A stretch of 64,000 nucleotides of DNA from the NCBI RefSeq assembly GCF_947496515.1, contig NZ_CANMDB010000007.1:62001-126000 (forward strand), given 5' to 3'. This DNA is from an uncultured Roseobacter sp. Lineage in GTDB: Bacteria > Pseudomonadota > Alphaproteobacteria > Rhodobacterales > Rhodobacteraceae. The translations under genes and the position numbers were made by a program. The notes beneath the pieces were generated by a model, which saw only the letters and a program-made list of their open reading frames with translations, ran no database searches and was not told where the DNA came from. Positions 1 to 64,000 of this stretch are shown piece after piece. The first letter of the stretch is position 1. Each line of letters starts with the position of its first letter.

Positions 1-391
1 TCCTGGCCAGTCTCATCAAACAACCGGAACAGGACTGGCGCGCCCGAAGGATGAAGTCGTCCCGCCCTATCTCATACAAAAGCGCGCGGCGCGGTCTCTA
101 CGTGACCAATGCCGATAACATCTGCCCCGTCTTCGTCGCGCGTGCGAATGGTCTGGTCTTTGATGATCTGCAACGGCTGCCTTGAGGGGGTGCAAGACCG
201 GCGGAAGTTATCCTGTCCAAGCGGTCGTTGTAACGCTCCTATACCACAGGCAACGATCCAACCGGGGTCGTGAACTCTTCGGTAGGACCACTTTTGGTCT
301 GGTAACAGCATCCGATCTCCATCATGCGGCGCGCGTTTCTTCCGAGCATTGCTAGTCGAAAACGGGTTGGTTTTTCCCGTACCAGAGTTCT
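1..391. other. Left-edge stretch with no convincing gene
   Basis: No recognisable gene was found here. One forward frame is open from the window edge (base 3) to a TGA near 185 and could be the last 60 codons of a gene cut off by the window. Its translation (ending around NGLVFDDLQRLP) matches no family I know, so it may be chance. The rest is the region downstream of the leftward GMC oxidoreductase gene, and no clear terminator hairpin with a T-tract is seen. Confidence 0.4.
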
Positions 392-2023
392 TCAGCGGCC
401 CGTTGGTGCCGCTATCGGGTCCACGGACGCGAGGGGTGTGCGGTCCAGGATCAGGTCCGCCCCTTTCTCGGCAATCATAATGGTGGGTGCGTTGGTGTTG
501 GACGAGGTGATCTGTGGCATGATCGACGCGTCGCACACCCGCAGCCGGTCGATGCCATGCACCCGCAGGTCCCGATCGACGACAGCCATATCTCCTGCTC
601 CCATTTTGCAGGTGCCCACGGGGTGGTGATCGGTCTTCGCCATTTTGCAGGCATAATCAAGGAGCGCTGCGCGGGAGGTCACGTCCGGGCCCGGTAGCAC
701 TTCCTTGCGCACATATCCCGACAAGGCGGGTTGTGAGAGGATGTCGCGCGCCATCTCAAGTCCGCGTAGCGCCATGGTCATGTCGTGCGGATCTGACCAG
801 TAGTTCGGGTCAATCAGCGGGGGGCTCATCGGATCGCTGTCGGCCAGCCGTACCGTCCCGCGCGAACGTGGTCTGAGATACGCGCTGTTCAGGGTGATCC
901 CCGCGCCGTTGATCTTTGCGATCCCTTTTTCGATGCCTGACCCTTGCCCCAGATGAAACTGGATGTCCGGGTGCGTCGCGGAAAGATCCGCATACCAAAA
1001 GCCGCCTGTTTCAAACAGCGACGCCGCTGCCGGGCCTGACTGAAACAGCAGGTATTGCAAACCGGCCCAGACGGTTTTGTGCGGTTTGTCCCACCCATCG
1101 TAGCTGTGAGGCCCGGTCAGTTCAGCGATGGTGCAGATATCCAGATGATCCTGCAGGTTCATTCCGACCCCTGGCAATTCCAGCTCGACGGGTATGCCAA
1201 GATCGTGCAGGTGGTCCGGCGGTCCAATTCCCGACAGCATCAGCAGCCGGGGTGAGCCGATGGACCCCGACGACACGATCACCTCGCGGGCCGCATGTAC
1301 TCTTTCCTGGCGACCGCCGCGTAGAATATCCAGACCAACGGCGCATCCTTTTTCCACCACCAGGCGAAGAACGTGGGTGCCGGTCATGACGGTCAGATTG
1401 GGCCGTCCTTCGGCTGGTTTCAGATAGGCCACCGCCGCCGAAGACCGTCGCGCGTGACGTTGGGTGAGTTGGTAGTAGCCCACGCCCGCCTGTTCGTGCC
1501 CGTTGAAATCGGGGTTGTAGGGCATCCCGAACTGCTGTCCTGCCCGAATGAAGGCGTCGCAGATCGGCAGCGTTGCCCTCGGCACGGATACGCCGAGCGG
1601 GCCATCAATGCCGTGGAATTCATCGTTGAAGCGGTCATTGGCCTCCGCCCGTCTGAAGTAAGGCAACAGGTCGCGGTAGCCCCATCCGGTACAGCCATAC
1701 CCATCCGCCCACTGATCGTAGTCCTGCGCATGGCCGCGTGTGTAAATCTGCGCGTTGATGGAGGAGCCGCCTCCGATTACCTTGGCTTGGGTGAACCAGA
1801 TCCGCCGGTCCTTCATGTGCTTTTGCGGAACGGTGGACCAGCCCCAACTGCCGATCCCCTTGGTCATCTTGGCGAAACCCGCCGGCCAGTGGTACAAAAA
1901 ACTTTTGTCGCGCCCGCCTGCCTCAACAAGCAACACGGAGACGTCCGGGTCTTCGCTGAGCCGGGCTGCCAAGACGCATCCGGCGGAACCGCCGCCTGCG
2001 ATGATGTAGTCAAATTCGGTCAT
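392..2023 (-). CDS. GMC-family FAD-dependent oxidoreductase (choline/alcohol dehydrogenase type)
   Basis: A 543-residue flavoprotein expected to oxidise a primary alcohol to an aldehyde using FAD. Seen: the N-terminal dinucleotide-binding motif GGGSAG at residues 10-15 followed by E35 in LLVEAGG, the GMC signature around GGGSSINAQIYTRG near residue 85, and the C-terminal SNTNAPTIMIAEKGADLI block that carries the active-site Asn and closes the FAD site. Length fits the family (about 530-560). No signal peptide, so it is probably cytoplasmic or peripherally membrane-bound. It is a clear paralogue of the GMC protein at 15678-17312, with shared stretches such as VPQKH and PYNPDFNG. A 16-bp operator dyad sits 12 bases before its start codon, tying it to the TetR regulon of this island. 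The substrate is unknown. Confidence 0.9.
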   Translation of the reverse strand: MTEFDYIIAGGGSAGCVLAARLSEDPDVSVLLVEAGGRDKSFLYHWPAGFAKMTKGIGSWGWSTVPQKHMKDRRIWFTQAKVIGGGSSINAQIYTRGHAQDYDQWADGYGCTGWGYRDLLPYFRRAEANDRFNDEFHGIDGPLGVSVPRATLPICDAFIRAGQQFGMPYNPDFNGHEQAGVGYYQLTQRHARRSSAAVAYLKPAEGRPNLTVMTGTHVLRLVVEKGCAVGLDILRGGRQERVHAAREVIVSSGSIGSPRLLMLSGIGPPDHLHDLGIPVELELPGVGMNLQDHLDICTIAELTGPHSYDGWDKPHKTVWAGLQYLLFQSGPAAASLFETGGFWYADLSATHPDIQFHLGQGSGIEKGIAKINGAGITLNSAYLRPRSRGTVRLADSDPMSPPLIDPNYWSDPHDMTMALRGLEMARDILSQPALSGYVRKEVLPGPDVTSRAALLDYACKMAKTDHHPVGTCKMGAGDMAVVDRDLRVHGIDRLRVCDASIMPQITSSNTNAPTIMIAEKGADLILDRTPLASVDPIAAPTGR

Positions 2024-2034
2024 GGCGCCTGATA

Positions 2035-2050
2035 GTAACTATATGGTTAC
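2035..2050. promoter_or_regulatory. Operator dyad, site 1 (GMC gene)
   Basis: GTAACTATATGGTTAC, an imperfect 16-bp palindrome matching 14 of 16 positions of its own reverse complement. It lies 12 bases upstream of the leftward GMC gene start and belongs to a family of seven matching sites, found by eye, all in the first 23 kb. The inferred role is a repressor operator for the GMC gene. Confidence 0.65.
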
Positions 2051-2206
2051 ATTCACGGTGCGCCCACGACCGCTGTTTTGTCAAGACAAGGCCCAAAAGT
2101 GTACGGGATCGCGTATGGCGGCCATGTTGGGCTTCGGTCTGATTCAAGAGGTATCAGCGCTGGCGCTTGACCATCAGCAAAAGCCTCACCGAGTTTGACG
2201 AGCCGC

Positions 2207-2236
2207 TTGACTAACTTTGACAGGGACGTCTCTAAT
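2207..2236 (+). promoter_or_regulatory. Candidate sigma-70 promoter of the CUT1 importer operon
   Basis: TTGACT at 2207-2212 and TCTAAT at 2231-2236 separated by 18 bases. The predicted start falls near 2243, immediately before operator site 2 at 2244-2259. A bound repressor there would block initiation, which supports both calls together. Promoter hexamers read by eye are weak evidence on their own. Confidence 0.45.
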
Positions 2237-2243
2237 GGCGCGG

Positions 2244-2259
2244 GTAACCAAGTGGTTCA
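2244..2259. promoter_or_regulatory. Operator dyad, site 2 (CUT1 importer operon)
   Basis: GTAACCAAGTGGTTCA. The left half is a perfect match to the regulon consensus and the right half has lost its last two bases (TTCA for TTAC). It sits between the candidate -10 and the ribosome-binding site of the sugar-binding-protein gene, 15 bases ahead of the ATG. Confidence 0.6.
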
Positions 2260-2273
2260 TTAGGGAGGAAATA

Positions 2274-3527
2274 ATGAACAAGATCGTCAAAAGAACGCTG
2301 ATGGCGTCGACATGCGTATTTATCGCGGGGTCCGCCGTGGCCGAAAGCGAAGTGGAAGTGCTGCACTGGTGGACGTCGGGCGGTGAAGCGGCCGCGCTGA
2401 ATGTTCTCAAGGAAGACCTGAGTGGGCAAGGTGTTGGCTGGACCGACATGCCGGTTGCGGGCGGCGGCGGCTCTGACGCGATGACGGTCCTGCGCGCACG
2501 GGTCACTGCGGGAGATCCGCCGACCGCCGTTCAAATGCTGGGCTTCGCCATCCAGGATTGGGCGGGCGAGGGGGCTCTGGCCGATCTGAACAAGCTGGCC
2601 GAAGACCAGAACTGGGACGAAGTTGTGCCGGCCGCTTTGCAAGGGTTCTCCAAGCATGACGGCAACTGGGTCGCGGCGCCCGTAAATGTCCACTCCACCA
2701 ATTGGGTCTGGGCGAACACCGCCATCATGGCCGAGCTGGGTCTTGAGCAACCCGCTGATTGGGATGGCTTTGTGGCGGCGATGCAGACGGCGCAGGATGC
2801 AGGCTATGTCGGCCTGGCCCACGGCGGGCAAGCCTGGCAGGACGCGACGATTTTCGACTCGATTGCGATGGGTGTGGGTGGGCCTAAGTTCTATCAGGCA
2901 GCCTTCATTGATCTTGATCCCGACGCCCTGGGTGGTGACCAGATGATCGAAGCGTTCAAGAGAATGGAAACCCTGCGCGGATTTGTCGATGACAACTTCT
3001 CCGGCCGCGATTGGAACCTGGCCTCGGCCATGGTTGCCAACGAGGAAGCGCTGTTTCAGATCATGGGCGACTGGGCCAAGGGCGAGTTCATCAATGCCGG
3101 TCAGACCGCGGGTGAAGAGTTCCAGTGTTTCCGGGTTCCCGGATCTGAGGGCACCGTGACGTTCAATTCGGATCAGTTCGCCATGTTCAGCGTGACGGAT
3201 ACGACCGCGCAAGACGCGCAAATGACCATGGCATCTTCCGTGATGAGCCCGGAGTTCCAGGTGGCCTTCAACACGGTCAAAGGGTCGGTTCCCGCGCGGA
3301 CGGATATCTCCGACGCGGAATTTGATGCCTGCGGTCAGCTTGGCATGGCGCAACTGGCCGAAGCGGCGGCAAACGGCGGTTTGTTCGGCTCCATGGCGCA
3401 TGGCCACGCCAATAATCCGTCGGTTCAGAACGCGATGTATGACGTGATCACGGCTCATTTCAACGGCGAGTACGACGCCGAAACTGCCGCCTCCGAAATG
3501 GTGACCGCCGTCGAATTGGCGCAGTAA
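2274..3527 (+). CDS. Periplasmic sugar-binding protein, glucose/mannose type (CUT1)
   Basis: A 417-residue family-1 extracellular solute-binding protein that delivers a sugar to the permeases encoded next. Residues 1-23 are a Sec signal peptide ending AVA before ESEVEVLHWW. The mature start with VLHWWTSGGE and PVAGGGGSDAMTVLRARV, and later APVNVHSTNWVWAN, are hallmarks I associate with the GtsA-type glucose/mannose-binding subfamily, so glucose, mannose or a close analogue is the best guess. The start at 2274 is chosen because AGGGAGG lies at ideal spacing before it and gives an intact signal peptide; an earlier in-frame ATG would bury the signal. First gene of a four-gene operon, followed by a strong intercistronic hairpin. 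Confidence 0.92.
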   Translation: MNKIVKRTLMASTCVFIAGSAVAESEVEVLHWWTSGGEAAALNVLKEDLSGQGVGWTDMPVAGGGGSDAMTVLRARVTAGDPPTAVQMLGFAIQDWAGEGALADLNKLAEDQNWDEVVPAALQGFSKHDGNWVAAPVNVHSTNWVWANTAIMAELGLEQPADWDGFVAAMQTAQDAGYVGLAHGGQAWQDATIFDSIAMGVGGPKFYQAAFIDLDPDALGGDQMIEAFKRMETLRGFVDDNFSGRDWNLASAMVANEEALFQIMGDWAKGEFINAGQTAGEEFQCFRVPGSEGTVTFNSDQFAMFSVTDTTAQDAQMTMASSVMSPEFQVAFNTVKGSVPARTDISDAEFDACGQLGMAQLAEAAANGGLFGSMAHGHANNPSVQNAMYDVITAHFNGEYDAETAASEMVTAVELAQ

Positions 3528-3535
3528 GCGACCCT

Positions 3536-3563
3536 GGGCTGGTCCGGGTTCCCGGGCCAGCCC
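3536..3563 (+). promoter_or_regulatory. Intercistronic hairpin after the binding-protein gene
   Basis: Two 13-base arms (3536-3548 and 3551-3563) are complementary apart from one G-T wobble and separated by TT. There is no T-tract. Hairpins of this kind between a binding-protein gene and its permease genes commonly stabilise the upstream message so the binding protein is made in excess. That role is inferred here. Confidence 0.7.
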
Positions 3564-3596
3564 ATCGCGGGTACGTCAAAATCGTAAGGGTTTTCC

Positions 3597-4493
3597 ATGG
3601 CGGTTGATACTTCGGTCGACTTGCGCACCAGATTGCAAAACTGGCTGCCCAAGATCGTGCTTGCGCCATCCTTTGCGTTGGTCTTGATCTTTGTCTACGG
3701 CTTCATTCTTTTTACAGTCTACCTCAGCTTCACTGACAGCCGCATGCTGCCCAGCTATGGTCTGGTGGGCTGGGAAAACTATTCAAAGCTCTTCCGCATC
3801 CGCGAATGGGATGTCGCGATCAAAAACCTCGCGATCTTTGCGTCACTCTACATTGTGATCTGCACGTTGATCGGGCTGTTTTTGGCAATTTTTCTGGACC
3901 AGAAAATCCGCGGAGAAGGCGTCTTGCGCCCCATCTTTCTCTATCCCATGGCGCTGTCATTCATCGTCACCGGTACCGCGTGGAAATGGTTCTTGGATCC
4001 CGGGATCGGGATCGAGAACACCATGCATTTGTGGGGCTGGGAGAGTTTCGAGTTCGGCTGGATCAAGGACCGCAATATGGCGATCTATACGATTGTCATT
4101 GCGGCCGTCTGGCAGACCAGCGGGTTTGTCATGGCCATGTTTCTGGCCGGATTGCGCGGCATCGACACCGAAATCCTCAAGGCAGCCCAGATGGATGGGG
4201 CCAGCAACTGGCAGATGTATCGCCGGATCATCATTCCTCAGCTGCGCCCTGCGTTTCTCAGCGCCTTCGTGATCCTTTGCCACCTGGCGATCAAGTCATA
4301 CGATCTTGTGATCGCACTCACCGGTGGCGGGCCGGGCAATGCCACAGCGGTGCCCGCAACATTCATGTATTCCTATACGTTCACGCGCAACCAGATGGGC
4401 ATCGGCGCGTCCTCAGCGGTGATCATGCTGATGACCATCGCCGCCATCATGGTGCCCTACCTCTATGCCGAGTTAAGGGAGAAGAAGGGATGA
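3597..4493 (+). CDS. CUT1 sugar ABC transporter permease, MalF/UgpA type
   Basis: A 298-residue inner-membrane permease, one half of the translocation channel. About six hydrophobic segments are visible, beginning with the helix LAPSFALVLIFVYGFILFTV. The cytoplasmic EAA loop, which contacts the ATPase, is present around EILKAAQMDGASNWQMYRRIIIPQLRP near residue 200. Such proteins pair with a second, shorter permease, which follows here with a 4-base ATGA overlap, indicating translational coupling. It lies 69 bases after the binding-protein gene, the gap being occupied by the hairpin at 3536-3563. Confidence 0.92.
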   Translation: MAVDTSVDLRTRLQNWLPKIVLAPSFALVLIFVYGFILFTVYLSFTDSRMLPSYGLVGWENYSKLFRIREWDVAIKNLAIFASLYIVICTLIGLFLAIFLDQKIRGEGVLRPIFLYPMALSFIVTGTAWKWFLDPGIGIENTMHLWGWESFEFGWIKDRNMAIYTIVIAAVWQTSGFVMAMFLAGLRGIDTEILKAAQMDGASNWQMYRRIIIPQLRPAFLSAFVILCHLAIKSYDLVIALTGGGPGNATAVPATFMYSYTFTRNQMGIGASSAVIMLMTIAAIMVPYLYAELREKKG

Positions 4494-5371
4494 GCGTTGC
4501 AAGCCAGGACAACGCGATGAAAACCGGCCGCGCGGCACGGGTGTTTATCTATGTCTTCCTGCTGGTGTTCGCGCTTTTTTACCTGCTGCCGTTCTTCATC
4601 ATGCTGGTCAATTCGGTCAAACCGCTGAGCGAGATCACGGGCGGCAACATGATCGCCCTGCCGCAGGTCTGGACACTTGAGCCGTGGCTTGGGGCTTGGA
4701 GCACGGCCCAGATCGGGGTCGAACCGACGGGCTTGCGACCTTACTTCTGGAACTCGATCAAGATGGTGGTGCCTGCCGTGGTCATCTGCACGGCGATTGG
4801 CGCGCTCAATGGCTATATCCTGACCAAGTGGCGGTTCCGGGGGGATACGCTGATCTTTGGGCTGATGCTGTTTTCGTGTTTCATCCCGTTTCAGATTGTG
4901 CTGATCCCCATGGCGCGGATCTTGGGCATTTTGGAGATCTCGGGCACGACGACGGGCCTGGTGCTGGTGCATGTGGTCTATGGGATCGGATTTTCGACGC
5001 TCTATTTCCGCAATTACTATGCCGCCTTCCCGACCGAGTTGGTCCGCGCGGCACAGATCGACGGCGCGGGGTTTTTCCAGATTTTCTACCGTATCCTGAT
5101 GCCATCGTCGGGGCCGATTACCGTGGTCTGTGTGATCTGGCTGTTCACGAACATCTGGAATGATTTCCTGTTCGGGGCCTCTTTCGCCAGCGGTGGCGCG
5201 GCACCCATGACAGTGGCGCTGAACAATCTGGTCAACTCGTCAACGGGTGTGCGGGAATACAACGTGCACTTTGCGGGGGCCATTATGGCGGCCTTGCCGA
5301 CCTTGCTCGTCTACATTGTGGCGGGGCGATATTTTGTGCGCGGGCTGATGGCTGGCAGCGTGAAGGGATAA
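4490..5371 (+). CDS. CUT1 sugar ABC transporter permease, MalG/UgpE type
   Basis: A 293-residue permease forming the second half of the sugar channel. The first membrane helix (VFIYVFLLVFALFYLLPFFI) starts near residue 18, and the EAA loop appears as ELVRAAQIDGAGFFQIFYRI near residue 195. The start ATG overlaps the stop of the preceding permease by four bases. The same frame is open far upstream, but that extension only mirrors the first permease gene out of frame and was discarded. The stop is three bases before the ATPase gene start, so all four importer genes are one transcription unit. Confidence 0.92.
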   Translation: MSVASQDNAMKTGRAARVFIYVFLLVFALFYLLPFFIMLVNSVKPLSEITGGNMIALPQVWTLEPWLGAWSTAQIGVEPTGLRPYFWNSIKMVVPAVVICTAIGALNGYILTKWRFRGDTLIFGLMLFSCFIPFQIVLIPMARILGILEISGTTTGLVLVHVVYGIGFSTLYFRNYYAAFPTELVRAAQIDGAGFFQIFYRILMPSSGPITVVCVIWLFTNIWNDFLFGASFASGGAAPMTVALNNLVNSSTGVREYNVHFAGAIMAALPTLLVYIVAGRYFVRGLMAGSVKG

Positions 5372-5374
5372 GAC

Positions 5375-6481
5375 ATGGGATTTCTGGACATCAAGCAGGC
5401 GACCAAGTCCTACGGATCTGTCGAGGTGTTGCACGGCGTGGATATTGCCGTGGAAGAGGGTGAGTTTCTGGTGCTGGTCGGTCCTTCGGGTTGCGGAAAG
5501 TCCACTCTTTTGAACATGATCGCCGGTCTTGAGGACATCACCACCGGCGAGATCGCCATCAAGGGCCAACGCATGAACGGCGTACACCCGTCCAAACGCA
5601 ATATCGCGATGGTGTTCCAGTCCTACGCTTTGTACCCCAACATGACAGTGGGCCAGAACATCACCTTTGGGTTGGAGATGCACGGCACGCCCAAGGCCGA
5701 TCGCGACAAGGCGATGGGCGAGGTGGCGGAGCTGTTGCAGATCACGCCGCTTCTGGGGCGCAAGCCGGGGCAATTGTCTGGTGGGCAGCGTCAGAGGGTG
5801 GCGATGGGGCGCGCGCTGGTGCGCAACCCTGACGTATTCCTGTTTGATGAACCGTTGTCGAACCTGGATGCCAAGCTGCGCGTCGACATGCGCACGGAGA
5901 TCAAGAAACTGCACCAGCGCTTGGGAACCACGATTGTCTATGTCACCCATGACCAGATCGAGGCGATGACGCTGTCGACCCGGATTGCCGTGATGAACGG
6001 CGGCTACGTTCAGCAGCTCGGGACGCCCAAGGAAATCTACGACAACCCCGCCAATGTCTTTGTCGCCTCCTTTATGGGGTCGCCGTCCATGAACCTCATG
6101 GAAGGGGTCGTGCGGATGCAGGGCGCGGAGGCTGCGGTCGAGATTGCAGGCAGTTCAGGTGTGCCTGTGCTCTTGCCGGTCAACGTCGCCGCGCAAAGGC
6201 TGGACGGACAGACCGTGCTGTTGGGCATTCGGCCCGAGGCATTGACAGACCCGGATGGTGCCGACAAGAACGCGCGGCGGATCGTTACCTTGAGTAATGT
6301 TGTGGACGTCACCGAACCTGCCGGATCCGATACGTTTTTTACCACCACGCTCGCAGGTAAAGATACGATTGGCCGGATGCGCGCTGATGCGGTTGCGGTA
6401 CCCGGGCAGGTGGCGCAGATGGCCATCAACATGGATAAGGCCGTGCTGTTCGACCCCACAAGCGGAGACCGCATTCGCTAG
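5375..6481 (+). CDS. Sugar ABC transporter ATP-binding protein, UgpC/MsmK type
   Basis: A 368-residue ATPase that powers the CUT1 importer. Seen in order: Walker A GPSGCGKST near residue 37, the Q-loop in MVFQSYALYP, the ABC signature LSGGQRQRVAMGRA near 134, Walker B VFLFDEPLSNLDAKLR near 155, and the H-loop VTHDQIEAMTLSTRI. The C-terminal 120 residues form the regulatory TOBE-type domain typical of MalK/UgpC proteins. The length matches the family (about 350-370). It closes the four-gene operon, and sits three bases after the second permease gene. Confidence 0.93.
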   Translation: MGFLDIKQATKSYGSVEVLHGVDIAVEEGEFLVLVGPSGCGKSTLLNMIAGLEDITTGEIAIKGQRMNGVHPSKRNIAMVFQSYALYPNMTVGQNITFGLEMHGTPKADRDKAMGEVAELLQITPLLGRKPGQLSGGQRQRVAMGRALVRNPDVFLFDEPLSNLDAKLRVDMRTEIKKLHQRLGTTIVYVTHDQIEAMTLSTRIAVMNGGYVQQLGTPKEIYDNPANVFVASFMGSPSMNLMEGVVRMQGAEAAVEIAGSSGVPVLLPVNVAAQRLDGQTVLLGIRPEALTDPDGADKNARRIVTLSNVVDVTEPAGSDTFFTTTLAGKDTIGRMRADAVAVPGQVAQMAINMDKAVLFDPTSGDRIR

Positions 6482-6887
6482 GCCCGTGTCGCCGTGTTGG
6501 GACGGCAATGAGTCTCCGCGTCCTCGGGTCTCTTTGCCGATAAAGCAGGCGGATACTTCCGCGTTGTGGGCCTTGCGACGGTTGGGCATCCGGTGACCAC
6601 GTGTGTATCGCGTGCAGTTGAGGTCGCGGCAAGGGCCTGTGCGATCCGTGGCGCAGATGACCTGGATCCGTCGCTGTCCTTTGTATGGTCAAAGGCGGGG
6701 TGACGATTGCCGGTGCGACGCGCCCGTCAGTTTGCCGCTAGCCCTCGGGCGAACCTGCCCGAATTAGATCCGGGGAGGTGGCATTGTCGTGATTCTCCAC
6801 GGCGATGGTACCGCGAGCCGCGCCATGTCAGAGGGGCCGCGAACGCCTCTGCCAAAGCCACGATTACAAGCCGCGTTTCATAGCCCG
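6482..6887. other. Intergenic region with a possible gene remnant
   Basis: This stretch lies between the convergent ATPase and tetR genes. A forward frame from about 6530 to 6703 is open and reads like protein (containing YFRVVGLATVGHPVTT), and an ATG with the peptide MSLRVLGSL lies just upstream in another frame. It could be the decayed end of a frameshifted gene. No family was recognised and no insertion-sequence ends were found. A clear terminator was not identified. Confidence 0.3.
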
Positions 6888-7523
6888 CTAAGCGGCCACC
6901 AGTCTCTTGATCGTCTCGACGTTGAACTCGATGCGGGCCGCAAGGGCTTCAGGAGCGGTCAGGTCCCGGTCAAAAACAATGGATCCGGTAAAGCGGTTGG
7001 TCAGATAATAATAGCCGATAGCGGCAATCGTGATGTTGACCTGTGTCGGATCAAGACCGAGGCGAAAGGTGCCCTCGCGCACGCCGCGGTCAAGCAATTC
7101 GTCCATCATGCCAACGAATTTTGCGCTGATCTCGGGGATCAGTTTGGATTTCTTGAGATGCCGGGCCCGGTGCAGGTTTTCGCTATTCACGAGGGTAATG
7201 AACTCGGGGTTCTTGAGATAGTAAGCCCAGGTAAATCGCACCAATTTTTCCAGTGCGTCCATGGCTGGCATGTTGTCGAGGTCGAGCTTTTGTTCGGCGG
7301 TGCGGATGTCCAGATAGGCTTCTTCCAAAACCACTTGGAACAGGTCCTCTTTCGAGCCGAAGTAGTGATAAATCATCCGCTTGTTGGCCTTGGCGCGCTC
7401 GGCGATTTCATCAACCCGCGCCCCGGCAAGACCATGTTTAGCGAATTCCTTTTTGGCGGCAGCCAGAATGCGCGCCTTGGTTTTTCCGGCGTCGCGCGTC
7501 TTGGTCTTGTCGGAGGTCGCCAT
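6888..7523 (-). CDS. TetR-family transcriptional regulator, probable repressor of the catabolic island
   Basis: A 211-residue TetR/AcrR protein. The N-terminal helix-turn-helix is clear at about residues 14-60 (ILAAAKKEFAKHG, then VDEIAERAKANKRMIYHYFGSKEDLF). The rest is the all-helical ligand-binding and dimerisation domain. An ATG at 7523 was preferred to a longer in-frame start because the upstream extension is Cys-rich and unlike the family, and the chosen start gives the usual length. It is the only DNA-binding protein among the first 26 kb and lies in the middle of the island, so it is the best candidate to bind the 16-bp dyads. RutR, another TetR protein, also uses a 16-bp palindrome, so the operator size fits. 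The ligand is unknown. Confidence 0.9.
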   Translation of the reverse strand: MATSDKTKTRDAGKTKARILAAAKKEFAKHGLAGARVDEIAERAKANKRMIYHYFGSKEDLFQVVLEEAYLDIRTAEQKLDLDNMPAMDALEKLVRFTWAYYLKNPEFITLVNSENLHRARHLKKSKLIPEISAKFVGMMDELLDRGVREGTFRLGLDPTQVNITIAAIGYYYLTNRFTGSIVFDRDLTAPEALAARIEFNVETIKRLVAA

Positions 7524-7649
7524 CGGGTCGGATCCTGAACAAATGCCTATGCGCCGTGTGTTACCGCAAACGCAACCAGCGGTCAAAGCACCGCATGAAA
7601 ACAGCGGCGCTGCCGTAGCATAGCACTTGACTCTACAATTCTGAAAGAA

Positions 7650-7661
7650 GTAACTAGTTAG
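7650..7661. promoter_or_regulatory. Degenerate operator half between tetR and the CUT2 operon
   Basis: GTAACTAGTTAG carries the left half of the regulon operator and an internal perfect 10-bp palindrome (TAACTAGTTA), but the spacing to a right half is shorter than in the other sites. It lies 126 bases before tetR and 126 before the CUT2 binding-protein gene. It may be a weaker, autoregulatory version of the operator. A further dyad, GCTGAC-AG-GTCAGC, lies at 7707-7720. Confidence 0.35.
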
Positions 7662-7786
7662 TGCATTATTGGCGTTGGTGAGATTGATCACGCGTCATAG
7701 AGGGGGGCTGACAGGTCAGCAGACGTGGATGCTGCGTCAGGGCTTTTGCGCCCGCTGCGGCGCAGGATGAAAATAGGGAGGACACC

Positions 7787-8896
7787 ATGTCATTCATCAA
7801 GGAATACATCGAAAAGGAAACCATCAACCGCCGCAACCTGTTGATCGCCAGCGCCTATGGTCTGGGTGGCGTTGCGGCCACCGGCCTTTTGGGCACTGGC
7901 ATGGCGCGCGCCGCAATTGCGGACCCCACAGTAGCCTGGTCGTATCGCAACCGCACTAACCCCTACTGGAATGAGATTGTCAGCGGTGGCGAGGCGTTCA
8001 TGGAGGGTATCGGCAAATCCAAGGGCGAACTCGTGCACCTGATCAACGAAGGGTCGTCGGAAAAGTCTTTGGCGGATGTTAAGGCGACGCTGGCGCGCAC
8101 CAATGGCGAACTTGCACTGGCGATTGACACCAACGATGCGCCAAACGCGCGCCCTGTCGTCGAAGCCTGCGTCGACGCGGGCGCCTTTGTGTCGACCCTT
8201 TGGAACAAGACAGATGATCTGCACCCTTGGGACTTTGGCGACAACTATGTCAGCCATATGAGCTGGTCCGACGAAGGTCCCGCCGAGCAAACCGCACGCA
8301 TCCTTCTGGACGCAATCGGCGGTACGGGTGGTATCGTGCATCTGGGTGGTATCGCATCCAACAACCCGGCGATTGAGCGCCTGAACGGTCTCAAAAATGC
8401 GCTCAAGGACTATCCCGATGTGGAACTGTTGGCAGCAGAGCCCGCCGATTGGGATACCCAGAAAGCCAACCAGGTCATGTCCGCCTTCCTGACCCGCTTC
8501 GGGGATGAGATCAAAGGGGTTCACTGTGCCAACGATACCATCGCCTACGGCGTGCTCGAAGCGCTGCGCGCCGAAGGGATCGACGACATGCCGATGGTAT
8601 CCTACGACGGCAACCCGCAGGCTGTTCAGCTTGTGGCAGAGCGCAAGATCCTCGCCACCGTGTTCACCAACCCGCATTGGGGCGGTGGCATCACGGCATC
8701 GCTGGCGTATCACGCCGCGACCGGGCATTTCAAACCGTCCGAAGAGCCCAAGGAGCACCGCGAGTTCAATGGCCCGACGATTTTCGTCACGCCCGAGGAC
8801 GCGGTCGCATTCAAGGCCAGTTATCTGGACGACGTGCCAACCTACGACTGGACAGATTTCTGGGGTCCGTCGAACGGTCCGATTGTCTACAAGTAA
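7787..8896 (+). CDS. Periplasmic sugar-binding protein, ribose/LacI-like type (CUT2)
   Basis: A 369-residue binding protein of the periplasmic-binding/LacI fold. The N-terminus carries a twin arginine at residues 15-16 (NRRNLL) followed by a hydrophobic stretch and ARA near residue 42, suggesting Tat export, which is unusual for this class and would imply folding before export. The body shows the family pattern: VHLGGIASNNPAIERLNGLK near residue 185, a second-lobe segment GVHCANDTIAYGVLEALRAEG, and VSYDGNPQAVQLV. AGGGAGG lies before the ATG. It heads a four-gene importer operon with two permeases and a double ATPase. The ligand is unknown; the class usually binds pentoses, hexoses or polyols. 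Confidence 0.9.
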   Translation: MSFIKEYIEKETINRRNLLIASAYGLGGVAATGLLGTGMARAAIADPTVAWSYRNRTNPYWNEIVSGGEAFMEGIGKSKGELVHLINEGSSEKSLADVKATLARTNGELALAIDTNDAPNARPVVEACVDAGAFVSTLWNKTDDLHPWDFGDNYVSHMSWSDEGPAEQTARILLDAIGGTGGIVHLGGIASNNPAIERLNGLKNALKDYPDVELLAAEPADWDTQKANQVMSAFLTRFGDEIKGVHCANDTIAYGVLEALRAEGIDDMPMVSYDGNPQAVQLVAERKILATVFTNPHWGGGITASLAYHAATGHFKPSEEPKEHREFNGPTIFVTPEDAVAFKASYLDDVPTYDWTDFWGPSNGPIVYK

Positions 8897-8904
8897 GGGC
8901 TGAA

Positions 8905-8943
8905 CGGCGGCGATCCGGCAGGCCGGACCGCCGCGGTCTTTTT
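8905..8943 (+). terminator. Intercistronic hairpin with T-tract after the CUT2 binding protein
   Basis: Arms 8905-8910 and 8928-8933 pair over six bases, with a bulge and an inner five-base stem (8914-8918 with 8923-8927), and TTTTT follows at 8939-8943. This looks like a partial terminator lowering transcription into the permease genes. It parallels the hairpin after the CUT1 binding-protein gene. Confidence 0.65.
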
Positions 8944-9008
8944 CAAAGACAGAAACACCGCGGTGGGTGCGACGGCGTCTGCACCGACCGAGAGGGGGAG
9001 GGGACGTC

Positions 9009-10007
9009 ATGGCAATAGCCGGGACATCTGATGCGAGGCGGAGTTTGGGGTTTCTCAGCCGCGATACATTGGTCAAATGGGCGCCGTTGCTCGTCCTGCT
9101 GGTTCTGATCGCGTTCTTTGCTGTGATGGAGCCGCGTTTTCTTTCCATCCGCAATTTCGCCCGCATTCTGATTGCGGCCACACCGGCGTTGATGATCGCC
9201 GTGGGCGTGACGTTTATCATCATCATGGGGTCGATTGACCTGAGCATGGAGGGGACGGTGTCTGTCTGCGCCGTTATTTTTGCCTTCTGTTTCATCTGGC
9301 TTGGCGGCACGCTGGCGTCCTGGGCGTGGTTGGCCCTGCCCTTTGCCCTGTTGGTCGGGGCGGTGCTGGGGTTTGTGAACGGGCTGATCCACGTCAAACT
9401 GAAAATCCCGTCCTTCATGGCGTCACTCGCCATGGGATTTGTGGGCACGGGTCTGGCGATGGTCATGACCGGCGGTGACCGCATCCGCATCGAAGACGAG
9501 GCGTTTCGGGCCCTGCTGACCGTGCGATGGTTCAACTTTCCGATCATGGTTTATGTGGCGGGCCTGTTTCTCTTGATCGCGTGGTTCATTCAGACCCGCA
9601 CGACGCTGGGACGCAATTTCTATGCTGTGGGCGGTGGTGAGGCGCTGGCGCATGGTTCGGGGCTCAATGTGGATCGCGTGCGCATCATGGGTTTTACGCT
9701 GGCCGGCGTGTTCTTTGCTGTGGGTGCGCTGCTGGCGGTGGGTCGCATCGGGATTGCGGAAACCGCGACCGGCAACAACTTCATGTTCCTCTCCATCACA
9801 GCAGTGGTGGTGGGCGGCACCGCGCTGTGGGGAGGTATTGGAGGGGTTTGGAACACGCTTGTCGGCGTGCTGATCGTCTTTGTCATCGGCAACGGGATGG
9901 TCGTGATCGGGCTGCCCGGCTACATCCAGGACGGGGTCTTGGGCCTTTTGGTCATCCTTGCCGTGATCCTGTCGACCGACCGCAAATCCATCAGCTTTGT
10001 GAAGTAG
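9009..10007 (+). CDS. CUT2 sugar ABC transporter permease (RbsC-like), first
   Basis: A 332-residue permease with about ten hydrophobic segments. The pattern TFIIIMGSIDLSMEGTVSVC near residue 75 and GLNVDRVRIMGFTLAGVFFA near residue 220 are typical of RbsC/XylH proteins. The start at 9009 was chosen over an earlier in-frame GTG-type start because it follows a purine-rich GGGGAGGGG and removes an Arg-rich extension. Two different permeases flank the ATPase gene in this operon, so the channel is probably a heterodimer rather than the homodimer of classical ribose importers. Confidence 0.9.
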   Translation: MAIAGTSDARRSLGFLSRDTLVKWAPLLVLLVLIAFFAVMEPRFLSIRNFARILIAATPALMIAVGVTFIIIMGSIDLSMEGTVSVCAVIFAFCFIWLGGTLASWAWLALPFALLVGAVLGFVNGLIHVKLKIPSFMASLAMGFVGTGLAMVMTGGDRIRIEDEAFRALLTVRWFNFPIMVYVAGLFLLIAWFIQTRTTLGRNFYAVGGGEALAHGSGLNVDRVRIMGFTLAGVFFAVGALLAVGRIGIAETATGNNFMFLSITAVVVGGTALWGGIGGVWNTLVGVLIVFVIGNGMVVIGLPGYIQDGVLGLLVILAVILSTDRKSISFVK

Positions 10008-10016
10008 GGGCGGGCA

Positions 10017-11522
10017 ATGTACCAGTTGAACAAAGTGGATAAGAGATTTCCGGGAGTGCACGCCCTCAAGGCCGTTGATTTCACCATAGGCCGCGGCGAG
10101 ATCGTCGGGCTGGTCGGTGAGAACGGCGCGGGCAAATCCACGTTGATGAAAGTGATCTACGGCGCCTACCAGCCCGATGGTGGCACGGTCACGATTGATG
10201 GTACGGCGGTGCGGTTCCAGAATCCCCGTCAGGCGATGGACCATGGGATCGGGATGGTGTTTCAGGAACAATCCCTGATCACCAACCTGACGGTGATGGA
10301 AAACATCTTTCTAGGGTTTGAGCAGCAGTTTGTCCGCTTTGGGATCATCAACTGGAAAGAAATGGCGGCTGCGGCGCGCCACCAGTTGAAGAAGGTCAGG
10401 CTGGACATCGATCCGTCCACCATCACGGCCAAGCTGTCTTTTGCGCAGCGGCAGCTGGTTGAGCTGGCCAAGGTGCTAACCCTGGAAGAGCGGATCGACG
10501 GCGATCTGGTGATCCTGCTCGACGAACCGACATCCGTTCTGGCTAAGGAAGAGGTTGAGCTGTTGTTCGGCCTGGTGCGTGAATTGACCAGCCGGGCGTC
10601 CTTTATCTTTGTCAGTCATCGCATGGACGAGGTTCTGGACCTCAGCGACCGCGTCTATGTGATGAAGGATGGCGAGGTTGTTGACGTTGTCACCAAGGCG
10701 GATGCTCAGGTGGATGCGATCCAGCGCAAGATGGTGGGCCGTGACGTCGACAAGGAATACTACCGCGAGCAGAAACAAAAACCGTATGATCCGGCCAAGA
10801 CGCTCGTCAGCTTTGCCTCCGTGTCTCTCCCGGGCGCCTATGCGGACATCTCCTTTGACCTGCACGCGGGCGAGGTGTTGTGCCTCGTTGGAACGGAAGG
10901 ATCGGGCCGCGAGGCGATACTGCGCACAGTCTTCGGCTTGGAAAAGCCCAGCCATGGCACCGTCGCTGTCAAGGGGGCGCCCTACGCGAGGCGCAACGCC
11001 CAGGAGGCGGTGGCACGCGGTGTCGGATATGTCCCGCGCGAGCGTAAGATCGAAGGCATCGTCAATGGCATGAACGTCTATGAGAACATGACGCTCAGCC
11101 AGATGGGCAACTACGCGTCGAACGGCGTGCTGCGCATTGCCGAAGAGAAGGCGCTTGCCCGGACATGGATCGACCGCCTCGCCATCAAGACACCAGATGT
11201 CTACAAGGATTGCGGTGGTCTGTCGGGCGGCAACCAGCAAAAGGTGGTTCTGGCCAAATGGCGCTCCGCCGGCTCGGATGTCATCCTGCTTGATCACCCG
11301 ACGCGCGGCCTCGATATCGGGGCCAAGGAAGACGTCTACGACATGGTCCGCGAGATGTGTGACGACGGCGCGGGGATTATTCTTGTGGCCGACACGCTTG
11401 AGGAGGCGATTGGCCTCAGCCACACGATTATCGTTCTGAAAGACGGTGAGTTTCAGAAACGCTTTGACGGATCAGCGGGCGGAAAACCGTCGCTGTTTGA
11501 TCTTGTCCATCACATGATTTGA
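10017..11522 (+). CDS. CUT2 sugar ABC transporter double ATPase (RbsA-like) with Glu-to-His change in domain 2
   Basis: A 501-residue protein with two fused ATPase domains. Domain 1 (about 1-235) has Walker A GENGAGKST, an altered signature LSFAQRQLVELAK and Walker B VILLDEPTS. Domain 2 (about 255-500) has the usual lysine-less Walker A (GTEGSGREA) and a normal signature SGGNQQKVVLAKW, but its Walker B reads LLDHPTRGLD: the catalytic glutamate is replaced by histidine at residue 427. RbsA relatives normally keep DEPTRG, so ATP hydrolysis probably happens at only one composite site. The length and order fit the family. It sits 9 bases after the first permease and 10 before the second. Confidence 0.92.
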   Translation: MYQLNKVDKRFPGVHALKAVDFTIGRGEIVGLVGENGAGKSTLMKVIYGAYQPDGGTVTIDGTAVRFQNPRQAMDHGIGMVFQEQSLITNLTVMENIFLGFEQQFVRFGIINWKEMAAAARHQLKKVRLDIDPSTITAKLSFAQRQLVELAKVLTLEERIDGDLVILLDEPTSVLAKEEVELLFGLVRELTSRASFIFVSHRMDEVLDLSDRVYVMKDGEVVDVVTKADAQVDAIQRKMVGRDVDKEYYREQKQKPYDPAKTLVSFASVSLPGAYADISFDLHAGEVLCLVGTEGSGREAILRTVFGLEKPSHGTVAVKGAPYARRNAQEAVARGVGYVPRERKIEGIVNGMNVYENMTLSQMGNYASNGVLRIAEEKALARTWIDRLAIKTPDVYKDCGGLSGGNQQKVVLAKWRSAGSDVILLDHPTRGLDIGAKEDVYDMVREMCDDGAGIILVADTLEEAIGLSHTIIVLKDGEFQKRFDGSAGGKPSLFDLVHHMI

Positions 11523-11532
11523 GGGGGTGAGC

Positions 11533-12474
11533 ATGTCAGTTGAAACGTTCAAACCGTATTTCCCCTGGATCACGCTGGTTGCCCTCGTTCTGATTGTTGG
11601 CGCGATCAATCCGGCCTTTTTCAATCTCGGCTCGATGGTCACACTGGTGGCTGACATTGTGCCGCTGTTCATCATGGCGCTTGGCATGACCTTTGCCATC
11701 TACATCGGCGGGATCGACCTCAGTGTGCAGCAGGTGGCGAACCTCGTGACCGTGGTGGCGACGGTGTATCTGGCGCAGTTCGGCATTTTCGTCGCGGTCA
11801 TCTGTGTTCTATGTGGTTTCGTGGTCGGGGCCGTGTCGGGCTGGATTACCACCAAGCAGTTTGTGCCCTCTTTTGTGTCCACATTGGCGACGGGGTTCAT
11901 CGCCCTGTCCGGCGCGCGCTACCTGTCGGGCGAGCGGGCCTTGTCGATGAGTGCCGAGGCGCGGGATGCGTCTTTTGGGTGGATGTTTGGCAACACTGCG
12001 GGTGTGCCGCATGAGCTGGTGATTGCCGGCGTGCTATTGGCGATTGCCTGGTTTTTGCAGACCCGGACGACCTTTGGCCGCGCGCTCAAGGCGGTTGGGG
12101 CAGGAGAGCTTGCAGCGGTGTCGTCCGGCCTGAATGTGGACCGCATCAAGATCCTGGCCTTTGCCCTGTCGGGGCTTTTTGCCGCCATTGCCGGGCTGAT
12201 GTTTTCGGTCAAGCTGTCAGGGGGCGATGCAAACCTTGCAAACGGGTTTCTGATCCTCGCCATTGTCGCGGTCCTGGTCGGGGGCACGCCGCTGACCGGT
12301 GGCGTCGGCGGTGTGATGAACACGCTGGTCGGCACGCTGATCGTGGTCGTGATCCGGACCGCGATGGTGTATCTGCAGGTCGATGCCACCATGCAGCAGA
12401 TGGTATTTGGCGTGATCCTGATCGTGGCCATCGCGCTGACGATCGACCGCAGCAAGATGGGCACCGTCAAGTGA
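11533..12474 (+). CDS. CUT2 sugar ABC transporter permease (RbsC-like), second
   Basis: A 313-residue permease with the same plan as its neighbour at 9009: MTFAIYIGGIDLSVQQVANL near residue 58 and GLNVDRIKILAFALSGLFAA near residue 200. An in-frame GTG lies two codons before the ATG; the ATG at 11533 is preferred, with GAGGGGGTGA as ribosome-binding site. The stop overlaps the start of the alcohol dehydrogenase gene (TGATG), so import and the first dehydrogenase are translationally linked. That suggests the dehydrogenase acts on the imported compound or its first product. Confidence 0.9.
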   Translation: MSVETFKPYFPWITLVALVLIVGAINPAFFNLGSMVTLVADIVPLFIMALGMTFAIYIGGIDLSVQQVANLVTVVATVYLAQFGIFVAVICVLCGFVVGAVSGWITTKQFVPSFVSTLATGFIALSGARYLSGERALSMSAEARDASFGWMFGNTAGVPHELVIAGVLLAIAWFLQTRTTFGRALKAVGAGELAAVSSGLNVDRIKILAFALSGLFAAIAGLMFSVKLSGGDANLANGFLILAIVAVLVGGTPLTGGVGGVMNTLVGTLIVVVIRTAMVYLQVDATMQQMVFGVILIVAIALTIDRSKMGTVK

Positions 12475-13496
12475 TGCAGGCGGCGGTTCTCGCGGCTCCC
12501 GGCAGGTTCGAGATCGAGCACCGACCGATCCCGATACCGGGACGTGGCGAGGCGCTGATCCGCGTGGAGCGGGTCGGCATTTGCGGCACAGATATGCACA
12601 TTTTCAATGGGCATTACGCAGCGGACAATCTGCCGATGATCCCGGGCCACGAATTCACCGGAACGATTGATGCGGTGGGCGCGGAGGTATCGCTGCCCTT
12701 GGGCGCCAGGGTCGTGGTCGACATGAACATCGGGTGCGGTTCGTGCTATTGGTGCCGCCGCAACGAGATCCTCAACTGCCCCGACATGCAGCAGATGGGC
12801 ATCTCGATGGATGGGGCGTTTGCAGACTACATCGTGGTGCCCGCGCGGCTCGTGATCCAGGCGCCTGACCACGTGCCGTTTGAGGTCCTGGCCTTGACGG
12901 AGCCTTTGGCCTGCGTGGTGCGCGCCGCGCGCAAGGCAGATGTGACTTTCGGGCAGTCGGCGGTTGTGCTGGGGGCGGGGCCCATTGGCCATTTGCATGT
13001 TCAGCTTTTGCGCGCCATCGGGGCTGCGCCAATCATCGTGTCGGATCTGTCGCCCGAGCGCGTACAGCTCGCACTGGATCATGGCGCGGATGTGGGTGTT
13101 TGCGCGGGTGATACGCGCGCCGCTGTTCTGGAGGCAACCCAAGGACGTGGCGCGGATCTGGTGATTGAAAGCGTCGGTCTACCGCAGCTTTACGAGCAGG
13201 CATTGAGGCTCATCCGCAAGGGCGGGCACGTTGCAGCTTTTGGGCTGACAGCACCCGATGCGTCACTGCCGCTGAATATCCTGAGCATGATCTTGCAGGA
13301 AAACTCGATCAAGGGCTCGGTTGCGGGGACGGGGCAGGACATGCACGACGCGCTGACGCTGCTGACGCATGGCCGGATTAACCCACAGCCGTTTCTGGGC
13401 GCGCAGTATCCTTTGGCAGATATTCAGGTGGCCTTTGACACCTTCGCGGATCGTCCCGGCGATCTCAAAACTCAAATCGTTATGACGCAGTCTTAG
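12474..13496 (+). CDS. Zinc-dependent medium-chain alcohol/polyol dehydrogenase
   Basis: A 340-residue NAD(P)-linked dehydrogenase of the sorbitol/threonine dehydrogenase branch. The catalytic zinc ligands are visible as C37 (GICGTD) and H59-E60 (PGHEF). The structural zinc site is complete: C88, C91, C94 and C102. The Rossmann motif GAGPIGHLH lies near residue 165. The likely reaction is oxidation of a secondary hydroxyl of a sugar or polyol. Its start overlaps the stop of the upstream permease gene, placing it in the CUT2 importer operon. Substrate not identified. Confidence 0.9.
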   Translation: MQAAVLAAPGRFEIEHRPIPIPGRGEALIRVERVGICGTDMHIFNGHYAADNLPMIPGHEFTGTIDAVGAEVSLPLGARVVVDMNIGCGSCYWCRRNEILNCPDMQQMGISMDGAFADYIVVPARLVIQAPDHVPFEVLALTEPLACVVRAARKADVTFGQSAVVLGAGPIGHLHVQLLRAIGAAPIIVSDLSPERVQLALDHGADVGVCAGDTRAAVLEATQGRGADLVIESVGLPQLYEQALRLIRKGGHVAAFGLTAPDASLPLNILSMILQENSIKGSVAGTGQDMHDALTLLTHGRINPQPFLGAQYPLADIQVAFDTFADRPGDLKTQIVMTQS

Positions 13497-13508
13497 GGAG
13501 GAACCGAT

Positions 13509-14078
13509 ATGTCGATCACCACCGAAAGCTATGCCTCTGTCCCAAGCGGCATGATCCCCAACAGCCGCTTTCCTCTGCTGGTACACCGGGCTGCCGTGCC
13601 GGGTGGCGGGGCAAAGGCCATCAAGGAGCGGTTCCGCTCTAACGGATGGTCCAACAACTGGGACTATCCCGGTGTCTACGAATACGCCCACTTCCATTCC
13701 ACGACCCACGAATGCCTTGGCTGTGCGCAGGGCTGGATGGAATTCAACCTGTCCGTGGGCGAAGGCGGCTGGACCAAGGTGCGCATTGAAGCAGGCGATG
13801 TCATTGTCATGCCCGCCGGTGTGAGCCACGAGATGATCGGACAATCTAACGATATTCATATGTGTGGCGGCTATCCCGACGGGCGTGATTGGGACGACAT
13901 TCAGGAACAGTTTCTGACAGATGAGGACTACAAGCGCGCCTGCAAGCGGATCATGATGTTACCGATCCCGGGCGCCGATCCGGCCACCGGCAAGGCGATG
14001 TCTGAATGGCACTCGGCGCCTTCGTCGGTGGATGGTGGCTGGAATGACTGGCGGCATGCACTTGATACCCGGCAGTGA
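13509..14078 (+). CDS. Cupin-domain protein
   Basis: A 189-residue protein with a single cupin barrel. Cupin motif 1 is seen around residues 60-80 (YAHFHSTTHECLGCAQGWMEF), with the two metal-binding histidines and the glutamate. Motif 2 is at GDVIVMPAGVSHE near residue 97, with the last histidine. The sequence resembles the YjlB-like group whose members are uncharacterised or act as sugar isomerase/epimerase-like enzymes; a function cannot be assigned. It follows the dehydrogenase by 12 bases with AGGGAGGA before its ATG and is probably the last gene of the CUT2 operon. Confidence 0.85.
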   Translation: MSITTESYASVPSGMIPNSRFPLLVHRAAVPGGGAKAIKERFRSNGWSNNWDYPGVYEYAHFHSTTHECLGCAQGWMEFNLSVGEGGWTKVRIEAGDVIVMPAGVSHEMIGQSNDIHMCGGYPDGRDWDDIQEQFLTDEDYKRACKRIMMLPIPGADPATGKAMSEWHSAPSSVDGGWNDWRHALDTRQ

Positions 14079-14113
14079 GCCCTATTGAACGCGGAGTGCG
14101 TTCGCAGTACGGT

Positions 14114-14129
14114 ATAACCAAATAGTTAC
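14114..14129. promoter_or_regulatory. Operator dyad, site 3 (aldehyde dehydrogenase/GMC operon)
   Basis: ATAACCAAATAGTTAC, differing from the consensus only in the first base. It overlaps a TATAAC hexamer at 14113-14118 that could be the -10 element, so a repressor here would compete with RNA polymerase. It lies 43 bases before the aldehyde dehydrogenase ATG in the gap after the cupin gene, and implies a separate promoter for 14173-17312. Confidence 0.65.
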
Positions 14130-14172
14130 TTATGGGGTGCCTCAAGGCTCCTCTGCTCTGGAGGACAGGCCT

Positions 14173-15678
14173 ATGGATACGCAGACTTCGACCCGCACGC
14201 CCCCGCCCGAACCCCGCACATTCGGTTTTTACGTCGGCGGGCAACCCGTGGCCGCCGGAGAGCGGGAGGTGTTTGAGCGCGCGTCGCCGGGCCATGGTGT
14301 GCCGGTGACGCGCATCCCGACGTGTTCTGCCCAGGATGTGGACATGGCCGTGGCCGTCGCGCGTGAAGCGTTTGAAGACCGCCGTTGGTCGGGCCTTTCG
14401 GGTGCGGACCGTGCGGCTGTGCTGCTGAAAACTGCGGATATCATGCGCGCCCGTCTGGACGAGATCGCCTATTGGGAGAGCCTTGAGAACGGCAAGCCCA
14501 TCGCGCAGGCGCGGGGCGAAGCGACGGGTTGCATCGGGATGTTCGAATACGCCGCCGGTCTGGCGCGCGCGCTGCACGGAGACAGCTTCAACAATCTGGG
14601 CGACAGCATGTTTGGGCTGGTGACACGGGAACCCGTGGGGGTTGTGGGGCTGATCACGCCGTGGAATTTCCCGTTCCTGATCCTGTGCGAACGGGTGCCC
14701 TATATTCTGGCGTCGGGCTGCACGATGGTGACCAAACCATCCGAGATGACATCCGCGACCACGCTCATGCTGGCCGAGATCCTGACCGAAGCCGGACTGC
14801 CCGATGGCGTGATGAATGTGGTGACCGGACCGGGCAGCACTGTGGGCACTGCGATGACGGAGCATATGGACATCGACATGTTGTCCTTTACCGGATCAAC
14901 TGCGGTGGGTCGCTTGTGTGTCGAGGCTTCCGCACGGTCGAATTTCAAGAAGCTGGGGCTGGAGCTGGGGGGCAAGAACCCGCAGATCGTCTTTGCCGAT
15001 GCGGACCTTGAGGATGCAGCGGATGGGGTTGCCTTTGGCATTGCCTTCAACACCGGTCAATGCTGTGTATCGGGATCGCGCCTGATCGTTGAGCGGTCCG
15101 TGGCGGATGAGTTTGCCAGGCTTGTTGCCGACAAGATGTCGAAAATCCGCATTGGCGATCCACTGGACGAGAACACGCAGGCCGGGGCAATCACAACCGA
15201 TGCCCAGAACCGGGTGATCATGTCCTATATCGCGAAAGGACAGGAAGAAGGCGCGACCCTTGCTTACGGTGGCGAGCAATTGGACCTGGGGATGGGCCAA
15301 TACGTGAGCCCGGCCCTGTTCACGGGTGTCACCGGCGACATGGCGATTGCCAGGGACGAGATCTTTGGCCCCGTCCTGACGGTACAGGAGTTCGACACGG
15401 TGGACGACGCGATCGCGATCGCGAATGATACGGTCTACGGCCTCGCCGCGAGTGTCTGGACCAAGAACATCGACAAGGCGCTGACCGTCACCCGGCGTGT
15501 CAAGGCGGGTCGGTTCTGGGTCAATACAACGCTCTCGGGCGGACCCGAATTGCCGCTAGGGGGGTTCAAGCAATCCGGCTGGGGTCGCGAGGCAGGCATG
15601 ATGGGCGTAGAAGAATACACACAGGTTAAATCCACCCATATCGAGATCGGCAAGCGCAGCCCGTGGGTCGACGGCTGA
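14173..15678 (+). CDS. Aldehyde dehydrogenase (NAD(P)+)
   Basis: A 501-residue enzyme oxidising an aldehyde to a carboxylic acid. Seen: the substrate/cofactor segment TPWNFPF near residue 170, FTGSTAVGR near 240, the general-base glutamate E264 in LELGGKNP, and the catalytic cysteine in GQCC (residues 297-298). The C-terminal PLGGFKQSGWGRE is typical of the family. The start at 14173 follows GGAGGACA; an earlier in-frame ATG was rejected because it lies before that site. Its stop overlaps the start of the following GMC gene (TGATG), so the two enzymes are coupled: the GMC oxidoreductase would make the aldehyde and this enzyme the acid. Confidence 0.93.
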   Translation: MDTQTSTRTPPPEPRTFGFYVGGQPVAAGEREVFERASPGHGVPVTRIPTCSAQDVDMAVAVAREAFEDRRWSGLSGADRAAVLLKTADIMRARLDEIAYWESLENGKPIAQARGEATGCIGMFEYAAGLARALHGDSFNNLGDSMFGLVTREPVGVVGLITPWNFPFLILCERVPYILASGCTMVTKPSEMTSATTLMLAEILTEAGLPDGVMNVVTGPGSTVGTAMTEHMDIDMLSFTGSTAVGRLCVEASARSNFKKLGLELGGKNPQIVFADADLEDAADGVAFGIAFNTGQCCVSGSRLIVERSVADEFARLVADKMSKIRIGDPLDENTQAGAITTDAQNRVIMSYIAKGQEEGATLAYGGEQLDLGMGQYVSPALFTGVTGDMAIARDEIFGPVLTVQEFDTVDDAIAIANDTVYGLAASVWTKNIDKALTVTRRVKAGRFWVNTTLSGGPELPLGGFKQSGWGREAGMMGVEEYTQVKSTHIEIGKRSPWVDG

Positions 15679-17312
15679 TGGCAAGCGGGTTCGATTACAT
15701 CATTGTCGGCGGCGGATCGGCGGGCTGTGTTCTGGCAAACCGGCTGACCGAGAACCCCGATTGCTCGGTGTTGCTGCTGGAAGCGGGCGGCACGGATCGC
15801 CATCCGCTGATCCACATGCCGGTGGGCTTTGCCAAGATGACGACCGGGCCGCATACGTGGGGCTTCACCACTGTGCCACAAAAACACGCCAACAATCGCG
15901 AGATTCCCTACGCGCAGGCGCGGGTGATTGGTGGTGGATCGTCGATCAACGCCGAGGTGTTCACCCGGGGCATACCGGCTGACTACGATCGGTGGGCGCA
16001 GGAGGAAGGTTGTGACGGCTGGGCATTCGAGGATGTGCAAAAGTATTTCTTGCGGTCCGAGGGGAACACCTTTCTGTCGGGTGACTGGCACGGCACGGAC
16101 GGCCCGCTTGGGGTGTCCAGCCTGGCGCCGCAACCCATGACAAGCGCCTTCGTTCAAAGCTGTCAGGAACTGGGCATCCCCTATAACCCCGATTTCAACG
16201 GCGCGGTGCAGGCCGGTGCGGGGGCCTATCAGACGACCACCAGAAACGGACGGCGATGTTCGGCGGCGGTAGGCTATCTGAACCCGGTCAAGAAACGCGC
16301 CAATCTGACCGTCCGGACCGACGCCTTTGTTCGCCGGGTACTGATAGAAAACAACCGCGCCATCGGGGTCGAAGCCTGGTCCGACAGGACAGGAACCGAG
16401 ACCTTGCGCGCCGAAAGTGAAGTGCTGCTCACAACGGGGGCCATCGGGACGCCCAAGCTGATGCTACTGTCAGGGATAGGACCGGCTGCGCATCTCGCCG
16501 AACATCACATTGATGTTGTGCAGGACCTGCCGGGTGTCGGCGAAAACCTGACCGATCATTTCGGGATCGATATTGTGGCTGAGCTGACCGGACACCAAAG
16601 CCTGGACAAATACAACAAACCGCATTGGGCGATGTGGGCCGGGCTGCAATATCTGTTGAATCGAACCGGGCCCGTTGCGTCCAACGTGGTTGAGGGTGGT
16701 GCGTTCTGGTATGCGGACCACGAGGCACCGACGCCCGATTTGCAGTTTCACTTTCTGGCCGGTGCCGGGGCCGAAGCAGGCGTGCCAAGCGTCTCTCCGG
16801 GCTCATCCGGTGTCACGCTCAACAGCTATACTCTGCGGCCCAAGTCGCGCGGTACGGTTCGGTTGCGTTCGTCTGATCCAAAAGATTTACCGCTGGTGGA
16901 CCCCAATTTCCTGGGGCACCCAGGTGATCTCGGGACCTCCGTCGAAGGGGTGAAAATCAGCAAGGAGATATTCAGTCAACCATCGTTGCAAAAGCACATT
17001 CGCAAGATCCGGTTCCCGGATGACAGCGTGAAGACCCAAGGGGATTTTGAGGCCTATGCGCGTCAGTACGGGCGCACATCCTATCATCCGACCTGCACCT
17101 GCAAGATGGGCGCTGACAGTGACCCGATGGCGGTCGTGGACCCCCAATTGCGGGTGCGCGGTGTGGATGGGTTGCGGATTTGCGACAGTTCGGTGATGCC
17201 GTCGCTGATCGGGTCGAATACCAACGCGCCCACAATCATGATTGGCGAAAAGGCGTCTGACCTCATTCGCGGAAACCGGTCGATGACGCTGCCGGAAGGA
17301 CAGGCGCTTTGA
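15678..17312 (+). CDS. GMC-family FAD-dependent oxidoreductase, second paralogue
   Basis: A 544-residue flavoprotein, paralogue of the product at 392-2023. The FAD motif GGGSAGC is near residue 11, GGGSSINAEVFTRG near 85, and the C-terminal SYHPTCTCKMG supplies the active-site histidine. The expected chemistry is alcohol to aldehyde oxidation with an unknown electron acceptor. The start ATG overlaps the aldehyde dehydrogenase stop. Having two GMC genes in one regulon suggests either two alcohol groups on the same compound or a mixture of related substrates. Some GMC relatives oxidise sugar C3 hydroxyls instead, which remains possible. Confidence 0.9.
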   Translation: MASGFDYIIVGGGSAGCVLANRLTENPDCSVLLLEAGGTDRHPLIHMPVGFAKMTTGPHTWGFTTVPQKHANNREIPYAQARVIGGGSSINAEVFTRGIPADYDRWAQEEGCDGWAFEDVQKYFLRSEGNTFLSGDWHGTDGPLGVSSLAPQPMTSAFVQSCQELGIPYNPDFNGAVQAGAGAYQTTTRNGRRCSAAVGYLNPVKKRANLTVRTDAFVRRVLIENNRAIGVEAWSDRTGTETLRAESEVLLTTGAIGTPKLMLLSGIGPAAHLAEHHIDVVQDLPGVGENLTDHFGIDIVAELTGHQSLDKYNKPHWAMWAGLQYLLNRTGPVASNVVEGGAFWYADHEAPTPDLQFHFLAGAGAEAGVPSVSPGSSGVTLNSYTLRPKSRGTVRLRSSDPKDLPLVDPNFLGHPGDLGTSVEGVKISKEIFSQPSLQKHIRKIRFPDDSVKTQGDFEAYARQYGRTSYHPTCTCKMGADSDPMAVVDPQLRVRGVDGLRICDSSVMPSLIGSNTNAPTIMIGEKASDLIRGNRSMTLPEGQAL

Positions 17313-17318
17313 CGACGC

Positions 17319-17353
17319 GCGCCGGTGACGTTACCGGCGCCCGCACCCCTTTT
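17319..17353. terminator. Terminator between convergent GMC and aldo/keto reductase genes
   Basis: A perfect 8-bp stem (17319-17326 with 17333-17340) encloses the 6-base loop GACGTT, and a short T run follows at 17350-17353. It begins 7 bases after the GMC stop and could also act on the leftward aldo/keto reductase gene. Confidence 0.7.
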
Positions 17354-17373
17354 CGAAAGGGTGCCAGGTCGGC

Positions 17374-18192
17374 CTAGTCGAAATCAGGCGCCCATGGCAC
17401 GAGGTCCTTGCTCACGATCCGGTAGTTCGTGTGGGTCAGCGCGTCGATTTTGTCCATATCGATCGAGGACAGCGTAAAGTCCATGATGTCGAAATTGGCG
17501 GTCAGGTTTTCGCGTTTGGTGGACATGGTGTTGATGCTGACACCCTTTTGCAGGATCCAGCGCAACACCACCTGCGCGGCCGTCTTGCCATATCCAGCAC
17601 CGATCTCCGCAAACTCCGGATGTTTGAAGACTTCGCCCCGGGCGACGGATGAGTAGGACGACAGCGGAATGCCGGTTTCGGATGCTGCGGCCAGCAGGAT
17701 GTCCTGATTGAGCAGCGGATGAAACTCCACCTGGTTTGTGACGATCGGTGCCTCTACTATCTTTACGGCGTCGCGCATCATCTGAGCGGTGTAGTTTGAC
17801 ACACCGATATTGCGGGTCAGACCGTGGGCGTGCGCTTGCTCCAACAGTTTCAGCGGGCTTTCGATCTGGAAATCCGCCGGAGGCCAGTGCAGCAGCAGCA
17901 CGTCAACGTAGTCAACCTGAAGATCTTTGAGGCTTGCCTCGACCGAAGCGAGGAATTTGCTTTCCTCGAAATTGTCGTTTTCAACTTTGGTTGTGATGCA
18001 TAGCGCGTCGCGCGAGATCCCGGTTTCCTTCAGGGCGGCACCGGTTTCGGCCTGATTGCGGTACATCTGCGCGGTGTCAAAGCTGCGATACCCGACCTCG
18101 GCGGCGGTGAGAATTGCGTCACGGCACTCGTCCCCCGTGAGCGGATAGGTACCAAAGGACCGCTGGTGGGTTTTTTGAAAATAGATATTCAT
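17374..18192 (-). CDS. Aldo/keto reductase, DkgA/DkgB-like
   Basis: A 272-residue NADPH-linked reductase of the 2,5-diketo-gluconate reductase branch. The catalytic tetrad is readable: D39 in FDTAQMYRN with the tyrosine Y44, the lysine in ITTKVEN near residue 70, and the histidine in LLLHWPP near 101. The TIM-barrel length is normal. GAGGAGG precedes the ATG at 18192. An operator dyad lies 28 bases upstream of this start. The position between the alcohol/aldehyde-oxidising operon and the CoA operon suggests a role in interconverting a keto or aldehyde intermediate. Confidence 0.9.
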   Translation of the reverse strand: MNIYFQKTHQRSFGTYPLTGDECRDAILTAAEVGYRSFDTAQMYRNQAETGAALKETGISRDALCITTKVENDNFEESKFLASVEASLKDLQVDYVDVLLLHWPPADFQIESPLKLLEQAHAHGLTRNIGVSNYTAQMMRDAVKIVEAPIVTNQVEFHPLLNQDILLAAASETGIPLSSYSSVARGEVFKHPEFAEIGAGYGKTAAQVVLRWILQKGVSINTMSTKRENLTANFDIMDFTLSSIDMDKIDALTHTNYRIVSKDLVPWAPDFD

Positions 18193-18219
18193 GGAAGCCT
18201 CCTCTTCGGTATTCCTTAA

Positions 18220-18235
18220 GTAACTTAATGGTTAC
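18220..18235. promoter_or_regulatory. Operator dyad, site 4 (leftward aldo/keto reductase)
   Basis: GTAACTTAATGGTTAC, with flanks extending the symmetry to TTAA arms over 18216-18239. It is one of the best-conserved copies. It lies 28 bases before the leftward aldo/keto reductase gene, and 71 bases away from the next operator, which serves the rightward CoA-transferase gene, so this divergent region has one operator per promoter. Confidence 0.7.
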
Positions 18236-18258
18236 TTAAACGCCAGTGGTAATCGCTC

Positions 18259-18306
18259 TTGCCTGAGCCGTAATTTCGCGCCATATTCAATTAACTGTAT
18301 GGTTAC
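18259..18306 (+). promoter_or_regulatory. CoA-transferase operon promoter with operator dyad, site 5
   Basis: TTGCCT (18259-18264), 17 bases, then CATATT (18282-18287) form a plausible promoter. The operator TTAACTGTATGGTTAC is at 18291-18306, covering the predicted start point. The ATG of the CoA-transferase gene follows at 18340. The operator differs from consensus only in its first base. Confidence 0.55.
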
Positions 18307-18339
18307 TTACGCGCGCCTGCTATGAGGTAGGGAGGAACA

Positions 18340-19923
18340 ATGCCGAAAATCATGTCTGCACGGGAAGCCGCTGACCTCATCCCGGATGGGGCTGTTGTGG
18401 CCGTGAACTCGTCCAGCGGGTTGTGTTGCCCCGACGCGGTGATGGCCGGAATTGGTGCCCGGTTTGACGAAACGGGCGCGCCGCGTAACTTGACCACGAT
18501 CCATCCGATTGCCGCCGGGGACTTCTTTGGGACGAAGGGGATCGACCATATCGCTAAAAAGGGGTGTCTGGCGCGGGTGATTGGCGGATCCTATCCAAGT
18601 GGACCAACAAAGGCAGAGCCACCGCTGATCTGGCAGATGATTGTCGCCAACGAGGTTGCGGCCTACAATGTGCCTTCGGGTATCGTGTTCGACATGCTGC
18701 GCGAGGGCGCTGCGAAACGACCTGGTGTGCTGACCAAAGTGGGCATGGACACGTTCGTAGACCCGCGCCTGGAGGGCTGTGCCATGAATGACCTGGCCCG
18801 CGAGACGTCTATCGTGGAGGTGCGGGAATTTGACGGAGAGGAATGGCTATACTTCAAGGCGCTGAAACCAGAGATCTCCATCATCCGGGCGACCACGGCG
18901 GATGAGCGGGGCAATCTGAGCTTCGAACATGAAGGAGCCTATCTAGGCGCAATGGAAATGGCGCTGGCGGCGCGGAACACGGGCGGTACGGTGATTGCGC
19001 AGGTCAAACGTGTGGCGAAGGCCGGGTCGATCCGGGCGCATGATGTGACCGTTCCGGGTATTCTGGTGGATGTGATCGTCGAGGCACCCGACCAGCTTCA
19101 AACCACTGCTACCCAATATGATCCTGCGATTTCGGGCGAGTTGATCCGGCCCGTCGACAGCTTTCAGAACGCAGAGTTCAATATCGGCAAGGTGATCGCC
19201 CGCCGTGTCGCCACCGAGATGCAACCTGGCTGGGCCGTGAATATCGGTTTCGGTATTTCCGCCAATGTGCCGCGCATCTTTGTCGAAGAGGGATGCCATG
19301 GCGATGTCACCTGGATGATCGAACAGGGTGCGGTCGGTGGCGTACCTCTTTTGGATTTCAAGTTCGGATGCTCCGCCAATGCCGAAGCCTTTGTCGCCTC
19401 GCCGCACCAGTTCTGCTATTTTCAGGCGGGTGGTTTCGATTGTTCGCTACTGTCGTTCCTGGAGGTCGGAGCGGACGGCTCTGTCAACGTGTCCCGCCTG
19501 TCGGCAACACCCCACCGCACCGCCGGGGCGGGTGGATTTGTCGACATCACATCACGCGCCAAAAAGATTGTCTTCTCAGGCATGTTCAACGCCGGTGCCA
19601 AGATGCGGCTTGAGGACGGCGCGCTTGTCATCGACCGCGAGGGCAAGATCGCGAAATTCGTGGAGACCGTTGATCAGGTTTCCTTTTCCGGCAAGCGGGC
19701 GGTCGAACAAGGTCAGGATATCACCTATGTAACGGAACGCTGTGTGATGAAGCTTGAAGACCGCGGGTTGGTTGTGACAGAGATTGCGCCCGGGATCGAA
19801 CTGGAGCGTGATATTCTGGATCAGGCAGGCACCGGTCTGCATGCGGCCAATGATCTCAAGAAAATGGATGCGGCATTGTTTCGCGAGCCCCCGATCGGGT
19901 TGGCCGGGCGCCTGTCCGCATGA
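18340..19923 (+). CDS. Family I CoA-transferase (YdiF/propionate CoA-transferase type)
   Basis: A 527-residue protein with both CoA-transferase halves fused. It would move CoA from an acyl-CoA donor to a carboxylic acid made in the upstream oxidations. The catalytic glutamate, which forms the thioester intermediate, is most likely E328 in WMIEQGAVGG, equivalent to the ExGxxGG motif of this family. The N-terminal half shows the typical IGGSYPSGPTK and PSGIVFDMLR segments. AGGGAGGAA lies before the ATG. The enoyl-CoA hydratase gene starts inside its stop codon (ATGA). This makes CoA activation an explicit step of the island's pathway without ATP use. Confidence 0.9.
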   Translation: MPKIMSAREAADLIPDGAVVAVNSSSGLCCPDAVMAGIGARFDETGAPRNLTTIHPIAAGDFFGTKGIDHIAKKGCLARVIGGSYPSGPTKAEPPLIWQMIVANEVAAYNVPSGIVFDMLREGAAKRPGVLTKVGMDTFVDPRLEGCAMNDLARETSIVEVREFDGEEWLYFKALKPEISIIRATTADERGNLSFEHEGAYLGAMEMALAARNTGGTVIAQVKRVAKAGSIRAHDVTVPGILVDVIVEAPDQLQTTATQYDPAISGELIRPVDSFQNAEFNIGKVIARRVATEMQPGWAVNIGFGISANVPRIFVEEGCHGDVTWMIEQGAVGGVPLLDFKFGCSANAEAFVASPHQFCYFQAGGFDCSLLSFLEVGADGSVNVSRLSATPHRTAGAGGFVDITSRAKKIVFSGMFNAGAKMRLEDGALVIDREGKIAKFVETVDQVSFSGKRAVEQGQDITYVTERCVMKLEDRGLVVTEIAPGIELERDILDQAGTGLHAANDLKKMDAALFREPPIGLAGRLSA

Positions 19924-20672
19924 TTGATCTGAGAGTTGCCGGGCATGTGGCGCGGCTGGTGCTGGACCGGCCCGAAAAGCTGAATGCGTTGACGGCCCCG
20001 ATGTGCGACGACCTGATTGCCCGCTGCCGCCAGATTGAACGCAGCGATGCGCGCGTGGTTATCCTTTCCGGCGGCGGCAAAGCGTTTTGCGCCGGGGGCG
20101 ACATTGAGGCGTGGTCCGGTGAATCTGCCGAAGCCTTCGGGGATCATTGGGTGCGCGATGGACATCTGGCCTTTGACGCGCTCGCGCGATTGACGGTGCC
20201 GGTGATCGCGGTGCTGGATGGCCATGCGCTTGGCGGTGGACTGGAGCTTGCCGCCTGCGCGGACATCCGCATTGCAGAGGATCACATCAAGATCGGTCAA
20301 CCCGAGACTGGGCTCGGGATCATCCCGGGCTGGTCCGGCACGCAGCGCGCGGTCCGTCGGTTCGGCGCACAGGCGGTGCGCCGTATGGCGGTGATGGGCG
20401 AGGTATTCACGGCAATGGAAGCACAGGCGCTTGGCATCGTGGACAGGGTCGTCCCCAGAGGGCAGGGCGCGGCAGAGGCGGATGCGATCGCGAAAAAGGT
20501 CTGCACCCGCGGACCGCAGGCCACCAAGCTGACCAAGATGCTGGTAAATGCCGCCGATGGCGAAGATCCCGAACGCGTGCTCGAGGCGCTGGCCGGGCGC
20601 ATCGCGGCGGGGACGGAAGAGTTGCAAGAGGGATTGGCCGCGTTCCTCGCCAAGCGCCCGCCAAAATTTTAG
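19920..20672 (+). CDS. Enoyl-CoA hydratase/isomerase (crotonase family)
   Basis: A 250-residue crotonase-fold enzyme acting on an acyl-CoA thioester. The oxyanion-hole segment GGGKAFCAGGDIE is near residue 50, and both acidic catalytic residues of true hydratases appear in place, in GGGLELAACADIRIAE and GQPETGLGIIPG near residues 104 and 124. It is therefore likely to hydrate a 2-enoyl-CoA rather than act only as an isomerase. Translational coupling with the CoA-transferase is shown by the ATGA overlap. Substrate not known. Confidence 0.9.
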   Translation: MIDLRVAGHVARLVLDRPEKLNALTAPMCDDLIARCRQIERSDARVVILSGGGKAFCAGGDIEAWSGESAEAFGDHWVRDGHLAFDALARLTVPVIAVLDGHALGGGLELAACADIRIAEDHIKIGQPETGLGIIPGWSGTQRAVRRFGAQAVRRMAVMGEVFTAMEAQALGIVDRVVPRGQGAAEADAIAKKVCTRGPQATKLTKMLVNAADGEDPERVLEALAGRIAAGTEELQEGLAAFLAKRPPKF

Positions 20673-20682
20673 GGAGATTTCG

Positions 20683-20994
20683 ATGATCCGTCACTTTGTT
20701 CATCTGCGGTTTCGCAGCGATGTGAGCAATCCGCAGAAACAGGCGCTTTATGATGCTCTTGCGGGCCTGTCAGGGCATATCGACGGCATACTCGATTTTC
20801 AACATCGCGAGAATGTGTCGGTTGAGACGCCACTGGTCCGCGGCTTCCTCGACATGTTCTGGTTTGATTTTAGGGATGTGGCCGTCCGCGATGCCTATCT
20901 GGTGGATGCCACGCATCAGGCCATTGGCGGGCGCATTGTTGAGCACCTCGAGGGTGGCGCGGGTGGTGTGTTTGTCTGTGACGTAGAGGTTTGA
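20683..20994 (+). CDS. Dabb-family (stress-responsive alpha/beta barrel) small protein
   Basis: A 103-residue protein with the ferredoxin-like Dabb fold: it opens MIRHFVHLRFRSDV and has the conserved later segment RDAYLVDATHQAIGG before a C-terminal strand. Relatives include small enzymes that cyclise or dehydrate polyketides and many of unknown role. It follows the hydratase gene by 10 bases with AGGGAG before the ATG, so it belongs to the CoA-transferase operon and could catalyse a small rearrangement of an intermediate. The role is inferred only from position. Confidence 0.8.
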   Translation: MIRHFVHLRFRSDVSNPQKQALYDALAGLSGHIDGILDFQHRENVSVETPLVRGFLDMFWFDFRDVAVRDAYLVDATHQAIGGRIVEHLEGGAGGVFVCDVEV

Positions 20995-21003
20995 GCCAGT
21001 CGC

Positions 21004-21450
21004 CTAGAGATCAAAGATGAGGCGATTCTGGCCTGATTGAACCACGTCTCCCGATTGGTTGGTGACAGAGACATCCAGGATCACAATGCCTCGCTTGCCT
21101 GAGGAGGTGGTGCGTTTTTCGGCAACCTGAAATGTGGCAGTAATCATGTCGCCGACATGGACCGGCGCAGTGAAATCCCACGTCCAGCCCAGGGAGGCCA
21201 GCGCGTCAATGCGGGCAGGGGCGGTATTCTTCAACCCGTCAATCAAGGACAGGATCAGCAACCCGTGGGCAACGCGCGCAGCAAAGCCCCGCGCCTGTGC
21301 TGCGGCATCGTCCATATGGATGGCGTAGCGGTCGCCGCTGAGCTCGGCAAAGTCGTCGATCATCGCGGCGGTAATCGGTCTGCCGGTGGTCCTGATCCGG
21401 TCACCGGGAGAGAGATGGGCGAACCCGTATAGGCCCGGTTTCAGGGTCAC
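21004..21450 (-). CDS. MaoC-like hot-dog dehydratase
   Basis: A 148-residue protein of the MaoC/(R)-hydratase hot-dog family. The signature is visible at FAELSGDRYAIHMDD near residue 34, with the catalytic Asp and His, and RVAHGLLILSL near 60. Such enzymes hydrate enoyl-CoA to (R)-3-hydroxyacyl-CoA, the opposite stereochemistry to crotonases, so the island carries both kinds. The start overlaps the stop of the upstream aldo/keto reductase by four bases. It converges with the CoA-transferase operon with only nine bases between the stop codons. Confidence 0.88.
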   Translation of the reverse strand: MTLKPGLYGFAHLSPGDRIRTTGRPITAAMIDDFAELSGDRYAIHMDDAAAQARGFAARVAHGLLILSLIDGLKNTAPARIDALASLGWTWDFTAPVHVGDMITATFQVAEKRTTSSGKRGIVILDVSVTNQSGDVVQSGQNRLIFDL

Positions 21451-22463
21451 GCGGGCACGGGCGCATCGTCGCGCAGCAGGCCCTTATGCTTCAGCTCGCC
21501 CCAGAAATCAGCCGGGATCTCATGGCTGAACCATTTGAGGTTCTGCCGCAGCTGATCGACGTTTCGGGTGCCAGCGATGAAGGATGGAATAGCAGGGTGC
21601 GCTACGACAAATTGCAGCGCGGCAGCGGGCAGCGGCACGTGGTGATCGGCGCAGACCTCTTCGATCCTGGTGACCTTTTCCATGATCTCGGGCGGCGCGG
21701 AGGTATAGTTGTACTTTGCACCCTCCCTGGCGCCGGTCGCGAGAATGCCCGAATTGAAACCGCCGCCCACAAGCACGGCTGCGCCACGTTCCTCGCACAG
21801 GGGCAGGAAGGTATCTTGCGCGTCCTGTTCCAAAAGCGTGTAACGGCCCGCCAGCAGAAACGCATCGAAGTCGCGCTGTTCCAGTGCGGTCTGGCACACC
21901 TGCCATTCGTTCACGCCGACACCGATTGCCTTGACCACGCCTTCGTCACGCAGCTTTTCCAGCGCCTTGTAGGCTCCGTCCATCGCCTGTTTGAAAACCT
22001 CGGGCTGCTCGTCGCCACGGGTGAAGACATCGATGTCGTGGATGAAGACGATGTCCATACGCTCCAGCGCCAGCCTTTGCAGGCTGTCCTCGAATGCGCG
22101 CATGGTGCCGTCATAGGTGTAGTCAAACTCCATCACATTGGGGGCAGCATTGACCCAAGGGGTAAAGTCGATCTGGTTGCGCGGGGCCGGCACGAGGCGG
22201 CGCCCGACCTTGGAGGCAAGCACGAAATCATCGCGGTTTTTCCAGCGCAGCGCCTCGCCCGTGCGCAGCTCCGACAGGCCGTGACCATACATCGGGGCGG
22301 TGTCATAGATCCGCACGCCAGCGGTCCACGCGGTATCGAACATCGCAGTAGAGGTTTCGTTATCGATTTCGCGCAGGAAGTTGCCAACCGGGGCGGTGCC
22401 AAAGCCAAAAGCGGTGACCTCAAGGTCCACGTGGCCAAATCTGTTCTTATGCGATGGATCCAT
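21447..22463 (-). CDS. Aldo/keto reductase, D-threo-aldose (L-fucose)/pyridoxal 4-dehydrogenase type
   Basis: A 338-residue aldo/keto reductase of the branch that oxidises sugars at C1 to lactones (D-threo-aldose 1-dehydrogenase, L-fucose dehydrogenase) or pyridoxal to a lactone. Seen: FGFGTAPVGN near residue 20, the tetrad Asp and Tyr in YDTAPMYGHG near 54, the lysine in LASKVGRR near 84, and the histidine in VFIHDIDV near 141. The sugar-type assignment supports a carbohydrate-like substrate. GGAGGG precedes the ATG. An operator dyad lies 18 bases upstream. It heads a two-gene leftward operon with the MaoC gene. Confidence 0.88.
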   Translation of the reverse strand: MDPSHKNRFGHVDLEVTAFGFGTAPVGNFLREIDNETSTAMFDTAWTAGVRIYDTAPMYGHGLSELRTGEALRWKNRDDFVLASKVGRRLVPAPRNQIDFTPWVNAAPNVMEFDYTYDGTMRAFEDSLQRLALERMDIVFIHDIDVFTRGDEQPEVFKQAMDGAYKALEKLRDEGVVKAIGVGVNEWQVCQTALEQRDFDAFLLAGRYTLLEQDAQDTFLPLCEERGAAVLVGGGFNSGILATGAREGAKYNYTSAPPEIMEKVTRIEEVCADHHVPLPAAALQFVVAHPAIPSFIAGTRNVDQLRQNLKWFSHEIPADFWGELKHKGLLRDDAPVPA

Positions 22464-22480
22464 ATCGCACCCTCCCGTAA

Positions 22481-22496
22481 GTAACCAATTGGTTAA
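22481..22496. promoter_or_regulatory. Operator dyad, site 6 (leftward aldo/keto reductase/MaoC operon)
   Basis: GTAACCAATTGGTTAA, whose inner 14 bases (TAACCAATTGGTTA) are a perfect palindrome. It is 18 bases before the leftward gene and overlaps a candidate -10 on that strand, 17 bases after a TTGATC. This is the most symmetrical copy of the regulon operator. Confidence 0.7.
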
Positions 22497-22536
22497 CTGT
22501 GTCGCAGCTTTGGATCAAGATCAAGTATTGAATCGC

Positions 22537-22580
22537 TTGACGCGGTTCTGTGGCCTTCCTAAAAGTAACTGAATGGTTAC
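22537..22580 (+). promoter_or_regulatory. Acyl-CoA dehydrogenase operon promoter with operator dyad, site 7
   Basis: TTGACG (22537-22542), 17 bases, then TAAAAG (22560-22565) form a candidate promoter. The operator GTAACTGAATGGTTAC is at 22565-22580, covering the predicted start point. The acyl-CoA dehydrogenase ATG follows at 22600. Sites 6 and 7 are 84 bases apart in the divergent region and each is close to its own gene. Confidence 0.6.
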
Positions 22581-22599
22581 AAATGCCAAAGGGAGCCTC

Positions 22600-23745
22600 A
22601 TGTATTTCAGCGCACTACACGAGCAGGTCCGCGACATGGCGCGTGGTTTTGCCGATGATGTGATCCGCCCGGTTGCAGAGGCACTGGATCATGAGGAACG
22701 GTTTCCGGCCGAGATTTACGATCAGATGGCCGAGCTTGGCCTGTTTGGTATCTGCGTGCCCGAAGACATGGGCGGCCCGGGTTTTGACACGGTGGCCTAT
22801 GCCGTGGTGATGGAAGAGTTATCGCGCGGCTATGCGTCGATTGCCGATCAATGCGGGCTGGTAGAGTTGATTTCCACGTTGCTGGTGGCCCATGGCACGC
22901 CAGCGCAATGCGATCACTGGCTGCCGCAGATTCTGGCCGCGAAAAAGAAGGTCGCCTATTGCATCACAGAGCCCGAGGCCGGGACGGATGTATCGGGCAT
23001 TCGCACCACCGCGTCGCGGGACGGGGACGGGTGGGTGCTGAACGGGGGCAAGATCTGGATTCACAACGCGCCCGTGGCAGATGTCGGTTTTGTTCTGGCC
23101 CGCACGGACGTGGACGCGGGGCATCGCGGCATGTCGATCTTTATCGTGGATTTTCACGCAGACGGCGTGACCCGTGGACCCAAGGAGCATAAAATGGGTC
23201 AGCGCGCGTCACAGGTGGGACCCTTGAACTTTGACGATGTGAAACTTCCGCCAGAAGCATTGCTCGGCGTCGAGGGACGCGGTTTTCACATGATGATGTC
23301 TGTGTTGGACAAGGGCCGCGTCGGGATCGGTGCGCTCGCGGTCGGGATCGGCCAGGCGGGGCTGGAGGCCGCGGTGGAGTACGCGGCACAACGCAGGCAG
23401 TTCCAAAAGCCCATCGCTGATTTTCAGGGGGTTCAGTGGTTGTTGGCCGACATCGCCAAAGATGTCGAGGCCGCGCGACTGCTGGTCCATTCGGCGGCTC
23501 ATAAACTCGATATGGGGGCAGACGCCACCAAGGCCTGTTCGATGGCGAAGTGTTTTGCTGGGGACATGGCGGTGACGCGCTCTGCCGATGCGGTGCAGGT
23601 CTTTGGCGGCTCCGGCTATATCCGCGGGTTCGAGGTTGAGCGACTTTACCGCGATGCCAAGATCACGCAGATTTACGAAGGCACAAACCAGATCCAGCGG
23701 ATGATCATCGCCCGCGAATTGATGTCCAAAGGAGCCGCCCCATGA
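22600..23745 (+). CDS. Acyl-CoA dehydrogenase
   Basis: A 381-residue FAD enzyme that introduces an alpha,beta double bond into an acyl-CoA. Family blocks are visible: YCITEPEAGTDVSGIRT near residue 125, GLEAAVEYAAQRRQFQKPI near 255, and ITQIYEGTNQIQRMIIAREL at the C-terminus, which holds the likely catalytic glutamate. The start at 22600 gives the usual family length; an earlier in-frame GTG-type start would cross the operator. It begins a four-gene operon whose next start overlaps its stop. With the hydratases and SDR it makes a near-complete beta-oxidation-like set. Confidence 0.92.
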   Translation: MYFSALHEQVRDMARGFADDVIRPVAEALDHEERFPAEIYDQMAELGLFGICVPEDMGGPGFDTVAYAVVMEELSRGYASIADQCGLVELISTLLVAHGTPAQCDHWLPQILAAKKKVAYCITEPEAGTDVSGIRTTASRDGDGWVLNGGKIWIHNAPVADVGFVLARTDVDAGHRGMSIFIVDFHADGVTRGPKEHKMGQRASQVGPLNFDDVKLPPEALLGVEGRGFHMMMSVLDKGRVGIGALAVGIGQAGLEAAVEYAAQRRQFQKPIADFQGVQWLLADIAKDVEAARLLVHSAAHKLDMGADATKACSMAKCFAGDMAVTRSADAVQVFGGSGYIRGFEVERLYRDAKITQIYEGTNQIQRMIIARELMSKGAAP

Positions 23746-24503
23746 CCCTTGCTGCGCTTGTGACCGGTTCATCGCGGGGGATCGGATTGGCGACAGCAGA
23801 GGCATTGGCCCGCGAAGGCGTGGCCATTGCCCTGAACGCTCCTGAGGATGACGCGGAGCTGCGCGCGGCTGTGGACAGGATCGAGGCGATTGGCGTGCCT
23901 TGCGTCGCGGCGCCGTTTGATGTGACTGATCTCGCAGCCCATGACGCCGCTCTCGCAACGGTAGAGGATGCCATCGGCCCGCTGACCACACTGGTCAACA
24001 ATGCAGGGGTCGGGGTGATGCAGCGCGGCGATATGCTGAACGTGAGTGAAGAGAGCTATGACCGCTGCATGGCGGTGAACAGCAAGGGAATGTTTTTCCT
24101 CAGCCAGGCCTTTGCCAGGCGGCTTTTGTCGCGCGACAGGTCAGGCTTCTGTTCTATCGTCAACGTCACCTCGTCCAACGCGGTCGCGGTCGCCGCACCC
24201 CGATCTGAATACTGTGTGTCCAAAGCTGCTGCAGCGATGATTTCGAAAACTCTCGCCGTCCGTTTGGGTCCCGAAAATATTGCCGTTTACGATGTGCAGC
24301 CTGGTTTGATCGCCACCGACATGACAGCGCCCGTGATCGCGCAGTATGAGCAGCGCGCCCGGGATGGGTTGACCCTATTCCCGCGGATCGGCCAACCCGA
24401 GGACATGGGCAATATCATCGCCGCGCTGGCCACGGGCAAACTCCCCTATACGACCGGTCAGACGATTTCGGCGGATGCCGGAATGCTTGTCCCGCGTTTC
24501 TGA
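23742..24503 (+). CDS. SDR-family oxidoreductase (3-ketoacyl reductase-like)
   Basis: A 253-residue classical short-chain dehydrogenase. The cofactor motif TGSSRGIG is at residues 8-15, NNAG near 87, and the active-site Ser-Tyr-Lys in VTSSNAV and YCVSKAA near 140-160. A small acidic or neutral pocket after the second strand (LNAPEDDAE) does not decide between NAD and NADP. In this operon it could act as the 3-hydroxyacyl-CoA dehydrogenase or on a sugar-derived hydroxyl. It overlaps the acyl-CoA dehydrogenase stop by four bases. Confidence 0.88.
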   Translation: MTLAALVTGSSRGIGLATAEALAREGVAIALNAPEDDAELRAAVDRIEAIGVPCVAAPFDVTDLAAHDAALATVEDAIGPLTTLVNNAGVGVMQRGDMLNVSEESYDRCMAVNSKGMFFLSQAFARRLLSRDRSGFCSIVNVTSSNAVAVAAPRSEYCVSKAAAAMISKTLAVRLGPENIAVYDVQPGLIATDMTAPVIAQYEQRARDGLTLFPRIGQPEDMGNIIAALATGKLPYTTGQTISADAGMLVPRF

Positions 24504-24513
24504 AGGTGACCCC

Positions 24514-25665
24514 ATGAAGATATCTTTGCCCGACACCAACGGTGCTTTGACCGAATACCGGTTGACCGGTACCCCGATTGCCGAGGCCACGCTGACACCT
24601 GCATCGGCGCGGGTGGTTTTTTCGGCGGCTCACGTGGTTGCTGATCCGTTTGCAGCTGCCGACCCTTACGGCGCTGCATCGGTGGACTGGGAAAGCACAA
24701 TGGCGTTCCGCCGCCATCTCGACGGGTTGGGGCTGGGTATCGCCGAAGCGATGGATACCGCACAGCGCGGCATGGGGCTGGATTGGAAGGGCGCGCTGGA
24801 GCTGATAACCCGTACCAAGGCGGAACTGCCCGATGCGCTGGTGTTCAATGGCTGCGGTACCGATCAGCTACACCCCGATGATGCGGGCTCGCTGGATCAC
24901 GTGACAGCGGCCTATCTCGAACAAGTCGAGGCCATTCAGACAGTTGGCGGTCGGATCATCCTGATGGCCTCGCGGGCGCTGGCGCGGGTTGCACGGTCGC
25001 CCGACGACTACCTCGAGGTCTATGCCAAGGTGCTGGACGCCTGCGATGCCCCGGTTGTGCTGCATTGGCTTGGGCCGATGTTTGACCCCGCGCTGGAGGG
25101 GTATTGGGGCGGAGAGGCGTTCGAGGACTGTATGGAAACCTGTCTTGCAATGATCGAGGCGAATGTTGCCAAGGTGGACGGGATCAAAATCTCATTGCTC
25201 GACAAGGACAAGGAAATCACCATGCGGCGGGGTCTGCCAGCAGGGGTAAAGATGTATACCGGTGATGACTTCAACTACCCGGAACTGATCGAGGGCGACG
25301 ACGAAGGTTTTTCGCATGCGCTGTTGGGAATTTTTGATCCCTTGGCGGTGGCGGCCGCGTATGCTGTGTCGAAACTGTCGGAGGGGGACAGAGACACCTT
25401 TCGCGCCACACTTGATCCGACCGTGCCCATGGCGCGCCAGATTTTCCGCGCACCGACCCAGCACTACAAGACCGGTGTGGTGTTTCTGGCGTGGTTGAAC
25501 GGCTTTCAGGAGCATTTTATCATGCTCAACGGGGCGCAAGCGGCGCGACCGTTGCCGGATTTTGTGACGATCTTCAAACAGGCGGAGTCCTGCGGGCTGC
25601 TCCGTGATCCCGATTTGGCCATCGCCCGGATGAAACGCCTGCTGGGGCTTTACGGCATTGCGTGA
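24514..25665 (+). CDS. DUF993 family protein (dihydrodipicolinate synthase-like TIM barrel)
   Basis: A 383-residue member of DUF993, distantly related to DHDPS/NAL class I aldolases. I recognise the family from VFNGCGTDQLHP, VLHWLGPMFDPALEGYWG and KVDGIKISLLDKDKE; the lysine in DGIKIS (near residue 223) is in the position of the aldolase Schiff-base lysine. No member has a well-known reaction, to my knowledge. Its place after acyl-CoA dehydrogenase and SDR genes and before a sugar-isomerase-like gene suggests a C-C cleaving or condensing step. The start at 24514 follows GAAGGTG. Confidence 0.85.
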   Translation: MKISLPDTNGALTEYRLTGTPIAEATLTPASARVVFSAAHVVADPFAAADPYGAASVDWESTMAFRRHLDGLGLGIAEAMDTAQRGMGLDWKGALELITRTKAELPDALVFNGCGTDQLHPDDAGSLDHVTAAYLEQVEAIQTVGGRIILMASRALARVARSPDDYLEVYAKVLDACDAPVVLHWLGPMFDPALEGYWGGEAFEDCMETCLAMIEANVAKVDGIKISLLDKDKEITMRRGLPAGVKMYTGDDFNYPELIEGDDEGFSHALLGIFDPLAVAAAYAVSKLSEGDRDTFRATLDPTVPMARQIFRAPTQHYKTGVVFLAWLNGFQEHFIMLNGAQAARPLPDFVTIFKQAESCGLLRDPDLAIARMKRLLGLYGIA

Positions 25666-26497
25666 TTTCTCAAATGACCACAGCGCGTTGGCGTTGAACA
25701 CTGCCACTTTGGGTCACAATATGAAGGGCTGCGGCGCGGGGTGGTCGCCGGAACAGGTGATTGATGCCTGCGCTGCGCGTGGTTTTGGCGGCGTCGTGTT
25801 TTGGCGACGCGAAATTGGGGGTCGCGCCCAGCAGATCGGCGACCGTGTACGGGCGTCGGATATGCAGGTTGTCGGTCTGTGCAGGACGCCATATCTCACG
25901 GGGCGGGACGCGGGATCAGACGATGAGGTCAAGGCCAGCATCGACATGGCTGCTGCTCTGGGGGCCCCTGTCCTGACCATCGTGACCGGCGGGACAGAGC
26001 CGGGCACCACGGGCGTGCTCGAAAGCCAGAAGCGACTGGCCGAGCGTCTGTCGATCTTGGCACCTTACGCCGGGCAGCGGGGGGTCAAGCTGGCACTGGA
26101 ACCCCTGAACCCCATGTTTGGCGGCAACCGGACGTGCATTTTTACCGTGGCTGACGCCTTGGCGGTGTGCGACATGGTCGGTCTGGACCATCTGGGCGTT
26201 GCCGTCGATGTGTATCATGTCTGGTGGGACCGTTTGCTGAGCGAAAGTCTGCGTCGCGCCGAGGGGCGGATTTTAGGCTTTCATCTGTGTGACTGGCTGG
26301 AAGACACAACTGACATGCTGCTGGATCGCGGGATGATGGGCCATGGCGTGGCTGATCTGAAGACCCTGCGCGGCCTGGTCGAGGGGGCCGGATACGAGGG
26401 ATTTTGCGAAGTCGAGATATTCAGCGAGAAATGGTGGAGTACGGAGCCTGAAGAGGTGCTGGACCTGATCGTGGAGCGTTTCAGGAAGGTCTGTTGA
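25658..26497 (+). CDS. Sugar phosphate isomerase/epimerase-like TIM barrel (AP endonuclease family 2)
   Basis: A 279-residue xylose-isomerase-like TIM barrel. The metal-ligand pattern is visible: KLALEPLNP near residue 145 (Glu), GVAVDVYHVWWD near 185 (Asp, His), GFHLCDW near 207 (His, Asp), and FCEVEIFSEKWW near 247 (Glu). The start is taken as TTG at 25658 because the N-terminus RDFSNDHSALALNTATLG matches what I recall of family members; this overlaps the DUF993 gene by eight bases. Members include isomerases, epimerases and the alpha subunit of C-glycoside-cleaving enzymes. Last gene of the operon and of the island. Confidence 0.85.
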   Translation: MRDFSNDHSALALNTATLGHNMKGCGAGWSPEQVIDACAARGFGGVVFWRREIGGRAQQIGDRVRASDMQVVGLCRTPYLTGRDAGSDDEVKASIDMAAALGAPVLTIVTGGTEPGTTGVLESQKRLAERLSILAPYAGQRGVKLALEPLNPMFGGNRTCIFTVADALAVCDMVGLDHLGVAVDVYHVWWDRLLSESLRRAEGRILGFHLCDWLEDTTDMLLDRGMMGHGVADLKTLRGLVEGAGYEGFCEVEIFSEKWWSTEPEEVLDLIVERFRKVC

Positions 26498-26929
26498 AGA
26501 GACGCGGGCCGGTATCGGTTCGATGACGAGTGAGACGAGCCGCGATCCGATAAACGTTCCAGCGCCGATGCCAAGGCAACCTTTGAAGGCCAAACCAACC
26601 GGCGTGCATCCAAAACCGCATTGATCCCGGTGAAGTTAGCTGGTTGGCCGCAGGGCTTGGGTTTCGGTGCTACGTTGCGTCGATACGGTCTATGACCTCT
26701 ACGATACTGTTGCGGCCAGATCGGCGGGCGGCCTTCGGCTCAGCGAAATTTATATTTCATTTTGACCTTGGTCATCTTCACCATGGAAAAGCGAAGGTGT
26801 ACTTCCGGGCCCGAAAGACAGCCAATCAATGCGCCTTTCCATCGCCATCCACATATGACGAGATAAATGGTTTTGCGTCGCAGACAACACCCCCGCGTCC
26901 GAGTGCATTACATGCCAGGATTTCGGGAA
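26498..26929. other. Gap without a recognisable gene
   Basis: This 432-base stretch separates the island from the tRNA-Ala gene. No protein-like frame, insertion sequence or clear terminator was seen. It is the 3' boundary of the catabolic island. No direct repeat of the tRNA 3' end was noticed in this gap, so there is no sign that the tRNA served as an integration site. Confidence 0.5.
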
Positions 26930-27005
26930 TGGTGGAGCCTAGCGGGATCGAACCGCTGACCTCCTGCATGCCATGCAGGCGCTCTCCCAGCTGAGCTAAG
27001 GCCCC
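26930..27005 (-). tRNA. tRNA-Ala (anticodon GGC)
   Basis: A 76-base tRNA on the minus strand, including an encoded CCA. The acceptor stem starts GGGGCCT, the D arm reads AGCTCAGCTGGGAGAGC, the anticodon stem CCTGC/GCAGG encloses the loop ATGGCAT giving anticodon GGC, and the T arm has GGTTCGATCCC. It reads GCC/GCU alanine codons. Confidence 0.97.
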
Positions 27006-27081
27006 ATCATGCGCCGCTGAATAGGCGCTACGCAGGTCAGGATCAAGCGCAAAAGCACCCTGATCCGCGCGTTTTTTCCGG

Positions 27082-27414
27082 TCAGCTGTCGTCGTCCTCG
27101 GCTGCCACATCCGCGATTTCTTCGAGCGGTACGTTGTCGTCGTCGTCCTCATCGTCGTCCAGCAGATCATCGCCCAGATCGACATCCACATCATCGGCGT
27201 CATCTTCGAGCACCGCGTCTTCGTCGTCTTTCTTGGCTTTTGCTTTGGCGGAAGCCGCGTCTTCTGCATCGGCCGCGATCATACGCGACTTGCTCAGATC
27301 AACCTCGACCACTTCACCCGTGTAGGGGCTGACGATCGGGTTCTTGTTGAGGTCATAGAAACGTTTGCCGGATGTGGGGCAGAGGCGCTTCGTTCCCCAT
27401 TCTTCGTTGGGCAT
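27082..27414 (-). CDS. TIGR02300 / FYDLN-acid domain protein
   Basis: A 110-residue protein typical of alphaproteobacteria. The conserved N-terminal block contains TKRLCPTSGKRFYDLNKNPI, with one or two cysteines and the FYDLN motif that names the family. The C-terminal half is a low-complexity acidic tail of Asp, Glu and Ala with a run of D residues near 85-95. Function is not known. AAAGGGGG lies before the ATG; much longer in-frame extensions upstream are antisense to the YgjP gene and were rejected. It lies 76 bases from the tRNA gene. Confidence 0.9.
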   Translation of the reverse strand: MPNEEWGTKRLCPTSGKRFYDLNKNPIVSPYTGEVVEVDLSKSRMIAADAEDAASAKAKAKKDDEDAVLEDDADDVDVDLGDDLLDDDEDDDDNVPLEEIADVAAEDDDS

Positions 27415-27516
27415 GAAAACCCCCTTTGCAATTACGGTTTTGATGGTGATGATCCAGGCCAAGTGCCATATGAGACGAGGGCTGTAAAGGCCCCGCCCCC
27501 GCCGTGGAGAACCAAT

Positions 27517-28215
27517 ATGTCCCAGAATATCCTCGCGGGTGATCCACCGATCCCGCTGGTGCTGCGCCGCTCGGCCCGGGCACGCCGGATCTCCCTGCGG
27601 ATTTCGCAACTGGACGGGCGCGTGACGCTGACCTTGCCACCACGGGTGCCCGAGCGCGAGGCGCTGAGTTTCGCGCGCGAAAAAGAAAGCTGGATCCGCA
27701 AGCACCTTGCCGAACGCGGCGCCGATGTGGTGATGGGGATCGGCGCGCAGGTGCCGATCAGCGGACGATTGCACGACGTCGTGACGGGCACACAGAGGCG
27801 CATTCGGATAACCGATGGCATAGTGGAGGTGCCGGGTCCTGCAAACACTGTAGGACCCAGGCTGGCGGCACATTTGCGGGGGCTGGCGCGAACGCGCCTC
27901 GCGGCGGCGTCGGATCGCTATTCTGCAAAGCTGGGAAAGCCCTATACGGCCATCACCCTGCGGGATACGCGCTCTCGCTGGGGGTCATGCACCGGGACGG
28001 GGCGGCTGATGTATTCCTGGCGGCTGATCCTTGCCCCGCCGGAGGTACTTGACTACGTTGCCGCCCATGAGGTCGCGCATCTTAGGGAGATGAACCATTC
28101 GCCGGCGTTCTGGGATCAGGTGACCCGGTTATACGGCGCATACGCAGAACCGCGGAAATGGCTGAGAACGAACGGTGGGGATTTGCACCGCTACCGTTTT
28201 GCGCCGCCCGCTTGA
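27517..28215 (+). CDS. YgjP-like metal-dependent hydrolase (DUF45/M48-related)
   Basis: A 232-residue protein with the YgjP fold. The zinc protease motif HEVAH is at residues 184-188, followed by LREMNHSPAFWDQV, which supplies a third ligand histidine. The preceding TRSRWGSCTGTGRLMYSWRL block is characteristic of the family. Likely a cytoplasmic metalloprotease of unknown target. The ATG at 27517 gives the usual family length; an upstream in-frame start adds a Pro-rich extension without a good ribosome-binding site. Confidence 0.88.
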   Translation: MSQNILAGDPPIPLVLRRSARARRISLRISQLDGRVTLTLPPRVPEREALSFAREKESWIRKHLAERGADVVMGIGAQVPISGRLHDVVTGTQRRIRITDGIVEVPGPANTVGPRLAAHLRGLARTRLAAASDRYSAKLGKPYTAITLRDTRSRWGSCTGTGRLMYSWRLILAPPEVLDYVAAHEVAHLREMNHSPAFWDQVTRLYGAYAEPRKWLRTNGGDLHRYRFAPPA

Positions 28216-28246
28216 CCATCCGGCGCCTTGTGATCACACTCGCCCC

Positions 28247-28897
28247 ATGATCCTGAACCCCCGTCCCGTCGATGCCGCGACAGCGGCCCACGATCGTGTC
28301 TACCGCGCGCTGCGCAGTCGTATCATGCAGGGGGATCTGCCCCCCGGTGCTGGCTTGACCCTGCGCGGGATCGGCCGGGAGTTCAACGTATCCATGACGC
28401 CCGCGCGCGAGGCGGTGCGGCGGCTGGTGGCGGAGGGCGCGCTCACCATGTCGTCTTCCGGTCGCGTCTCCACACCGGAGCTCAGCAACGAGCGCATCGA
28501 AGAGCTGGCGGCACTGCGTGCTCTGCTCGAGGTTGAATTGGCCAGCCGCGCCTTGCCCCGGGCACATATGGCCCTGATCGAGCGCATGCAGATGATCAAT
28601 ACCACCATCGCGGAGGCGGTCGCGCACCGCGATGCTGCCAGCTACATCCGGACCAATCTGGAGTTTCACCGCACGCTCTACCTGCGGGCCCAGGCCCCCG
28701 CGATGCTGGCCATGGCTGAAACTGTCTGGCTACAGATGGGGCCGACCATGCGGGCACTCTATGGTCGATTGCGCAAGACAGAACCGCCGCAGTTTCATCG
28801 CCTGATCCTCGCGGCGCTGCGCGCGGGCGATGAACCGGGGCTACGGCTGGCTGTTCGCTCCGACGTCACCCAAGGGTTACGGATGCTTGCAAGCTAG
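28247..28897 (+). CDS. GntR-family transcriptional regulator (FCD/FadR subfamily)
   Basis: A 216-residue regulator. The winged helix-turn-helix covers about residues 15-75 (VYRALRSRIMQGDLPPGAGLTLRGIGREFNVS, then TPAREAVRRLVAEG, in the usual order). The C-terminal helical FCD ligand domain contains LRALLEVELASRALPRA and FHRTLYLRAQAP with its metal-binding histidine. Such proteins usually repress genes for uptake or breakdown of small acids. No obvious target neighbour; it follows the YgjP gene by 31 bases and may be co-transcribed. No link to the island's dyads is expected. Confidence 0.9.
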   Translation: MILNPRPVDAATAAHDRVYRALRSRIMQGDLPPGAGLTLRGIGREFNVSMTPAREAVRRLVAEGALTMSSSGRVSTPELSNERIEELAALRALLEVELASRALPRAHMALIERMQMINTTIAEAVAHRDAASYIRTNLEFHRTLYLRAQAPAMLAMAETVWLQMGPTMRALYGRLRKTEPPQFHRLILAALRAGDEPGLRLAVRSDVTQGLRMLAS

Positions 28898-29103
28898 CAG
28901 AACCCGCGTGGCGTCGACTGCTTCATGGGTCAGAGGTATTCCGAGGCGTTGCTGCGGCTGGCATACCCGCCCGACTGGTCCGATCCGTCACGGGCGAGAC
29001 GCGTCAAATTTGAACAAGATCCTGCCGCGAAGATGCCACATTTTCACGTTTTAATAGAATTGTACGCACCACGGGGGGGGCGCTAAATGAGTAATTTGTT
29101 ACA

Positions 29104-29586
29104 ATGGCACGGAAAAAGAAACGATTTAAAGGACGGATCAGGCCCGCCTGGACCTATGATCTGGACCTGTTGGTCGGGCTCATCTCTGAGCTCGCGGCCT
29201 CGGATGGTGAAGTGGCGACAGTCAGCCGTGACGAGCTCGCACGTGATATTCTGGGGCCATGGCCATGGATGCGGGTACTGATCGCGGAGACGGACAAAAA
29301 AGTGGTTGGGTATGCCGCGCTTTGCCCCGTGGCGGAACTGCAGTTTGGCAAGCGAGGTCTTGAGGTCCAGCACCTTTTCGTGGTGACCAAGGCACGCCGG
29401 ACCGGCGTCGCGACGGCGCTGATCCGTGCCGGTCAGGATCTGGCGCTCGACGAAGGCTGCACCTATCTGTCTGTTGGCGCGCATCCGGAGAATGAGGTGG
29501 CGCGCGGCATCTACTTACGTATGGGATTTGCACCGCAGGCCGATCCGTGGCCGCGCTTTCACATTGCGCTCACACGGCAGGGCTGA
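29104..29586 (+). CDS. GNAT-family N-acetyltransferase
   Basis: A 160-residue acetyltransferase. The acetyl-CoA binding motif is the segment VTKARRTGVATALIRAG near residue 100, after the beta-4 strand EVQHLFV. The C-terminal GIYLRMGF is also typical. N-terminal residues are strongly basic (ARKKKRFKGR). The acceptor is unknown. The upstream 200 bases (28898-29103) hold no other gene. It converges with accA, with ten bases between stop codons. Confidence 0.85.
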   Translation: MARKKKRFKGRIRPAWTYDLDLLVGLISELAASDGEVATVSRDELARDILGPWPWMRVLIAETDKKVVGYAALCPVAELQFGKRGLEVQHLFVVTKARRTGVATALIRAGQDLALDEGCTYLSVGAHPENEVARGIYLRMGFAPQADPWPRFHIALTRQG

Positions 29587-29596
29587 AGCCCGCAGC

Positions 29597-30559
29597 TCAG
29601 GCAGCGAGCCCGTTGCTGCCCAGATCCAGGAACTTGGTCCGTCGCTCGGTCACGAGCGTGGCTGCGTCCTTACCGTCCAGATCGCCCAACATTGCCTCGA
29701 TCGCGCGGCCGACGGCCGCGATGGCCGCAGTGGGGTCTCTGTGAGCACCCCCCAGCGGCTCTGCGATGATGCGCTCGATCACGCCAAGCTGTTTGAGATC
29801 CTCCGCCGTGAGCCGGAGCGCCTCCGCCGCCTCGCGCATTTTTTCCGCGTCTTTCCACAGGATCGAGGCGCAGCCTTCCGGGCTGATCACCGAATAGACC
29901 GAATGCTCCAACATCGCGACACGGTTCGCCGTGGCAAAGGCCACTGCCCCGCCGGAGCCCCCTTCGCCGATGATGACAGAGATTACCGGTACCCCGATCT
30001 GCAGGCACTTTTCCGTGGCGCGTGCTATGGCTTCGGACTGGCCGCGTTCTTCGGCACCCTTGCCCGGGTAGGCGCCCGGGGTGTCCACCAGCGTGATCAC
30101 AGGGAGTTTGAACCGGTGCGCCAGATCCATCAGCCGGATCGCCTTGCGGTACCCCTCGGGGCGGGCCATGCCGAAATTCCGTTCGATCCTGGATTTCGTA
30201 TCGTGGCCCTTTTCGTGGCCAATCACCATGACCGGGCGGTCGCCCAGCCGCGCCAGCCCGCCCATGACGGCCTGATCGTCGGCGAAATTCCTGTCACCCG
30301 CAAGCGCCGTGTAGTCGGTGAAAAGCGCGTCGATATAGTCACGGCAATGGGGGCGTTCTGCATGGCGGGCGACCTGACACTTGCGCCACGGAGAGAGCGA
30401 TTTGTAGAGATCGGCCAGCATCGCCCGTCCCTTGGCGTCGAGCGCTGCGGCCTCTTCGGTCACATCCATTTCGTCGTTGGCGCGCGCGAGGGCGCGCAGC
30501 TCTTCTGCCTTGCCTTCGATTTCGGCGAGGGGTTTTTCGAAATCCATGTATTGGGTCAC
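29597..30559 (-). CDS. accA: Acetyl-CoA carboxylase carboxyltransferase subunit alpha
   Basis: A 320-residue subunit that, with AccD, moves the carboxyl group from biotin to acetyl-CoA to make malonyl-CoA for fatty-acid synthesis. Sequence and length match roseobacter Acc[20 protein letters not shown] near residue 58, [27 protein letters not shown] near 114 and [28 protein letters not shown]-like core near 205 (quoted in part: [20 protein letters not shown]). The start is taken as GTG at 30559, because the family begins [16 protein letters not shown] and AGAAGG lies at the right distance before it; an ATG four codons later is the alternative. Confidence 0.95.
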
Positions 30560-30623
30560 GGGTCGGCCTTCTTTTGCTCTTGTCGTTATATGGCGGGCAT
30601 TGCCGCGCAATGCAACGCGGGCG

Positions 30624-31220
30624 TCAGCTGGGAAAGAGCACCGGGTAGAGCGACGCAATCAGCAAAAGTGCCATGCCCCGGTTGAACAGTGTCAGGCGGC
30701 GTGGGTCGGTCAGCAGCCGTGCCATTTGCTGGCCGAGCACCGTCCAGAGCGTGATGGCGGGCAGGTTGACGGTCGCAAACGTGAGCGCCACGGCCACAAA
30801 GGCGCCGAGTGTCTGGCTCTGCGCGTAGACGGACAGTGCCGTCAGCGCCATGGCCCAGGCCTTGGGATTGACCCACTGGAAGGCGGCGGCCTGCAGGAAG
30901 GTCATGGGCCGCCCCGTATTGGCATCCCGGTCCAGCGGTGCCGCGGTCGCGATCCGCCAGGCCAGATACCCAAGGTAGAGCACGGAGAGGACCTGGAGGA
31001 GCGTGTAGCTGGCGGGGTGACGCGCGAAGACCTCCGCGAGACCCGCGCCGACGAGCACGATCATCACGCCGAAGCCGATGGAAATGCCCAGCATATGCGG
31101 GATGGATCTCATGAAGCCGTAATTCGCGCCCGAGGCCATGAGCATCAGGTTGTTGGGCCCGGGCGTTGCGGAGGTGACGAAGGCAAAGAGCACGAGGGCG
31201 GTGAGGAGTTCGGTTGTCAT
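30624..31220 (-). CDS. LysE/RhtB-family amino-acid exporter
   Basis: A 198-residue membrane protein with about five to six hydrophobic helices. The family signature is at the N-terminus: [21 protein letters not shown], followed by [21 protein letters not shown]. Such proteins export amino acids or homoserine lactones when they accumulate. It is divergent from an Lrp-type regulator gene with a 72-base intergenic region that holds ATTGC/GCAAT repeats, a classical regulator-exporter arrangement. It lies 64 bases upstream of accA on the same strand. Confidence 0.9.
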
Positions 31221-31223
31221 GGC

Positions 31224-31290
31224 GCAATCATCACCGTGCTGGACCGATTTGAAATTGCGTTCTTGTGAGGGAATTGCCTATTTGTGCAAT
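31224..31290. promoter_or_regulatory. Lrp-type repeat region between exporter and regulator
   Basis: Half-sites GCAAT (31224-31228), ATTGC (31254-31258), ATTGC (31273-31277) and GCAAT (31286-31290). The last two form an inverted repeat over 18 bases with an 8-base spacer. Several spaced half-sites around both promoters suit the multimeric binding of Lrp/AsnC proteins. The binding is inferred. Confidence 0.45.
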
Positions 31291-31292
31291 AT

Positions 31293-31745
31293 ATGACCAT
31301 GATTGATCAGAAATCCGAAGAGATATTGCATATCCTCAAACGAGACGGGCGCATCAGCAACCTTGCCTTGGCGGAGCGGGTCGGATTGTCGCCCTCTGCC
31401 TGCTTGCGCCGGGTGCAGGAGATGGAGCGCGCCGGTGTCATCCGCGGCTACCGGGTGGTGTTGGATGCGCAGGCGGTTGGTATCGGGTTCGTCGCCTATA
31501 TCGGGGTGGGCCTCAACGATCACTCCAAGACATCCCAGGAGGCGTTCGAGCGGGCGATCTCTCTCACGCCGGAGGTGGTTGAATGCCACAATATCACCGG
31601 TACAATCGAATACTTGCTGCGTGTAGAATGTGCGGATCTACCCAGCTACAAGCGGTTTCATACGGACAAGCTCGGCGCGTTGCCGCAGGTCAATGCGATC
31701 ACCTCCTATGTGGTCATGGGCTCGCCCAAGGACGAGCGGGCGTGA
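31293..31745 (+). CDS. Lrp/AsnC-family transcriptional regulator
   Basis: A regulator of about 150 residues. The N-terminal helix-turn-helix is at residues 5-50 (ILHILKRDGRISNLALAERVGLSPSACLRRV, shown in part), and the C-terminal RAM ligand domain ends with TSYVVMGSPKDE. It probably senses an amino acid and controls the divergent LysE exporter. The start is uncertain: ATG at 31293, ATG at 31299 or GTG at 31284 are all in frame, and none has a strong ribosome-binding site. The 31293 choice gives the usual family N-terminus. Confidence 0.9.
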   Translation: MTMIDQKSEEILHILKRDGRISNLALAERVGLSPSACLRRVQEMERAGVIRGYRVVLDAQAVGIGFVAYIGVGLNDHSKTSQEAFERAISLTPEVVECHNITGTIEYLLRVECADLPSYKRFHTDKLGALPQVNAITSYVVMGSPKDERA

Positions 31746-31884
31746 CAGAGTTTTCTTGCCTCCGGCGGGAGTTTATCTGGCAAGATGAGCGAGCTATGGC
31801 GTCTGACGCAATGCCTGAAACCTGACGCTTTTACATCGCTGATGTCAGGCGGCCGTGCGCGATCTAAGTTTTTGGCAGGGCGCC

Positions 31885-32355
31885 TTAGTGCGCGGCTTGA
31901 TCGGCAATCTCGGCAAAGCGGTCGTCCAGTTGCCGTGCGAGGTTCGCGAGATCGGGACCGCCTTCCGGGGTGTAGGGAGCGAAGACGAAGCCAGGTGTCT
32001 TGTAGGACAGGGTGGCGGTGCCGTTCGATTCCTCGGTGACATAGAAGCGGATGGGTGCTTCGATCATCGCCGCGGTCGAGAGCGCCAGGATTCTGACGGC
32101 GAAATCATTGTTGAAGACACCGACGACGCGGTTTTGCGGGATGGTGATGCCACGGGCCTTGGCAGCACCCGTGGGTCCGGCCTGGGTGACGACACCCATG
32201 CCGTGCGCTTTGACGGCGGCTTTCAGATCGTCCAGCAGCGTGGCATGAGGTTTCTGGGTCGTGATCACGACCCAGCCCTCGCGCGGGGCGATGGATTGGG
32301 CATGGGCCACGGTTGCCGTCAGAAGGCACAGGCAAATGGCGAGAAAGGATCTCAT
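31885..32355 (-). CDS. Secreted DUF302 protein
   Basis: A 156-residue protein with a Sec signal peptide (MRSFLAICLCLLTATVAHAQ, cleavage near residue 19) and a single DUF302 domain. DUF302 proteins are small alpha/beta proteins of unknown role, found exported in many proteobacteria. The domain is seen from TTQKPHATLLDDLKAAVKAHG to the conserved VVGVFNNDFAVRILALS. ATG at 32355 was preferred to an upstream in-frame start because it exposes the signal peptide. It lies 67 bases downstream of mcl1 on the same strand. It has no recognised partner here. Confidence 0.85.
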   Translation of the reverse strand: MRSFLAICLCLLTATVAHAQSIAPREGWVVITTQKPHATLLDDLKAAVKAHGMGVVTQAGPTGAAKARGITIPQNRVVGVFNNDFAVRILALSTAAMIEAPIRFYVTEESNGTATLSYKTPGFVFAPYTPEGGPDLANLARQLDDRFAEIADQAAH

Positions 32356-32422
32356 GGCGGGCTCCTTGCTTGGACCAGCCCATAAGGTCAGCCAGGCCCC
32401 GCTTTGCCAAGTCACGCTTGCG

Positions 32423-33379
32423 CTAGCCGGCGATCATCTCCGATTGCCGCACGATGACCTCAGCCTGTTTGATCGAGGCGATATCGACGAGGCGGCCCTT
32501 GTAGACAGTGGCCCCTTCGCCATTGGCCTTGGCGGTTTCCATGGCGGTGAGGATCTCGCGTGCTTCGGCGACCGCTTCTTCGGATGGGGTGAAGACCTCG
32601 TTGGCAATGGCCACCTGTTTGGGATGGATGGCCCATTTGCCCACCATCCCGAGCGTGGCGGAGCGGCGGGCCTGGGCGCGGAAACCCTCGTCATCCGTGA
32701 AATCGCCGAAAGGACCATCGACCGGCAGCACGCCATGGGTACGGCAGGCGGCGACGATGGCGGCCTGTGCCCAGTGCCAGGGGTCGGACCAGTGTTTTTG
32801 CCCCTCGCGGATCATATAGTAGTTTTCCTGCGTGCCGCCGATCCCCGTGGTGGCCATGCCCATGGAGGCGGCGAAATCGGCGGCTCCGAGGCTCATCGCA
32901 GCGAGGCGTGGGGAACTCGCGGCGATCTCTTCGACATGGGCGATGCCTGCAGCGGATTCGATGATGACCTCGAAGGTAATGGGCTTGTCGCGGCCCTTGG
33001 CGGCCTCGATCGCGGTGACCAGCGCGTCAACCGCGTAGATGTCCGCCGCGCAGCCCACCTTGGGGATCATGATCTGGTCAAGGCGGGGGTCGGCCTGCTC
33101 CATCAAATCGACCACATCGCGGTACCAGTAGGGTGTGTCGAGGCCGTTGATCCGTACCGAGAGCGTCTTGTTGCCCCAGTCAATATCCGTGATTGCCGCG
33201 ATGATATTGGCGCGGGCGCTGTCCTTGTCGGTCGGGGCCACGCTGTCCTCCAGATCGAGATTGATCACGTCCGCAGCAGAGGCGGCCATTTTTTCGAAGA
33301 TCGCGGGCCGGGAGCCGGGGCCGAAGAGTTGGCAGCGGTTGGGTCGCGCGAGCGGTGCGGGCTGGAGGCGGAAGCTCAT
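32423..33379 (-). CDS. mcl1: L-malyl-CoA/beta-methylmalyl-CoA lyase
   Basis: A 318-residue HpcH/HpaI-type lyase that cleaves L-malyl-CoA to acetyl-CoA and glyoxylate and beta-methylmalyl-CoA to propionyl-CoA and glyoxylate, in the ethylmalonyl-CoA pathway. The sequence closely follows what I know of Rhodobacter Mcl1: MSFRLQPAPLARPNRCQLFG at the N-terminus, INLDLEDSVAP near 46, the metal-binding acid in FEVIIESAAG near 141, and LVDIASIKQAEVIVRQSEM near the end. The ATG at 33379 matches the family start. It is divergent from dgcN, across a region with TTGCAG repeats. Its presence implies growth on acetate or C1/C2 units by this pathway. Confidence 0.95.
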   Translation of the reverse strand: MSFRLQPAPLARPNRCQLFGPGSRPAIFEKMAASAADVINLDLEDSVAPTDKDSARANIIAAITDIDWGNKTLSVRINGLDTPYWYRDVVDLMEQADPRLDQIMIPKVGCAADIYAVDALVTAIEAAKGRDKPITFEVIIESAAGIAHVEEIAASSPRLAAMSLGAADFAASMGMATTGIGGTQENYYMIREGQKHWSDPWHWAQAAIVAACRTHGVLPVDGPFGDFTDDEGFRAQARRSATLGMVGKWAIHPKQVAIANEVFTPSEEAVAEAREILTAMETAKANGEGATVYKGRLVDIASIKQAEVIVRQSEMIAG

Positions 33380-33443
33380 CGGCGTATCCTTGAGTAATAA
33401 AGTTGCGAAGATATTGGTTTGGTTGGTATGAAATTGCGCATGA

Positions 33444-33472
33444 TGCTGCAAGTGCATTTTGCAGTTGCAGCA
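33444..33472. promoter_or_regulatory. TGCAA repeat cluster in the mcl1/dgcN divergent region
   Basis: CTGCAA (33446-33451) and TTGCAG (33459-33464) form an inverted repeat with a 7-base spacer, and a second TTGCAG follows directly (33465-33470); TGCTGCAA and TTGCAGCA are also an inverted pair over the whole segment. It lies 65 bases upstream of mcl1. Short-chain acyl-CoA regulators of the PccR/RamB group use TTTGCAAA-like half-sites, so this may be their target. That link is inference. Confidence 0.4.
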
Positions 33473-33629
33473 AGAGACTCGCTTGAGTGATGTCTGAACG
33501 CTCAGATATTCGCGGTTATGCGGGCTTCTTCGAAGAATAGTGCAGTTTGTGCCGCAGTATGGCGTATTTTAAGATGTGTTTGCGCTCGGATCGCGGCAGA
33601 TTGCGGCAAATCTTAAGGAGTCCCTGACC

Positions 33630-34631
33630 ATGATCCAGACACCCTATCTCTTGTTTCTCGGTGATGCACCGGATCAGTTGGCGGCCAAGGTCGCACAGGG
33701 CATCAAGGACTGGCGGCCCGAGAATGCCGTGGGTCAGATCCGGTTGCCGGGCTGCGGTGCGGATATGGGTTTGACAGACATGAGCCTGGAAGACGGGCTG
33801 GCTGCGGGGGCGAAGACGCTTGTCATCGGGGTTGCGAACCGTGGGGGGGTGATTTCAGAGGCGTGGCAGGCGGTTTTGGTCAAGGCGTTGCAGCTGGGCT
33901 ATGATGTGGCGGCGGGCTTGCATAATCTGCTGCGCAACGAGGATGCGCTGCAGGCCGCCGCAAAGGTCAACGGCCGCACGCTGCACGATGTGCGGGTACC
34001 ATCCGTTGCCTATCCGATTGCCAATGGCGTGAAGCGGACGGGTAAACGCGCGCTGGCCATCGGGACCGATTGTTCCTGCGGAAAGATGTATACGGCCATG
34101 TCGATGGACGCAGAGATGGTCAAGCGTGGGTTGAAGTCGGACTTTCGCGCGACCGGTCAGACCGGCATCCTGATCACCGGGAAAGGCGTGCCGCTGGATG
34201 CGGTGATTGCGGATTTCATGGCCGGGGCGGTGGAGTATCTGACGCCCGACAACGATGCCGACCACTGGGATCACATTGAAGGACAGGGGAGCTTGTTTCA
34301 CGTGTCCTATTCCGGCGTCACCATGGCGCTCATTCATGGTGGTCAGCCCGATGCGCTGATCCTGTGTCATGAGCCAACGCGAACGCATATGCGCGGTCTG
34401 CCGGATTATACGCTGCCCAGCCTGGAGCAGTTGCGCGATACGGCGTTGCCGATTGCGCGGGTGGCCAATCCGGCTTGTCAGATTACGGGCGTTTCCGTGA
34501 ACACCAAGGCGCTGGATGAGGCGGCGGCGCGGGCCTGCCTTCAGGAGATCGAGGACAGGATGAATTTGCCTGCATCGGATCCGTTCCGCTTTGGGGCGGG
34601 CAAGCTGGTGGATCCGTTGTTGGCACTGTGA
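33630..34631 (+). CDS. dgcN: DgcN, D-glutamate N-acetyltransferase (DUF1611 family)
   Basis: A 333-residue DUF1611 protein with a P-loop-like segment, ALAIGTDCSCGKMYTAMSM, near residue 145. In marine bacteria such proteins were assigned as DgcN, acetylating D-glutamate to N-acetyl-D-glutamate, paired with the racemase-like DgcA. I recognise the pairing here: the next gene is a DgcA-type enolase-superfamily protein, and a D-amino-acid aminotransferase follows. Other conserved parts are GVANRGGVISEAW near 71 and LCHEPTRTHMRG near 250. The ATG at 33630 follows AAGGAG. The product would feed N-acetyl-L-glutamate into central metabolism. Confidence 0.88.
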   Translation: MIQTPYLLFLGDAPDQLAAKVAQGIKDWRPENAVGQIRLPGCGADMGLTDMSLEDGLAAGAKTLVIGVANRGGVISEAWQAVLVKALQLGYDVAAGLHNLLRNEDALQAAAKVNGRTLHDVRVPSVAYPIANGVKRTGKRALAIGTDCSCGKMYTAMSMDAEMVKRGLKSDFRATGQTGILITGKGVPLDAVIADFMAGAVEYLTPDNDADHWDHIEGQGSLFHVSYSGVTMALIHGGQPDALILCHEPTRTHMRGLPDYTLPSLEQLRDTALPIARVANPACQITGVSVNTKALDEAAARACLQEIEDRMNLPASDPFRFGAGKLVDPLLAL

Positions 34632-34698
34632 TGGCTGCCGCTGTGCCGGTTCAGGGCTGTGGATTGAGTTTATTTGGCAAGATGATGAAGAGCAGACG

Positions 34699-35664
34699 AT
34701 GCGCATAGAGGTCACCCGCGATGTTTTCCAGCTGGCGCAGGTCTTCACGATTTCGCGTGGGTCGCGGACGCAGGCCGAGGTCGTGACGGTTCAGGTGCGG
34801 GATGGCTCCGCGCGCGGCTGGGGGGAATGTGTGCCCTATGCGCGCTACGGCGAGACGTTGGAGAGTGTGACGGCGCAGATTGAGGGGTTGCCCGATGATC
34901 TGACGCGGTCACGCCTTCAGGCCTTGTTGCCTGCCGGGGCTGCGCGGAACGCGGTGGATTGCGCGCTGTGGGATCTCGAAGCGAAGCGGGCGGGGTGTCG
35001 GGCCTGGGCGTTGGCGGGACTTCCTGCGCCGGGGCCTGAGGTGACTGCTTATACGCTGTCGCTCGATACGCCGGAGAAGATGCGCGCTCAGGCGGCGGCG
35101 CATGCGGCGCGGCCCTTGCTCAAGATCAAGCTGGGAACACCCGATGACATGCCGCGGCTGGAGGCGGTGCGCGCGGGTGCGCCAGAGGCCGCGATCATTG
35201 TCGATGCGAATGAAGGGTGGAGTGCGGAGGTCTACGCGGATTTGGTGCCGCACTTGCTCCGCTTGGGCGTTCGGATGGTGGAGCAGCCCTTGCCCGCGGG
35301 GGCGGATGAGGCGCTGATCGGGATGGAGAGGCCCGTGCCTGTTTGTGCGGATGAGAGCTGTCATGATCGTGCGAGCCTGCCGGAATTGCGGGGGAAATAC
35401 GATGTGGTCAACATCAAGCTCGACAAGACGGGCGGCTTGACCGAGGCGCTGGCCTTGCGGGAGGCGGCGCTGGCGGACGGGTACCAGATCATGGTGGGCT
35501 GCATGGTGGGGTCGAGCCTGGCGATGGCGCCTGCGACGCTGGTGGCACAGGGTGCGCTGATCACGGACCTTGACGGGCCGCTGCTTCTGGCCGAAGACCG
35601 GGGTGAGCCGTTGATCTACGATGCGGCCGGGGTGCATCCGCCTTCGGCCGAGCTATGGGGGTAA
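34699..35664 (+). CDS. dgcA: DgcA, N-acetyl-D-glutamate racemase (enolase superfamily)
   Basis: A 321-residue enolase-superfamily enzyme of the muconate-lactonising/dipeptide-epimerase branch. The catalytic framework is complete: K142 and K144 (KIK), metal ligands D169, E195 and D218, and the second lysine K240 (NIKLDKTGG). Next to dgcN, the expected reaction is conversion of N-acetyl-D-glutamate to N-acetyl-L-glutamate. By sequence alone, a dipeptide (L-Ala-D/L-Glu) epimerase would be the default annotation; gene order makes DgcA more likely. The start at 34699 lies 67 bases after dgcN. The end is 4 bases before the aminotransferase gene. Confidence 0.87.
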   Translation: MRIEVTRDVFQLAQVFTISRGSRTQAEVVTVQVRDGSARGWGECVPYARYGETLESVTAQIEGLPDDLTRSRLQALLPAGAARNAVDCALWDLEAKRAGCRAWALAGLPAPGPEVTAYTLSLDTPEKMRAQAAAHAARPLLKIKLGTPDDMPRLEAVRAGAPEAAIIVDANEGWSAEVYADLVPHLLRLGVRMVEQPLPAGADEALIGMERPVPVCADESCHDRASLPELRGKYDVVNIKLDKTGGLTEALALREAALADGYQIMVGCMVGSSLAMAPATLVAQGALITDLDGPLLLAEDRGEPLIYDAAGVHPPSAELWG

Positions 35665-35668
35665 GAAC

Positions 35669-36529
35669 ATGCGCACTGTCTACGTGAATGGCGAGTACAT
35701 GCCGGAGAATGAGGCCTCTGTGTCGATCTTTGACCGGGGCTTTCTGATGGCGGACGGGGTCTATGAGGTGACCTCCGTGCTGGGCGGCAAGCTGATTGAT
35801 TTCGAGGGGCACGCAGTGCGGCTGCAGCGGTCTCTGGATGCGCTGGACATGCGCAGCCCCATCGACCGCGAAGACCTTTTGGAGGTGCACCGCGAATTGG
35901 TGCGGCGCAACGGGATCGACGAGGGGATGATCTATCTGCAGGTCACCCGCGGCTCTGCCGGGGACCGGGATTTCGTCTTTCCCGACCCGGAGACAACAGC
36001 GCCCACAGTGGTGCTGTTTACCCAGGCAAAGCCCGGGCTGGCCCATAGCCCCGCGGCGAAAAAAGGCATGAAAGTCATCAGCATAGAGGACATCCGCTGG
36101 GGTCGCCGCGATATCAAGACGGTGCAGTTGCTGTATCCGTCCATGGGCAAGATGATGGCCAAGAAGGCGGGTGCTGACGATGCCTGGATGATCGAGGACG
36201 GCTATGTCACCGAAGGCACGTCCAACAACGCCTATATCGTCAAGGACGGCAAGATCATCACCCGCGAGCTGAGCAATGACATCCTGCATGGCATCACCCG
36301 GGCGGCCGTCTTGCGCTTTGCCGAAGAGGCGCAGATGCAGGTGGAGGAGCGCAACTTCACCATCGAGGAAGCACAGGCGGCTGAGGAGGCTTTTATCACC
36401 TCCGCGAGTACTTTTGTGATGCCGGTGGTGGAGATCGACGGCGTGGCGCTGGGCGATGGGACGCCCGGGCCGGTGGCCACGCGGCTGCGGGAAATCTACC
36501 TTGAAGAAAGTCTGAAGGCGGCGGTCTGA
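35669..36529 (+). CDS. D-amino-acid aminotransferase (PLP fold type IV)
   Basis: A 286-residue fold-type IV transaminase. The PLP lysine is K150 in RRDIKTVQLLYP, and the phosphate-binding segment is ITRAAVLRFAEE near residue 210. SIFDRGFLMADGVYEV near the N-terminus is typical. It should swap amino groups between D-amino acids and 2-oxo acids, with D-glutamate or D-alanine as usual partners, so D-alanine from peptidoglycan could be channelled to D-glutamate for DgcN. It follows dgcA by 4 bases and closes the operon before a strong terminator. Confidence 0.9.
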   Translation: MRTVYVNGEYMPENEASVSIFDRGFLMADGVYEVTSVLGGKLIDFEGHAVRLQRSLDALDMRSPIDREDLLEVHRELVRRNGIDEGMIYLQVTRGSAGDRDFVFPDPETTAPTVVLFTQAKPGLAHSPAAKKGMKVISIEDIRWGRRDIKTVQLLYPSMGKMMAKKAGADDAWMIEDGYVTEGTSNNAYIVKDGKIITRELSNDILHGITRAAVLRFAEEAQMQVEERNFTIEEAQAAEEAFITSASTFVMPVVEIDGVALGDGTPGPVATRLREIYLEESLKAAV

Positions 36530-36557
36530 CACCCCGATCCTCGGTGTACCGACAGCG

Positions 36558-36585
36558 AAACGGCCCCCTCGGTGGGGCCGTTTTT
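36558..36585 (+). terminator. Rho-independent terminator of the dgcN operon
   Basis: A perfect 10-bp stem (36558-36567 with 36574-36583) with 6-base loop CTCGGT, and the T run ends the stem and continues to 36585. It begins 28 bases after the aminotransferase stop. Confidence 0.92.
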
Positions 36586-37047
36586 GCATCTGGAGCTAAC
36601 CTTCTGAAATCACGAGAAAACCCATGTCGGTATCACGTCGGTATTCTGTCGGTATTGCGTCGGTGCGCGCGTCGGTTTTTCGGCGGGTGAGCGTGGTTTG
36701 CGCGGCGAGCGGTGTGTTCATGCTAACGGATGCTTTTGGTCGCGCACGGTGCCCTCTGTCCGGTGCATCGTGACGGGTGGGCGATGTTTCAACGCCAGCG
36801 CGCGCCAAAACCTTACTGTCGCTTTTTCCAAAAGCCGAAGGTGTAGCAGCGGCATGACATGATGGGCAAGGTGCTGAGTGTTCGGGGGTTTTACGCGGCC
36901 CGGTCGAGGCAAAAAAAAGACCCGACCCTTCCCATTTGGGAACTGCGCCACAACGGGGCGCTGTCGTACACCTAATCTCGTACTTTAAATGGTATGCGCT
37001 TGGGGTAAGTCTGGACCGCTTGCGGGTGAGCGAACATTTCAAAACCA
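36586..37047. other. Gap without a gene; carries phased GTCGGT repeats
   Basis: Between the dgc terminator and the VPLPA-CTERM gene there is no protein-like frame that I accept. The notable content is a repeat cluster at 36626-36676 (listed separately), a poly-A run (AAAAAAAA near 36910) and a short AT-rich stretch near 36970-36990 that may hold a promoter for the downstream gene. No mobile-element ends were seen. Confidence 0.5.
36626..36676. repeat. Five GTCGGT direct repeats with 11-12 base phasing
   Basis: GTCGGT begins at 36626, 36637, 36648, 36659 and 36671, so the spacings are 11, 11, 11 and 12 bases. Four of the five are followed by T or TA. A spacing near one helical turn places all copies on the same face of DNA, as for an iteron-like protein-binding array. 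They lie just downstream of the dgc terminator and about 440 bases before the VPLPA-CTERM gene. Confidence 0.75.
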
Positions 37048-37095
37048 CAGCAGCAGGTATCGGGCGCGACCTCGGCTACCCGACACCTGCTGCTG
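37048..37095 (+). promoter_or_regulatory. Strong inverted repeat in the 5' leader of the VPLPA-CTERM gene
   Basis: Arms of 17 bases (37048-37064 and 37079-37095) pair with one mismatch around a 14-base loop. The hairpin ends 19 bases before the ATG, and the ribosome-binding site (GGAGAG) lies in that gap. No T-tract follows, so it is more likely an mRNA-stabilising or regulatory leader, or a binding dyad, than a terminator. Confidence 0.7.
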
Positions 37096-37114
37096 CTTCC
37101 GGAGAGCGGGATAC

Positions 37115-37687
37115 ATGAAACTCAAATATCTTTTTGGCGCGACGGCGCTGGTTGTGGCGTCTGCGACGTCGAGCATGGCTGCGACGTATAACATCCTTGG
37201 CGGCTTTTCGGGCGGTCAGCTGGGCACGGTGGCGTTCGATATCAACATCACCGCTGACTTTGCGGATCCGGACACCATCGGTCTGGTCACCAGTGATGGC
37301 CTGACCATCAATGCCATGACATCCTCAGAGGTCCCCGGCGATCCGTTTCAGTTGACCGGACCCGAAGCGGGGCCGTTGCAATATGCATATTTCACCGACT
37401 CGTTGTGGATTTTCGGGGGCCTTTTTTCTGCGGATGCCGGATCAACAGATTTCCAGTTTGTGATTTATGGATTTCCCAATTCCGATCCAGACAATGTCAC
37501 TGTTGTTGATACTCTCGCATCCGTCGACGGTTTCAGCCCTCGCCTGAACGGCACCGCTTTTATCAAGAAGATCCCCGATCCGCAGGTATCTGCTGTGCCG
37601 CTGCCCGCGGGGGCGCTGCTGATTTTGTCGGGTCTGGCGGGACTGGGCGCGGTGCGTCGGCGGCAACGGGTCACAGCACAAATCTAA
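37115..37687 (+). CDS. VPLPA-CTERM sorted exported protein
   Basis: A 190-residue protein with a Sec signal peptide (cleavage near residue 22, SMA before ATYN) and a C-terminal sorting tail: VPLPA at residues 161-165, a hydrophobic helix (GALLILSGLAGLGAV) and a basic RRRQR end. This tripartite tail is the PEP-CTERM variant used in Rhodobacterales, where an exosortase cleaves and transfers the protein to the surface or an exopolysaccharide. The middle is beta-rich, Asp/Gly-rich and without a recognised domain. No exosortase gene lies in this window, so sorting would depend on one elsewhere. Confidence 0.9.
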   Translation: MKLKYLFGATALVVASATSSMAATYNILGGFSGGQLGTVAFDINITADFADPDTIGLVTSDGLTINAMTSSEVPGDPFQLTGPEAGPLQYAYFTDSLWIFGGLFSADAGSTDFQFVIYGFPNSDPDNVTVVDTLASVDGFSPRLNGTAFIKKIPDPQVSAVPLPAGALLILSGLAGLGAVRRRQRVTAQI

Positions 37688-37775
37688 CTCACCCCCGCAC
37701 GAGGCCCTTCAGCTTGTGCGATAGGGGGGCGTTGGTTTGTTCCAATGCGACGACGGGTCCTGGTGCAACGGTCAA

Positions 37776-37793
37776 TTGTTTTGCAAAACAATC
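37776..37793. repeat. Perfect 18-bp AT-rich palindrome
   Basis: ATTGTTTTGCAAAACAAT is identical to its reverse complement. It lies between the convergent VPLPA-CTERM and MORN genes, so it could be a small bidirectional terminator, or an operator containing TTTTGCAAAA. Its hairpin would have no loop bases beyond the centre, so a protein-binding role is also possible. Confidence 0.6.
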
Positions 37794-37828
37794 GGGCGCC
37801 GGTTGCGGCGTTCCGGCGAGACGTCTGG

Positions 37829-39217
37829 CTAGCCGCCGTTGGTGAGCGCGCCGTTCTCCCAGGTGCCCGTGGCTTCTTCACCCGTCGCGTAGCGCATGGT
37901 GCCGGTGCCCTGCCGTTTGCCCGCCTCGAACGTGCCCTCGTAGACGTCGCCGTTGGCATAGGTGGCGATGCCCTTGCCGTCGATCTCGCCTTCGGACCAG
38001 GCGCCGTCGTAGACAAACCCGTTGGGCAGGGTGATCTTGCCCTGACCGTCGCGTTTGCCCGCGTCGAAGCTGCCGGTGTAGATCGTGCCATCGGGGTAGG
38101 TCGCGACGCCCTGACCCTGACGCTGGCCGTCAATCCACTCGCCTTCGTAGCGGTAGCCGTTGGCGTAGGTCATGATCCCCGTGCCATGGTTGCGGGCGTT
38201 CTTGAACTGGCCTTCGTAGGTGACGCCGTTGGGATAGGTGGCCTTGCCCTGGCCTTCGATCACGCCTGCCTTCCACTCGCCCTCGTAGGTGGCGCCATCG
38301 GGGTAGGTGATCAGCCCGCGGCCGTCGGCCTGACCTGCGGCGAAGCTGCCTTCGTAGATCGAGCCGTCGGGGTAGGTGACCCGGCCTTCGCCCGCGATCT
38401 CGCCCGCGACCCAGTCGCCCGAGTAGGTATAGCCGTCCTGCGCCGTGAACGTGCCCCGGCCGTCGCGCAGGTCATTGGCAAAGCTGCCTTCGTAGACATC
38501 GCCGTTGGCGTAGGTGACCTTGCCCTGACCTTCGCGGCGGCCCGCGACAAGCTCGCCTTCGTAGACGTCACCGTTGGCCTGGGTGAGCGTCCCGGTGCCA
38601 TCGATCTGCCCGTCACGCCAGAGCCCCACGTAAATGAGCCCGTCCGGTGTGGTCAGCGTGCCTTCGCCTGCGCGCATGCCGCCCGAGATGCCGCCTTCGT
38701 AGACCGCGCCATCGGGGTAGGTGATGGTGCCCGTGCCTTCCTTGACGCCGTCGACCCAGTCGCCCTTGTATTCATAGCCGCCCGGGCTTTGCATGGTGCC
38801 GGTGCCGTGGTGTTTGGCGTTGCGGAACTGGCCCTCGTAGCGGACCCCGTTGGCATAAAGGGCGATGCCGCTGCCCATGATGGCGCCGCTGTCCCATTCG
38901 CCCTCGTAGGTGCCGCCGTCGGCGAAGGTGATCTTGCCGAACCCGTCGGGTTTGCCCTTGGCAAAGAGACCCTCATAGACCGATCCGTTGGGGAAGCGCG
39001 CGATGCCCTCGCCCTTGATCTCGCCATCGACCCACTGGCCGGCGTATTCATAGCCGTTGGGCAGCTTGTAGGTGCCCGTGCCGTGCTGGACCCCGCCGCG
39101 AAAGGTGCCCTCGTAGACGCCGCCGTCATCGTATTGCTTGGTCAGCACCTGGCCTTGCTGGGCCATCAGCGGAGCGGGCAGCAAGGCGAGGCAGAGGATC
39201 AGGGGACGCAGGGGCAT
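37829..39217 (-). CDS. Secreted MORN-repeat protein (18 full repeats)
   Basis: A 462-residue protein that is almost entirely MORN repeats. A Sec signal peptide covers residues 1-19 (cut after LMA). From about residue 35 come 18 repeats of 23 residues, each starting Y-x-G (YEGTF, YAGQW, YEGLF and so on) with an internal GxG and a YxDG/YANG turn, then a final degenerate one (ATGTW). MORN repeats form an elongated beta-hairpin ribbon that binds lipids or partner proteins; bacterial secreted versions are mostly uncharacterised. Because the repeats differ in sequence, the DNA is not highly repetitive. It is divergent from nadE, with 165 bases between the starts. Confidence 0.93.
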   Translation of the reverse strand: MPLRPLILCLALLPAPLMAQQGQVLTKQYDDGGVYEGTFRGGVQHGTGTYKLPNGYEYAGQWVDGEIKGEGIARFPNGSVYEGLFAKGKPDGFGKITFADGGTYEGEWDSGAIMGSGIALYANGVRYEGQFRNAKHHGTGTMQSPGGYEYKGDWVDGVKEGTGTITYPDGAVYEGGISGGMRAGEGTLTTPDGLIYVGLWRDGQIDGTGTLTQANGDVYEGELVAGRREGQGKVTYANGDVYEGSFANDLRDGRGTFTAQDGYTYSGDWVAGEIAGEGRVTYPDGSIYEGSFAAGQADGRGLITYPDGATYEGEWKAGVIEGQGKATYPNGVTYEGQFKNARNHGTGIMTYANGYRYEGEWIDGQRQGQGVATYPDGTIYTGSFDAGKRDGQGKITLPNGFVYDGAWSEGEIDGKGIATYANGDVYEGTFEAGKRQGTGTMRYATGEEATGTWENGALTNGG

Positions 39218-39382
39218 GGGGCTCCTTGGGGTATCGTGTGAGGGGCGCGATCTTTGGCCAAAACTTATGCAAAGCCCGGCCCGGGGGCAATCGTCTTTTA
39301 CCGGGGTGGGCGGGTCTTGGGCTTTTCTGCCGGGCGCAATCTGCTACATCACCTCTCACCTGAAGGCAAAAGGGCCAAGCGC

Positions 39383-41047
39383 ATGTCGGATCGGTTTAGG
39401 ATGATGCTGGGACAGTTGAACCCGACGGTGGGGGATCTGGCGGGCAATGCGCAGCAGGCGCGCGCTGCCTGGGAGGCCGGGCGCGATGCGGGCGCGGATC
39501 TGGTGGCGCTGCCGGAGATGTTCATCACCGGCTACAACGCGCAGGATCTGTGGCTGCGCAAGGCCTTTCAGCTGGATGTGGCGCGGCATGTGGAGGAACT
39601 GGCCCTGGCCTGTGCGGAGGGACCCGCCCTTGCCATCGGGTCGCCCTGGGTTGAGGGGGCGCAGCTTTACAACGCCTATCTCATTCTCAAGGGCGGGCGC
39701 ATTGCGTCCCAGGTTCTCAAGCATCACCTGCCCAATGAGACCGTTTTCGACGAAGTGCGGATTTTCGATGCGGGGCCTCTGGGCGGGCCCTATTCGGTCG
39801 GTAACTCCCGGGTGGGCAGCCCCATCTGCGAGGATGCCTGGCACGAGGATGTGACCGAGACGCTGGCCGAGACGGGCGCGGAGTTTCTGCTGGTGCCCAA
39901 TGGCTCTCCTTACGACCGGGGCAAGTTCGACGTGCGGATGAGCCATATGGTGTCGCGGGTGGTGGAGACGGGGCTGCCGCTGGTTTATCTCAACATGGTG
40001 GGGGGGCAGGATGATCAGGTGTTTGACGGTGGTAGCTTTGCGCTGAACCCCGGGGGCGCGCTGGCGGTGCAATTGCCGGTGTTCGACGCTCAGCTGGCGC
40101 AGGTGGATCTGGAGCGCGGGCCGGAGGGCTGGCGTGTGGTTGAGGGCGAGAAAGCGACCCGCCCCAGTGCCTGGGAGCAGGATTACCGCGTGATGGTCAC
40201 GGGACTGCGCGACTATTGCCGCAAGACGGGTTTCGGCAAGGTGTTGCTGGGCCTGTCGGGCGGGGTGGACAGTGCGATCGTGGCGGCGATTGCCGTGGAT
40301 GCTCTGGGTGCGGAGAACGTGCGCTGTGTGATGCTGCCGTCGGAGTACACGTCGGAGCATTCGCTGGAGGATGCCGAAGCGGTGGCGACGGCGCTGGGTT
40401 GCCGGTATGACTATGTGCCCATTTCGGGGCCGCGGGCTGCGGTGACCGAGACGCTGGCGCCGCATTTCGAAGGGCTGGAGGCGGGGCTGGCGGAGGAGAA
40501 CATCCAGTCGCGGCTGCGCGGTCTTCTGCTGATGGCGATGAGCAATAAATTCGGGGAGATGCTGCTGACCACGGGTAATAAATCCGAAGTGGCCGTGGGC
40601 TATGCGACCATATATGGCGACATGGCGGGCGGCTACAATCCGATCAAGGATCTGTATAAAACCCGGGTGTTCGAGACCTGTCGCTGGCGCAACGCCAATC
40701 ACCGCGACTGGATGCAGGGGCCCGAGGGCGAGGTGATGCCCGTGCGGGTGATCGACAAGCCACCCTCCGCCGAGTTGCGCGCGGATCAGAAAGACAGCGA
40801 CAGCCTGCCCGACTATCCGGATCTGGACGCAATGCTGGAGATCCTCGTTGACCGGGCGGGCTCTATCGAGGATTGCGTGGCGGCGGGCTTTGACCGCGAG
40901 GTGGCCAGCCGGGTGGAGCATCTGATCTATATCTCCGAGTACAAGCGCTTCCAGTCAGCACCCGGCGCGCGGCTGACGACGGGGGCCTTCTGGCTCGACC
41001 GGCGCTACCCGATTGTGAACCGCTGGCGGGACGGGAAAGCAGGCTAG
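39383..41047 (+). CDS. nadE: Glutamine-dependent NAD+ synthetase
   Basis: A 554-residue enzyme making NAD+ from deamido-NAD+ with ATP and glutamine. The N-terminal nitrilase-type glutaminase has the catalytic triad E45 (LPEMFITGY), K113 (KHHLPN) and C149 (SPICEDAW). The synthetase domain begins near residue 265 with the P-loop LSGGVDSAIVAAI, followed by TTGNKSEVAVGYATIYGD and DKPPSAELR. The length matches the two-domain bacterial form. The ATG at 39383 was chosen over an upstream in-frame start because family members begin just before FRMMLGQLNPTVGD. A paired-hairpin repeat lies about 115 bases downstream. Confidence 0.96.
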   Translation: MSDRFRMMLGQLNPTVGDLAGNAQQARAAWEAGRDAGADLVALPEMFITGYNAQDLWLRKAFQLDVARHVEELALACAEGPALAIGSPWVEGAQLYNAYLILKGGRIASQVLKHHLPNETVFDEVRIFDAGPLGGPYSVGNSRVGSPICEDAWHEDVTETLAETGAEFLLVPNGSPYDRGKFDVRMSHMVSRVVETGLPLVYLNMVGGQDDQVFDGGSFALNPGGALAVQLPVFDAQLAQVDLERGPEGWRVVEGEKATRPSAWEQDYRVMVTGLRDYCRKTGFGKVLLGLSGGVDSAIVAAIAVDALGAENVRCVMLPSEYTSEHSLEDAEAVATALGCRYDYVPISGPRAAVTETLAPHFEGLEAGLAEENIQSRLRGLLLMAMSNKFGEMLLTTGNKSEVAVGYATIYGDMAGGYNPIKDLYKTRVFETCRWRNANHRDWMQGPEGEVMPVRVIDKPPSAELRADQKDSDSLPDYPDLDAMLEILVDRAGSIEDCVAAGFDREVASRVEHLIYISEYKRFQSAPGARLTTGAFWLDRRYPIVNRWRDGKAG

Positions 41048-41161
41048 GGAAGGTGGTTGGCCGCACGGCGGATGACCGGCAGTGGCAGGCTGGTGGCGCG
41101 TGCGGCTTTTCGGCATGTGACGCGCCGCTGAAACCCCAGCCGGTGGGATGGGACCGGGGGA

Positions 41162-41215
41162 AGCTCTCTCGCCGCCATCGAGGCGGGTCGAGAGCTGTCC
41201 GGCCCGAGGCCGGAC
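41162..41215 (+). repeat. Paired-hairpin (REP-like) repeat, copy 1
   Basis: Hairpin A has a 7-bp outer stem (41162-41168 with 41190-41196) and a 5-bp inner stem around the loop ATCGA. Hairpin B is a perfect 8-bp stem (41197-41204 with 41208-41215) around CGA. The same order, the same ATCGA loop and the same GC-rich tail occur at 62314-62367, where the stems differ by compensating changes. Both copies follow a forward gene (here nadE). Confidence 0.75.
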
Positions 41216-41716
41216 GCCGCCGCCCGGAGGTTCGGTGTCTGACCACAGCCGTCGCCCGAGGTATCAGGTGTGGTGTGGGTGATCTGACAGCCGGGGCGAC
41301 CCGTTGAACCGAACGGGAGGTCAGTGTGTGGACCTTGCCGCGCCTTGAAAGTACGCCAGACCTTGCTTGTGGCGCGACCGGAAATGGGCTGCGCGCCGCG
41401 CCGGATCATCGTCTTTACCCGCGGAGGTCGCGGCGTGCGCCTTGTCTAATATCGGGCATCATCTGCTTCGACTATGAGGCGTCTGTCGCGTGCCGCAGGT
41501 CGATTGGTCGCTGGAATGCCTGGTTGTCCGAGAGCTGCCCGCCGGGGGTGCGGTTGTCTTACGGGGGTCGCTTGGCGACGGGTTTTTGGTCGGGCACAGG
41601 AAAACTGCCCGTATCCTTGTCTGACAAACCTGCGCAGGGCCCCTGACCTGTCATTGAGCGGTGTCAGGCGTTGGCGAGAGTGGACAGAGGGCCTGAAGCC
41701 CAGCGGAGAGGTGGCT
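41216..41716. other. Gap without a recognisable gene
   Basis: Downstream of the nadE repeat and before the leftward LysR gene there are 500 bases with no convincing coding frame. A leftward frame starting near 41409 reads MIRRGAQPISGR and is briefly protein-like but does not resemble a known family. No terminator with a clear T-tract was found. Confidence 0.4.
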
Positions 41717-42646
41717 TTAGCGGGGGCCGCGTGCAATCAGCTCTGCCCCCCGGGGCCCGCTGAAGTAGGCGCTGCACCTGTCGATGAACATCTGCAGCAG
41801 CCGGCGTTTCGGGCCGGGGGCAAAGCCCAGGGACAGGGTGATGCCGCTCTCACACTCTGCGAGCGGGACGCAGTGTACCGGGGATCCTGCGTAGCTCGGG
41901 ACATGGCGCGGGCGCATGTTGAGCAGCGACAGCCCGAGCCCCGAGGCCACCAGCGACCGCACCATTTCGGTTCCGTTGGCGGTCGCAACGATGCGCGGCT
42001 CCTCCCCGCTTTGCGCCAGCAGATCGAGGTAGTAGCTGCGGGCGGCAGGCCGGTCGAGCAGGATCAGCGGCTCCTGCACGATCCGTTCGACCGATACGCT
42101 GCTCTGAGATGCGATGGCATGATCGGCGGGGCACAGACAATAGGTGGGGGCGAAGATGAGGGCCTGCGTCTCTATCTGAGGGTTGGGCAGTTCCTCCACG
42201 AAGAGGATCGCATCGAACTGACCGTCCAGCAGCCCTTTTTGAACGGAGGTGTTGTCGCCTTCGGTGAAGGACAAAGAGACCTCCGGGTGGGCGGCCAGCA
42301 GCGCCGCTGAGAGCTCCGGCAGAAAGGCGGGCGCGACGGGCGCGTTGTAGCCGATGGTCAACAGCCCTGAGAGACCTGACTGCAGGTTTGCCACATCGCT
42401 GAGCATGGCGTTGTACCGCTCCAGCAGGTCGTCGATGCGGCGCTGCACGTCGCGTCCGGCGGCCGTGAGAAAGATGCCCTTGGACCGCGCCCGGGTCACC
42501 AGCGCCATGCCAAAGGCGGTCTCGGCCTGATCCAGCGCCGTTGCAATGGCGGAGGGCGCTACATTCATGGTGTCAGCCGCCGCGGCGATGCTGCCCTGGC
42601 GCAAGGCCTCCTGAACGTAGCGCAACGCGCGGATGGAGAGGGTCAC
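41717..42646 (-). CDS. LysR-family transcriptional regulator
   Basis: A 309-residue LysR protein. The N-terminal winged helix-turn-helix covers about residues 3-62 (ALRYVQEALRQGSIAAAAD, then VAPSAIATALDQAE). The substrate-binding domain follows from about 90 (LLTIGYNAPVAPAFLP). The gene is divergent from the GcvT-fused oxidoreductase with a 104-base gap. LysR proteins usually regulate the divergent gene, so control of that oxidoreductase by its substrate or product is expected. Confidence 0.92.
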   Translation of the reverse strand: MTLSIRALRYVQEALRQGSIAAAADTMNVAPSAIATALDQAETAFGMALVTRARSKGIFLTAAGRDVQRRIDDLLERYNAMLSDVANLQSGLSGLLTIGYNAPVAPAFLPELSAALLAAHPEVSLSFTEGDNTSVQKGLLDGQFDAILFVEELPNPQIETQALIFAPTYCLCPADHAIASQSSVSVERIVQEPLILLDRPAARSYYLDLLAQSGEEPRIVATANGTEMVRSLVASGLGLSLLNMRPRHVPSYAGSPVHCVPLAECESGITLSLGFAPGPKRRLLQMFIDRCSAYFSGPRGAELIARGPR

Positions 42647-42750
42647 GGCTCATTCCTCGGGTATTTGAGCTTTGTATATCGTATAAATCTGTTTTCCAAA
42701 GAATAGTCCATCTGCCAGTCTGCGCCCTGTCGCAAGCGAGGGGGTATGAC

Positions 42751-45186
42751 ATGAAATCCAGAGCCAGGGCCGTCGTGATCGGCGGCGGGATCGCGGGCTG
42801 CTCGACCCTCTATCACCTGACGCAGGAGGGCTGGAGCGATGTGGTGCTGGTCGAACGGGATGAGCTGACATCGGGCACCACCTGGCATTCCGCGGCGCAG
42901 GTCACGAATTTCGGCATGACGCAGACCATGGTGGGCCTCAAGTCGCATTCTATCGCGCTCTACAAGAAGCTGCGCGACGATCCCGACTATCCCGTGGGCT
43001 ATCACCACGGGGATGGGGGCATCCGGCTGGCCAATACGCCCGAGCAGATGCAGGGGTACCGTCATTTCGCCTCCATGGCGCGGTGCATGGGTGTGAACTA
43101 CGAGGTCATTGATGCGGCGGAATGCGCCCGGCGCCACCCGCTGATCGCGACCGAGAACCTGCTCGGGGGGCTGTGGGACGGGGAGGACGGTGACATAGAC
43201 CCCGCGCAGCTGTGTCAGGCACTGGCGTTTCATGCGCGCAAGGCGGGGGCGGAGGTCTATCGCAATACGCCGGTGACGGGGCTGACCCAGCGGCGTGACG
43301 ACACCTGGACCGTTCACACAGCACAGGGTGATATTGATTGCGATGTGGTCGTCAACGCCGGTGGCTACCGCGTGAACGAGGTGGGTGCGATGATGGGGGT
43401 GCATCATCCCGTGGCGTCGATGGAGCATCAGTACTTCATCACCGAGGATATTCCGGCGATTGCCCGGGCCGGGCACCGGATGCCGTTGCTGCGGTGCCCG
43501 ATCTCTGACTATTACGCGCGCCAGGAGAAGGGCGGGCTGCTGGTCGGGTTTTACGAACAGGACTGCAGGACCTGGGGCATGGACGGGATCAGCCCGGGTT
43601 TTTCCAACGATCTGTGCCCCGATGATCTGGACCGGGTGATGGATGTGCTGGAAGGCGCGTTCGCGCGCATGCCCGCCCTGATGGACGTGGGCATCAAGCG
43701 CGTCGTGAACGGGCCGATCACCTACACGATTGACGGTGCGCCGTTGGTGGGGCCTGTACCGGGCAAGCGCAACGCCTATTGCATCATCGGGTTGCGCGCA
43801 GGGCTGGGCGAAGGCGGCGGCCACGGCTTGTTGCTCGCCCAGCAGATCGTGCAGGGCGAGGCGTGCTATGACACCTGGTGCATCGATCCGCGCCGGTTCA
43901 CGGGACACGCCAATGTGGAGCTGACCGCGCTGAAGGCCATCGAGGATTACCAGAACGAGTTTCGCTTTCATTTCCCGCATGAACATCGCCCGGCTGGGCG
44001 CCCGGCCAAGACGACGCCGCTGACCCCGGTGCTGGCGGCCGCGGGGGCAGAGTTTACCACCGTCAATGGCTGGGAGCGGGTGGATTACATCAAACCGGCG
44101 CCCGATTTTCACCCCCGCCTGAGTTTCGAGTTTGATGAGACCTTCGATGTGGTCGCGGGCGAAGTGCGCATGGTGGCCGAGCGTGTGGGTCTGGCGGAGG
44201 TCAACGGATTCAACCGGATCGAGATCACCGGCGCGGACCGCCACGCCTTTCTGGACCGGATGATCTGCGGGACGGTCACACGGCGCGAGGGCCGTGTGGG
44301 CCTCGGCTATCTTCTGAACCATCAGGGCTGCATCAAATGCGAGGCGACAATCGCCAACCTGCCTGCCTCGGACCGTGGTCCGGCGCGGGTCTGGTACGGG
44401 TCTGCCGCAGCCTCCGAGAGCCACGACATGGATTGGCTGAGCGCGCATGTGCGACCGGAGGAGGATGTGCAGCTGCGCAGCCTGACCAACGATCACACGA
44501 TCCTCGTGCTGGCCGGACCCAAGGCGCGGGCGGTTCTGTCGGCCTGTGCGCGGGGGGACTGGTCCGCGGCGGCCTTCCCGTGGTTGTCGGTGCGCGCGTG
44601 CTTTATCGGCTTTGCCCCGGCCATCGTCATGGGCGTCAGCTTTTCCGGAGAGCTGGCCTACGAGATCCACGTGCCCAACGCATCGCTCTATGCGGCCTAT
44701 CTGGCGCTGCGGGAGGCGGGTGCGGCACATGGGCTCGGTCTTTTCGGGGCGCGGGCCGTCGAGTCCATGCGGATGGAAAAGGGCTTTCTGCACTGGAAGG
44801 CGGATCTGATCACGGAGTTTGATCCCTTCGAGACGGGGCTGTCGCGGTTTGTGAAGATGGACAAGGGGGATTTCATCGGCAGGGAGGCCTTGCGCGCCCG
44901 GCGGGCCAAGGGCTCGCAGAAGCTGCTGGTGACGCTGAAGGTGGACGCGCCCCACGCACCGGCGCATCCCGGCGCGTCGCTGATGCAGGAGGGCAGGGTG
45001 GTTGGCACGGTCACGTCCGGTGCCTATGGCCACCGCGTCCGTGCGAACCTCGCCTATGCCTTTGTTGCGCCCGAGGTGAGCGAGCCCGGCTGTGCGCTGC
45101 ACATCGACATCTGCGGCACGCTTTGCCCCGCGGAGGTCATTGCGCCGTCCCCCTATGATCCGGCGTTTGAGCGGATGCGCAGCTAG
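42751..45186 (+). CDS. FAD-dependent dimethylglycine/sarcosine dehydrogenase-like oxidoreductase with GcvT domain
   Basis: An 811-residue fusion. The N-terminal DAO-type flavin domain (about 1-380) starts VVIGGGIAGCSTLYHLTQEG and contains SGTTWHSAAQVTNFG, which includes the region of the covalent-flavin histidine in relatives. After a linker domain, the GcvT (aminomethyltransferase) folate domain covers about 430-800, with NGFNRIEITGADRHAFLDRM and GYLLNHQGCIKCE. Enzymes of this class demethylate dimethylglycine, sarcosine or similar N-methyl compounds and pass the methyl carbon to tetrahydrofolate. The exact substrate cannot be read. The start at 42751 follows GAGGGGG. LysR gene divergent. 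Confidence 0.9.
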   Translation: MKSRARAVVIGGGIAGCSTLYHLTQEGWSDVVLVERDELTSGTTWHSAAQVTNFGMTQTMVGLKSHSIALYKKLRDDPDYPVGYHHGDGGIRLANTPEQMQGYRHFASMARCMGVNYEVIDAAECARRHPLIATENLLGGLWDGEDGDIDPAQLCQALAFHARKAGAEVYRNTPVTGLTQRRDDTWTVHTAQGDIDCDVVVNAGGYRVNEVGAMMGVHHPVASMEHQYFITEDIPAIARAGHRMPLLRCPISDYYARQEKGGLLVGFYEQDCRTWGMDGISPGFSNDLCPDDLDRVMDVLEGAFARMPALMDVGIKRVVNGPITYTIDGAPLVGPVPGKRNAYCIIGLRAGLGEGGGHGLLLAQQIVQGEACYDTWCIDPRRFTGHANVELTALKAIEDYQNEFRFHFPHEHRPAGRPAKTTPLTPVLAAAGAEFTTVNGWERVDYIKPAPDFHPRLSFEFDETFDVVAGEVRMVAERVGLAEVNGFNRIEITGADRHAFLDRMICGTVTRREGRVGLGYLLNHQGCIKCEATIANLPASDRGPARVWYGSAAASESHDMDWLSAHVRPEEDVQLRSLTNDHTILVLAGPKARAVLSACARGDWSAAAFPWLSVRACFIGFAPAIVMGVSFSGELAYEIHVPNASLYAAYLALREAGAAHGLGLFGARAVESMRMEKGFLHWKADLITEFDPFETGLSRFVKMDKGDFIGREALRARRAKGSQKLLVTLKVDAPHAPAHPGASLMQEGRVVGTVTSGAYGHRVRANLAYAFVAPEVSEPGCALHIDICGTLCPAEVIAPSPYDPAFERMRS

Positions 45187-45296
45187 AGCGGGTAGACAGA
45201 CTGCGCGATGGCGGGGCCACATGGTTCGGTGCTGCGAACCTTTGACCGTTGTAACGGAACGTGGCGCCGGTGGTCCTCCCCGGCGCCAGTTGCGGG

Positions 45297-47453
45297 TCAA
45301 AATCTGCCGGGTGACCAGAAGTATGTCTCGCCCGAGCTGTCATCTACACCGTCGTTGTCGGTGCTGATCCAGGCGGTGCCATCCTCGAAGATCGCCAGAC
45401 CTTCGATCTTGTCGACCACATAGCCGTTCAGGGAGAGCAGATCGGGGATCAGATCGCGGACCTCTTCCTTGCTGACCACGGGCAGCGCGCCACCCAGGGG
45501 GGCCGGAACCATCTCGGCAGCGGGGATGCGGTAGATCTTTTTGGTGACCGCGGCGCCGCCGATCTGGTTGTCGCGTTCGATGACGTAGACATGATCCCCA
45601 TGCGCCACGATCTCGGACAGACCCACCCAGCCGGTCGCGGGCGCGGCCTTGGGATAGTGGACGGCGCCCCATTCTTCGGTCTCGAAGTTATAGGCCACCA
45701 GCTTGACGTGGTCTGCGGGATCATCCTGCCACTCGCGCTGGACGGCCATCCACAGCACGTTGCCGATCCGGGTGATGCCCTCAAAGCCGAAGCGACGCTC
45801 GACCGCCATCAGTTCGGGCGGCAGACCGATCTCGCCCGCGCGGAACCGGATCTCTCCCGAGCCGTCCACATGGTAGATGGCGTGGGGAATGAGCCTTTCG
45901 GTGCGGCCTTCGGAGGCGATGAAGAACCCGCCCTCGCCGTCGAGCGTGATGCCCTCCATATCCAGCTGCTGGGCCGCATCGCCGTTCCGGCGCGTCACGG
46001 GGATGCTGTCCACGATGGTTGCGGGGGTGGTCCTGGTGTCGATCTTGAAGATCGTCGGCTGAAACCCGTAAAAGCTGTCGTTCACGGCCCAGATGATGCC
46101 ATCCTCATCCGCGACCATGCCCGAGAGCGCACCCCAGCCGATCAGCCTCTCCGCACCGGCGGAGGTCAGCTGCGGGTAGGCGGGGGCGGCGTCCTGCAGC
46201 GCGTAGATCATCACGTGGCTGCGCGCCCCGCCGTCCTCGATCAGGTCGGTTTCGTTTGCGGTGACAAAGAGGTTCCGCGATGGGATGGCCACGGCGCCCT
46301 CGGGCCCGATGCCGCTGGGCAAAAGCTGCGTGAGCACGGGGGCTGCCGGGTCAGTCAGATCGTAGACACCGACAATCGAAGACCGCTCGGCCAGAATAAA
46401 GGCCATGGGCGTGCCGTCAAAGACGCCGAATTCCATGCCCTCGGGTTCGACCCCCTTGCTGTCGGAGCGCTTGTCCGGATAGTGCCCGGCCTCGATGATC
46501 GCGTGCTCAAAGGCGGTGCCGCTCTCGTAGACCAACTCCCCGTCCTGGCTGAAGATCGACCAGCCGCGGGAGCCGCCATCCATGTCACCTTCGTTGGCGA
46601 TGGCGAAATGCGTGTCGTCGATCCACTGGACGGCGTCGGGTTCGCGCAGACGGCCCGGCTGGCTTTCGGTGAAGACCAGCGCGCCGCGTTCGTCGGTGGC
46701 GTCGATCCCGTCAAGATCTACGGATCCTGCGGAGAAGTCGTGGATCACGCCGTCCTTGGTGGCCACCACGATGTGGTTGTTTTCCTGAAGGGTCACGACG
46801 ATCTCGCCCTCGGCGTTGATGTCGACGAACTCCGGTTCGGGATCGTCGGGGGCGACCGCCGCCAGCCCGCTGACGTCGATCACGGCGAGGGTCCCGCAAT
46901 CGAGCGTGCCGTCCGCCACATCCACGGTCACCAGAAAGCCGCCGGGCATCTGGCCCACGCGCCCGTCGCCGAGGTCTTCGTCGCGCTCGTTCTCGATCGC
47001 GATTGCGATGAATGTGCCGTCTGGGGCGGTGGCGGTGGAATCCGGTTGGCCGCCGAGATCGCAGGCCGCGGTTTCTTCCATGTTGGTGAGGTCAAACGCC
47101 TTCACCATGCCGGAGGGGGCGGTGAAGCTTTGCGAGGTGTTCACGCCGACAAAGGCCGTGTTGCCGATGATCGAGACGGCCGTGGGCTCGCCCCCGACGG
47201 CGATGTTGCCTTTGGGTTTGGGGTTTGCCGGATCGGTGATGTCGATCAGGCCGATACCCTCCAGCGGGCTGTCGGAATAGACCAGGGTCATGCCGTCAGC
47301 GCTGACGCTGATGATTTCAGCGGAGCTTTCCGCACTGGCATCCCCGTTGTTCAGAAAGGTCGGAAAACTTGAGATACGGTTGAACGCATCCGAGCTGGCC
47401 ATCCCAGCCGAGAGCGCCAGGGCAGATGCCGTGGCAACGAGATTGCGGATCAT
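45297..47453 (-). CDS. Secreted beta-propeller protein with phytase-like esterase domain
   Basis: A 718-residue exported protein. The signal peptide is the first ~21 residues (MIRNLVATASALALSAGMAS). Residues about 40-420 form a beta-propeller of short repeated strands (SPLEGIGLIDITDPANPKPK, GVYDLTDPAAPVLTQ). The C-terminal 300 residues match the esterase-like activity of phytase family: GWGALSGMVADEDGIIWAVND, LDMEGITLDGEGGFFIASEG and DKIEGLAIFEDGTAWISTDN. Proposed roles are phosphate-ester or other ester hydrolysis at the cell surface. Long frame extension upstream of 47453 is antisense to the GST gene and was rejected. Confidence 0.88.
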   Translation of the reverse strand: MIRNLVATASALALSAGMASSDAFNRISSFPTFLNNGDASAESSAEIISVSADGMTLVYSDSPLEGIGLIDITDPANPKPKGNIAVGGEPTAVSIIGNTAFVGVNTSQSFTAPSGMVKAFDLTNMEETAACDLGGQPDSTATAPDGTFIAIAIENERDEDLGDGRVGQMPGGFLVTVDVADGTLDCGTLAVIDVSGLAAVAPDDPEPEFVDINAEGEIVVTLQENNHIVVATKDGVIHDFSAGSVDLDGIDATDERGALVFTESQPGRLREPDAVQWIDDTHFAIANEGDMDGGSRGWSIFSQDGELVYESGTAFEHAIIEAGHYPDKRSDSKGVEPEGMEFGVFDGTPMAFILAERSSIVGVYDLTDPAAPVLTQLLPSGIGPEGAVAIPSRNLFVTANETDLIEDGGARSHVMIYALQDAAPAYPQLTSAGAERLIGWGALSGMVADEDGIIWAVNDSFYGFQPTIFKIDTRTTPATIVDSIPVTRRNGDAAQQLDMEGITLDGEGGFFIASEGRTERLIPHAIYHVDGSGEIRFRAGEIGLPPELMAVERRFGFEGITRIGNVLWMAVQREWQDDPADHVKLVAYNFETEEWGAVHYPKAAPATGWVGLSEIVAHGDHVYVIERDNQIGGAAVTKKIYRIPAAEMVPAPLGGALPVVSKEEVRDLIPDLLSLNGYVVDKIEGLAIFEDGTAWISTDNDGVDDSSGETYFWSPGRF

Positions 47454-47627
47454 GTGAGCTTTTCCCCTGTGTTGACCCCGCCGCCAAACACCCCGATTGC
47501 AACAGTCAGGCGACAATTGCGCGATAGTTTTGTAAAACAGTACGGGATCGCAGGGTCCCTGCTGCCGGAAACTGACAGAGCAATGGCCGACAAGCGGGGA
47601 TGGAACCAATCGCGAAGGCCCCCCCGC

Positions 47628-48209
47628 ATGCTGACGCTTTATCACGCGCCAAAGTCCCGTTCGACGTCCATCCTCGTTCTGATCGAGGAGATGGGCATCG
47701 CCGAGCAGATCGACGTCGTTGAGGTCAGCATTTCGCGACAGGACGGCAGCGGGGGGCCGGATCCGCGCAACCCCCACCCGGAGAAAAAGGTGCCCTACCT
47801 GATCCACGGGGATGATCATCTGCGCGAACGCGGGGCGATCATCGCCTATCTGACCGATATGTTCCCCGAGGCCGGGTTGGGTCGGCCCGTTGGGCACCGG
47901 CAGCGTGGTGCGTTTCTCAGCTGGCTGTTCTACTATCAGGGGGTGATGGAGCCCGTTCTGGTCCACAGTTGGGCGCAGATCACGCATCCTGCCGCGCGCG
48001 CGACCTTTGGCGATACGAAGGCCATGTTTGACGGGCTGTCGGAGGCGCTGAGCGGTCAGCCCTATCTGCTGGGGGACGCCTATTCGGCGGTTGATCTGCT
48101 GCTGTCGAGCCCGTTCCACTGGCTTCCCGAAGCGGTACCGGAGGATCCGGTGATCCGGTCCTGGATCGCGCGTTGTGCTGAGAGGCCCGCCCTGAAAGCA
48201 CACGCGTAA
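47628..48209 (+). CDS. Glutathione S-transferase family protein
   Basis: A 193-residue GST-fold protein. The N-terminal thioredoxin-like domain starts LTLYHAPKSRSTSILVLIEE, and the glutathione-binding cis-proline and Glu-Arg segments appear as KKVPYLIH and LRERGAIIAYLTD near residue 60-75. The C-terminal helical domain ends with WIARCAERPALKAH. The ATG at 47628 begins exactly at the domain; an alternative start 15 codons upstream is possible. The specific role is unknown. It is divergent from the phytase-like gene. Confidence 0.88.
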   Translation: MLTLYHAPKSRSTSILVLIEEMGIAEQIDVVEVSISRQDGSGGPDPRNPHPEKKVPYLIHGDDHLRERGAIIAYLTDMFPEAGLGRPVGHRQRGAFLSWLFYYQGVMEPVLVHSWAQITHPAARATFGDTKAMFDGLSEALSGQPYLLGDAYSAVDLLLSSPFHWLPEAVPEDPVIRSWIARCAERPALKAHA

Positions 48210-48351
48210 CGAGAGCGGTCCCTTTCGTAGAAGGGGTGGAGGGGTCGGTTGCGCTGGGTGCCCGGTGGTGGGGTGACAGGGTGAAGACCGGCGGGGTACG
48301 GTGAGCCGGCGCAGGTTGCAAAATCGGGGCGCTTCCGGCTCCACTGCCGCG

Positions 48352-48912
48352 ATGATCGAGACGAGGAAGATCCTGATTTCCGGGTGCTCGGGTGGTGGCA
48401 AATCGACGTTGCTGACGGCTCTCGCGCGGCGGGGCTATGCGACTGTTCCCGAGCCCGGCCGCCGCATTGTTGCCGAAGAGTTGCGGGCGGATGGCGCTGC
48501 ATTGCCCTGGATCAATCCGCACGCTTTTTCGCTCCGCGCGCTGCACGTGGCGCGGTCCGATCTTGACGCAGCCGAAAGCACCAAGGGTGTTGTTTTCTTT
48601 GACAGGGGGATGGTCGATGCGGCGGTGGCCTGTGAGCATGCCGGAGGGAGGGCGTATCTGTCGCTGCTTGCGGGCAGCCGCCACTACGACAGGCGGGTTT
48701 TTCTGGCGCCGCCCTGGCCTGAGATCTTTGTGACGGATGCCGAGCGGAGGGGCAGTCTGGAGGACGCAAAAGCGGAGTACGCGCGTCTGGTGGCCGCATT
48801 TTCCGAGCTGGGGTACGTGGCATCTGTCCTGCCGAAGACGTCCGTGGCCGACCGGGTCGATTTCGTCTTGAGCGGGTTGGGTATTGGGGAGGCGCGCCAT
48901 GCGGGTCGCTGA
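48352..48912 (+). CDS. Small P-loop ATPase (AAA_28-type)
   Basis: A 186-residue P-loop protein. Walker A GCSGGGKS is at residues 11-18, a Walker B-like hydrophobic-Asp segment is GVVFFDRGMVDAA near 85, and the family motif GYATVPEPGRRIVAEEL follows Walker A. Members of this family are small ATP/GTPases or kinases of unknown role. The ATG at 48352 is preferred to an upstream in-frame GTG at 48301 because the domain starts right after it. It is 140 bases after the GST gene. Confidence 0.82.
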   Translation: MIETRKILISGCSGGGKSTLLTALARRGYATVPEPGRRIVAEELRADGAALPWINPHAFSLRALHVARSDLDAAESTKGVVFFDRGMVDAAVACEHAGGRAYLSLLAGSRHYDRRVFLAPPWPEIFVTDAERRGSLEDAKAEYARLVAAFSELGYVASVLPKTSVADRVDFVLSGLGIGEARHAGR

Positions 48913-49015
48913 TAGGGGAGCGCTCTCGCCGGGGAGTAGCGCGTTTGAGCCCGCGCGGGGAGTGCCATTGGATTTGTCCCGCAGACCGTTTAGAAAGCTG
49001 GGAGCCAAATTAGCC

Positions 49016-49405
49016 ATGGAGTCTGTGTCGATGCTGAAAACCCACGTTCTAGCCGCGGTGATGCTTGTGTTCGGGGGGGCATCATGGGCAGGAAGCCACG
49101 CGACAGACACCACAGCGGCCGCTGATACGGACGCTTCCGCACCGGCGGAAACGGTGGATTTGGAGGCGGCGGAGCGCATCTTTCGCAAGTCATGCCGGGC
49201 GTGCCACGGCAACAAGGCACAAGGGGCCGCGAGCTATCCCGAGCTTGCCGACAAGACGCCGGAGTACATTGCCGAAAAGCTCGAAATCTACCGCTCCGGA
49301 GAGAAGATCGGCCCGAATTCCATCCTGATGATCAGCCACGCCAAAAAGCTCTCTGACGAGGACATTGCCAACATCTCCGTATACGTGGCGACGGCCTTCG
49401 ATTGA
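49016..49405 (+). CDS. Exported class I cytochrome c
   Basis: A 129-residue cytochrome. A signal peptide (about residues 7-25, ending SWAGS) and an Ala/Asp/Thr-rich linker precede one haem site, C60-x-x-C63-H64 (CRACHG). A candidate axial methionine is in SILMISHAK near residue 106. It lies 165 bases upstream of a PQQ-type sugar dehydrogenase gene on the same strand, so it may be that enzyme's periplasmic electron acceptor. The start at 49016 follows GGGAGCC; an ATG five codons later is also possible. An earlier in-frame start was rejected because it removes the signal from the N-terminus. Confidence 0.85.
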   Translation: MESVSMLKTHVLAAVMLVFGGASWAGSHATDTTAAADTDASAPAETVDLEAAERIFRKSCRACHGNKAQGAASYPELADKTPEYIAEKLEIYRSGEKIGPNSILMISHAKKLSDEDIANISVYVATAFD

Positions 49406-49570
49406 CCGGTGGCGTCAAGGGCAGCGTTGCCAAGGATTTCTAGTCAAACGAGAAATTCGTTGACCGGTCGATGAACCGGGAACTATGGTCAACCTCCGGT
49501 CGGGGGACTGAAACGACGCGCCGCAAGGCCTGTGCCGCCGACTTTCGAAGCGACTTTTTGGGAGGAAATC

Positions 49571-50863
49571 ATGCTTCATGCCACGTCTTTTTCTGCGCTG
49601 TCACTCAGCGCGGCGCTGCTTGCGGGGACGGCTTTTTTGTCCGTACCGGCCTTTGCACAGAACGGACTGAACACCACCAGCCTGCAACATGAAATTGTGC
49701 TCGACGGTTTGGACAACCCCTGGGATATGGCGTTTCTGGAAGACGGCACCATGCTGTTCACCGAAAAATGCCTCGGCCTGTCCGTGCGCATGCCGGACGG
49801 GAGTGTGAACGCGCTCTATGGTGTCGGAGAGACCGAAGGCTATGCGTCGAACGGCGCGGATCTCTTCTGCGAAGGTCAGGCGGGCATGATGGGTGTCGCG
49901 TTTGATCCCGATTTCGGGGAGAACCGCCGCATCTACGTCTATTCGACGTCCAATATGTCGGATCCCCATACCAACCGGCTGATGCGGTTCACGCTGAGCG
50001 AGGATTTCACTTCGGTTTCCGACCGGACCGATATTGTCGATGATGTGCCCTACAAGATGGCCGCATCGGACCATCCCTTTGGCGGTCCCGGTGCCCACAA
50101 CGGCGGGCGCGTACGGTTTGATGCCAACGGGCATCTCTTTCTGACCACCGGCGACACCCACAACGGCGAGGTGCCGCAAAGCCCCACGATGATGGGATCG
50201 AAGGTCCTGCGCATCGATACGGACGGCACTGCCATAGCGGACAACAGCCCGCCCGACGGGTTCGACCCGCGGACCTACACCTACGGCCACCGGAACATTC
50301 AGGGGATCGCGTTCCACCCTGAAACGGGCGCTGCGATCACGGCAGAGCACGGCCCCTGGCATTCCGATGAGATCACGATCCTGCAAAACGGAGGCAATGC
50401 GGGCTGGGATCCAAGGCCGAATATGGCGGGGCGGGGGGACTGTCCGGATAACTACTGCGGCTACAGCCCCAATCAGGAAGGGGGCATGAACCGCTACGAA
50501 CGGGCGGCCTTCATGCCAATGACGGATTTCGACACCTATCCCGATGCGATGCCGCCGATCTGGAACAACAACGGCTGGTCGCAGGGCACCTCATCCGCCG
50601 CCTTTCTGGACGGTGACGCCTGGGGTGACTGGAATGGTGCGATGGTCGTCGGGATCATGGGCATCGGCTTTGGCGGAACGCCCATCGGTCAGCGGATCGA
50701 CGTGATCCAGTTCAACGACGACAATACGGATGTGGAAGACGTGACCGAGATGACGCTTCCGATGGACACCGGACGCTTCCGCTCGGTTGTGATGGGTCCT
50801 GATGGCAGCCTGTATACGTCGATTGACGAGGGCACGATCTACAAGCTGACGCCCGGCGGCTGA
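49571..50863 (+). CDS. PQQ-dependent sugar dehydrogenase (soluble, YliI/Asd type)
   Basis: A 430-residue exported protein. The signal peptide is residues 1-29 (cut after AFA). The mature part is a six-bladed propeller of the GSDH family: VLDGLDNPWDMAFLEDGTML, GVAFDPDFGENRRIYVY, GGRVRFDANGHLFLTTGDTH, YGHRNIQGIAFHPETG with the PQQ-site histidine/arginine pattern, and EHGPWHSDEI. It should oxidise aldoses to lactones in the periplasm with PQQ. GGAGGAAATC precedes the ATG. Cytochrome c gene immediately upstream. PQQ synthesis genes are not in the window. Confidence 0.9.
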   Translation: MLHATSFSALSLSAALLAGTAFLSVPAFAQNGLNTTSLQHEIVLDGLDNPWDMAFLEDGTMLFTEKCLGLSVRMPDGSVNALYGVGETEGYASNGADLFCEGQAGMMGVAFDPDFGENRRIYVYSTSNMSDPHTNRLMRFTLSEDFTSVSDRTDIVDDVPYKMAASDHPFGGPGAHNGGRVRFDANGHLFLTTGDTHNGEVPQSPTMMGSKVLRIDTDGTAIADNSPPDGFDPRTYTYGHRNIQGIAFHPETGAAITAEHGPWHSDEITILQNGGNAGWDPRPNMAGRGDCPDNYCGYSPNQEGGMNRYERAAFMPMTDFDTYPDAMPPIWNNNGWSQGTSSAAFLDGDAWGDWNGAMVVGIMGIGFGGTPIGQRIDVIQFNDDNTDVEDVTEMTLPMDTGRFRSVVMGPDGSLYTSIDEGTIYKLTPGG

Positions 50864-50898
50864 CGGGTTACCGGGCCGCGCGATGCCTGTCGCGCGGC

Positions 50899-51279
50899 CT
50901 AATCTGCGGCGACCAGCGCCTGGGGGATCTCAAAGCGCTGGTCATCCACCCTGACGTAATAGATGCCCTCGGACAGCCGCCAGTCTACATCGGTGCCCAC
51001 ACCGGACATGGTCGCATTGCCACGCAGGAACGCGTGATCGGAGAACGTCAGGGTCCGAGCGAAGCCATTTGCAAAAGTTACCACGACCGCCGCGGATTGG
51101 CCCGCGCGCGCGACTTCAGCGCCGCAGGCGTCCAGCGATTGGCCGACCTCCTGAGCGCAGCGGACCTCGGCGGTTGCATCGAAGCTGCCTGATCTGGCGC
51201 GATCCTGTGCCGCGGCCGTGTCCGCGGCCAGCGTGCCTGGCAGCAGGGCTATCAGCAAAAGTGGTTGTGCCAGTCGCAT
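50899..51279 (-). CDS. Exported hypothetical protein
   Basis: A protein of about 126 residues that I do not recognise. It starts with a signal peptide (MRLAQPLLLIALLPGTLAAD). The mature part has two cysteines (VRCAQ and DACGAE) likely forming a disulfide, and a beta-rich C-terminal half with DWRLSEGIYYVRVDD. The start at 51279 has GGGGAG seven bases before it; an ATG at 51285 is the alternative. Gene converges with the sugar dehydrogenase gene, with 35 bases between stops. Confidence 0.65.
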   Translation of the reverse strand: MRLAQPLLLIALLPGTLAADTAAAQDRARSGSFDATAEVRCAQEVGQSLDACGAEVARAGQSAAVVVTFANGFARTLTFSDHAFLRGNATMSGVGTDVDWRLSEGIYYVRVDDQRFEIPQALVAAD

Positions 51280-52124
51280 CGCCATACTCCCCGGTTTGGC
51301 CTGCAGTATCGCCACCGATACAGTCTGCCGCAAGGTCAGGATTTGGCGCGCCGGAGCGTACTGTGGCGGCGATCGGTTCATGTTCGGAGGGCGGCGCGTC
51401 TTTTGTCGGACCTGCGTGTGGTCGAAAGGCAGGTTATGGATCGTTGCCTTTGAACAAGCGTTCTTCTGCAGGAACTCTTTTGGCTTGAAGCATAGGGTGG
51501 GCCGATCTCGCGGACGCGCCGGGTGCTCAGAGTAGGACAGATCTTGCCTTTGGCGCTACATCCGTTGGCTCAGCGCTGCGATGTCGGGTTTCCCGGACCC
51601 CCTGTCAATTGGTCCGGTCGTCCCGCGGCTGATCCAGCGTTTAAAGTAGGCGCAACAAGACAGTCGCTCAGCTTGGAGAGGCCGGATTCTGCGTAAGATG
51701 CAACGGGTCCCTATCCGGAGAGAGCGCCCGGGATCACTCGATCGCTTCCGCTCCCACCTTCGAGATCCTTGGCGGAGGTGAATCACCCAGCCTGTTTTGC
51801 GGGACCCGACGCTACGTGAGTGCAGCGCCGGATTTAGAGGACGCTTAGCGCCGAAACATAACACACCGTGGTGGCCGACCTTCGGTTGGGAAGTGTGTGC
51901 CGGGCGTGGCGATGCCCGTGGCGTGGCTGAGTCCATCGCCATCTTCCAGAGATCAGGGGCGGACGATCGAGAGGCCAGCGCCGGGGGAGGTGGAAAGGTT
52001 CTGACCGACCTCTCCGAGCGCTTCTTGTCGCAACCCCTCTCGCGCGCGGATGGTTCGGAGAACACGGCCCTGATATCAGGGCCGCGGCGATCCTTCCTGC
52101 TGTGTCAGTGACGTTCGGGCGTGA
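51280..52124. other. Long gap without a recognisable gene; perfect palindrome at 52066
   Basis: About 840 bases with no accepted gene. A 169-codon leftward frame (51556-52065) is compositionally odd, rich in Arg, Ser and Pro, and looks like chance. GGCCCTGATATCAGGGCC at 52066-52083 is a perfect 18-bp palindrome 42 bases beyond the cheW stop and may be part of the end of the chemotaxis transcript, though no T-tract follows. The region may be decayed sequence. Confidence 0.4.
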
Positions 52125-52598
52125 TCAGCTGGCTTCTGCCAGCGGGGGCTGTTCGGCGGAGTGCAGCAGAGCATTGAGGTCAAGAATGCGAATAACGTCG
52201 TCCTCAATCAAAGTGAGGGCAGAAACGTAGCAATCGCCGCTTTTCGTCGCTGCCTCCGGCGGTTGCTGCATGTCTTCATCGGCGGGTGTGATGATGTCGG
52301 AGACGGAATCAACCAAAAGACCGACGGTCACCTCCTTTGCCTGTACAACGATGATCACGCTGCGCTCGTTGATTTCGGGTGTCTTGAGACCAAGCTTTGA
52401 CGCCAGGTCCAGAAGCGGCAGCACGTCGCCGCGCAGGTTTATGACGCCCATCACATGCGGTTCGGTGTTGGGCATGCCGGAAGGTTCCGTCCACCCGCGT
52501 ATTTCGCGAACGGTGCTGATGTCGATGGCATAGCTCTGCCCGCCCAGATCGAATGCGAGATGTTCGACGCCAGCGTTGATTGTTTTGTCAGTGTCCAT
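52125..52598 (-). CDS. cheW: CheW-like chemotaxis coupling protein
   Basis: A 157-residue CheW-domain protein linking chemoreceptors to CheA. Family landmarks are AFDLGGQSYAIDISTVREIRG (residues about 20-40, shown in full family order), MGVINLRGDVLPLLDLASKLG near 52 and VGLLVDSVSDII near 95. GAGGAG lies before the ATG. It is 14 bases downstream of a chemoreceptor gene on the same strand. No cheA, cheY, cheB or cheR is in the window, so it would plug into a pathway encoded elsewhere. Confidence 0.94.
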   Translation of the reverse strand: MDTDKTINAGVEHLAFDLGGQSYAIDISTVREIRGWTEPSGMPNTEPHVMGVINLRGDVLPLLDLASKLGLKTPEINERSVIIVVQAKEVTVGLLVDSVSDIITPADEDMQQPPEAATKSGDCYVSALTLIEDDVIRILDLNALLHSAEQPPLAEAS

Positions 52599-52612
52599 GG
52601 TCGTTTTACTCC

Positions 52613-55027
52613 TCAAAAGTCATCCCAGCTGTCGTGATCTATGGCAAGGTTGTGCGCGGCGGCGGCGGCGGGTGACCCACTCGGGCCGGGCGCGGTTTCG
52701 GCCTTTTGGGTGCCCGCATTGCGTTCCTTTGCCAGCGAAACGACATTGCTTGCGGTTTTGAACATTGCGGTGGATTGTTTCAGCCCGTCAGCCTCGTTTG
52801 ACAGCAAAGCGCTTGTGGCCGTCACCTCTTCAAAAGACGCCGCCTGCTTTTGGGTATTGCTGTCGATCTGAGCAACGGCGCTGTTGATCTCGGCGATGCC
52901 GTTCACCTGTTCCGCGATCGCGGATGTGATCTGATCGATCCCTTCGGAGACACCGACGACGCTCTGTGAAATCTTGTCCAGTGATGTCCGTGCGTTATTG
53001 ACCTTTTCGACGCCTTCCACGACCGCGCGGTCGCTGCTGGCGATCACATCATCAATTTCCTTTGCGGCCTCTCCGGCACGTTGGGCAAGCTGGCGTACTT
53101 CGGACGCGACAACGGAGAAACCGCGGCCCGCTTCACCCGCACGCGCTGCCTCAACGCCGGCATTGAGAGCCAGGAGATTGATCTGGAAAGAGATGTCATT
53201 GATGACCGTGACAACTTTCGCAATATCCTGAGACGCTTGCGAAATCCGGTTGATGGCCTCTGCGGCATCCGCTGCAACCACGCTGCTGGTCTCAGCCGTT
53301 TCGCGTGCGACGCCGGCACTCCTGTTCGCGGTTTCCATGTTTCCGCTGACCTGCTTGATGCTCGCGGTCAGCTCTTCCAGAGCTGCCGATGTCTCCTCAA
53401 GGGAGGCGGCGTTTTGCTCCGCCTGTTTGGACAAGGCGTCCGAGGTGTCGCGCAGCTCGTCCGAGGAGGAAGACAGGTTCACCACGCTCCCGCCGATGTC
53501 GCCGATGAGCGTGCTCAACGCGTCGATCATGTGGTTTGTGCTGCTTTGAAGATCTTTGAAAGCGCCCTTGAATTCACCCTGCATCTGCTGGGTAAAGTCG
53601 CCGCCGGCAACCCGAGACAACGTCTCTCCCGTCGCCGAAAGACCATGCTCGACGCTCTCTACCAATGTGTTCACATTTCCGGCAAGGGCGGCGAGCTCAT
53701 CGTCATTGAAATCAGCATCGACCCGGCGGGAGAAATCGCCGTCAGAGGCCGCGCTGACGACATTGCCCAGAGACGAGCTGAGGTCCGCGATCATCTTTTT
53801 ACGTGCAGCTTCGGCTTGCTCCTGGGCGGCTGCTTCCTGCTCCGCCTGACGCTGCTTTTGTGCTTCGGCGGCGCGTCGCCGCTCTGCTTCGGCTGCTTTT
53901 TCGCGCTCTGACGCCTCGATGGATGCCTTGCCATTGGCCTTGAAGACCTCCAGCGCCTTTGCCATCCGCCCGATTTCATTGTCGAGATCGGAGTTCTGCA
54001 CCGCAATGTCGAGATCACCTTCGGCAATATGCGACATTGTGGCGACAGCGTCTTCGATGTCACCGGAGATCCGCGTGGACAGCTTTTTTGACACGCGCCA
54101 GCCAAGAGCGACAATCAGAAGGGCAGCGCCACAGATTGCCACAACTGCCCAGAAGGAAATGGCATAACCTCGTGGGCCCAGCATGTTTTGACGATCGGCC
54201 GCCAGATCAATGACTGTCTCTACATCCGACGCAATGCCTTGGCCGAGAGTGTCCATGACGCCGCGGGCATTTACCTGTATCTGCACTGCTTCTGACAGGG
54301 CATCCGCGCGATTGACGAACCTCATGATGTTTCCGAAGGTCCCATCTACAAGTTCGATCATCAGAGGATCGTCGACGCCGATCCGCAGGGTCTTTACCTC
54401 CGACGAGGCCCGGCGCATCTCTGCCACGGATTGCTCAAGATCAGCGGGGTTTTCGGTGCGCTGGTACCTTCCCAGATAGTATCGACCCGACATAGCGGCC
54501 TGCTGAACGCGCCCGGCGTAAAAGACAGCTGTGGTGTCGCCGTCTTCGTGCGCCATCGTCATGATTTCAGTGAGCGACGCCTGCGCTGTCAATCCGGCTT
54601 CCATGACCTCTTCTTGCAGTGCGTCGTAGTCCGCTCTGGCAGCGAGCATCGTGTAAAACTGTGCGTCGTATTCAGCGAGGTCCGCTTTGAGGTTCTCAAA
54701 GGCCTCGGTCACATATGCCGGCTGATCCATATCGGCCATGACGTCGGCTTCGGCCGCGACAAGCTCCTCGATATTGCCGCGAAATTCCTCAGCGTAGGCG
54801 TCGTCCTGCGACAACTCCCACTGAACGACTGCCAGACGTGCTTCGAGCAAGTCCTCCAGGATTGCACCGCCGGTCAGAGTGATGAGAGCGGTGCCGCGAT
54901 ATTCCACGAAGGTTGATCTGATCAACACCGTGGTGCCGATCGCAAAGGCCGACAGGATCAACAGACCCAAGATAAGCCTTTTGCTGATCGAAAAAATCTG
55001 AGCGGAGACAGGTGCGTCTGACGTCAT
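52613..55027 (-). CDS. Methyl-accepting chemotaxis protein with C-terminal SWDDF
   Basis: An 804-residue chemoreceptor. A first membrane helix lies at about residues 17-36 and the second at about 290-312, enclosing a helical, ~250-residue periplasmic sensor region of the helical-bimodular kind. A HAMP domain follows, then a long Ala/Glu-rich coiled coil ([20 protein letters not shown]), a second HAMP-like segment, and the signalling hairpin tip with [20 protein letters not shown]. The last residues are SWDDF, resembling the xWxxF pentapeptide that tethers CheR/CheB in some receptors. Ligand unknown. Operon with cheW. Confidence 0.94.
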
Positions 55028-55262
55028 GGATGTTCTCGCTTAACCAATCAAGCCCGGGTGCATTGTTCCGGTCCGTCTTACGATTGGAGTCTTTATGGAA
55101 GGTGAATCTCCACGGTGACGAATTGCGTCATTTCTCACCACGCTGCCGGTAGACCAGTATCTTACGTGCCGTGATCCCGGTGCGTGGTGGCCGCCGGATG
55201 CGTGTTCGGCGGCGGTGCTTGCGGCCCGCAGGTGGCTTCGCGCACGACTCATGGCGCAGGGT

Positions 55263-56951
55263 TCAGGCAGGATGCGGCGAGCGCTGGAGCGGCACGAGCC
55301 ACCCTCGATACCGGACGATGGTTCCGATCATCGGCGCCCGCAGGTGGACATCGAAGTGGAAACGACCCTGATCGTCCGTGCTCTCCCGGGCGGCGGCTTG
55401 GGGTGCGAGCAGCCTTGGCAGCTTCCATCGCCCGATGCGCCAGCCGCTTACCGGCATTTCGAGACCACCCGGGCGTGGCCGGACCGGGATGTCGAAGGTG
55501 AGTGGCCCGAAGCGTTCGCTCAGAAGCCCCGTGGTTTCGGCCCGAAGCAAGGAGGTCATCTGTCTGCCGGCAAAGCACCGGGTCCAGCGTTCGACAGGCA
55601 CACCGTCCGTCGATGTGTCGCGGTCAATTGTGACGGTGACCGGGACCTGCCTGCCTGCTTTGGGAAAGCCAAATACCCTCGCCAGGACCCGTGGTACGAT
55701 CCAGCGACCGCCGGTGACATCGGCCCGTCCTTCCCAGACGGGTGGGCCCGAGGGGTCATGGAAACGGCTCACCTCTTTGGGGAGCGCTTTGAACACGGTG
55801 GCGCCGAGCGCGCGCTCGAATGCGCCTGCTTCGATCTGCGTTTGTGATGTGGCTGTCGTGACCGGATAGCCGCGCGCTTGATCCAGAATATCGCGCAGGC
55901 TGACGGCGTGATGGGCGAGCTGCGCGCCTGCCGGTACGCGACCGGCGATCAGGGCGTCCACCGCCGCCGCGGCAGGCAAGATCGGAACGAAAGGTCCATG
56001 ATCACGCCTGGCGATCAGGGACCATCTTGCCCGGCACGGAACGCGCTGCGCATCAAGACCGCTGATCTCGACGCGCATGCCGCCCACATCAGACGCGAGA
56101 ATGCGCGTGATGCGTCGCGCCTTGAGCAACCATGGAACCAGAGGGCGAACGTTGTTGATCAGACCCCGCTTGCGCAACGCGGCAATCGCCTCGATCCCGT
56201 ATTGTTCGATCCGGAACTCAAGACCCGCGAAAAAGGCCACGCGCGACTGAACGGTGAGGAGCGAGCCCAGATGCTCTGCATCGAAGGTCTCGACCGCGGC
56301 AACGCGGCGGCGTCCCAAGGTGGGGATGTCGATGACGTGGCCGCCGCGCCAACCGGTGGTGCGGGCCAACCGCCCGGATCGCCAGACGGGGATGTCCTTG
56401 CCTGCATAGCTCATGACAGCGTCGATCACCGATCGGCCGACCTCGCTTTTGCCGCCGGGGGTGATGCTGATATCGATGGTATCGACGCGCGCCCAGCCCC
56501 GGGTCAGCTGCCGTGCCACGCCCGTCGACAGGGCTGGCGTCGAACTTGCGCCTGTGAGTGCTGCGACGCCGTGGGTGCGGGCGAGCGTGTCGAGCGCCTG
56601 TGCAAAGCCTGCAAGATAGTCGCGCGCATCCGCCAGATCGACAAAATGCGCCCCCTTGCGCAAAACGGCACGGGCCGTGTCATAGGTGGCACGCTGGAAC
56701 GGGCCCGAGCAGTCAACGACGACGTGGGGCTTCAACTCGTCGAGCCGCTCGTCCAGATTGACGGCGCAGTCCAGCGCAATCGGATGCAGTGGTGCCGCGC
56801 TGTCCTGCAAACCCTGAACAAGGAGCTCCGCCTTGGCCGGATCGCGGGAGGAGACGACAAGCGCCACATCCCGCCGGGCCGACAGGTGGCGCACCAGGCG
56901 TTTTCCGAAAACACCGGTGCCACCGATGATCATGATGGTGTGGCGTCTCAC
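55263..56951 (-). CDS. Saccharopine dehydrogenase-like NAD(P)-binding protein with DUF4166 C-terminus
   Basis: A 562-residue two-domain protein. The N-terminal Rossmann fold (about 1-350) starts MIIGGTGVFGKRLVRHL and resembles saccharopine dehydrogenase/trans-acting enoyl-reductase-like proteins, with VVDCSGPFQRATYDTARAVL near residue 78. The C-terminal 190 residues match DUF4166, beginning near FERALGATVFKALPKEV and including RFHDPSGPPVWEG. The substrate is not known. Its start overlaps the end of the DCC-family gene by four bases, so the two proteins are co-expressed. The 235 bases upstream of its end side (55028-55262) hold no gene. Confidence 0.85.
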   Translation of the reverse strand: MRRHTIMIIGGTGVFGKRLVRHLSARRDVALVVSSRDPAKAELLVQGLQDSAAPLHPIALDCAVNLDERLDELKPHVVVDCSGPFQRATYDTARAVLRKGAHFVDLADARDYLAGFAQALDTLARTHGVAALTGASSTPALSTGVARQLTRGWARVDTIDISITPGGKSEVGRSVIDAVMSYAGKDIPVWRSGRLARTTGWRGGHVIDIPTLGRRRVAAVETFDAEHLGSLLTVQSRVAFFAGLEFRIEQYGIEAIAALRKRGLINNVRPLVPWLLKARRITRILASDVGGMRVEISGLDAQRVPCRARWSLIARRDHGPFVPILPAAAAVDALIAGRVPAGAQLAHHAVSLRDILDQARGYPVTTATSQTQIEAGAFERALGATVFKALPKEVSRFHDPSGPPVWEGRADVTGGRWIVPRVLARVFGFPKAGRQVPVTVTIDRDTSTDGVPVERWTRCFAGRQMTSLLRAETTGLLSERFGPLTFDIPVRPRPGGLEMPVSGWRIGRWKLPRLLAPQAAARESTDDQGRFHFDVHLRAPMIGTIVRYRGWLVPLQRSPHPA

Positions 56952-57349
56952 AGGACAAACCGGTCGCGCTGATCCGGGTGCGGGACCATACAGGTCTCCG
57001 TTTTGCCAAAGATCCGGTAGCGATTGCGCGCGATCACGGTATAGGCCGCATCGCGCAGCGGTCTGGGAATGAAACGCAACAGCCTGCCGAACCGGGCAGG
57101 GCCGTTGAGGTGCCGAGCGATGGCGATCACGGCATCGGATTTCTCCAGCGCGCGCCCGTTTTCGATGAAGAGGAACGTGGCCGGATCGTCGGGATCGATC
57201 CCGTGGCGGTCCGCCAGCGTCCGCCCCTCGTTTGACTGGATCGCGACAAACCGTATCTGTGATGTCTTCTCGTGCCGCAGGGTGTAGCGGACGCCGCTAC
57301 TGCATAGCACACACTGGCCGTCAAAGAGCCAGATGGGATCCGATGTCAT
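56948..57349 (-). CDS. DCC-family (DUF393) thiol-disulfide oxidoreductase-like protein
   Basis: A 133-residue protein of the DCC/YuxK family. The defining DGQCVLC motif is at residues 10-16 (C13 and C16), in WLFDGQCVLCSSGV. Later conserved pieces are RFVAIQSNEGRTL and FRDAAYTVIARNRYRIFGK-like (seen as DAAYTVIARNRYRIFGK near 105). The CxxC suggests thioredoxin-like redox activity. It is coupled to the DUF4166 gene by overlap. The 261 bases upstream, up to the GbsR gene, hold no recognisable gene. Confidence 0.88.
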   Translation of the reverse strand: MTSDPIWLFDGQCVLCSSGVRYTLRHEKTSQIRFVAIQSNEGRTLADRHGIDPDDPATFLFIENGRALEKSDAVIAIARHLNGPARFGRLLRFIPRPLRDAAYTVIARNRYRIFGKTETCMVPHPDQRDRFVL

Positions 57350-57610
57350 GGTGGATATCCTCTGTATCTGCGGATGCGGTGGTCTGCCGTGTGCAGACGT
57401 CTCAGATGGTCTGCGGGCAGTGTGGGCAGCACTTTGGCTGCCCCCAGCCCTCGGTGTCTGCGCCACGCAGCCTCGCGTCAGGGGGGTGCGAGCGCAGTGT
57501 GTTTCGGTGATTCAGCCCGTTGAACGCGCTGACGCGGGGAGAGGGGACGGGACGGGCGGGCATGATGACGGCGCCTTTGAGCTGACTGCAACGTGGGGCG
57601 ATCCGGCGCT

Positions 57611-58171
57611 CTATTCCGACTTCTTACCCGTTACCGACAGCAGGGAGATCACCTTGGTGCCCATTTTCATCAGCGTATGCAGCTTGCTTTTGGGCACAGA
57701 CAGCATCTGCCCGTACCAGGTATCGACGGTTTGCAGGAAGTCCTGCATTTCTTTCATGCGCTTGAGAGCGACGGGGTCGAGATCGTTTTCACCCTCGGCT
57801 GCGGTGATACAATCGTGCAAGACCTGCATTGCGGGGTCAATCTCACGCTCCTTGCGGCCTTTGGCGACGCGCATGGCGATTTCCCACACATCGCTTTCGG
57901 CTTCAAAATACTCGCGACGGTCGCCGGGCTTTGGCACGCGGCGGATCAGCTTCCAACTGACCAGTTCCTTGAGGGAGGTCGAGACGTTGGATCGGGCTAT
58001 GCCGAGCTGCTCGGAGATCTGTTCCGCGTTGAGCGGCTGCGCGCTGAGAAACAACAGCGCCTGGATCTGGGCGACAGATCGGTTCACGCCCCATTGCCCG
58101 CCCATGTCGCCCCAGTAGAGGACGAATTGCGATTTCGCGGAGGATGCGTTTATATCAGTAATTTCTGTCAT
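57611..58171 (-). CDS. GbsR/MarR-family transcriptional regulator
   Basis: A 186-residue winged-helix regulator of the GbsR group. After WGDMGGQWGVNRSVAQIQALL, the recognition region is LNAEQISEQLGIARSNVSTSLKELVS at about residues 47-72, and the wing RRVPKPGDRREYFE. GbsR proteins sense choline or related small molecules and repress transport/synthesis genes; the sensor ligand here is unknown. Its start codon lies at the centre of a perfect 20-bp palindrome, a likely autoregulatory operator. It has only a weak ribosome-binding site. The next leftward gene (DCC) is 261 bases away and could be a target. Confidence 0.9.
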   Translation of the reverse strand: MTEITDINASSAKSQFVLYWGDMGGQWGVNRSVAQIQALLFLSAQPLNAEQISEQLGIARSNVSTSLKELVSWKLIRRVPKPGDRREYFEAESDVWEIAMRVAKGRKEREIDPAMQVLHDCITAAEGENDLDPVALKRMKEMQDFLQTVDTWYGQMLSVPKSKLHTLMKMGTKVISLLSVTGKKSE

Positions 58172-58180
58172 GACAGAAAT
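58161..58180. promoter_or_regulatory. Perfect 20-bp palindrome over the GbsR start codon
   Basis: ATTTCTGTCATGACAGAAAT is identical to its reverse complement and its centre (CATG) contains the leftward start codon of the regulator gene. A dimeric regulator bound here would block both initiation of transcription near the start and the ribosome-loading region of the DNA. Autoregulation is inferred. Confidence 0.75.
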
Positions 58181-58629
58181 ATCTCAAAAGACTGTTAGTA
58201 CATCAAGGTGAAATGGAGCCTGCGGGCTGCGACATTTTCGACACCTCAGAATACCTGCTGATCTGCCGGGATGTCGCGCTTAAGGAAATGCCGTGGCAGG
58301 TACCGGATGGGGCTGGGACGCTACCGAGGCCGCGTCGTATAGGATGGCCACCCCCGGCAGCATGAGGGCAAGACGGTCACGCGACGCCTATTCGATACTG
58401 CAATGGCGTTTCAGCGGTCGCTGAGACCTGCCCAGTTTTTATGTGGCTCCTGTGCGCCGGGACTCTAGCGCTCTGCTGAAGCCCTGCGTCAGGCGCACCG
58501 TCGCCGACGCTGGGCACTGTACCTTTCAGCGGGGGCCTCCTAAGGACCGACGCCGGACTGCTGATCTTTTTGTGACTGGACCGGAGCCGTTTTTCGGGCG
58601 CATTCTGCAGCCCTAACGGGAGACCCTTC
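58181..58629. other. Intergenic region with one possible small frame
   Basis: Between the divergent GbsR and esterase genes. One forward frame, ATG at 58213 to TGA at 58365 (50 codons, starting MEPAGCDIFDTSEYLL), has AAGGTG just before it and looks moderately protein-like, but it has no known relative to me. Nothing else was recognised. The esterase gene's ribosome-binding site (GGGAG) lies at the right end. Confidence 0.35.
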
Positions 58630-59439
58630 GTGCGCGCCTTTTTCCTGCTGTTCTTTTTGATGATCTGCGCGGCGGGATCCGCCCTGGCCTGCGGACCCGA
58701 TACCGATTGCGTCCTCGGGGATCGTCACTACCGCATCGCGCTGCCCGAAGGTCTTGACGGCGCCACGCCCGTACCCGCGCTGGTCTTTGCCCACGGCTAC
58801 CGGGGCTCTGCGGCGGCGGTGATGCGGAACGGCTCGCTCAGGCGCATGGCCTCAGACATGGGGATCGCGCTGATCGCGGCCAAATCAGGCGACGAGGACT
58901 GGATCATTCCCAATGCGCCCCGCCACCCCGACACGGATGGATCAGTGGAGTTCGACTACTTCGCCGCGGTGCTAGAAGACGCGACAAGCCGGTTTGCCAT
59001 CGACCCGGACCGTATCGTGGCCACTGGTTTCAGCGCGGGCGGCATGATGGTGTGGAATCTGGCCTGTTCCATGAGCGACCGTTTTGCGGGGTTTATCCCC
59101 ATCTCGGGCACCTTCTGGTTGACGCCACCGGACAATTGCACCGGTCCGGTCACAAGCATCATTCACATCCATGGAACGACCGACGGGGTGGTGCCGCTGG
59201 ACGGGCGGCCCATCGGACCAACCCATCAGGGCAAGGTCAGCGAGGCGATGGCGCTCTATCGTGAGTACGGCGCATTCGAGCCCGAGGCACAGACACGCCA
59301 CGGCGAACTTTCCTGCACGGAAGAAGCGGGTGCCCAGGGCAACCGCCTCGCCCTGTGTCTCTTTGAGGGCGGGCACTCCTTCCGGACGGAGTTCCTGCGC
59401 TTTGGCTGGGAGCAGTTCGAGGCGATGGGGCGGCTCTGA
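58630..59439 (+). CDS. Secreted poly-hydroxybutyrate depolymerase/feruloyl-esterase-like hydrolase
   Basis: A 269-residue exported alpha/beta hydrolase of the LpqC/PHB-depolymerase (CE1-like) family. The GTG start at 58630 follows GGGAGACC and begins a signal peptide (FFLLFFLMICAAGSALA). The nucleophile elbow is GFSAGGM near residue 135; the catalytic Asp is expected in HIHGTTDGVVPLDG near 180 and the His in GGHSFRTEF near 250. Two cysteines (CGPDTDC) near the mature N-terminus probably pair. It would cut small esters or polymer ends outside the cell. Confidence 0.87.
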   Translation: MRAFFLLFFLMICAAGSALACGPDTDCVLGDRHYRIALPEGLDGATPVPALVFAHGYRGSAAAVMRNGSLRRMASDMGIALIAAKSGDEDWIIPNAPRHPDTDGSVEFDYFAAVLEDATSRFAIDPDRIVATGFSAGGMMVWNLACSMSDRFAGFIPISGTFWLTPPDNCTGPVTSIIHIHGTTDGVVPLDGRPIGPTHQGKVSEAMALYREYGAFEPEAQTRHGELSCTEEAGAQGNRLALCLFEGGHSFRTEFLRFGWEQFEAMGRL

Positions 59440-59461
59440 TCGGCAGACCGCCCCCAAACGC

Positions 59462-60391
59462 TCAGAGCATCAGCTGATAGCTGTGCGGTACGTAGGCAAA
59501 ACCGTCGCCGGCTTTTTCCACATAACCGATGCCGGGCCAGGGCATGTGATAGCCGACAAAGGCTATCTTGTCGGCGGCCAGCATATCCAGCAGACGCCGC
59601 CGGGTCGCAGCCGCCGCGGGCTTGTCCATGTCGAACTTCACCTCCCAGTCGGGATGAGCGAGGGACCAGACGTAGTGGTTGGCGAAATCAGCACCCAGAA
59701 CGAGCTGCGTCCCATCATCCTCGACCATGTAGACCGTATGCCCCGGCGTATGGCCATGGGCGGCCATGGCCGTGAGACCAGAAGCCACCGCGCCGCCATC
59801 CTCAATGAATGAAAACTGCTCGGCGAAAGGTTCGATCTTGGCCTTGAAATTTTCGTTGTCCTGGGCGGCCCAGGCATCGAACTCCACCCGGCCCGTGACA
59901 TAGCGGGCGTTGGGATAGGCCAGGTTGCCATCCTCATCGGTCATGCCGCCGATGTGATCGCCGTGCATATGGGTGATGACCACAACGTCGATCTGATCGG
60001 GCAGGTAGCCCGCGGCCACCAGCGCTGCACCTGTGCCCTGCGCCGACAGCCCGGTGTCAAACAGCACCAGCTCCGATCCGGTGTTGACCACGGTGGGGGT
60101 GAAGAAGAACTGCGAGACATCCGTGGGAATGTTAGCCGCGGCGGAGGCTTCGGCGAAGGCGTCTGCGTCCACGTTCAGACCAAAGATATTGTGCGGCCCT
60201 TCCACGGCGCGGGTGCCTGCCAGCAGCGTGGTGACGTCAAAACCGCCCACCTTGACCCGGTGAAAGGGAGACATGGCGGGCCCGGAAATGGGCGCCGCGG
60301 CGCGCGTGCTGTGTGCCGTGGCAGCCGCCAGCGGCAAGGCGGCAGCACCGGCAAGCGCTGTGCGGCGAGAGAGTTTGACGTCGGAGAGCAT
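59462..60391 (-). CDS. Tat-exported metallo-beta-lactamase-fold hydrolase
   Basis: A 309-residue MBL-fold protein. A Tat-like signal (SRRTALAGAAALPLAAATA) starts at residue 8, with a likely cut near 33. The metal motif HMHGDH is at residues 141-146, a further histidine in HGHTPGHT near 220, and Asp in LGADFANH. Members in this group hydrolyse lactones or esters in the periplasm; the substrate is not known. The gene converges with the esterase gene with 22 bases between stops. The ATG at 60391 gives the complete signal; an upstream in-frame start adds a charged prefix that would weaken it. Confidence 0.88.
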   Translation of the reverse strand: MLSDVKLSRRTALAGAAALPLAAATAHSTRAAAPISGPAMSPFHRVKVGGFDVTTLLAGTRAVEGPHNIFGLNVDADAFAEASAAANIPTDVSQFFFTPTVVNTGSELVLFDTGLSAQGTGAALVAAGYLPDQIDVVVITHMHGDHIGGMTDEDGNLAYPNARYVTGRVEFDAWAAQDNENFKAKIEPFAEQFSFIEDGGAVASGLTAMAAHGHTPGHTVYMVEDDGTQLVLGADFANHYVWSLAHPDWEVKFDMDKPAAAATRRRLLDMLAADKIAFVGYHMPWPGIGYVEKAGDGFAYVPHSYQLML

Positions 60392-60492
60392 GGGAATTCC
60401 TTTCCTGTTACCTATCCTCAAAGGTAGGGTTGTGTTGCGCGCCGCCCACGAAAAAACGCGGCAGGCGGATCATGTTTTCGAGAGGTGCCACT

Positions 60493-60903
60493 ATGGAGGG
60501 CGCAAGAGCGGCCTGTGATTTTCTGGCGACTGTGACCCCGGAGCGCCGACAGCGGGAGGCCATGACGCTCGATGCGCTGTTTCGCGAGGTGACAGGCTGG
60601 GCGCCGCGGCTCTGGTCCGGCGGGATGCTGGGGTACGGCCGGTACGATTACACGTATGCGTCAGGTCGCTCGGGCAGCTTTCTCGCCACCGGCTTTGCTC
60701 CGCGCAAGGCGCGGCTATCGGTCTACATCCTGCCGGGATATACGGATTTCTCCGCTATTCTGAAGGATCTTGGCAAGCACAAGACGGGCAAATCCTGCGT
60801 CTACATCAACAAGCTGGAAGATGTCGATCTGGACGTGTTGCGACGGCTTATCCGCGCGGGGTTGAGCGATCTGGCGGCGCAGTGGCCGGTCCATCCTTGC
60901 TGA
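60493..60903 (+). CDS. DUF1801 domain protein
   Basis: A 136-residue DUF1801 protein (YdhG-like small fold). Recognised from LWSGGMLGYGRYDYTYASGR near residue 40, KARLSVYILPGYTDFSAIL and GKHKTGKSCVYINKLEDVD. Function unknown; similar proteins resemble heme or small-ligand-binding folds. The ATG at 60493 follows GAGAGG; ATG at 60472 is an alternative. It lies 58 bases before gltX. Confidence 0.85.
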   Translation: MEGARAACDFLATVTPERRQREAMTLDALFREVTGWAPRLWSGGMLGYGRYDYTYASGRSGSFLATGFAPRKARLSVYILPGYTDFSAILKDLGKHKTGKSCVYINKLEDVDLDVLRRLIRAGLSDLAAQWPVHPC

Positions 60904-60961
60904 GCGATTGCTGGACAAAGACCCGGCCCTGTGACATGCCCCCGCCCAACAGGAGACACCC

Positions 60962-62287
60962 ATGACAACCACCCGTTTCGCGCCTTCGCCCACCGGGCAT
61001 ATCCATATCGGCAACCTGCGCACGGCGCTGATGAACTACCTGATCGCGCGCAAGGCAGGCGGGCAGTTCATCCTGCGGATTGATGACACAGATCCCGAGC
61101 GCTCCAAGGAAGAATACGTGGACGGGATCAAGCGGGATCTGGAGTGGCTGGGCCTGCACTGGGACCGGGTCGAGCGGCAGTCCGAGCGGCTGGACCGCTA
61201 CCACGCGGCTGCGGACCGGTTGCGCGAGATGGGGCGGTTCTACGAGGCCTTCGAGACACCGACAGAGCTGGATCTCAAGCGCAAGAAACAGCTCAACATG
61301 GGCAGGCCGCCGGTCTATGACCGGGCCGCGCTAGCGCTAAGCGAGGCCGAGCGGGACAGTCTGCGGGCCGAGCGGGGTGCCGGGGTATGGCGGTTCAAGC
61401 TGGACCAGCAGCGGATTGACTGGAGCGACGGGATCCTTGGCGAGATCTCCATTGATGCGGCCAGCGTGTCCGATCCGGTGTTGATCCGCGGCGATGGTCA
61501 GGTCCTCTATACGCTGGCATCGGTGGTCGATGACACGGAGATGGGCATCACCCATGTGGTGCGCGGGTCGGATCACGTGACCAATACCGCGACACAGATC
61601 CAGATCATCGAGGCGTTGGGCGGCACGGTGCCTGCCTTTGCGCATCATTCGCTGTTGACGGGGCCGCAGGGCGAGGCCTTGAGCAAGCGGTTGGGGACGT
61701 TGTCGCTCAAGGATCTGCGTGCGCAGGGCGTTGTCCCCATGGCGCTGCTGAGCCTCATGGCGCGGCTGGGCTCCAGCGATCCGGTGGAGTTGCGGACCGA
61801 CATGGGCGCGTTGATCGAGGGGTTCGATCTGGAGCGCTTCGGCAGTGCGCCCACGAAGTTCGATGCGGAGGATCTGTTTCCGCTGACGGCGCGCTATCTG
61901 GCCGGATTGCCGCTGCAGGCGGTTGCGGACAGCATCGCCGACGCAGGTGTGCCAGACGCTCAGGCCGCGGCTTTCTGGTCGGTCACGCGGGAGAATATCA
62001 CCACGCTGGGCGATCTGGCGGGGTGGTGGCGGCTGATGTCCGAGGGGGCGGAGCCCCAGATCGACCCTGACGATGCGGATTTCGTGGCGGAGGCCATGGC
62101 GCTGCTGCCTGAGGGGCCGTTCGATGACAGCACCTGGGGAGCCTGGACCGCCGACGTCAAACAGGCCACGGGGCGCAAGGGGCGGGGGCTGTTCATGCCG
62201 CTGCGCAAGGCGCTGACCGGGCAGGCGCAGGGGCCGGATATGGCAGCCCTGATGCCGCTTTTGCAAGTGGTGCGCGCGCGGGGGTGA
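60962..62287 (+). CDS. gltX: Glutamyl-tRNA synthetase
   Basis: A 441-residue class I synthetase charging tRNA-Glu (and, in bacteria without GlnRS, tRNA-Gln as a Glu intermediate). The HIGH-type motif is at residues 13-18 (HIHIGN), the KMSKS-type loop is at residues 240-243 (LSKR), and FILRIDDTDPERSKEEY is the glutamate-binding segment. The C-terminal anticodon-binding region ends with GRKGRGLFMPLRKALTGQAQGPDM (quoted in part: GRGLFMPLRKAL). The 441-residue size is one of two GltX types seen in alphaproteobacteria, so a second copy elsewhere is plausible. A paired-hairpin repeat follows the stop by 27 bases. Confidence 0.95.
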   Translation: MTTTRFAPSPTGHIHIGNLRTALMNYLIARKAGGQFILRIDDTDPERSKEEYVDGIKRDLEWLGLHWDRVERQSERLDRYHAAADRLREMGRFYEAFETPTELDLKRKKQLNMGRPPVYDRAALALSEAERDSLRAERGAGVWRFKLDQQRIDWSDGILGEISIDAASVSDPVLIRGDGQVLYTLASVVDDTEMGITHVVRGSDHVTNTATQIQIIEALGGTVPAFAHHSLLTGPQGEALSKRLGTLSLKDLRAQGVVPMALLSLMARLGSSDPVELRTDMGALIEGFDLERFGSAPTKFDAEDLFPLTARYLAGLPLQAVADSIADAGVPDAQAAAFWSVTRENITTLGDLAGWWRLMSEGAEPQIDPDDADFVAEAMALLPEGPFDDSTWGAWTADVKQATGRKGRGLFMPLRKALTGQAQGPDMAALMPLLQVVRARG

Positions 62288-62313
62288 CCCGCCGTGCGTC
62301 GGAGGGGGGTGAA

Positions 62314-62367
62314 AGCGCCCTCCCCTCCATCGAGGAGGGTCGGGCGCTGCCCGGCCTTTGGGCCGGG
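62314..62367 (+). repeat. Paired-hairpin (REP-like) repeat, copy 2
   Basis: Hairpin A: 7-bp outer stem (62314-62320 with 62342-62348) and a 6-bp inner stem (62323-62328 with 62334-62339) around ATCGA. Hairpin B: 7-bp stem (62350-62356 with 62361-62367) around TTTG. Layout, spacing and loop match copy 1 at 41162-41215. It starts 27 bases after the gltX stop and might also end the gltX transcript. Confidence 0.75.
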
Positions 62368-62402
62368 TGGCGGCGGGCGGCCACCCTGTGCGGCCAGAGG
62401 GT

Positions 62403-62960
62403 CTAGGTGATACGGGCTCCGACCTGCGCGAGGTGATCATCGACCAGTTCGGTCTGGGCAGCGGTCAACGATTGTGCGCGGGGATACCGGGGCGCCGCAC
62501 GATCGTTGAGGACGGGTGTGTCCCAATTGTCTGTCGTCTCGAAAAAACGGGCGACACCGGCTGAGCCGAAGACGGTCTCAAACCCTTGCACCACAACATC
62601 GAGATAGCTGAGCAGGATCACGTGATCCTGGCGCGGTTGGTGCGCCGCCCCGGGGACAGCATAGACCGCGATCCGCGGGCGGTGCGGCAGATCATGCTGG
62701 GTCTCGTGTTCGGCGCTGTGGCGCGCGTAGCCGGCCTCGCGCGCGTCGAGCGCTGCCCAGTCGCCGCCTGGTACCTTTGCGATCAGCCCGTCGATCCGGT
62801 GGCCCGGCGCGGGCACGCCGGTCAGCAGCGCCTGACCCGCGTGCGGTGTCGCCACCCAGGCGCGCCGCCAGCCGCTGAGCAGGGCAGGGCGCGGATCGGG
62901 GTAGTCGTGGGAGCGGGTGTTTACGAGGCTGCCGTAGCCAAAGAAGTAGGGGTCTGTCAT
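62403..62960 (-). CDS. Gamma-glutamylcyclotransferase-family protein
   Basis: A 185-residue protein with the gamma-glutamylcyclotransferase-like fold. The signature FGYGSLVN is at residues 7-14. The general-base glutamate usually falls in a segment such as LDAREAGYARH near residue 73, which is present here. Such enzymes make 5-oxoproline from gamma-glutamyl peptides or amines. The substrate is unknown. It converges with gltX across the repeat. Confidence 0.85.
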   Translation of the reverse strand: MTDPYFFGYGSLVNTRSHDYPDPRPALLSGWRRAWVATPHAGQALLTGVPAPGHRIDGLIAKVPGGDWAALDAREAGYARHSAEHETQHDLPHRPRIAVYAVPGAAHQPRQDHVILLSYLDVVVQGFETVFGSAGVARFFETTDNWDTPVLNDRAAPRYPRAQSLTAAQTELVDDHLAQVGARIT

Positions 62961-63073
62961 GCAGGGCTTTCGGTGGGATGATCGGCGCAGTCAACCATCG
63001 TGATCCCCGGGTCGCAAGGGTGCTTAGTGCTTCGGACCGCGGGCGAGGGCGCGCCGAGGCGCTGCCGCAATGG

Positions 63074-64000
63074 TCACTCCCGGGCGCGCAACACCTGGGC
63101 CGGTCGCGCGTTGAGCGGCGCCCAGGCAAAGGCCAGCCCGGCGGCAAGTGTGGCCAGCACCCCGCCCACGATGATGGCCAGCGCCGACGGCCAGATCACC
63201 CGGTAGCTGATGTCCATGATGAAGTGGCTTACGGCCCAGCCGCCCGCGATCCCGGCGGCGAGAGCCACCAGACCGGCGGCGAGCCCGAGCAATCCTGCGC
63301 GCAGGGCGAAGCTGATCAGGATGCTGCGGCGGCTGGCACCGAGGGTTTTCAACACCGCGGCCTCGAAGACGCGCGCGCCGGTGCCCGCTGCGGCGGCCCC
63401 GATCAGCACCAGAAAGCCTGTCAGCAGCGTCGCGGCAGCCCCGTATGAGGTGGCCGCTGCCAGCCCGCTCAGCACATCGGCCACGCGGTCGATGGCGTCG
63501 CGCACGCGGATCGCGGTGATATTGGGGTAGCTGTCGGCCAGATCGCGCAGGATCTGCGCTTCGGCCTGCGGTTCGGCGTAGACGGTCGAGATGAAGCTGT
63601 GCGGCGCCCCGGCCAGGGCTGCGGGGTTCATCGACAGGATGAAGCCGATGCCCGCGGTGGAGAAATCAACCTCGCGAAAGCTCGCCAGCGTGCCGGTGAT
63701 GTCGCGGCCCAGGATGTTGATCGTCATGGTGTCACCGATGGCAAGGCCCATCTCGGCAGCTTCTTCGGCGGCAAAGCTGATGAGCGGCGGGCCGGTATAA
63801 TCCTCGGCCCACCAGTCGCCCGCGATCAGTCGGGTATTGTCGGGCATCGCGGCGGAGTAGGTCACGCCACGGTCGCCCTGCAGCACCCAATGATCGCCCG
63901 CGACCTCGCGCGCGGGCCGGTCGTTGATGCGCGTGATGATGCCGCGCAGCATCGGGGCGGATTGTACGTCGCGCACGGCTGGATCTTCTGTCAGGCGGGT
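63074..64000 (-). CDS. FtsX-type ABC permease (YbbP-like), C-terminal part, cut by window edge
   Basis: The gene runs off the right edge; the frame is open to base 64000 (its last codons there read TRLTEDPAVRD), so the start lies outside. The visible 308 residues include an extracytoplasmic domain (ITRINDRPAREVAGDHWVLQ) and three C-terminal membrane helices with GARVFEAAVLKTLGASRRSI, the FtsX/MacB-type loop. It belongs to large lipoprotein or protein-release ABC permeases related to YbbP. Its ATPase partner is not in the window. Confidence 0.9.
   Translation of the reverse strand, partial: TRLTEDPAVRDVQSAPMLRGIITRINDRPAREVAGDHWVLQGDRGVTYSAAMPDNTRLIAGDWWAEDYTGPPLISFAAEEAAEMGLAIGDTMTINILGRDITGTLASFREVDFSTAGIGFILSMNPAALAGAPHSFISTVYAEPQAEAQILRDLADSYPNITAIRVRDAIDRVADVLSGLAAATSYGAAATLLTGFLVLIGAAAAGTGARVFEAAVLKTLGASRRSILISFALRAGLLGLAAGLVALAAGIAGGWAVSHFIMDISYRVIWPSALAIIVGGVLATLAAGLAFAWAPLNARPAQVLRARE

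Follow-up and report, generated by a model that had tools for sequence, protein, structure and literature searches.

A common dyad through which one TetR repressor very probably switches a 26-kilobase uptake and breakdown cluster

Genes and dyads of the island

The window analyzed here is a 64-kb stretch of DNA from an uncultured Roseobacter sp., and the gene assignments in its catabolic island come from Pfam. A GMC oxidoreductase (GMC1; PF00732/PF05199) lies on the minus strand at 392..2023, and a CUT1-type importer (binding protein, two permeases, ATPase) on the plus strand at 2274..6481. A TetR-family regulator (TetR_N plus TetR_C_29) is encoded on the minus strand at 6888..7523. The plus strand then carries a CUT2 (ribose-type) importer (binding protein, permease, ATPase, permease; 7787..12474), a zinc alcohol dehydrogenase (12474-13496), a cupin-like protein that scores under the Pfam cut-offs (13509-14078), and an aldehyde dehydrogenase (ALDH) with a second GMC oxidoreductase (GMC2; 14173..17312). 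An aldo/keto reductase, AKR1, follows on the minus strand (17374..18192), and a CoA-transferase (CoAT), an enoyl-CoA hydratase, and a Dabb protein on the plus strand (18340..20994). A MaoC-like dehydratase (21004-21450) and a further aldo/keto reductase, AKR2 (21447-22463), are on the minus strand; an acyl-CoA dehydrogenase (ACAD), an SDR, a DUF993 protein, and a TIM-barrel isomerase-like protein are on the plus strand (22600..26497). About 17 enzymes had been claimed for the island; our count is 15 enzyme-like genes.

The TetR at 6888-7523 is the one transcription factor named by the Pfam searches of the island. Its N-terminal helix-turn-helix matches PF00440 with 59.4 bits (cut-off 24), its C-terminal ligand/dimer domain is all-helical, and its AlphaFold model (pLDDT 88.2) has the TetR fold. 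The recognition helix is 99.5% identical across 98 orthologues. A structure search with the model returned no ligand among the matches listed. Two solved TetR structures, 3npi from C. diphtheriae and 2d6y (SCO4008) from S. coelicolor, share 22-28% identity with the island protein, and the analysis turned up nothing on the operator or ligand of either.

The original prediction listed seven 16-mers as operators, each of which was found at its position, far above chance. For the pattern GTAACYNNNNRGTTAC with up to two mismatches, the window holds 9 matches versus 1.46 expected, and the maximum over 100 shuffles was 4. The two surplus matches (28718 and 28865) are part of the coding frame of a GntR/FCD gene beyond the island; a matrix derived solely from sites in relatives gives them just 3.5 and 4.0 bits. 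When the window was scanned with this matrix, six of the seven sites took the top six places at 26.0-30.7 bits. These candidate operators, assigned to neither strand, are the symmetric, exactly matching GTAACTATATGGTTAC (2035..2050; 30.7 bits), 11 bp upstream of the GMC1 start codon; ATAACCAAATAGTTAC (14114..14129; 26.0 bits), 43 bp upstream of ALDH; GTAACTTAATGGTTAC (18220..18235; 30.2 bits), 27 bp upstream of AKR1; TTAACTGTATGGTTAC (18291..18306; 29.4 bits), 33 bp upstream of CoAT; GTAACCAATTGGTTAA (22481..22496; 26.1 bits), 17 bp upstream of AKR2; and GTAACTGAATGGTTAC (22565..22580; 30.0 bits), 19 bp upstream of ACAD, which comes after TTGACG-17-TAAAAG.

Ranks 7 and 8 belong to two weaker candidates, and the next-best place scores 5.4 bits. 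One is GTAACTAGTTAGTGCATTA (7650..7668, plus strand; 9.8 bits) in the tetR/CUT2 intergenic region. The other is GTAACCAAGTGGTTCA (2244..2259, no strand assigned; 9.2 bits) upstream of the CUT1 importer, which has two mismatches, one half being perfect and the other altered. The seven dyads are thus real, but the total becomes eight with the addition of 7650, and their quality is unequal, 2244 being weak. The site at 7650, described earlier as a weaker half, is present, but as an asymmetric operator, GTAACYNNNNRGTGC, that is deeply conserved.

It had also been claimed that no sites lie beyond the island. For the exact core, TAACYNNNNRGTTA, this is essentially right, since six of its seven places in the 4.93-Mb genome are island sites of the original prediction and the seventh (C2:114), some 113 bp away from the end of a contig, was treated as a chance match rather than a further operator. 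Exact GTAACYNNNNRGTTAC occurs three times genome-wide, always within the island, but at 131 places when two mismatches are allowed. The strict form of GTAACTAGTTAGTGCATTA has 1 match in the host genome, and the core dyad has none at unrelated promoters there.

Conservation of the dyads with the regulator

In islands around TetR relatives in the Rhodobacterales, Hyphomicrobiales, and Geminicoccaceae, the dyad is found upstream of the same genes, as the original prediction would have it. Across 110 TetR loci, whose members, like those of the genome counts below, share kinship and are not phylogenetically independent, the dyad occurs 70 times; for 20 control palindromes the median is 4.5 and the range 0-25. 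Sixty of these dyads are upstream of a matched island gene, none is inside one, and 10 are in neither position. At a 14-bit site cut-off, which was set after the scores had been seen and also underlies the start-codon distances and the CoAT and ACAD comparisons, the dyad precedes GMC1 in 16/16 distinct regions of relatives, AKR1 in 5/6, CoAT in 8/8, AKR2 in 5/5, ACAD in 8/9, and ALDH in just 17/63. Held-out plasmid islands carry the dyad at the same genes; no dyad was seen upstream of ALDH in those of Sagittula P11 and Rhizobium TH2.

Presence of the dyad also tracks presence of the TetR. Within the host's family, the exact dyad is found in 18/20 genomes with a close TetR versus 36/275 without one. 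At the same cut-off, CoAT orthologues carry it in 18/18 cases where a close TetR is present and in 5/12 where it is absent, and ACAD orthologues in 15/15 and 2/6 cases, respectively; TetR fragments were found in two genomes first scored in this comparison as lacking a close TetR. One genome with a TetR of 59% (G228) has no exact dyad, and four others (G164, G157, G079, and G227) retain the dyad at CoAT or ACAD with no TetR detected. Taken together, the operator is common to the heads of the units, absent from gene interiors, and conserved with the regulator.

A local repressor model and its alternatives

Based on these comparisons, a single repressor very probably switches the 26-kilobase uptake and breakdown cluster, in line with the one-TetR regulon proposed originally. 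We regard it as highly probable that the dyads are operators of the TetR at 6888-7523, with eight predicted sites, and that the island is induced together. At eight places, a TetR dimer would bind GTAAC-N6-GTTAC, an inverted repeat whose half-site is TAAGTAACY, and so govern eight inferred transcription units, comprising the two importers and the 15 enzyme-like genes; tetR itself would probably be controlled too, via the asymmetric operator at 7650. Seven window sites lie 11-43 bp upstream of start codons, and -35-like boxes spaced as in a promoter accompany them (predicted promoters); from operator position only, promoter-blocking repression is therefore most likely. With the sites placed over the transcription start or core promoter, bound TetR would block RNA polymerase, and an imported substrate or pathway intermediate would release it, resulting in joint induction. 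Physical binding, repression, a ligand, and autoregulation are what we infer from this arrangement.

That the dyads are merely AT-rich palindromes that arose by chance has a negligible probability. In favor of this explanation are the selection of the sites by eye and the presence of unrelated GTAACCC...GGGTTAC palindromes in the host's family; the shuffles, the control palindromes, and the gene-specific conservation contradict it. A regulator encoded elsewhere in the genome, with the TetR as a linked passenger, could account for the four genomes that keep the dyad with no TetR detected and for the exact dyad in family genomes without a close TetR. However, those four genomes are drafts (80-96% complete), 12 of the 36 family genomes show only the unrelated palindrome among the places listed, the dyad accompanies the TetR even where tetR adjoins different genes, and the tetR-proximal promoter bears the asymmetric operator in nearly all examined loci, all of which makes a distant regulator very unlikely. 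We give equally little credence to activation of the island promoters by the TetR. Some TetR-family proteins do activate, such as LuxR of Vibrio harveyi, described in a published abstract as both an activator and a repressor, but in the window the operators lie across the start region or the spacer between -35 and -10, a blocking position.

The asymmetric operator GTAACYNNNNRGTGC was found in 79/79 examined tetR/ribose-type importer intergenic regions. A -35-like TTGAC stands 17-18 bp before GTAACTAGTTAGTGCATTA, and TTGAC is at -23/-22 in 76/79 regions. The strict form is present in 14/20 genomes with a close TetR versus 4/275 without, 2 of those 4 holding TetR fragments. At 7650, it is the second half that deviates from the consensus, a point against the repressor model, as is the weakness of 2244. 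The CUT1 promoters of three other loci (L046, L093, and L095) have altered second halves, as at 2244, and an altered half also occurs upstream of GMC2, CUT1, AKR1, and MaoC in some loci; one control pattern in this comparison had the letters CAATG[CT]. We tentatively propose, as possible rather than probable, a two-class operator code that sets the order of induction and is kept across the Rhodobacterales, Hyphomicrobiales, and Geminicoccaceae in a mobile module that includes the DUF993 enzyme. Regulator and importer promoters, with one TAAGTAACY half and one TAAYGCACY or similarly altered half, would leak or open first, and enzyme promoters, with symmetric and tighter operators, would open later. 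Alternatively, at somewhat less than even odds, 7650 is no graded TetR operator, and either another protein or the -10/start region that overlaps it maintains its altered half. The overlap with a predicted promoter and the near-constant TTGAC favor this alternative, as does the precedent of AmtR, for which excerpts of PMC2723105 describe a degenerate site upstream of its own gene and no autoregulation; the recurrence of the altered half before other genes and the association of the strict form with the TetR argue against it.

Known systems and significance

The proposed regulon is new and of an already known kind, a TetR regulon with clustered operators. In the choline/betaine system, the TetR repressor BetI adjoins GMC dehydrogenase and aldehyde dehydrogenase genes, as in the island; this assignment was rejected on scores of 35 versus 201 bits for BetI, 496 versus 732 for betA, and 462 versus 669 for betaine-aldehyde dehydrogenase. 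RutR, of pyrimidine catabolism, was rejected likewise (NCBIfam equivalogs, 43.2 versus 368 and 43.1 versus 230 bits), having about 21% identity to the island TetR and other targets. PsrA, FadP, LiuQ, and FabR, according to excerpts of PMC5343134, are TetR proteins of Proteobacteria that regulate the metabolism of fatty acids or branched-chain amino acids and, as predicted for the island TetR, govern CoA-ester pathways over several operons. In contrast to these, the island carries importers of the sugar type and a different set of enzymes, and only PsrA is set apart by sequence (Vibrio PsrA equivalog, 34.6 versus 300 bits). The arm-N6-arm geometry of the dyads is common to the operators of AmtR (CTAT-N6-ATAG) and McbR (TAGAC-N6-GTCTA), TetR-family proteins of Corynebacterium glutamicum with multi-operon regulons, as described in excerpts of PMC2723105. 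The island arms, GTAAC/GTTAC, and the target genes differ, and the likeness is one of geometry, with no claim of orthology.

On the Sagittula P11 plasmid, a degradative HMG-CoA reductase adjoins the island; it is read together with a distinct TRAP/SDR unit, and mevalonate is therefore not taken as the substrate. Open-licence PMC text yielded no mention of DUF993 or of six S. meliloti locus tags, no match to the operator motif strings, nothing on a TetR regulon with GMC in Rhodobacterales or on the pathway terms, and nothing relevant on pSymA.

The module is located on chromosomes and plasmids, including pSymA of S. meliloti. For this widespread alphaproteobacterial catabolic module, the analysis provides a predicted regulator-operator pair and a testable regulon, and derepressing the island would offer a straightforward way to find its substrate and to give DUF993 a function. 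The asymmetric/symmetric split, if true, would be a compact natural case of operator strength tuned by evolution, with import before catabolism.

Dyads in the catabolic island and its genome

By Pfam, the island, a catabolic gene cluster of about 26 kb at the left of the window, encodes two GMC oxidoreductases (GMC1 and GMC2), a zinc alcohol dehydrogenase, a cupin-like protein, an aldehyde dehydrogenase (ALDH), two aldo/keto reductases (AKR1 and AKR2), a CoA-transferase (CoAT), an enoyl-CoA hydratase, Dabb, MaoC, an acyl-CoA dehydrogenase (ACAD), an SDR, DUF993, and a TIM-barrel isomerase-like protein, with 15 enzyme-like genes in our count. Also present are a CUT1-type importer (2274–6481), a ribose-type CUT2 importer (7787–12474), and the TetR-family regulator (TetR_N and TetR_C_29; 6888–7523, minus strand). 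A tRNA-Ala (ggc) gene lies directly to the right (26930–27005); tRNA genes are a common edge of mobile islands.

Nine matches to GTAACYNNNNRGTTAC with up to two mismatches were found in the window, against 1.46 expected and a maximum of four in 100 shuffles. Seven are exactly the sites for which binding by TetR had been proposed (2035, 2244, 14114, 18220, 18291, 22481, and 22565), and the remaining two fall in a GntR/FCD gene beyond the island's right end. Genome-wide (4.93 Mb, 61 contigs), all three exact matches fall in the island, and the core TAACYNNNNRGTTA occurs exactly at seven places, of which the island holds six and the seventh is close to a contig end; the two-mismatch level is uninformative at this scale, because a backward-read control gives 334 places versus 131. 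A weight matrix built from 64 distinct sites of relatives, with the window excluded, ranked six of the proposed sites on top within the window (26.0–30.7 bits), followed by 7650 (9.8 bits), 2244 (9.2 bits), and a next place at 5.4 bits.

Conservation with TetR

Relatives of TetR were collected at 110 loci (1.6 Mb; 80 from genome contigs and 30 from family genomes, one being the window's own), and parts of the island recur in many of these neighborhoods. The dyad occurs there 70 times with at most one mismatch (29 exact), versus 0–25 (median 4.5) for 20 same-letter shuffled palindromes; 60 copies lie within 400 bp upstream of a matched island gene, none inside one, and 10 in neither position. 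Counts of distinct upstream regions scoring at least 14 bits, which are descriptive only because the cut-off was set after the scores were seen and the loci are related, were high for GMC1 (16/16), CoAT (8/8), AKR2 (5/5), ACAD (8/9), and AKR1 (5/6), lower for CUT1 (2/4), MaoC (1/4), and ALDH (17/63), and rare for tetR (11/92), CUT2 (3/71), and GMC2 (1/70). Genes without any such region (CUT1_P1, CUT1_P2, CUT1_K, CUT2_P1, CUT2_A, CUT2_P2, ADHzn, cupin, ECH, Dabb, SDR, DUF993, and AP2) are mostly operon-internal, and neither shuffled upstream regions nor gene interiors reached 14 bits.

Upstream of GMC1 at seven loci (L034, L041, L054, L056, L058, L103, and L105), a LacI-like box (AAACGTTT or a near match) lies immediately next to the dyad, which suggests a second regulator at this promoter in those species. 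Because the TetR paralogues L021 (50% identity) and L026 (43%) also have GTAAC dyads nearby, this arm may be common to a wider TetR_C_29 group.

The original prediction had expected the same dyads in orthologous islands, and this was borne out on two plasmids outside the matrix training set: in Sagittula P11 and Rhizobium TH2, dyads precede ACAD, AKR2, and CoAT/AKR1, CUT2 is preceded by the asymmetric site, and ALDH has no dyad in front of it. Rhizobium TH2 has a further 15.9-bit place between CUT2 and tetR, and S. meliloti pSymA, in a record without a gene table, has three places at 16.9–26.7 bits plus variants. An extra dyad in Sagittula (L112:21131) lies 54 bp ahead of a gene for a heme-binding protein; this gene, which adjoins tetR, is a possible additional regulon member. 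Large parts of the island (L112/L113, L121, and L122) reside on plasmids of Sagittula P11 (49 kb), Sagittula MA-2 (72 kb), and Rhizobium TH2 (98 kb), and in TH2 the island is followed by electron-transfer flavoprotein genes.

A close TetR (at least 59% identity) is present in 20 of 295 family genomes. The exact dyad is found in 18 of these 20 versus 36 of the 275 others (Fisher p = 5e-13), and for 12 of the 36 the matches listed are all of a different palindrome, GTAACCC...GGGTTAC. The two close-TetR genomes without an exact dyad are G209, with near-exact dyads at CoAT and ACAD, and G228. At CoA-transferase loci (best 30 of the matches in 65 genomes), the dyad accompanies 18/18 with a close TetR and 5/12 without; at acyl-CoA dehydrogenase loci (all 21), 15/15 and 2/6. 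When TetR was searched for with relaxed criteria in 15 genomes, G139 and G102 proved to carry TetR fragments located at the ends of contigs, and regrouping these two genomes gives 20/20 versus 3/10 (p = 6e-5) and 16/16 versus 1/5 (p = 8e-4), respectively. The remaining exceptions with a dyad and no TetR found (G164, G157, G079, and G227) are all drafts of 80–96% completeness. Across 98 orthologues, TetR identity is 99.5% at residues 46–55 versus 69% at residues 63–211.

A different, GC-rich 16-bp palindrome (GTTACCCRYGGGTAAC / GTAACCCRYGGGTTAC) forms arrays in G072, G001, G226, other genomes, and the window's own genome outside the window (C2:536675-537032; at least seven copies in about 360 bp). 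G072 has 17 exact dyad-pattern matches, all of this form among those listed.

A predicted asymmetric operator at 7650

The original prediction was right to place a site at 7650; rather than a weaker half, it is a predicted eighth operator and the strongest conserved block of the tetR–CUT2 intergenic region. GTAACYNNNNRGTGC is present in 79/79 such regions (73 distinct contexts; 72/72 distinct regions under another filter), preceded by AA in 72 and followed by RTTA in 63. In 76/79 regions, a TTGAC begins 23 or 22 bp ahead of this block, versus 0/79 for an equally wide stretch further upstream.

GTAACYNNNNRGTGCR occurs 99 times in 113 sequences (1.77 Mb), 82 times upstream of CUT2. Among the 17 other copies, seven adjoin tetR (three facing GMC2, at L015, L016, and L059), three precede CUT1, AKR1, or MaoC/ACAD, and two are without a matched gene in their vicinity. 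The last five lie in loci analysed without a gene table, and the held-out island scan places two of these in front of CUT2. No copy among the 17 was seen within a matched gene. Between 0 and 6 matches were obtained with six control patterns, and none when the spacer was 3 or 5 bases long. Of the 295 family genomes, 18 contain the strict form AGTAACYNNNNRGTGCRTT: 14 with a close TetR, two with TetR fragments, and two without. The two halves read TAAGTAACY and TAAYGCACY in the outward direction; one perfect and one altered half also occur at the CUT1 sites of the window, L046, L093, and L095.

Relation to known regulators

According to published accounts, the operators of AmtR and McbR have the same arm-N6-arm geometry as the dyad described here (PMC2723105), and FabR, FadP, LiuQ, PsrA, and RutR are TetR-type regulators controlling other pathways (PMC5343134). 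The names RutR, PsrA, and BetI for TetR were ruled out by NCBIfam cut-offs. No paper on the motif or module was found in our searches of open-licence PMC text, and we judge the regulon to be a new one of an already known type.
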